From: Polychytrium aggregatum
Taxonomy: Eukaryota; Chytridiomycota; Chytridiomycetes; Polychytriales
Length of the DNA: 25,149 nt
NCBI RefSeq assembly: GCF_025602895.1
Contig: NW_026516540.1
Location: forward strand, 1 to 25,149
Direction of reading: 5' to 3'
Every line of letters begins with the position of its first letter. The first letter of the stretch is position 1. The notes below the pieces were generated by a model. It made no database searches. It was given only the letters and a program-made list of their open reading frames with translations, and was not told the origin of the DNA. The position numbers and the translations under genes are program-made. Shown here piece by piece: positions 1 through 25,149 of the stretch.

Positions 1-685
1 CGGATGCCAGTAGCAACAGTTGCCCAAGCAAGGAGAATGCTCCTGTGGCGAGTCGGGTGTTTCCCACCTAAACCCGACAAGGAGTGCAAAAAGACCGGAC
101 CCAACGGCCCCAAGGTGTATGTCAACAGAAAACATGCAGCAGAATGTGTCCGAGCCAAGGACCGACTCGAGAAATATGTTCACCCCACATCGATCCCCGA
201 AGGCATCACCTACATCGACCTTGCAATCGACGCACTCCCCAAGTTGGCTCGAGTGCCAACAAGACCACTCACCACCGATCCTGAAAAACAGAGAAGATGG
301 CGTGCCAAGCGCAGCCGAGTACTGAACAACAGACCAGCGATCTGGCTGGATGTCGTGGCGGTGCTGGATGACATCGCAACCAAATGTCTGTCGTGGACAG
401 CGGCCCCTCGGGCTGACCAATCGCAGCAAACAAGTACCTGAGAAAGAAACCCTCCCAGACGCATGAGCAGACACTTGGACAGGGAAGCCGGAGCTAGAGT
501 CCCAAACTGTCACTGAATGGATGAGTTCGGCAAAACTTGACATCGCCGTCCCTCCGCAAACAGGCCCCATGGGATAGAGAGCTGTACACCGACGACCCAA
601 ATGTCCCGGTTGGCAAAGCCAACACCCAGTGCCAGAGCCCAAAAGGGACGCTAAGGCAAAGTCTTTAATAAAGACCCACCTATTG
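1..685. other. Outer segment, unrecognised; ends inside a tRNA-Gly copy
   Basis: A reading frame starts at ATG 4 and runs to TGA 439-441 (145 codons), but I recognise no domain in it. Comparison with the right arm shows four one-base indels in homopolymer or near-homopolymer runs (around 60, 87, 138 and 287), so the two arms predict different proteins and neither frame can be trusted. The residues translated between about 160 and 290 (core VHPTSIPEGITYIDLAIDAL) are open in a common frame in both arms and are the best candidate coding piece. A perfect 7-bp stem with a one-base centre lies at 661-675 (gtctttaataaagac), ten bases before the truncated tRNA. The abrupt join at 685/686 suggests the end of an inserted element. 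No terminal repeat or transposase motif is visible. Confidence 0.4.
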
Positions 686-701
686 ACTGGACCAACCATG
701 C
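686..701 (-). pseudogene. Truncated tRNA-Gly 5' fragment (16 nt)
   Basis: On the minus strand these 16 bases equal the first 16 bases of the intact tRNA-Gly at 2492-2562 (gcatggttggtccagt). The 5' flank beyond it (ggaataaccttatca and onward) is also shared with the intact gene. Homology stops abruptly after base 16, where the unrelated outer segment begins. This is a duplicated or interrupted tRNA gene and cannot make a tRNA by itself. Confidence 0.75.
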
Positions 702-840
702 TTGGATGATAAGGTTATTCCAATATGCTATATGAATACAGCAATGCTTGACGCCGCAAACGCAGCCATGAGCCACTCATTCGACACCACAACCACTGCC
801 ATCAGCATTTCATTCGACACCGCAACCACGGCAATCATTG

Positions 841-960
841 CTACCACTGTTACCACGGCAACCACGGCAACCACGGCAACCACGGCAACTACGGCAACTA
901 CGGCAACTACGGCAACTACGGCAACTACGGCAACTACGGCAACTACGGCAACCACTGCAA
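841..960. repeat. 9-bp minisatellite, unit CAACTACGG / CAACCACGG
   Basis: About 13 tandem 9-bp units. The outer units are caaccacgg and the inner seven or so are caactacgg, showing local homogenisation of one variant. The period is a multiple of three, so all frames stay open, which explains the spurious repetitive reading frames on both strands. Confidence 0.9.
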
Positions 961-2223
961 TTCATTGCTGTCCGCTCAAAGCCAAAATGCGCTGTGTACT
1001 TTAACCCATTCTCCCGCGCAAGTGATCAACTCTGTCTACAATGCGACATCAGTATATACCGAATAAATAAACACCCCATTTCTGCTCACGGATGCCTTCT
1101 CCACTTGCCCACAGGGAGCGGCCGAGCCGACACAGCTTTGCGACCACTCTTCGGCCGCAGGCACAAGCTGCCATTTTTCGAAGCTGAACATTGATCCGTA
1201 AATCCGACGAGAATACTGCGCATTACACAGACACATATTTCCGCGCCCGCTTCAGCCACGTAGTAAATTGTACAACTTCGATTGAAGATTATACATGGTC
1301 AATATCTGGGAAAGGACATCCAGAGTGTAAAATCGCATGTACTTCGTTTGTCCATCCGTTTGGCCATCCGCTTGACCATCCGCTTGGCCATCCGCTTGAT
1401 CATCCGTTACCTGTCCCCAGACGCGAGATGTGATGGAGCCGATCGATATCAACCATGCACGTATGATCACCCAGGTCAGCACTCCATATCAATCATACAA
1501 TCGTACAAGGGCGATCTTGTTATGAACCAACGTTGGCGGGAACATATCCGGCGCGCCCTGAACCGCGCGCGCCACGACAGGATATCTTCCTATAAAGCCC
1601 ATGCTCACCCCAAACCAGTATTACTCCTTGTTCGAGGATATTCTTGTTCCTTCATCATAATATATCTCTTCACGTATACAGGCTTGCTGTTTCTCCCTAA
1701 TCTTCCCTAACAGATCTCCCGCAATGTCCCGATATCTTGTTGACCGTATGGTGCTTTGTTTGAGGGATAACTTTGAACAGAGACACCTCAAACGAATAGC
1801 GGCCACGCCTCGAATGAGCTGCGGTGGATATTCAATTCCGAAATCACATCTAAAGATATGATTTCTCAGGTCTTGTAGTACTTGACTGGACATGAGATAC
1901 TTGACATGGTCGCTCCTTTGCAAACGGATCTTTCGAAATGGCAACCGTGGTGAAGACAATAAGATATCACATTTGGAGCCTCCAAAAGCCAACACCAGTG
2001 ACTCAGAGGCAAGTGAGTCGTTGATATACAGACGCGAATGTCGAGAGCAAATCCCTTATATTATCCAAAGTTCGGTTTTTGGAGGCCAGCGTTGACAGGG
2101 ATGCATTATTATCATGCGAAGAATAAATGGATCCAGAGCCATAAGTTGAAACGATCGCTACCCATCTGGCACTGTGACCATGTTGAATTGGGCAACATGC
2201 CGCAAATTTCGGCCTTTGGTGGA
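961..2223. other. Intergenic stretch, no supported gene
   Basis: Apart from the 12-bp minisatellite at 1345-1408, I see no gene here. Frames of 60-140 codons occur on both strands but lack recognisable motifs, and their composition looks like random translation. Two CCCTAA hexamers 10 bp apart (1695-1700, 1705-1710) are too few to be a telomeric array. A GC-rich knot (ggcgcgccctgaaccgcgcgcgcc, split at 1550-1573) stands out from the AT-rich surroundings. Confidence 0.6.
1345..1408. repeat. 12-bp minisatellite, unit CCATCCGCTTGR
   Basis: About five tandem 12-bp units with variants at two positions (ccatccgtttgg, ccatccgcttga, ccatccgcttgg). The array has the same length in the right arm. Frames through it read as repeating tetrapeptides, so the coding appearance there is artefactual. 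Confidence 0.85.
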
Positions 2224-2373
2224 TAGCAGTGGTTGCAGTGGTTGCAATGGTAGCAATGGTAGCAGTGGTTGCAGTGGTTGCAGTGGTTGCAATGATTGCC
2301 GTGGTAGCAGTGGTAGCAGTGGTAGCAGTGGTAGCAGTGGTAGCAGTGGTTGCCGTGGTTTCAGTGGTTGCGG
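2224..2373. repeat. 9-bp minisatellite upstream of tRNA-Gly, unit GGTAGCAGT / GGTTGCAGT
   Basis: About 16 units of 9 bp, with an inner run of near-identical ggtagcagt units flanked by ggttgcagt variants. It ends about 120 bp upstream of the intact tRNA-Gly. It corresponds to the array at 841-960 in opposite orientation but has homogenised a different unit. Confidence 0.9.
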
Positions 2374-2491
2374 TGTCGAATGAAATGCTGATGGCAGTGG
2401 TTGTGGTGTCGAAAGAATAGCTGGTGGCTGCGTTTGCGGCGTCAAGCATTACTGTATTCATATAGCATATTGGAATAACCTTATCATTCAA

Positions 2492-2562
2492 GCATGGTTG
2501 GTCCAGTGGTAGAATTGCCGCCTGCCACGCGGCAGACCCGGGTTCGATTCCCGGACCATGCA
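2492..2562 (+). tRNA. tRNA-Gly (GCC)
   Basis: A 71-nt cloverleaf. The acceptor stem GCATGGT pairs with ACCATGC and the discriminator base is A. The D arm contains ggtccagtggtagaa (A-box type). The anticodon loop CTGCCAC carries GCC, and the T arm is CCGGG-TTCGATT-CCCGG (B-box GGTTCGATTCC). There is no intron. A TTTTT run at 2564-2568 fits an RNA polymerase III terminator. The gene is intact in both arms, with a truncated relative 1.8 kb away at 686-701. Confidence 0.96.
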
Positions 2563-3290
2563 CTTTTTGTCTCGCCGTATTGTGATTCTGACTCTGATTC
2601 CGATTGTCGGTCTTGTCATGTCATACCAACATTTAAGTGTGTGTCCTCCATCACACCTGTTCCTCACTCGTCCGTGCGCATTATTTCTTTTATTTGGAAG
2701 GCTGTGATGTCGCTCGGCCGTCGTACCCATCGATACTGCCCGAGGCAATACGGAGGGCCTGTTGATATCGTCACCTGATTGGGCTTGTCAGCGTGTTTCA
2801 ATAGTCCTATGAACGAGAATGACCACTCCTCCAACACGAATACGGCGTTCAAATAGATTCTTTTGGAACAAGCGATGACGGTAAAGCTTGTCTCACACTT
2901 TCAGCGCGCATGATTTGCTCGGCAGAGCTACGGATAAATCCGGCTGTGGTTGCTGGGAAATTTATCGGCATGATCTGACTCGCTCACAACTTGCGGCGCA
3001 AATATTGGAGCATGGAACAGCCGGACCATATGAGGCTCCTTGGAACCGCTATCCCTGGATGACTCGGCGCTAGGCCAAGTAAATACTCCATTTTGACGAC
3101 CAGGTGCCGCCATTGTGTTTCGCAGCGTGGCACGAATAGAATTACAATATATATATAAACAGCAATTCAAATGTCGAGGGTGGAGATTAGCGCTGGGCAG
3201 TATGATGCGGCGGTGATGGAGCGGCATGGCGGTTGAGGTTGATAAATTTGCCATTATGATCTCAATTTTTTTCGACCTTTCCAAGAAATC
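2563..3290. other. Inter-tRNA spacer, no supported gene
   Basis: The space between the two tRNA genes contains the tRNA-Gly terminator and an alternating TA run at about 3148-3158. A 61-codon open frame at 2888-3073 has no ATG start (it opens with TTG) and no recognisable domain, so I do not call it. Confidence 0.6.
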
Positions 3291-3363
3291 GGCCGCATGG
3301 CCAAATGGATAAGGCGCTTGACTACGAATCAAGAGATTCCAGGTTCGACCCCTGGTGTGGTCG
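3291..3363 (+). tRNA. tRNA-Arg (ACG)
   Basis: A 73-nt cloverleaf. GGCCGCA pairs with TGTGGTC with two G-U pairs, and the discriminator base is G. The D arm is ggccaaatggataaggc. The anticodon stem CTTGA/TCAAG encloses the loop CTACGAA, giving ACG. The T arm is CCAGG-TTCGACC-CCTGG. There is no intron. A TTTT run at 3367-3370 can terminate RNA polymerase III. Confidence 0.96.
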
Positions 3364-4160
3364 TTATTTTGCTCTTGTTTTTGGACATCTGCTGTTCCGT
3401 GGCTCAGGTCATGGCCTCCTGTTGACTTTTGAGAGCCCGCCTGGGACGTGTGATTTTTCGGCTATTGATTATGACTGGCATGGGGAATGGGGCGTGGCAC
3501 CGAACCTCGAACTGGGGGGGGGATAGTTTTATTTTAGCTTGCTTGTAATTTTCTCTATTCAAGCTGAGGGACATCTATACCTCGTCTGTGCTTGCAAATC
3601 ACAGTCGTGAAGGTATGATAAATGTCAATCAGCCACACAAGTACAAGCTTGTCGCTTTCCATCGTGCTCGGCTTGACTCTGCTCCTGTCGTCTCGGACGT
3701 TTCCGTCCACCATTGATGATGACGAGTAACCCGAACACTCTTCCAAGTGTCCTCAACAATGTTTTGACATTCGGTGTTGTCGATCGGATATCTGCATCTC
3801 ACGTCGTTCGTTGTAACCGATCGCAGCAGCCAGTCGCAGTCGTCAGGTCGAGCAGCTTGTCGACTGTCCCGACGCTTTCGTGATTGCTCTTGTTCCAACC
3901 GGGATATCCGAGTTTCGGATCTTCGACGAAACATTCACCTGTTGCATTCAATCATCCCCATCAACACAGCTCGGGGAGTGGTCGAGGCTCAGCGATGCAA
4001 AGATCTCCTCGACCTTGGTGCACTGCTTGCAGGGTCTGTACATTCCCTATGGATGGTCAGAGCGGTGCCTGTACTCAACTCGCTATCATGCTGCAGTAGC
4101 ACCTCTCCACTTTTGATCCTCGCTCGACCCACAGTGCTACCGCCTGCCGCTTGCTGAGGA

Positions 4161-4187
4161 TCTCGAGGGTCTCGAGGGTCTCGAGGA
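4161..4187. repeat. 9-bp tandem repeat TCTCGAGGG, three units (one in the other arm)
   Basis: Three tandem units, the last ending in A. The mirror position in the right arm (20980-20988) has a single unit. This 18-bp difference accounts for the shift of mirror offset from 25167 to 25149. Confidence 0.95.
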
Positions 4188-4294
4188 TCAGTCCATTCTC
4201 CATCGTAGGTCGGATGAGCGTCTTGATGGTCCTCGTTAGAGTCTTGTCTGATGGCCTCGAGGCACCGGAACTCTTTGGCCATTCACATTTCCAT

Positions 4295-4365
4295 GCCATC
4301 AGGTTTCCCTGCCATCAGTGTTTCTCTACCATCAGTATTTCCCTGCCATCCGTATTTCCCTGCCA
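4295..4365. repeat. 17-bp minisatellite, unit GCCATCAGTATTTCCCT
   Basis: Four consecutive units of 16, 17, 17 and 17 bp plus the start of a fifth, each with 1-3 substitutions. It has the same copy number in the right arm. Confidence 0.85.
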
Positions 4366-4905
4366 ACACAAGCACACCTTGATGTTCTTCTCTGGAGGTT
4401 GCGCGACGGGTTTTGATGCAGTCTTGATTGTGGGTGAGCATACGGACTCGGTGTGATCATGCATATGATATGGGCAGAGTACTTTGTGGATCATTCGGGC
4501 AGTAGCTTCCCCAAAGCTGACATGCGGCTGTGTGCATTGTATTTGTGCTTGGTTCGCACATCAAGGCAATGATGTCGTCCATCGACAACCACTCACTCAC
4601 CACTCGCTCACTACTCACCACGTCCAGACCAGCTGAGTCCAGTTGGGCACATCGGAAGATCTGTGTATCTCCTCTGTGTCGCTGTCTCGATTCCCAACCC
4701 CATCTCTGTCTCGGCATTGGATCTGTGGGCCCTGATGGTGATCATCATGACAGTTGTCGATGGAGGACGGCGTTGCATGTCTGAGTGTGAGTTGCCGCCA
4801 AACCAATCGATATCTAACGCTGGTGGTAATGACAGATGCTGGATGTGTGGGAATGCGGGTGACAAGCATTGGTTGACTGGCACTCGATCCATGGATCCAA
4901 TGCGA

Positions 4906-5010
4906 TCCTGGTTTCGTGACTGTGCCACTCTCATTCCATTCCACCCATCTCGCCTGGACATCATCACTGCACTCTCCTCACATCCTAGTCTGTTGCATCA
5001 TTCAGCCAAC
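4906..5010 (+). promoter_or_regulatory. 5' flank of gene A, duplicated upstream of gene C
   Basis: From tcctggttt to the ATG this flank matches 10787-10904 upstream of gene C almost base for base, except that C has a 13-bp insertion (catctcatcgcct) made by local duplication. The insertion is not a multiple of three and puts the upstream frame out of register between the two genes, so the segment is untranslated leader or promoter rather than coding. No TATA box is obvious. Confidence 0.6.
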
Positions 5011-6501
5011 ATGGCTCACCCGGCCATCGATGAACACTACCCAGATAGATTCACCATCATATGCTGCAACGACGGTTTCCAGCTTGCCCTCGACCACAAC
5101 ACCATCAAGATCCTGCTCAGAGTATGCAAACGAGCCCGACCCCTCCTGAGCTCCAAGATGCCTCGCTTCCACCGCTGGTGTCAGAGCATGGAGCTACTCA
5201 ATCTGGAAGGACACCTGCGAATCGGTCTCACACCGAGCGACCAGATCGCCCTCTCGCTACACTTCGAGGATCAGGCTGCAGCCGACCGATCCTGGCTCGT
5301 TGCTCAAGCAGACCAAGGAAACGCACCGGTCTCGTATCTCCTTGCTCGGGTGTTGCAATCTGAGAACGACACAGAAGCAGACGATGACGATGAGCTTGAA
5401 GAGAATGCCAAGCATCAGCAAATCTTCCACCATCTGAAGCGGGCAGCCAAGGCAAGCCATTCCATGGCCCAGTTCCATCTTGCAGAATGCTATCTCAACG
5501 GTCGCGGCGTCAAACAAGACTTCACCAAGGCCGTGGAACTGTATCGCAGACTTGCAGATCACGGAATATCTCAGGCTCAAGTCGCCCTCGGTCAATGCTA
5601 CGAGAGTGGTGAAGGTGTCGATCAGAGCTTCACCACCGCGATCGAGTGGTATTCCAAGGCAGCAGATCAAGCCAACGAAGGCGGCCGGCTCCATATCGGG
5701 TTCCTCCAAGGGTGGCTCTCGTTCATCGGCCATGATGTCGAACAGAGCGACGTTAATGCGCTCAACCACTGGCAGGAAGTCAGCACCCAGTCCACCGATC
5801 CGATCATCAAACCCATCGCAACTCACATGGTCGGATGGATGCACTACCTTGGCCGAGGAACCGTACGCGACGAGCCAAGGGGTGTCAGGATCATCCGAGA
5901 GAACAAGTCGGACCGTTTCAAGCTCGGAGAGTCCGAGAGTCTGGCTGCATACGGTGATGCCAACTCCACCTCGCCCGTTGCCCGCAAGCTCTTCCAGTTT
6001 TGCCAGTTGGGATCAGATCGTGACTGGCTCTGCAAGCACTTCATGGCTCTGTGTCTGCACCATGGTTTCGGCACTACCCAGGACCGGATGAAGGCAGCTT
6101 GTGTCTTTGAGCAGCTCGCCAACGACGGCCACAGCGACAGCCAGTTGCGGATCGGAAAATACCTCCACTGGGGCCTGGGAGTATTGGAGGACCGAATTAC
6201 GGCATTCGAGTGGTACAGCAAATCGGCCGACCAAGGCAATTCGTACGGGCAGTGGATGACTGGTGTATGCTACTACTGGGGATACGGAGTAACCAAGGAC
6301 TTTGCCAAAGCATTCGAGTGGTATCGCAGATCGGCCGAGCAGGGAAATCGATACGGACAAGATTCTATCGGTAGATGCTACAAACATGGCGAAGGGGTAC
6401 CTGAAGACATCGACACTGCCGTCCTCTGGTACCACAAGTCCGCCGACCAGGGACACAAAAACGCCATCGAGAGACTCAAGGAGCTCGGCGAGTGGCATTG
6501 A
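5011..6501 (+). CDS. Gene A: SEL1-repeat protein (496 aa), left copy
   Basis: This is a single-exon frame from ATG 5011 to TGA. I chose this ATG because its context (gccaacATGg) is favourable, gene C has the matching ATG, and the shared sequence upstream is broken by a 13-bp indel between the paralogues. The frame stays open upstream to 4663 without being supported as coding. Residues 1-100 form an unassigned N-terminal region (motifs IICCNDGFQLALDHN, RWCQSMELL), followed by an acidic stretch (TEADDDDELEE, 121-131). SEL1-like repeats of about 36 residues follow at roughly 151-186, 187-222, 265-295 (degenerate), 338-374, 375-410, 411-446 and 447-482. Typical cores are GVCYYWGYGVTKDFAKAFEWY and SAEQGN. 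SEL1 repeats form alpha-alpha superhelical scaffolds for protein-protein contact. There is no signal peptide or membrane segment. Function beyond scaffold is unknown. Residues about 191-247 differ from the right copy. Confidence 0.85.
   Translation: MAHPAIDEHYPDRFTIICCNDGFQLALDHNTIKILLRVCKRARPLLSSKMPRFHRWCQSMELLNLEGHLRIGLTPSDQIALSLHFEDQAAADRSWLVAQADQGNAPVSYLLARVLQSENDTEADDDDELEENAKHQQIFHHLKRAAKASHSMAQFHLAECYLNGRGVKQDFTKAVELYRRLADHGISQAQVALGQCYESGEGVDQSFTTAIEWYSKAADQANEGGRLHIGFLQGWLSFIGHDVEQSDVNALNHWQEVSTQSTDPIIKPIATHMVGWMHYLGRGTVRDEPRGVRIIRENKSDRFKLGESESLAAYGDANSTSPVARKLFQFCQLGSDRDWLCKHFMALCLHHGFGTTQDRMKAACVFEQLANDGHSDSQLRIGKYLHWGLGVLEDRITAFEWYSKSADQGNSYGQWMTGVCYYWGYGVTKDFAKAFEWYRRSAEQGNRYGQDSIGRCYKHGEGVPEDIDTAVLWYHKSADQGHKNAIERLKELGEWH
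5581..5751 (+). other. Divergent tract inside gene A (arm-specific)
   Basis: Between 5581 and 5699 I count about 26 substitutions against the mirror (19468-19586), with one more at 5751, while flanking gene sequence is identical. There are no indels and the frame is kept. The right-arm version shares stretches with gene C (for example attgccctcggt, gagaatggtgaaggtgtcga) but is not identical to it, which points to a further paralogue as donor. Confidence 0.85.
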
Positions 6502-7154
6502 TCCCCGATTTCACATGAGTGCATCATATCCAAACAAAAAAGCTGCAACAATGCAGAGGTAATCAGAACAGTCAAGTAACCAGGATGTCAACACCCATCC
6601 CAGTCACGGAGACGTCAAACAGTGTTTTAGAGCGTGGTTCCAATGAAGCAACGATCGCTGAGTGATGTTATGTTTTATATTCAATACCTTCACTCCACAA
6701 GCCCGTGGTGTCCCATCACAACCTTACGCTGACGGACCCGTGGAGACATCGAATGATCCGACAACGACAAAATCCGCAATCAGATATTTTGAGAATGTCC
6801 CGTACTTTGGCTTCCCATGACCCAGCCGAACGAATCCCCGAGCGGGACCTGGAGACATGCTTGTCCCTCTACACCCTCTCAAAAGCAGTACGCCCCCCCC
6901 CGAATGGCTCGCCGTATGAACTGAAGAGTTGACGAGAGCCACAACAGGGGTGCATGGGCATGCTTGTTCACCCACTGCTGGGCAAAATACGGAACTGATG
7001 GCTGGCTGTCTTAAATCCATACAACTATCATAAACAGCAGATATCCAAACCGATCCCGAGTGTGGGAAGACGCCTCATGACTGCCACGAGGAGATCGGTA
7101 TTCACTGGGAAATCTCAACAGACTCGAGCTGATGGAAAATGGAAAATACAGGGT
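6502..7154. other. Intergenic between convergent genes A and K
   Basis: This region holds the 3' ends of A (plus) and K (minus). A nine-C run lies at 6893-6901. Segments 6636-6690 and 6928-6990 have weak relatives in the central spacer, suggesting a family-specific 3' flank. I see no gene. An A-rich run at 6534-6542 lies soon after the A stop, but no clear polyadenylation signal can be named. Confidence 0.6.
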
Positions 7155-10100
7155 CTATCCGAGTCGATCGAGACTGGTTTGTGCAAAAGTGTTGCCCTGT
7201 GCAGCTGCCTTTTGATACCAGTATCGGGCAGTGCCGATGTTCTTGGTGGCACCCTTGCCGTCACGGTAGCAGTCGCCGAGCCAGTCCTGCGCACTTGCAT
7301 TCCCCTGATTTGCGGCCTTGGTGAACCACTCGACAGCTTTCGCATAGTTTTGGGTGGCACCTTCGCCTTTGTAGTAGCAGACACCGAGGCTGAATTGGGC
7401 ATTTGTACTCCCCTGGTTGGCGGCTTTCGTATACCACTCGACAGCCTTGGCATAGTCCTGGGTGACGCCTTGACCATTACGGTAACAGACGCCGAGGTTG
7501 AACTGGGCACTTGCATTCCCCTGATTGGCCGCCTTGGTGTACCACTCGGCAGCCTTACCATAATCCTGGGTGACACCTTGACCGTTGTCATAGCAGAGAC
7601 CGAGCCAGTTCTGAGCACCAGCATTCCCCTGGTTGGCTGCTTTCGTATACCACTCGACAGCCTTGGCATAATTCTGGATGACACCTTCACCTTTGCAGTA
7701 GCGGATACCGAGGCTGAGTTGAGCATTTGCATTCCCCTGGTTGGCGGCCTTGGTATACCACTCGACAGCCTTGGCATAGTCTTCGGTAACGCCATTGCCG
7801 TTGTAGTAGCAGTCGCCGAGCCAGTCCTGGGCATTAGCATAGCCCTGATTTGCGGCCTTAGTGAACCACTCGACAGCCTTCACATAGTTCTGAGTGACAC
7901 CTTCGCCTTTGTAGTAGCGGATACCGAGGCCGAATTGAGCATTTGCATTCCCCTGGTTGGCGGCCTTGGTATACCACTCGACAGCCTTGGCATGGTCTTC
8001 GGTAACGCCATTGCCGTTGTAGTAGCAGTCGCCGAGCCAGTCCTGGGCACTTGCATTCCCCTGATTTGCGGCCTTGGTGAACCACTCGACAGCTTTCGCA
8101 TAGTTCTGGGTGGCACCGTCACCTTTGTAGTAGCGGACACCGAGGCTGAATTGGGCATTTGTACTACCCTGGTTGGCGGCCTTGGTGAACCACTCGACAG
8201 CCCTGGCATAGTCCTGGGTGACACCTTGACCGCTAAAATAGCAATGACCAAGTTGGTTCTGAGCACTTGCATTCCCCTGGATGGCGGCCTTGATGAACCA
8301 CTCGACAGCCTTGACATGGTCTTGAGTGGCACCGTTTCCATCACGGTAACATATTCCAAGCATGAACTGAGCATTTGCATTCCCCTGGTTGGCTGCTTTC
8401 GTATACCACTCGACAGCCTTGGCATAGTCCTGGGCGACACCTTGACCGTTGTAGTAGCAGCTGCCGAGGTTGACCTGACCTAACACATGTCCCGTATTCG
8501 CAGCCTTGGTGAGCAATACTATGGCTTTGGCATGGTCCTGGGGGACTCCCTGACCTTCAAGATATTGGAGTCCAAGGCTTCGAATTGCATTTACGTCACT
8601 GCCTTCTGCCGATCTGCGATACCATTCGACGGACATGATGTGGTCCTGAGGAACACCAAAGCCCTCCAGGTAGCAGTCAGCCAGCACGTACTGACTGATG
8701 CTGTAGCCTTGATTGGCCAGTTCGTGCAGGATTCCAACAGCCAATTCTTGGTCTTTCTTTGTTCCAAAACCTCCGAGCATGCATCTTGCGACGAGGTGTC
8801 TGCAGAACCAATCGTCCTCAGCACCGAATTGGCAGAGTCGGAAGAACTTCGCTGCTATGGGCGAAGACAATTCAATCTTGCCATCACCATGAATGAAAGC
8901 CTGTCCGAAAGGAAACTCTGGTGTTTTGCTCTTGAGAAAGAATTGGTTGGCCTGGGGCTCATCTTGCTGTGTTCCGCGGCCGAGGTAATAACACCAACCC
9001 ATCATGAATGTTGCGATGGGCTTCATGATTGCGTCAGACGACTGGTTGTGGACCAGCTGCCAGTAGGCGAAGGCCTCAGTGTCACTCTTGGTGATGCCGA
9101 TGCCAGCAAAGTGCAGCCAGCCGAGCTGAAAGGCGGCTTCGAGGTTTCCAGAATCAGCAGCAGCCTGATACAGTTCGGCGGCAGTGGTCCAGGCAGGGTC
9201 ATTCGCTGCCTTACCATCAGAGACCATGCGGGCCGCAGTGAGATGAGATTCTGCGTCGCCGCGCCGAATGCTCATGACTACTGCCCTTGGGATACCAAGA
9301 TTGCCCAGTCGTTGTGCCAACGTTTGGCTCTCCGACGAGAGGGAAGAGTCAGCGGTATGCTGTTGCGAGCTTGGTTGGGGTCTATCGCTGTGAGGAGTTG
9401 GAGCTGGAGAAACGCTCAAGTCCTGGAGTCGGGTCGACAGGGCCAAATCCGATGGAGAACGGGCTGCTCCCAAAGTTTGTGGATGGATATCCTTGTAGTC
9501 ACTGAGGCTCAGGACAATATCCTTGAATGCGGGACGCATGGCGGGATCTTGATGCCAGCAGGCTTCGATGAGTGACCAAATATCTCCGGGGATGCCATCG
9601 AGTCGCTTGGGGCGCTTTCCCTTCTCGACCAGCCGCTCGATCGCTCGGCTTCTCAATGCTTGACCATCGACGGAAATCCAAACTGGACTAGCGTTGGTCA
9701 GGGCTTCGTACATGGTGATGGCGAAGGCATAGACATCCGTCTTGATCGTGGTGCCAGACGGATTCTCGTCGTCGAGCATCTCGGGAGCCATGTATCCCTC
9801 AGTGCCACCAGTCGAACCGCCGTTTCGATTGTGATTCATCGAGGCCGAGGTGTGCTTGGTTCTGGACAAGCCAAAGTCGGTGACGATGGCCTGGAAGGAT
9901 TTGTCCAAGAGGATGTTTGCTGCCTTGAGGTCGCCGTGGATGATTCTTCTGGCGTGCAGATAGGCCAGGGCCGACGCAACCTGGTACAGAAGACTGAGTT
10001 TCTCCTCGAGGGAAATGTTGTTATTGGCCACATAGTCACGAAGCGTGCCGTTTGGCATGAACGGAGAGACCATGAAAGGAGTGATCTTTTCACCGGCGTC

Positions 10101-10373
10101 GCCCTTGTCGCAGGCTCCGAGGAGTGGGAGGACGTGGGGGTGGCTGAGATTCTGCCAAACCCCAATCTCATGGTGGTAGCTGGCGAGCTCGGGGTCGTTT
10201 GGAGCGCCGAGGAGTTGCTTGATGGCGACTTGGGTGCCAAAGTAGCTGCCAGTGAATACCTCACCAAACCCGCCACGGCCGATGGGGCTGGCTGAGCGGT
10301 CGGTGATGTCGCTGGGCGATATGTACCAGGACGGTCTGTCCTGGGGCTGGTGGACAAAGGGTTTGCTGGTCAT
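7155..10373 (-). CDS. Gene K: TKL-type protein kinase with SEL1 repeats (1072 aa), left copy
   Basis: This is a single-exon frame from ATG at 10373. The kinase domain spans about residues 23-290: Gly loop GRGGFGEV (32-39), VAIK lysine K52, helix-C Glu E69, catalytic loop HGDLKAANIL (H146, D148, N153), DFGLSR (D166), APE (196-198) and the C-lobe Asp in KTDVYAF. All catalytic residues are present, so it should be active. HGD instead of HRD and the overall motifs fit the tyrosine-kinase-like (TKL) group, with Ser/Thr specificity likely. A Ser/Pro/Gln-rich linker (about 300-350) follows, then degenerate SEL1 repeats from about 395, and 12 near-perfect 36-residue SEL1 repeats at 629-1064 (core AKAVEWYTKAANQGNA). 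No signal peptide or membrane helix is visible, so a cytosolic signalling or scaffold kinase is inferred. It is divergent from gene C and convergent with gene A. It is 100% identical in protein to the right copy. Confidence 0.93.
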   Translation of the reverse strand: MTSKPFVHQPQDRPSWYISPSDITDRSASPIGRGGFGEVFTGSYFGTQVAIKQLLGAPNDPELASYHHEIGVWQNLSHPHVLPLLGACDKGDAGEKITPFMVSPFMPNGTLRDYVANNNISLEEKLSLLYQVASALAYLHARRIIHGDLKAANILLDKSFQAIVTDFGLSRTKHTSASMNHNRNGGSTGGTEGYMAPEMLDDENPSGTTIKTDVYAFAITMYEALTNASPVWISVDGQALRSRAIERLVEKGKRPKRLDGIPGDIWSLIEACWHQDPAMRPAFKDIVLSLSDYKDIHPQTLGAARSPSDLALSTRLQDLSVSPAPTPHSDRPQPSSQQHTADSSLSSESQTLAQRLGNLGIPRAVVMSIRRGDAESHLTAARMVSDGKAANDPAWTTAAELYQAAADSGNLEAAFQLGWLHFAGIGITKSDTEAFAYWQLVHNQSSDAIMKPIATFMMGWCYYLGRGTQQDEPQANQFFLKSKTPEFPFGQAFIHGDGKIELSSPIAAKFFRLCQFGAEDDWFCRHLVARCMLGGFGTKKDQELAVGILHELANQGYSISQYVLADCYLEGFGVPQDHIMSVEWYRRSAEGSDVNAIRSLGLQYLEGQGVPQDHAKAIVLLTKAANTGHVLGQVNLGSCYYNGQGVAQDYAKAVEWYTKAANQGNANAQFMLGICYRDGNGATQDHVKAVEWFIKAAIQGNASAQNQLGHCYFSGQGVTQDYARAVEWFTKAANQGSTNAQFSLGVRYYKGDGATQNYAKAVEWFTKAANQGNASAQDWLGDCYYNGNGVTEDHAKAVEWYTKAANQGNANAQFGLGIRYYKGEGVTQNYVKAVEWFTKAANQGYANAQDWLGDCYYNGNGVTEDYAKAVEWYTKAANQGNANAQLSLGIRYCKGEGVIQNYAKAVEWYTKAANQGNAGAQNWLGLCYDNGQGVTQDYGKAAEWYTKAANQGNASAQFNLGVCYRNGQGVTQDYAKAVEWYTKAANQGSTNAQFSLGVCYYKGEGATQNYAKAVEWFTKAANQGNASAQDWLGDCYRDGKGATKNIGTARYWYQKAAAQGNTFAQTSLDRLG
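7182..8489 (-). repeat. 108-bp tandem repeat encoding 12 SEL1 units of gene K
   Basis: Twelve 108-bp units without frame breaks encode residues 629-1064. Two unit types alternate over part of the array, DWLGDCYYNGNGVTED and FGLGIRYYKGEGVTQN, giving a 216-bp higher-order period. Units 4-5 and 11-12 are also close relatives. This indicates expansion by unequal exchange of one- and two-unit blocks. The repetitive composition keeps antisense frames open. Confidence 0.9.
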
Positions 10374-10904
10374 CCGGAAGGAGATGGATGGATGTGGGGT
10401 GCAAGGAGGAGCGGTAGAAGGCGGGGATTTTCGGCTTGGTCAGAAAGCCCTTGTCAGAGTGACTCCTGCGGCACAGGCAGCACGGCCAGGACACAAGCGC
10501 GCACAGGAACGTGTTGTTTGTGCTGCGCGTACACGTGGCATTTGCGCAGCAGCTCGATCGGGGCAACACTTGAACCACCCCATATGACAGGCTGGGGGGA
10601 AACAGTGTTTGATAGACACTCGGGGATATCATATCTCCCGGACATAGTACATGATGCCAGATCATATCAAACACTCGGCCAACAACGGCTGAGTGGATCA
10701 GATCATCCCCTTGGGTATCTGCCCTATGATGTCAGTCGAAGACTCGATTACCTTGCGGCTGGGCCCATCACTGGATCCAGCCAAGTTCCTGGTTTGGTGA
10801 CCGTGCCACTCCCATTCCATTCCACCCATCTCGCCTCATCTCATCGCCTGGACATCATCACTGCACTCTCCTCACATCCTAGTCTGTTGCATCATTCAGC
10901 CAAC
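10374..10904. promoter_or_regulatory. Divergent promoter region between K and C
   Basis: The 531 bp separate the start codons of K (minus) and C (plus), so both promoters must lie here unless a leader intron exists. The K side is pyrimidine-rich on its sense strand just before the ATG (ccatccatctccttccgg). The C side carries the duplicated 5' flank shared with gene A (10787-10904). A structured element lies at 10605-10674. No TATA box is evident. Confidence 0.6.
10605..10674. promoter_or_regulatory. Inverted-repeat element in the divergent promoter
   Basis: GTGTTTGATA (10605-10614) is inverted as TATCAAACAC (10665-10674). Between the arms sits a second imperfect palindrome, cggggatatcatatctcccg (10621-10640), and acactcgg occurs at 10616 and again at 10671. 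The central position between two divergent genes makes a regulator binding site plausible. The function is inferred. Confidence 0.35.
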
Positions 10905-12391
10905 ATGGCTCGATTGGCCATAGACGACCACAACCCTGACATCGTCACCATCATATGTTGCAACGACGGTTTCCAGCTTGCCCTCGACCACAACACCATC
11001 AAGATCTTGCTCAGAGTATGCAAACGAGCCCGACCCCTCCTGAGCTCCAAGATGCCTCGCTTCCACCGTTGGTGTCAGAGCATGGAGCTACTCAATCTGG
11101 AAGGACACCTGCGAATCGGTCTCACACCGAGCGACCAGATCGCCCTCTCGCTACACTTCGAGGATCAGGCTGCAGCCGACCGATCCTGGCTCGTTGCTCA
11201 AGCAGAGCAGGGCAATACTCCTGCCTCCTACTTCCTGGCAAGGATCCTCCAAACCGATCTCGGCCAAGGTGGAATGAAATGGACCGAGCGGGAAGTCAAA
11301 AAGCAAAGGATTTTCCAACTCCTTACATCAGCGACCAACACAAACCACGTAAGGGCCCGGTTCCACTTGGCTGACTGCTATCGCAACCGACTCGGGGTCG
11401 ACCAAGATCACAACAAAGCCGCCGAGTTGTATCGCAGTCTTGCCGATTGTGGGATCCCTCAGGCCCAAATTGCCCTCGGTCGATGCTACGAGAATGGTGA
11501 AGGTGTCGATCAAGACTTTGACGTAGCCATCGAGTGGTATTCCAAGGCCATAGACCAAGGCGGACAAGACGGTCGACTTCACATCGTATTCCTCCGAGGA
11601 TGGCTCTCGTTCATTGGCCACAGCGTCGAACAGAGCGACGTTAATGCGCTCAACCACTGGCAGGAAGTCAGCACCCAGTCCACCGATCCGATCATCAAAC
11701 CCATCGCAACTCACATGGTCGGATGGATGCACTACCTTGGCCGAGGAACCGTACGCGACGAGCCAAGGGTGTCAGGATCATCCGAGAGAACGAATCGGAA
11801 GATTTCCCACTCGGGGAGGATGAGTGTCTGGCATCGATTTGGCACAACATCAACTCTGAATCACCCGCATTTCGCAAGTTCTTCCAGTTTTGCCAGATGG
11901 GATCAGACCAAGACTGGCTGTGTAGTCATCTGATGGCTGTGTGTTTGTTGCTTAGAGATGGAACCAAGGAGGAGCAGAAGAAATCAGCGGGTACCTTGGA
12001 ACAGCTCGCCAACGACGGCCACAGCGACAGCCAGTTCTGGATCGGAATGTGTTACCACTTTGGCTGGGGAGCATCGGAGGATTACGAGAAGTCATTCGAG
12101 TGGTTCAGCAAGTCCGCCGACAAAGGCAACTCGTACGGGCAGTGGAGTGTTGGAGTGTGCCACTACTGGGGATACGGAGTAACCCAGAACCACGCCAAGG
12201 CATTCGAGTGGCTCCACAAGTCGGCGGAACAGGGCAATCGACAAGGACAGTACCGACTCGGTGAATGCTACAGAGATTATGAATATATGCCTGAGGACAT
12301 CGACGCTGCCGTCCTCTGGCTCCGCAAGGCCGCCGACCAGGACTTCCAGCCTGCCATCGACAGCCTCAAGGAACTCGGCAAGTGGCCCTAA
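10905..12391 (+). pseudogene. Gene C: SEL1-repeat paralogue of A, frameshifted, left copy
   Basis: It starts at ATG 10905, matching gene A's start. Residues 1-100 are nearly identical to A, followed by a divergent segment and SEL1 repeats. At 11767-11769 a GGG run replaces the GGGG of gene A (5879-5882 region), shifting the frame after about residue 288. The first frame then ends at 11933 after about 54 out-of-frame residues. The second frame stays open to TAA 12389-12391, with about 205 further residues collinear with A (SEL1 cores SADKGNSYGQW, AKAFEWLHKSAEQGN). The flanking 160 bp are otherwise identical to A, and the right copy has the same deletion. Either this is a young pseudogene encoding a truncated 342-aa protein, or the frame is recovered by an unknown mechanism. 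The full length would be about 495 residues. Confidence 0.75.
11217..11375 (+). other. Divergent tract inside gene C (arm-specific)
   Basis: This 159-nt tract replaces 162 nt in the right copy (13789-13950), with very low identity inside and identity on both sides. The 3-nt length difference keeps the frame. The right copy's version is 76 nt identical to gene A over part of its length; the left version is not. Confidence 0.9.
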
Positions 12392-12777
12392 TCCCGAGTT
12401 TGACCGACGTCCGCCTCTGATCATTGATTGACGGTTAGTACAATCGAATGACTCGGCTATGACAACTCGTAATAGTTCACAGTGCATTAGAGTCAGCGAG
12501 GACCACAACAGGTGTGCATGAGCTTGTTGTCTAACCCACTGCCGGATACCGTTTGGTACAAAGGCTTGTTAGAGGGCAGCACTATTTGTATATCGGATGT
12601 ATTCAATGTCAAATACAACATCACTGCTTCATCGGATCCACTCTGCAAGTTCACTTCTTCGTATCGTGGTGTCTCGTTGAGACGCTGAAAGTGCAATTTT
12701 TTCTGGCTGTTTGCATGTTCAGTGTTGAGTCATGGTTATTTGGAAGTGGCACTTGAGAATCGAACACAGAGATCAAT
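12387..12777. other. Non-palindromic central spacer (391 bp)
   Basis: The spacer separates the two arms and lies between the tail-to-tail gene C copies, so it holds both 3' ends and 3' flanks. It includes the last codon and stop of each copy: left ends proline-TAA, right ends histidine-TGA. About 12493-12550 resembles 6928-6990 (shared core ccacaacagg, gtgcatg, cccactgc). About 12598-12650, read on the minus strand, resembles 6636-6690 downstream of gene A (shared core gatgaagca and gtgatgtt). The spacer therefore looks like two diverged family-type 3' flanks abutting each other. I see no gene, tRNA or hairpin arm across the centre. Confidence 0.85.
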
Positions 12778-14262
12778 GCCACTTGCCGAGTTCCTTGAGG
12801 CTGTCGATGGCAGGCTGGAAGTCCTGGTCGGCGGCCTTGCGGAGCCAGAGGACGGCAGCGTCGATGTCCTCAGGCATATATTCATAATCTCTGTAGCATT
12901 CACCGAGTCGGTACTGTCCTTGTCGATTGCCCTGTTCCGCCGACTTGTGGAGCCACTCGAATGCCTTGGCGTGGTTCTGGGTTACTCCGTATCCCCAGTA
13001 GTGGCACACTCCAACACTCCACTGCCCGTACGAGTTGCCTTTGTCGGCGGACTTGCTGAACCACTCGAATGACTTCTCGTAATCCTCCGATGCTCCCCAG
13101 CCAAAGTGGTAACACATTCCGATCCAGAACTGGCTGTCGCTGTGGCCGTCGTTGGCGAGCTGTTCCAAGGTACCCGCTGATTTCTTCTGCTCCTCCTTGG
13201 TTCCATCTCTAAGCAACAAACACACAGCCATCAGATGACTACACAGCCAGTCTTGGTCTGATCCCATCTGGCAAAACTGGAAGAACTTGCGAAATGCGGG
13301 TGATTCAGAGTTGATGTTGTGCCAAATCGATGCCAGACACTCATCCTCCCCGAGTGGGAAATCTTCCGATTCGTTCTCTCGGATGATCCTGACACCCTTG
13401 GCTCGTCGCGTACGGTTCCTCGGCCAAGGTAGTGCATCCATCCGACCATGTGAGTTGCGATGGGTTTGATGATCGGATCGGTGGACTGGGTGCTGACTTC
13501 CTGCCAGTGGTTGAGCGCATTAACGTCGCTCTGTTCGACGCTGTGGCCAATGAACGAGAGCCATCCTCGGAGGAATACGATGTGAAGTCGACCGTCTTGT
13601 CCGCCTTGGTCTATGGCCTTGGAATACCACTCGATGGCTACGTCAAAGTCTTGATCGACACCTTCACCATTCTCGTAGCATCGACCGAGGGCAATTTGGG
13701 CCTGAGGGATCCCACAATCGGCAAGACTGCGATACAACTCGGCGGCTTTGTTGTGATCTTGGTCGACCCCGAGTCGGTTGCGATAGCATTCTGCAAGATG
13801 GAACTGGGCCATGGAATGGCTTGCCTTGGCTGCCCGCTTCAGATGGTGGAAGATTTGACTATGAGTGGCCTCCCGTTCGGACGCCCTCACAAACTGCCGG
13901 CCAGCGAATTCAACTTGGAGGGTCCTTGCCAGGAAGTAGGAGACCACAGCATTGCCCTGCTCTGCTTGAGCAACGAGCCAGGATCGGTCGGCTGCAGCCT
14001 GATCCTCGAAGTGTAGCGAGAGGGCGATCTGGTCGCTCGGTGTGAGACCGATTCGCAGGTGTCCTTCCAGATTGAGTAGCTCCATGCTCTGACACCAGCG
14101 GTGGAAGCGAGGCATCTTGGAGCTCAGGAGGGGTCGGGCTCGTTTGCATACTCTGAGCAAGATCTTGATGGTGTTGTGGTCGAGGGCAAGCTGGAAACCG
14201 TCGTTGCAACATATGATGGTGACGATGTCAGGGTTGTGGTCGTCTATGGCCAATCGAGCCAT
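12773..14262 (-). pseudogene. Gene C': SEL1-repeat paralogue, frameshifted, right copy
   Basis: This is the mirror of gene C with its ATG at 14260-14262. It carries the same one-base deletion (CCC on the plus strand at 13395-13397), so the break is not unique to one arm. It differs from C in the 13789-13950 tract, where it encodes IFHHLKRAAKASHSMAQF exactly as gene A does, and at the very end, where it finishes Lys-Trp-His-TGA as A's terminus does (Glu-Trp-His-TGA) rather than Lys-Trp-Pro-TAA. It is therefore a mosaic of C-type and A-type sequence. Confidence 0.75.
13789..13950 (-). other. Divergent tract inside gene C' with gene A-like sequence
   Basis: On the minus strand, 13782-13857 is identical over 76 nt to gene A 5419-5494. 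The rest of the tract (13858-13950) matches neither A nor C closely. Arm identity resumes on both sides. Confidence 0.9.
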
Positions 14263-14793
14263 GTTGGCTGAATGATGCAACAGACTAGGATGTGAGGAGA
14301 GTGCAGTGATGATGTCCAGGCGATGAGATGAGGCGAGATGGGTGGAATGGAATGGGAGTGGCACGGTCACCAAACCAGGAACTTGGCTGGATCCAGTGAT
14401 GGGCCCAGCCGCAAGGTAATCGAGTCTTCGACTGACATCATAGGGCAGATACCCAAGGGGATGATCTGATCCACTCAGCCGTTGTTGGCCGAGTGTTTGA
14501 TATGATCTGGCATCATGTACTATGTCCGGGAGATATGATATCCCCGAGTGTCTATCAAACACTGTTTCCCCCCAGCCTGTCATATGGGGTGGTTCAAGTG
14601 TTGCCCCGATCGAGCTGCTGCGCAAATGCCACGTGTACGCGCAGCACAAACAACACGTTCCTGTGCGCGCTTGTGTCCTGGCCGTGCTGCCTGTGCCGCA
14701 GGAGTCACTCTGACAAGGGCTTTCTGACCAAGCCGAAAATCCCCGCCTTCTACCGCTCCTCCTTGCACCCCACATCCATCCATCTCCTTCCGG
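14263..14793. promoter_or_regulatory. Divergent promoter region between C' and K', right copy
   Basis: Mirror of 10374-10904. It contains the inverted-repeat element at 14493-14562 and, next to C', the 5' flank shared with gene A at 14263-14380. I saw no differences from the left copy. Confidence 0.6.
14493..14562. promoter_or_regulatory. Inverted-repeat element, right copy
   Basis: Mirror of 10605-10674 with the same arms (GTGTTTGATA and TATCAAACAC) and the same central imperfect palindrome. Confidence 0.35.
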
Positions 14794-17700
14794 ATGACCA
14801 GCAAACCCTTTGTCCACCAGCCCCAGGACAGACCGTCCTGGTACATATCGCCCAGCGACATCACCGACCGCTCAGCCAGCCCCATCGGCCGTGGCGGGTT
14901 TGGTGAGGTATTCACTGGCAGCTACTTTGGCACCCAAGTCGCCATCAAGCAACTCCTCGGCGCTCCAAACGACCCCGAGCTCGCCAGCTATCACCATGAG
15001 ATTGGGGTTTGGCAGAATCTCAGCCACCCCCACGTCCTCCCACTCCTCGGAGCCTGCGACAAGGGCGACGCCGGTGAAAAGATCACTCCTTTCATGGTCT
15101 CTCCGTTCATGCCAAACGGCACGCTTCGTGACTATGTGGCCAATAACAACATTTCTCTCGAGGAGAAACTCAGTCTTCTGTACCAGGTTGCGTCGGCCCT
15201 GGCCTATCTGCACGCCAGAAGAATCATCCACGGCGACCTCAAGGCAGCAAACATCCTCTTGGACAAATCCTTCCAGGCCATCGTCACCGACTTTGGCTTG
15301 TCCAGAACCAAGCACACCTCGGCCTCGATGAATCACAATCGAAACGGCGGTTCGACTGGTGGCACTGAGGGATACATGGCTCCCGAGATGCTCGACGACG
15401 AGAATCCGTCTGGCACCACGATCAAGACGGATGTCTATGCCTTCGCCATCACCATGTACGAAGCCCTGACCAACGCTAGTCCAGTTTGGATTTCCGTCGA
15501 TGGTCAAGCATTGAGAAGCCGAGCGATCGAGCGGCTGGTCGAGAAGGGAAAGCGCCCCAAGCGACTCGATGGCATCCCCGGAGATATTTGGTCACTCATC
15601 GAAGCCTGCTGGCATCAAGATCCCGCCATGCGTCCCGCATTCAAGGACATTGTCCTGAGCCTCAGTGACTACAAGGATATCCATCCACAAACTTTGGGAG
15701 CAGCCCGTTCTCCATCGGATTTGGCCCTGTCGACCCGACTCCAGGACTTGAGCGTTTCTCCAGCTCCAACTCCTCACAGCGATAGACCCCAACCAAGCTC
15801 GCAACAGCATACCGCTGACTCTTCCCTCTCGTCGGAGAGCCAAACGTTGGCACAACGACTGGGCAATCTTGGTATCCCAAGGGCAGTAGTCATGAGCATT
15901 CGGCGCGGCGACGCAGAATCTCATCTCACTGCGGCCCGCATGGTCTCTGATGGTAAGGCAGCGAATGACCCTGCCTGGACCACTGCCGCCGAACTGTATC
16001 AGGCTGCTGCTGATTCTGGAAACCTCGAAGCCGCCTTTCAGCTCGGCTGGCTGCACTTTGCTGGCATCGGCATCACCAAGAGTGACACTGAGGCCTTCGC
16101 CTACTGGCAGCTGGTCCACAACCAGTCGTCTGACGCAATCATGAAGCCCATCGCAACATTCATGATGGGTTGGTGTTATTACCTCGGCCGCGGAACACAG
16201 CAAGATGAGCCCCAGGCCAACCAATTCTTTCTCAAGAGCAAAACACCAGAGTTTCCTTTCGGACAGGCTTTCATTCATGGTGATGGCAAGATTGAATTGT
16301 CTTCGCCCATAGCAGCGAAGTTCTTCCGACTCTGCCAATTCGGTGCTGAGGACGATTGGTTCTGCAGACACCTCGTCGCAAGATGCATGCTCGGAGGTTT
16401 TGGAACAAAGAAAGACCAAGAATTGGCTGTTGGAATCCTGCACGAACTGGCCAATCAAGGCTACAGCATCAGTCAGTACGTGCTGGCTGACTGCTACCTG
16501 GAGGGTTTTGGTGTTCCTCAGGACCACATCATGTCCGTCGAATGGTATCGCAGATCGGCAGAAGGCAGTGACGTAAATGCAATTCGAAGCCTTGGACTCC
16601 AATATCTTGAAGGTCAGGGAGTCCCCCAGGACCATGCCAAAGCCATAGTATTGCTCACCAAGGCTGCGAATACGGGACATGTGTTAGGTCAGGTCAACCT
16701 CGGCAGCTGCTACTACAACGGTCAAGGTGTCGCCCAGGACTATGCCAAGGCTGTCGAGTGGTATACGAAAGCAGCCAACCAGGGGAATGCAAATGCTCAG
16801 TTCATGCTTGGAATATGTTACCGTGATGGAAACGGTGCCACTCAAGACCATGTCAAGGCTGTCGAGTGGTTCATCAAGGCCGCCATCCAGGGGAATGCAA
16901 GTGCTCAGAACCAACTTGGTCATTGCTATTTTAGCGGTCAAGGTGTCACCCAGGACTATGCCAGGGCTGTCGAGTGGTTCACCAAGGCCGCCAACCAGGG
17001 TAGTACAAATGCCCAATTCAGCCTCGGTGTCCGCTACTACAAAGGTGACGGTGCCACCCAGAACTATGCGAAAGCTGTCGAGTGGTTCACCAAGGCCGCA
17101 AATCAGGGGAATGCAAGTGCCCAGGACTGGCTCGGCGACTGCTACTACAACGGCAATGGCGTTACCGAAGACCATGCCAAGGCTGTCGAGTGGTATACCA
17201 AGGCCGCCAACCAGGGGAATGCAAATGCTCAATTCGGCCTCGGTATCCGCTACTACAAAGGCGAAGGTGTCACTCAGAACTATGTGAAGGCTGTCGAGTG
17301 GTTCACTAAGGCCGCAAATCAGGGCTATGCTAATGCCCAGGACTGGCTCGGCGACTGCTACTACAACGGCAATGGCGTTACCGAAGACTATGCCAAGGCT
17401 GTCGAGTGGTATACCAAGGCCGCCAACCAGGGGAATGCAAATGCTCAACTCAGCCTCGGTATCCGCTACTGCAAAGGTGAAGGTGTCATCCAGAATTATG
17501 CCAAGGCTGTCGAGTGGTATACGAAAGCAGCCAACCAGGGGAATGCTGGTGCTCAGAACTGGCTCGGTCTCTGCTATGACAACGGTCAAGGTGTCACCCA
17601 GGATTATGGTAAGGCTGCCGAGTGGTACACCAAGGCGGCCAATCAGGGGAATGCAAGTGCCCAGTTCAACCTCGGCGTCTGTTACCGTAATGGTCAAGGC

Positions 17701-18012
17701 GTCACCCAGGACTATGCCAAGGCTGTCGAGTGGTATACGAAAGCCGCCAACCAGGGGAGTACAAATGCCCAATTCAGCCTCGGTGTCTGCTACTACAAAG
17801 GCGAAGGTGCCACCCAAAACTATGCGAAAGCTGTCGAGTGGTTCACCAAGGCCGCAAATCAGGGGAATGCAAGTGCGCAGGACTGGCTCGGCGACTGCTA
17901 CCGTGACGGCAAGGGTGCCACCAAGAACATCGGCACTGCCCGATACTGGTATCAAAAGGCAGCTGCACAGGGCAACACTTTTGCACAAACCAGTCTCGAT
18001 CGACTCGGATAG
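14794..18012 (+). CDS. Gene K': TKL-type protein kinase with SEL1 repeats (1072 aa), right copy
   Basis: The protein is identical to gene K: kinase domain at about 23-290 with GRGGFGEV, VAIK, HGDLKAAN, DFG and APE all present, a Ser/Pro/Gln linker, and about 17 SEL1 repeats of which the last 12 are near-perfect 36-residue units. Four nucleotide differences from K were found, at codons 66 (Tyr), 121 (Ser), 285 (Asp) and 571 (Gly). All are third-position and synonymous. The start ATG is preceded by a pyrimidine-rich leader. A TKL-group Ser/Thr kinase is inferred; its partners and pathway are unknown. Confidence 0.93.
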   Translation: MTSKPFVHQPQDRPSWYISPSDITDRSASPIGRGGFGEVFTGSYFGTQVAIKQLLGAPNDPELASYHHEIGVWQNLSHPHVLPLLGACDKGDAGEKITPFMVSPFMPNGTLRDYVANNNISLEEKLSLLYQVASALAYLHARRIIHGDLKAANILLDKSFQAIVTDFGLSRTKHTSASMNHNRNGGSTGGTEGYMAPEMLDDENPSGTTIKTDVYAFAITMYEALTNASPVWISVDGQALRSRAIERLVEKGKRPKRLDGIPGDIWSLIEACWHQDPAMRPAFKDIVLSLSDYKDIHPQTLGAARSPSDLALSTRLQDLSVSPAPTPHSDRPQPSSQQHTADSSLSSESQTLAQRLGNLGIPRAVVMSIRRGDAESHLTAARMVSDGKAANDPAWTTAAELYQAAADSGNLEAAFQLGWLHFAGIGITKSDTEAFAYWQLVHNQSSDAIMKPIATFMMGWCYYLGRGTQQDEPQANQFFLKSKTPEFPFGQAFIHGDGKIELSSPIAAKFFRLCQFGAEDDWFCRHLVARCMLGGFGTKKDQELAVGILHELANQGYSISQYVLADCYLEGFGVPQDHIMSVEWYRRSAEGSDVNAIRSLGLQYLEGQGVPQDHAKAIVLLTKAANTGHVLGQVNLGSCYYNGQGVAQDYAKAVEWYTKAANQGNANAQFMLGICYRDGNGATQDHVKAVEWFIKAAIQGNASAQNQLGHCYFSGQGVTQDYARAVEWFTKAANQGSTNAQFSLGVRYYKGDGATQNYAKAVEWFTKAANQGNASAQDWLGDCYYNGNGVTEDHAKAVEWYTKAANQGNANAQFGLGIRYYKGEGVTQNYVKAVEWFTKAANQGYANAQDWLGDCYYNGNGVTEDYAKAVEWYTKAANQGNANAQLSLGIRYCKGEGVIQNYAKAVEWYTKAANQGNAGAQNWLGLCYDNGQGVTQDYGKAAEWYTKAANQGNASAQFNLGVCYRNGQGVTQDYAKAVEWYTKAANQGSTNAQFSLGVCYYKGEGATQNYAKAVEWFTKAANQGNASAQDWLGDCYRDGKGATKNIGTARYWYQKAAAQGNTFAQTSLDRLG
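16678..17985 (+). repeat. 108-bp tandem SEL1-coding repeat, right copy
   Basis: Twelve units, identical in translation to the left array and with the same alternating 216-bp sub-structure. Equal copy number in both arms implies recent duplication or ongoing homogenisation, since such arrays usually change length readily. Confidence 0.9.
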
Positions 18013-18665
18013 ACCCTGTATTTTCCATTTTCCATCAGCTCGAGTCTGTTGAGATTTCCCAGTGAATACCGATCTCCTCGTGGCAGTCATGAGGCGTCTT
18101 CCCACACTCGGGATCGGTTTGGATATCTGCTGTTTATGATAGTTGTATGGATTTAAGACAGCCAGCCATCAGTTCCGTATTTTGCCCAGCAGTGGGTGAA
18201 CAAGCATGCCCATGCACCCCTGTTGTGGCTCTCGTCAACTCTTCAGTTCATACGGCGAGCCATTCGGGGGGGGGCGTACTGCTTTTGAGAGGGTGTAGAG
18301 GGACAAGCATGTCTCCAGGTCCCGCTCGGGGATTCGTTCGGCTGGGTCATGGGAAGCCAAAGTACGGGACATTCTCAAAATATCTGATTGCGGATTTTGT
18401 CGTTGTCGGATCATTCGATGTCTCCACGGGTCCGTCAGCGTAAGGTTGTGATGGGACACCACGGGCTTGTGGAGTGAAGGTATTGAATATAAAACATAAC
18501 ATCACTCAGCGATCGTTGCTTCATTGGAACCACGCTCTAAAACACTGTTTGACGTCTCCGTGACTGGGATGGGTGTTGACATCCTGGTTACTTGACTGTT
18601 CTGATTACCTCTGCATTGTTGCAGCTTTTTTGTTTGGATATGATGCACTCATGTGAAATCGGGGA
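18013..18665. other. Intergenic between K' and A' 3' ends
   Basis: Mirror of 6502-7154, including the nine-base G run at 18266-18274. No gene seen. Confidence 0.6.
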
Positions 18666-20156
18666 TCAATGCCACTCGCCGAGCTCCTTGAGTCTCTCGA
18701 TGGCGTTTTTGTGTCCCTGGTCGGCGGACTTGTGGTACCAGAGGACGGCAGTGTCGATGTCTTCAGGTACCCCTTCGCCATGTTTGTAGCATCTACCGAT
18801 AGAATCTTGTCCGTATCGATTTCCCTGCTCGGCCGATCTGCGATACCACTCGAATGCTTTGGCAAAGTCCTTGGTTACTCCGTATCCCCAGTAGTAGCAT
18901 ACACCAGTCATCCACTGCCCGTACGAATTGCCTTGGTCGGCCGATTTGCTGTACCACTCGAATGCCGTAATTCGGTCCTCCAATACTCCCAGGCCCCAGT
19001 GGAGGTATTTTCCGATCCGCAACTGGCTGTCGCTGTGGCCGTCGTTGGCGAGCTGCTCAAAGACACAAGCTGCCTTCATCCGGTCCTGGGTAGTGCCGAA
19101 ACCATGGTGCAGACACAGAGCCATGAAGTGCTTGCAGAGCCAGTCACGATCTGATCCCAACTGGCAAAACTGGAAGAGCTTGCGGGCAACGGGCGAGGTG
19201 GAGTTGGCATCACCGTATGCAGCCAGACTCTCGGACTCTCCGAGCTTGAAACGGTCCGACTTGTTCTCTCGGATGATCCTGACACCCCTTGGCTCGTCGC
19301 GTACGGTTCCTCGGCCAAGGTAGTGCATCCATCCGACCATGTGAGTTGCGATGGGTTTGATGATCGGATCGGTGGACTGGGTGCTGACTTCCTGCCAGTG
19401 GTTGAGCGCATTAACTTCGCTCTGTTCGACATCATGGCCGATGAACGAGAGCCACCCTTGGAGGAACACGATATGGTGCCGGCCGTCTTCACTGCCTTGG
19501 TCGGCAGCCTTTGAGTACCACTCGATGGCTGTGTTATACTCTTGATCGACACCTTCACCATTCTCATAGCATCCACCGAGGGCAATTTGAGCCTGAGATA
19601 TTCCGTGATCTGCAAGTCTGCGATACAGTTCCACGGCCTTGGTGAAGTCTTGTTTGACGCCGCGACCGTTGAGATAGCATTCTGCAAGATGGAACTGGGC
19701 CATGGAATGGCTTGCCTTGGCTGCCCGCTTCAGATGGTGGAAGATTTGCTGATGCTTGGCATTCTCTTCAAGCTCATCGTCATCGTCTGCTTCTGTGTCG
19801 TTCTCAGATTGCAACACCCGAGCAAGGAGATACGAGACCGGTGCGTTTCCTTGGTCTGCTTGAGCAACGAGCCAGGATCGGTCGGCTGCAGCCTGATCCT
19901 CGAAGTGTAGCGAGAGGGCGATCTGGTCGCTCGGTGTGAGACCGATTCGCAGGTGTCCTTCCAGATTGAGTAGCTCCATGCTCTGACACCAGCGGTGGAA
20001 GCGAGGCATCTTGGAGCTCAGGAGGGGTCGGGCTCGTTTGCATACTCTGAGCAGGATCTTGATGGTGTTGTGGTCGAGGGCAAGCTGGAAACCGTCGTTG
20101 CAGCATATGATGGTGAATCTATCTGGGTAGTGTTCATCGATGGCCGGGTGAGCCAT
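18666..20156 (-). CDS. Gene A': SEL1-repeat protein (496 aa), right copy
   Basis: This has the same architecture as gene A: unassigned N-terminal 100 residues, acidic stretch, then about seven SEL1-like repeats. ATG is at 20154-20156. It differs from A mainly within residues 191-247, where A' reads ALGGCYENGEGVDQEYNTA in place of ALGQCYESGEGVDQSFTTA, with further changes at 221-230 and 247. SEL1 consensus positions are preserved in both, so both should fold. The differences fall in one repeat and its linker to the next, the surface expected to set partner specificity; that last point is inference. Confidence 0.85.
   Translation of the reverse strand: MAHPAIDEHYPDRFTIICCNDGFQLALDHNTIKILLRVCKRARPLLSSKMPRFHRWCQSMELLNLEGHLRIGLTPSDQIALSLHFEDQAAADRSWLVAQADQGNAPVSYLLARVLQSENDTEADDDDELEENAKHQQIFHHLKRAAKASHSMAQFHLAECYLNGRGVKQDFTKAVELYRRLADHGISQAQIALGGCYENGEGVDQEYNTAIEWYSKAADQGSEDGRHHIVFLQGWLSFIGHDVEQSEVNALNHWQEVSTQSTDPIIKPIATHMVGWMHYLGRGTVRDEPRGVRIIRENKSDRFKLGESESLAAYGDANSTSPVARKLFQFCQLGSDRDWLCKHFMALCLHHGFGTTQDRMKAACVFEQLANDGHSDSQLRIGKYLHWGLGVLEDRITAFEWYSKSADQGNSYGQWMTGVCYYWGYGVTKDFAKAFEWYRRSAEQGNRYGQDSIGRCYKHGEGVPEDIDTAVLWYHKSADQGHKNAIERLKELGEWH
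19416..19586 (-). other. Divergent tract inside gene A' (arm-specific)
   Basis: Counterpart of 5581-5751. On the minus strand it begins attgccctcggt, as gene C does, and then mixes C-like and private substitutions. Same length as the left tract. Confidence 0.85.
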
Positions 20157-20261
20157 GTTGGCTGAATGATGCAACAGACTAGGATGTGAGGAGAGTGCAG
20201 TGATGATGTCCAGGCGAGATGGGTGGAATGGAATGAGAGTGGCACAGTCACGAAACCAGGA
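20157..20261 (-). promoter_or_regulatory. 5' flank of gene A'
   Basis: Mirror of 4906-5010. It matches the flank of gene C' apart from the 13-bp insertion present there. Confidence 0.55.
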
Positions 20262-21786
20262 TCGCATTGGATCCATGGATCGAGTGCCAGTCAACCAATG
20301 CTTGTCACCCGCATTCCCACACATCCAGCATCTGTCATTACCACCAGCGTTAGATATCGATTGGTTTGGCGGCAACTCACACTCAGACATGCAACGCCGT
20401 CCTCCATCGACAACTGTCATGATGATCACCATCAGGGCCCACAGATCCAATGCCGAGACAGAGATGGGGTTGGGAATCGAGACAGCGACACAGAGGAGAT
20501 ACACAGATCTTCCGATGTGCCCAACTGGACTCAGCTGGTCTGGACGTGGTGAGTAGTGAGCGAGTGGTGAGTGAGTGGTTGTCGATGGACGACATCATTG
20601 CCTTGATGTGCGAACCAAGCACAAATACAATGCACACAGCCGCATGTCAGCTTTGGGGAAGCTACTGCCCGAATGATCCACAAAGTACTCTGCCCATATC
20701 ATATGCATGATCACACCGAGTCCGTATGCTCACCCACAATCAAGACTGCATCAAAACCCGTCGCGCAACCTCCAGAGAAGAACATCAAGGTGTGCTTGTG
20801 TTGGCAGGGAAATACGGATGGCAGGGAAATACTGATGGTAGAGAAACACTGATGGCAGGGAAACCTGATGGCATGGAAATGTGAATGGCCAAAGAGTTCC
20901 GGTGCCTCGAGGCCATCAGACAAGACTCTAACGAGGACCATCAAGACGCTCATCCGACCTACGATGGAGAATGGACTGATCCTCGAGATCCTCAGCAAGC
21001 GGCAGGCGGTAGCACTGTGGGTCGAGCGAGGATCAAAAGTGGAGAGGTGCTACTGCAGCATGATAGCGAGTTGAGTACAGGCACCGCTCTGACCATCCAT
21101 AGGGAATGTACAGACCCTGCAAGCAGTGCACCAAGGTCGAGGAGATCTTTGCATCGCTGAGCCTCGACCACTCCCCGAGCTGTGTTGATGGGGATGATTG
21201 AATGCAACAGGTGAATGTTTCGTCGAAGATCCGAAACTCGGATATCCCGGCTGGAACAAGAGCAATCACGAAAGCGTCGGGACAGTCGACAAGCTGCTCG
21301 ACCTGACGACTGCGACTGGCTGCTGCGATCGGTTACAACGAACGACGTGAGATGCAGATATCCGATCGACAACACCGAATGTCAAAACATTGTTGAGGAC
21401 ACTTGGAAGAGTGTTCGGGTTACTCGTCATCATCAATGGTGGACGGAAACGTCCGAGACGACAGGAGCAGAGTCAAGCCGAGCACGATGGAAAGCGACAA
21501 GCTTGTACTTGTGTGGCTGATTGACATTTATCATACCTTCACGACTGTGATTTGCAAGCACAGACGAGGTATAGATGTCCCTCAGCTTGAATAGAGAAAA
21601 TTACAAGCAAGCTAAAATAAAACTATCCCCCCCCCCAGTTCGAGGTTCGGTGCCACGCCCCATTCCCCATGCCAGTCATAATCAATAGCCGAAAAATCAC
21701 ACGTCCCGGGCGGGCTCTCAAAAGTCAACAGGAGGCCATGACCTGAGCCACGGAACAGCAGATGTCCAAAAACAAGAGCAAAATAA
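20262..21786. other. Intergenic stretch, no supported gene (right copy)
   Basis: Mirror of about 3364-4905. It has one TCTCGAGGA unit at 20980-20988 where the left arm has three, the 17-bp minisatellite at 20802-20872, and a ten-C run near 21627-21636. No gene is supported on either strand. Confidence 0.55.
20802..20872. repeat. 17-bp minisatellite, right copy
   Basis: Reverse complement of 4295-4365, with the same four-plus units. Confidence 0.85.
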
Positions 21787-21859
21787 CGACCACACCAGGG
21801 GTCGAACCTGGAATCTCTTGATTCGTAGTCAAGCGCCTTATCCATTTGGCCATGCGGCC
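21787..21859 (-). tRNA. tRNA-Arg (ACG), right copy
   Basis: Identical in sequence to 3291-3363, with intact acceptor, D, anticodon (ACG) and T arms. A pol III T-run follows on the minus strand. Confidence 0.96.
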
Positions 21860-22587
21860 GATTTCTTGGAAAGGTCGAAAAAAATTGAGATCATAATGGC
21901 AAATTTATCAACCTCAACCGCCATGCCGCTCCATCACCGCCGCATCATACTGCCCAGCGCTAATCTCCACCCTCGACATTTGAATTGCTGTTTATATATA
22001 TATTGTAATTCTATTCGTGCCACGCTGCGAAACACAATGGCGGCACCTGGTCGTCAAAATGGAGTATTTACTTGGCCTAGCGCCGAGTCATCCAGGGATA
22101 GCGGTTCCAAGGAGCCTCATATGGTCCGGCTGTTCCATGCTCCAATATTTGCGCCGCAAGTTGTGAGCGAGTCAGATCATGCCGATAAATTTCCCAGCAA
22201 CCACAGCCGGATTTATCCGTAGCTCTGCCGAGCAAATCATGCGCGCTGAAAGTGTGAGACAAGCTTTACCGTCATCGCTTGTTCCAAAAGAATCTATTTG
22301 AACGCCGTATTCGTGTTGGAGGAGTGGTCATTCTCGTTCATAGGACTATTGAAACACGCTGACAAGCCCAATCAGGTGACGATATCAACAGGCCCTCCGT
22401 ATTGCCTCGGGCAGTATCGATGGGTACGACGGCCGAGCGACATCACAGCCTTCCAAATAAAAGAAATAATGCGCACGGACGAGTGAGGAACAGGTGTGAT
22501 GGAGGACACACACTTAAATGTTGGTATGACATGACAAGACCGACAATCGGAATCAGAGTCAGAATCACAATACGGCGAGACAAAAAG
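21860..22587. other. Inter-tRNA spacer, right copy
   Basis: Mirror of 2563-3290. No gene supported. Confidence 0.6.
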
Positions 22588-22658
22588 TGCATGGTCCGGG
22601 AATCGAACCCGGGTCTGCCGCGTGGCAGGCGGCAATTCTACCACTGGACCAACCATGC
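22588..22658 (-). tRNA. tRNA-Gly (GCC), right copy
   Basis: Identical to 2492-2562, intact, with the T-run terminator on the minus strand (aaaaa at 22582-22586 on the plus strand). Confidence 0.96.
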
Positions 22659-22776
22659 TTGAATGATAAGGTTATTCCAATATGCTATATGAATACAGTA
22701 ATGCTTGACGCCGCAAACGCAGCCACCAGCTATTCTTTCGACACCACAACCACTGCCATCAGCATTTCATTCGACA

Positions 22777-22926
22777 CCGCAACCACTGAAACCACGGCAA
22801 CCACTGCTACCACTGCTACCACTGCTACCACTGCTACCACTGCTACCACGGCAATCATTGCAACCACTGCAACCACTGCAACCACTGCTACCATTGCTAC
22901 CATTGCAACCACTGCAACCACTGCTA
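22777..22926. repeat. 9-bp minisatellite near tRNA-Gly, right copy
   Basis: Mirror of 2224-2373, with the same unit order and number as far as I can read. Confidence 0.9.
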
Positions 22927-24189
22927 TCCACCAAAGGCCGAAATTTGCGGCATGTTGCCCAATTCAACATGGTCACAGTGCCAGATGGGTAGCGATCGTT
23001 TCAACTTATGGCTCTGGATCCATTTATTCTTCGCATGATAATAATGCATCCCTGTCAACGCTGGCCTCCAAAAACCGAACTTTGGATAATATAAGGGATT
23101 TGCTCTCGACATTCGCGTCTGTATATCAACGACTCACTTGCCTCTGAGTCACTGGTGTTGGCTTTTGGAGGCTCCAAATGTGATATCTTATTGTCTTCAC
23201 CACGGTTGCCATTTCGAAAGATCCGTTTGCAAAGGAGCGACCATGTCAAGTATCTCATGTCCAGTCAAGTACTACAAGACCTGAGAAATCATATCTTTAG
23301 ATGTGATTTCGGAATTGAATATCCACCGCAGCTCATTCGAGGCGTGGCCGCTATTCGTTTGAGGTGTCTCTGTTCAAAGTTATCCCTCAAACAAAGCACC
23401 ATACGGTCAACAAGATATCGGGACATTGCGGGAGATCTGTTAGGGAAGATTAGGGAGAAACAGCAAGCCTGTATACGTGAAGAGATATATTATGATGAAG
23501 GAACAAGAATATCCTCGAACAAGGAGTAATACTGGTTTGGGGTGAGCATGGGCTTTATAGGAAGATATCCTGTCGTGGCGCGCGCGGTTCAGGGCGCGCC
23601 GGATATGTTCCCGCCAACGTTGGTTCATAACAAGATCGCCCTTGTACGATTGTATGATTGATATGGAGTGCTGACCTGGGTGATCATACGTGCATGGTTG
23701 ATATCGATCGGCTCCATCACATCTCGCGTCTGGGGACAGGTAACGGATGATCAAGCGGATGGCCAAGCGGATGGTCAAGCGGATGGCCAAACGGATGGAC
23801 AAACGAAGTACATGCGATTTTACACTCTGGATGTCCTTTCCCAGATATTGACCATGTATAATCTTCAATCGAAGTTGTACAATTTACTACGTGGCTGAAG
23901 CGGGCGCGGAAATATGTGTCTGTGTAATGCGCAGTATTCTCGTCGGATTTACGGATCAATGTTCAGCTTCGAAAAATGGCAGCTTGTGCCTGCGGCCGAA
24001 GAGTGGTCGCAAAGCTGTGTCGGCTCGGCCGCTCCCTGTGGGCAAGTGGAGAAGGCATCCGTGAGCAGAAATGGGGTGTTTATTTATTCGGTATATACTG
24101 ATGTCGCATTGTAGACAGAGTTGATCACTTGCGCGGGAGAATGGGTTAAAGTACACAGCGCATTTTGGCTTTGAGCGGACAGCAATGAA
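22927..24189. other. Intergenic stretch, no supported gene (right copy)
   Basis: Mirror of 961-2223, including the 12-bp minisatellite at 23742-23805. No gene seen. Confidence 0.6.
23742..23805. repeat. 12-bp minisatellite, right copy
   Basis: Reverse complement of 1345-1408 (unit YCAAGCGGATGG), about five units. Confidence 0.85.
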
Positions 24190-24464
24190 TTGCAGTGGTT
24201 GCCGTAGTTGCCGTAGTTGCCGTAGTTGCCGTAGTTGCCGTAGTTGCCGTAGTTGCCGTAGTTGCCGTGGTTGCCGTGGTTGCCGTGGTTGCCGTGGTAA
24301 CAGTGGTAGCAATGATTGCCGTGGTTGCGGTGTCGAATGAAATGCTGATGGCAGTGGTTGTGGTGTCGAATGAGTGGCTCATGGCTGCGTTTGCGGCGTC
24401 AAGCATTGCTGTATTCATATAGCATATTGGAATAACCTTATCATCCAAGCATGGTTGGTCCAGT
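24190..24464 (+). repeat. Duplicate of the tRNA-Gly 5' flank block, right copy
   Basis: Mirror of 686-960. The 9-bp array at 24190-24309 is followed by the tRNA flank and the truncated tRNA start. Confidence 0.8.
24449..24464 (+). pseudogene. Truncated tRNA-Gly 5' fragment, right copy
   Basis: First 16 bases of tRNA-Gly, then an abrupt change to caataggtgggtc, which starts the outer segment. Confidence 0.75.
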
Positions 24465-25149
24465 CAATAGGTGGGTCTTTATTAAAGACTTTGCCTTAGC
24501 GTCCCTTTTGGGCTCTGGCACTGGGTGTTGGCTTTGCCAACCGGGACATTTGGGTCGTCGGTGTACAGCTCTCTATCCCATGGGGCCTGTTTGCGGAGGG
24601 ACGGCGATGTCAAGTTTTGCCGAACTCATCCATTCAGTGACAGTTTGGGACTCCAGCTCCGGCTTCCCTGTCCAAGTGTCTGCTCATGCGTCTGGGAGGG
24701 TTTCTTTCTCAGGTACTTGTTTGCTGCGATTGGTCAGCCCGAGGGGCCGCTGTCCACGACAGACATTTGGTTGCGATGTCATCCAGCACCGCCACGACAT
24801 CCAGCCAGATCGCTGGTCTGTTGTTCAGTACTCGGCTGCGCTTGGCACGCCATCTTCTCTGTTTTTTCAGGATCGGTGGTGAGTGGTCTTGTTGGCACTC
24901 GAGCCAACTTGGGGAGTGCGTCGATTGCAAGGTCGATGTAGGTGATGCCTTCGGGGATCGATGTGGGGTGAACATATTTCTCGAGTCGGTCCTTGGCTCG
25001 GACACATTCTTGCTGCATGTTTTCTGTTGACATACACCTTGGGGCCGTTGGGTCCGGTCTTTTGCACTCCTTGTCGGGTTTAGGTGGGAACACCCGACTC
25101 GCCACAGGAGCATTCTCCTTGCTTGGGCAACTGTTGCTACTGGCATCCG
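24465..25149. other. Outer segment, unrecognised (right copy)
   Basis: Mirror of 1-685 with four one-base length differences (a T pair versus triplet near 25090, a 4 versus 5 base run near 25060, an extra base near 25010, and a 6 versus 5 base run near 24863). The resulting frames differ from those of the left arm. No domain recognised. Confidence 0.4.

Follow-up and report, generated by a model that had tools for sequence, protein, structure and literature searches.

The window, a stretch of 25,149 nucleotides that is the entire contig C266 of the diploid Polychytrium aggregatum assembly, is probably the middle of a genuine palindrome in the nuclear genome, about 39 kb long, with two 19.2-kb arms around a 391-bp spacer, and carried by both homologs. 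We propose an origin by fold-back followed by conversion between the arms, with C266 as a collapsed version of the locus.

Geometry and content of the palindrome

Self-BLAST of C266 returned one long inverted match, 1–12386 against 25149–12778, with 99.04% identity over 12,397 columns (83 mismatches and 13 gap openings), confirming the initial annotation's description of a quasi-palindrome with arms of about 12.4 kb and a 391-bp spacer. On sequence grounds, chance cannot produce a 12.4-kb inverted repeat at 99% identity. No inverted self-match was found within the spacer (12387–12777); the inverted arms, more than 99% identical, surround an unlike spacer. Differences between the arms are clustered (an 18-bp indel at 4161–4178, 27 differences in 5581–5751 and 67 in 11217–11375), with few elsewhere. 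As the initial annotation also noted, tRNA-Gly, tRNA-Arg, satellites and long open reading frames (ORFs) each occur twice in mirror order. It further described the window ends as exact reverse complements, which holds for the first 60 bases; beyond these they diverge, the first four differences being single-base indels. Since the window is a whole contig, these ends are contig ends and not arm ends. The features are as follows:

1..12386, + strand: arm 1, the inner 12.4 kb of about 19.2 kb (self-BLAST; C114 allele where overlapping)
12387..12777, no strand: spacer, 391 bp, non-palindromic, bounded by the stop codons of two convergent Sel1 genes
12778..25149, − strand: arm 2 (self-BLAST; C40 allele where overlapping)
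1..685, + strand: 3′ part of a LINE retrotransposon (reverse transcriptase and endonuclease), arm 1; the element runs on outside the window
24465..25149, − strand: arm 2 counterpart of that LINE 3′ part (position from mirror alignment)
686..701, − strand: 16-bp target-site duplicate, equal to the first 16 nt of a tRNA-Gly gene (sequence comparison)
2492..2563, + strand: tRNA-Gly(GCC), arm 1
22587..22658, − strand: tRNA-Gly(GCC), arm 2
3290..3364, + strand: tRNA-Arg(ACG), arm 1
21786..21860, − strand: tRNA-Arg(ACG), arm 2
4906..6501, + strand: Sel1-repeat gene A, arm 1 (start set by the homology unit; frame open from 4663)
18666..20261, − strand: Sel1-repeat gene A, arm 2 (self-BLAST, ORFs)
7155..10373, − strand: protein kinase with Sel1 repeats, 1,072 amino acids, arm 1 (ORF)
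14794..18012, + strand: kinase–Sel1 gene, arm 2 copy (ORF)
10787..12391, + strand: Sel1-repeat gene B, arm 1; frame interrupted near 11720
12773..14380, − strand: Sel1-repeat gene B, arm 2, convergent with the arm 1 copy
5581..5751, + strand: patch in gene A, 27 differences (arm-to-arm alignment)
11217..11375, + strand: patch in gene B, 67 differences (arm-to-arm alignment)

The LINE is a dispersed element whose 3′ part occupies both window ends, which is probably why C266 stops where it does. Beyond it, a complete copy of the target-site tRNA-Gly gene lies at C114:12048–12119, and the 16-bp target duplication identifies inner and outer arm as one ancestral locus in C114, C40 and C18; C37 begins about 10 bases inside the duplicate, where indels hide its exact copy.

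An entirely palindromic contig with symmetrical ends could in principle be a sequencing artefact, a molecule turned on itself through a missed hairpin adapter or chimeric amplification. We consider this extremely improbable, because the arms are 1% different and come from different haplotypes, the asymmetric spacer has stop codons at its bounds, and the outer arm has two flank contexts per haplotype (see below). C266 thus departs from the product of a missed adapter, in which both arms derive from one molecule without an unlike spacer; the initial annotation likewise argued against a trivial fold-back read, from the spacer and the patchy differences. Contigs C339 and C222 also lack an inverted self-match, a thin control of 2 non-random contigs among 418; as they are 98.4% alike over 13.5 kb, they amount to one locus rather than two controls.

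Other structures were also considered. Mirrored matches in C13, a 1.05-Mb contig, came from a 2.3-kb inverted repeat whose copies, 99.05% identical, are separated by about 6.7 kb, and a second palindrome there was rejected. An exact four-unit TTAGGG pattern had no match in the assembly, a result for a single motif that speaks neither for nor against a subtelomeric position. Fission yeast centromeres have tRNA genes nearby. As a further parallel, centromeric inverted repeats in Candida tropicalis and fission yeast are more alike within than across centromeres (PMC4741521). An inverted-repeat regional centromere was nevertheless rejected: here the arms are gene-rich and a 391-bp spacer between two genes takes the place of any kilobase-sized, gene-poor core.

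Outer arms, flanks and haplotypes

Outside the window the arm extends outward by about 6.8 kb in four contigs, C114, C40, C18 and C37, giving the full arm of about 19.2 kb. These contigs carry two flanks, X (C114 and C40) and Y (C18 and C37), each in two haplotypes, so the outer arm is present twice per haplotype. X and Y contigs share the arm up to a sharp boundary at C114 position 14070/14071; when 430 bp of the X flank formed part of a query, C114 and C40 alone matched that portion (40 of 189 candidates scored). Y carries an IST1 gene, its domain confirmed on C18, whereas the X fragment of the gene breaks off after 6 bp of exon 2. All 6 family matches to IST1 lay in C18 and C37, with all 7 candidates scored. 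By contig count, the outer arm beyond the window is found in four contigs and IST1 in two. Because IST1 is intact on Y but cut short on X, the duplication has a direction, and a derived X junction common to both haplotypes makes it most simply older than the haplotype split.

Variation within the shared outer arm follows haplotype, not flank. All 18 two-against-two substitutions (7 outside the LINE, 11 within) pair C114 with C18 and C40 with C37, as do 3 of 3 two-against-two indel events, and substitutions separating X from Y in this manner before the boundary number zero. C40 and C37 differ by no substitution in 7,198 bp and C114 and C18 by 2 in 7,220 bp, making the outer arms of one haplotype 99.97–100% alike in substitutions over the roughly 7.2 kb compared. 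Between haplotypes, the arm differs by 19 substitutions in 7,135 bp (C114/C40) and 22 in 7,134 bp (C18/C37), and the flanks by 0.28–0.39%. The haplotype pattern still applies at a site lying 9 bp before the shared sequence ends. Counting against it, C114 stands apart from the other three at C114 13936–13944, by two substitutions and the length of a microsatellite, and another 9 indel events involve single contigs. These site patterns support the reading that variants follow haplotype rather than arm because the arms have been homogenised by gene conversion.

Of the two histories offered by the initial annotation, the patterns in these four contigs favour continuing arm conversion; a recent inverted duplication is less well supported, given the shared X junction. 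We regard as improbable a real palindrome that arose by young duplication and later homolog exchange, without continuing arm conversion. It would fit the small distance between inner arm classes: once the LINE and patches are set aside, 7 substitutions remain in about 11.3 kb, compared with 45 in the 13.9 kb of flanks. C266 could also be a crossover product. Yet both haplotypes have the same X junction while keeping their own alleles up to 9 bp from it, and spread by crossover would leave one haplotype's alleles at the junction.

C266 itself mixes haplotypes. At all 30 substitutions that distinguish C114 from C40 in the overlap, arm 1 carries the C114 base and arm 2 the C40 base; C37 covers a single informative site (6777), where arm 2 agrees with it too. 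The concern that two haplotypes had been joined head to head was thus justified as to the arms, which formally phase as alleles, an outcome the initial annotation had taken as grounds for refutation. Such phasing alone does not remove the palindrome, because the outer arm has two flank contexts per haplotype. Because it pairs two haplotypes, C266 can depict one actual chromosome only if a crossover took place within the palindrome; it would be either an assembler's detour through a real palindrome or a real recombinant.

The main rival to a palindrome, which we judge unlikely but weightier than the others, is that X and Y belong to a dispersed segmental duplication, its two copies not facing one another, and that C266 is a misjoin: from gene B the assembler would have crossed the spacer, entered an inverted Sel1 paralog and continued into the reverse complement of the other haplotype's arm. 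The joining of two haplotypes in C266 would agree with this, as would the existence elsewhere of a convergent Sel1 pair with the same spacer. Identity between arms is also lower for gene B (95.5%) than for gene A (98.2%), so gene B of arm 2 could be a different paralog. Finally, the inner arm linked to Y is seen directly in C18 only, down to window position ~5325, and not beyond; the first 5.3 kb of C18 shows 23 indel columns of its own and sides with C40 at 3 of the 4 informative events of the inner arm, which may reflect a haplotype switch or a poor contig end.

Against a misjoin, all four outer contigs break within the arm, as expected of an unresolved palindrome. Inner-arm kinase-region DNA at 99% identity or more was found in C266 only, twice (40 of 270 candidates scored), and the scored candidates included no continuation past the centre other than C266, the best other spacer copies (96–98%) lying at a convergent pair near 52 kb. 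A 1.6-kb paralog would moreover be short for a long-read misjoin, and dispersed loci would need homogenising exchange reaching as close as 9 bp to the boundary. That X and Y stand head to head in the favoured palindrome is a candidate arrangement, suggested by C266 and by the lack of another continuation among the candidates scored.

Sel1 genes and the proposed origin of the inverted duplication

The palindrome centre is marked by the gene B stop codon. The kinase–Sel1 proteins of the two arms are identical, their genes differing at 4 nucleotides. Within gene A, each arm's version of the patch is 99–100% identical, in 100-column windows, to a gene of the ~52-kb convergent pair in C114 or C40, which suggests interlocus conversion. 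The arm 2 version of the gene B patch is likewise 99–100% identical to that pair; of the copies compared, none closely matches the version in arm 1. Copies of the spacer elsewhere lie at C40:52286–52845 (98%) and C114:52577–53136 (96%), among 40 of 112 candidates scored, and a convergent pair with the same spacer in C40 and C114 shows the central arrangement to be a natural one. In C40 this pair spans 1.48 kb at 81% identity and is unextended.

Convergent Sel1 paralogs at the centre are a plausible fold-back seed. Fold-back inversions in yeast and humans are described as inverted duplications seeded at a short inverted sequence with a loop and resolved by secondary rearrangement (PMC7467729, PMC10766186; also PMC10622511 and PMC3907307 on fold-back inversions and inverted duplications). 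A secondary junction ending the copied tract is present here, at the X edge in IST1. Relative to the events in those accounts, the one here is natural and is presumed to have started from a 1.6-kb gene pair separated by a 391-bp loop.

From the breakpoints, we infer the following course. Similar, convergent Sel1 genes with a short spacer would have seeded a fold-back, and repair synthesis would have copied the Y-side arm outward from the centre. Within IST1, 6 bp past the start of exon 2, copying would have halted and its end been joined to the X flank, so that Y kept the full gene and X a truncated one. On the support of the site patterns, gene conversion has homogenised the two arms ever since, and the Sel1 genes also acquire short tracts from a second Sel1 pair, located some 38 kb outward along X. 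In this reading, the assembly collapses the four central arms into one contig that pairs a haplotype-1 arm with a haplotype-2 arm.

More tentatively, we entertain a combined account, possible but somewhat short of probable, in which the 39-kb palindrome predates both haplotypes, was born by Sel1 fold-back, undergoes conversion per homolog to within 9 bp of the duplication edge, trades Sel1 patches with the nearby pair and acts as a conversion engine for a fast-diversifying kinase/Sel1 family.

Comparison with known palindromes

Most known palindromes whose arms are kept uniform by conversion come from sex chromosomes, and the usual explanation there is that conversion stands in for meiotic exchange; human Y palindromes are of this kind. 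Precedents for the P. aggregatum palindrome exist there and in Zymoseptoria. For mammalian sex chromosomes and the willow W, arm-to-arm conversion was inferred from variants shared between arms, and the mammalian palindromes resemble ours in having arm identity above 99% (PMC8981503, PMC7023750). In P. aggregatum such lineage-shared variants are found between two haplotypes rather than two species. Unlike those sex-chromosome palindromes, it lies on both homologs, which differ from each other, so that conversion can be read from the two haplotypes of one individual.

The accessory chromosome 14 of Zymoseptoria tritici carries a very large palindrome, its extent likened by the authors to human Y palindromes; like ours, it is a very large fungal nuclear palindrome associated with transposable elements, there within an inserted sequence with Copia LTR flanks (PMC3681731). 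In P. aggregatum, by contrast, both homologs carry the palindrome and IST1 gives it a direction; haplotype-resolved arm conversion is absent from the part of the Zymoseptoria account considered (PMC3681731). Among the P. aggregatum genome papers found, none concerned a palindrome by title or opening of the abstract, and a search combining large palindrome, fungus, genome assembly and inverted repeat had no match.

Reportedly, as Amses and colleagues are said to have described in 2022, such chytrids have a diploid life cycle. A palindrome on both homologs of an early-diverging diploid fungus would make arm conversion comparable with homolog exchange in one individual, and the truncated IST1 fragment, in giving a direction and an exact edge, makes the origin of the duplication testable. 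Haplotype-by-arm patterns across contigs can help to tell a real palindrome from an assembly artefact, even in a haplotype-mixed contig.

Extent of the palindrome and the LINE insertion in a tRNA gene

The window is the complete contig C266 of an assembly (G000; 64.68 Mb, 418 contigs) of the chytrid Polychytrium aggregatum (Chytridiomycota), in which many DNA matches come as contig pairs of equal score, a pattern seen when the haplotypes of a diploid are assembled separately. Self-comparison bore out the long palindrome proposed in the initial annotation, aligning positions 1-12386 (arm 1) with 12778-25149 (arm 2) at 99.04% identity around a 391 bp spacer, and likewise the mirror order of tRNA genes, satellites and open reading frames. 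The relevant features are as follows.

Each arm, from outside to inside: LINE 3' end, two tRNA genes, Sel1-repeat gene A, a kinase-Sel1 gene (1072 aa), Sel1-repeat gene B
Window 1-701 and C114:6572-12119: LINE insertion in a tRNA-Gly gene
Window 11720-11935 and its arm 2 mirror: reading-frame break in Sel1 gene B, the same in both arms

The kinase-Sel1 gene differs at 4 nucleotides between the arms and encodes the same protein in both, and the arm match ends where the two convergent copies of gene B have their stop codons. In arm 1, the ORFs 10350-11933 and 11723-12391 of gene B overlap in different frames; the frame break marks either an intron or a gene disabled in both arms.

The outer part of the arm was found in four further contigs: C114 and C40 are the two haplotypes of a flank called X, with 23 substitutions across 5930 aligned bp, and C18 and C37 are those of a second flank, Y (22 in 7934 bp). 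X and Y are alike through C114 position 14070 and unlike from 14071 onward, with no long X-Y match found past this point in the first 20 kb of the four contigs. The arm thereby totals ~19.2 kb, the window's 12.4 kb included. Centreward, all four contigs end within the arm, at window positions ~7271 (C114 and C40), ~5325 (C18) and ~712 (C37), and the palindrome centre is present only in C266. We infer the Y-side inner arm past window ~5325, and, from alleles in common, the phase of the X contigs with the Y contigs.

Both window ends lie inside a LINE of ~5.46 kb that includes reverse transcriptase and endonuclease sequences and is matched at 99-100% in 11 other places (2 kb searched), which probably accounts for where C266 ends. 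Its insertion point is a tRNA-Gly gene, duplicated over 16 bp at the target site: in C114, C40 and C18 the gene's first 16 nt stand on the inner side of the element, and a complete gene stands on the outer side; an exact inner 16-bp copy was not found in C37, where the site falls in the contig's error-rich first bases. The 16-bp duplication on both sides of the LINE shows that the inner and outer parts of the arm formed a single locus until the element inserted. Among four other copies whose edge was examined, the same 16 bases recur exactly in C68, C375 and C179 and not in C32, which suggests a LINE with tRNA-Gly genes as its target.

Two haplotypes in one contig

C266 overlaps C114 and C40 over 7.27 kb, where arm 1 follows C114 and arm 2 follows C40 at 30/30 substitutions and 19/20 gap columns, with 4 more single-base differences private to arm 2. 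The substitutions split by arm, and therefore two haplotypes are joined in C266. Identical arms of one haplotype may have collapsed in the assembly graph, so that the path, barred from re-using the complement of the stretch just walked, would have left through the other haplotype; alternatively, a crossover within the palindrome could have produced a real chromosome pairing both haplotypes. The palindrome exists either way. It would vanish under the main rival, in which an inverted Sel1 paralog led to a misjoin. Against a misjoin, scoring 40 of 112 candidates in one search and 40 of 270 in another turned up no other contig continuing beyond the spacer, and convergent Sel1 genes with the same spacer between them occur as a normal arrangement at ~52 kb in C40 and C114. 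The inverted homology of this second pair in C40 spans only ~1.48 kb within the 11 kb examined. Separately, the first 5.3 kb of C18 (C18:1-5316) carry 23 private indel columns and are C40-like at 3/4 inner informative events, a sign of either thin coverage at this contig end or a switch of haplotype.

Probable homogenisation of the arms

In a four-contig alignment across the shared outer arm, all 18 two-against-two substitutions group C114 with C18 and C40 with C37, as do all 3 two-against-two indel events. Seven of the 18 substitutions lie outside the LINE, the last one 9 bp from the final shared base. Sites setting X against Y number 0 within the arm, the single such site, 14071, being the first base past the boundary. 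Exceptions to the haplotype pattern are 2 substitutions with C114 alone; the other 9 indel events concern single contigs (4 in the LINE, 5 outside). Between the X and Y arms of one haplotype we counted 0 differences in 7198 positions (C40/C37) and 2 in 7220 (C114/C18), and between haplotypes 19 in 7135 (C114/C40) and 22 in 7134 (C18/C37). X-Y differences would be expected in a duplication common to both haplotypes yet are lacking, implying that the arms copy each other, for which gene conversion would be the simplest reading of these alignments. Merging of equal-size X/Y differences by the assembler is unlikely, because it kept haplotypes apart at ~0.3%.

The inner arms, compared here between different haplotypes, show 7 differences in ~11,340 positions (leaving out the LINE, an 18-bp indel and two difference-rich patches, the patches dropped after being seen), against 45 in 13,864 for the flanks (Fisher p ~2e-6), which fits stronger homogenisation toward the centre.

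Origin, exchange with other loci and precedents

The X/Y boundary falls inside an IST1 gene. On the Y side the coding sequence runs on with Pfam Ist1 matches (C18 exons), and all 6 Ist1 matches in the whole genome lie in C18 and C37; with exon limits read by eye, the X side retains exon 1 and intron 1 but only the first 6 bp of exon 2 before the sequence changes, at a junction identical in both haplotypes. Y is therefore the original context and X the copied, truncated end. The truncated X-side copy could be transcribed. This second IST1 copy lies at C114:~13600-14070, is present in both X haplotypes and comprises the upstream region as well as exon 1 and intron 1.

The seed of the duplication may have resembled the ~52-kb pair, with convergent Sel1 paralogs around a ~0.4 kb spacer; in C40 the left gene of that pair matches gene A plus 0.36 kb upstream. 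Fold-back at hairpin-forming sequences, described in a yeast study (PMC7467729), might likewise have given rise to this palindrome. The two large arm-difference patches (5581-5751 in gene A, 11217-11375 in gene B) both lie inside Sel1 genes. Of the four patch versions, three are 99-100% identical to a gene of the ~52-kb pair in 100-column windows, so short tracts are also traded between Sel1 loci; the exception is the arm 1 gene B patch, which was not close to any of the 8 gene copies in the comparison. The haplotypes of the ~52-kb pair itself (C114:51077-54636 and C40:50786-54345) are just 89.8% identical, against ~99.6% for the flank at 14-20 kb of the same contigs. The patchwork of matches within the pair points to heavy interlocus conversion.

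Elsewhere in the assembly, a 1.05-Mb contig carries a 2.3-kb inverted repeat (C13:19824-22129 / 28792-31096) at 99.05% identity, ~6.7 kb apart. An exact four-unit TTAGGG run was found nowhere in the whole assembly, and telomeres are either absent from it or of another motif.

A large fungal palindrome has a precedent on chromosome 14 of Zymoseptoria tritici, likened by its authors to human Y palindromes (PMC3681731), and for palindromes of the mammalian X and the willow W, arm conversion is reported as established (PMC8981503, PMC7023750). Inverted-repeat centromeres, as described in PMC4741521, differ from the P. aggregatum palindrome in core size. What is unusual here is that an early-diverging, diploid fungus probably carries a palindrome on each of its two homologs and that the haplotype evidence can be read directly.
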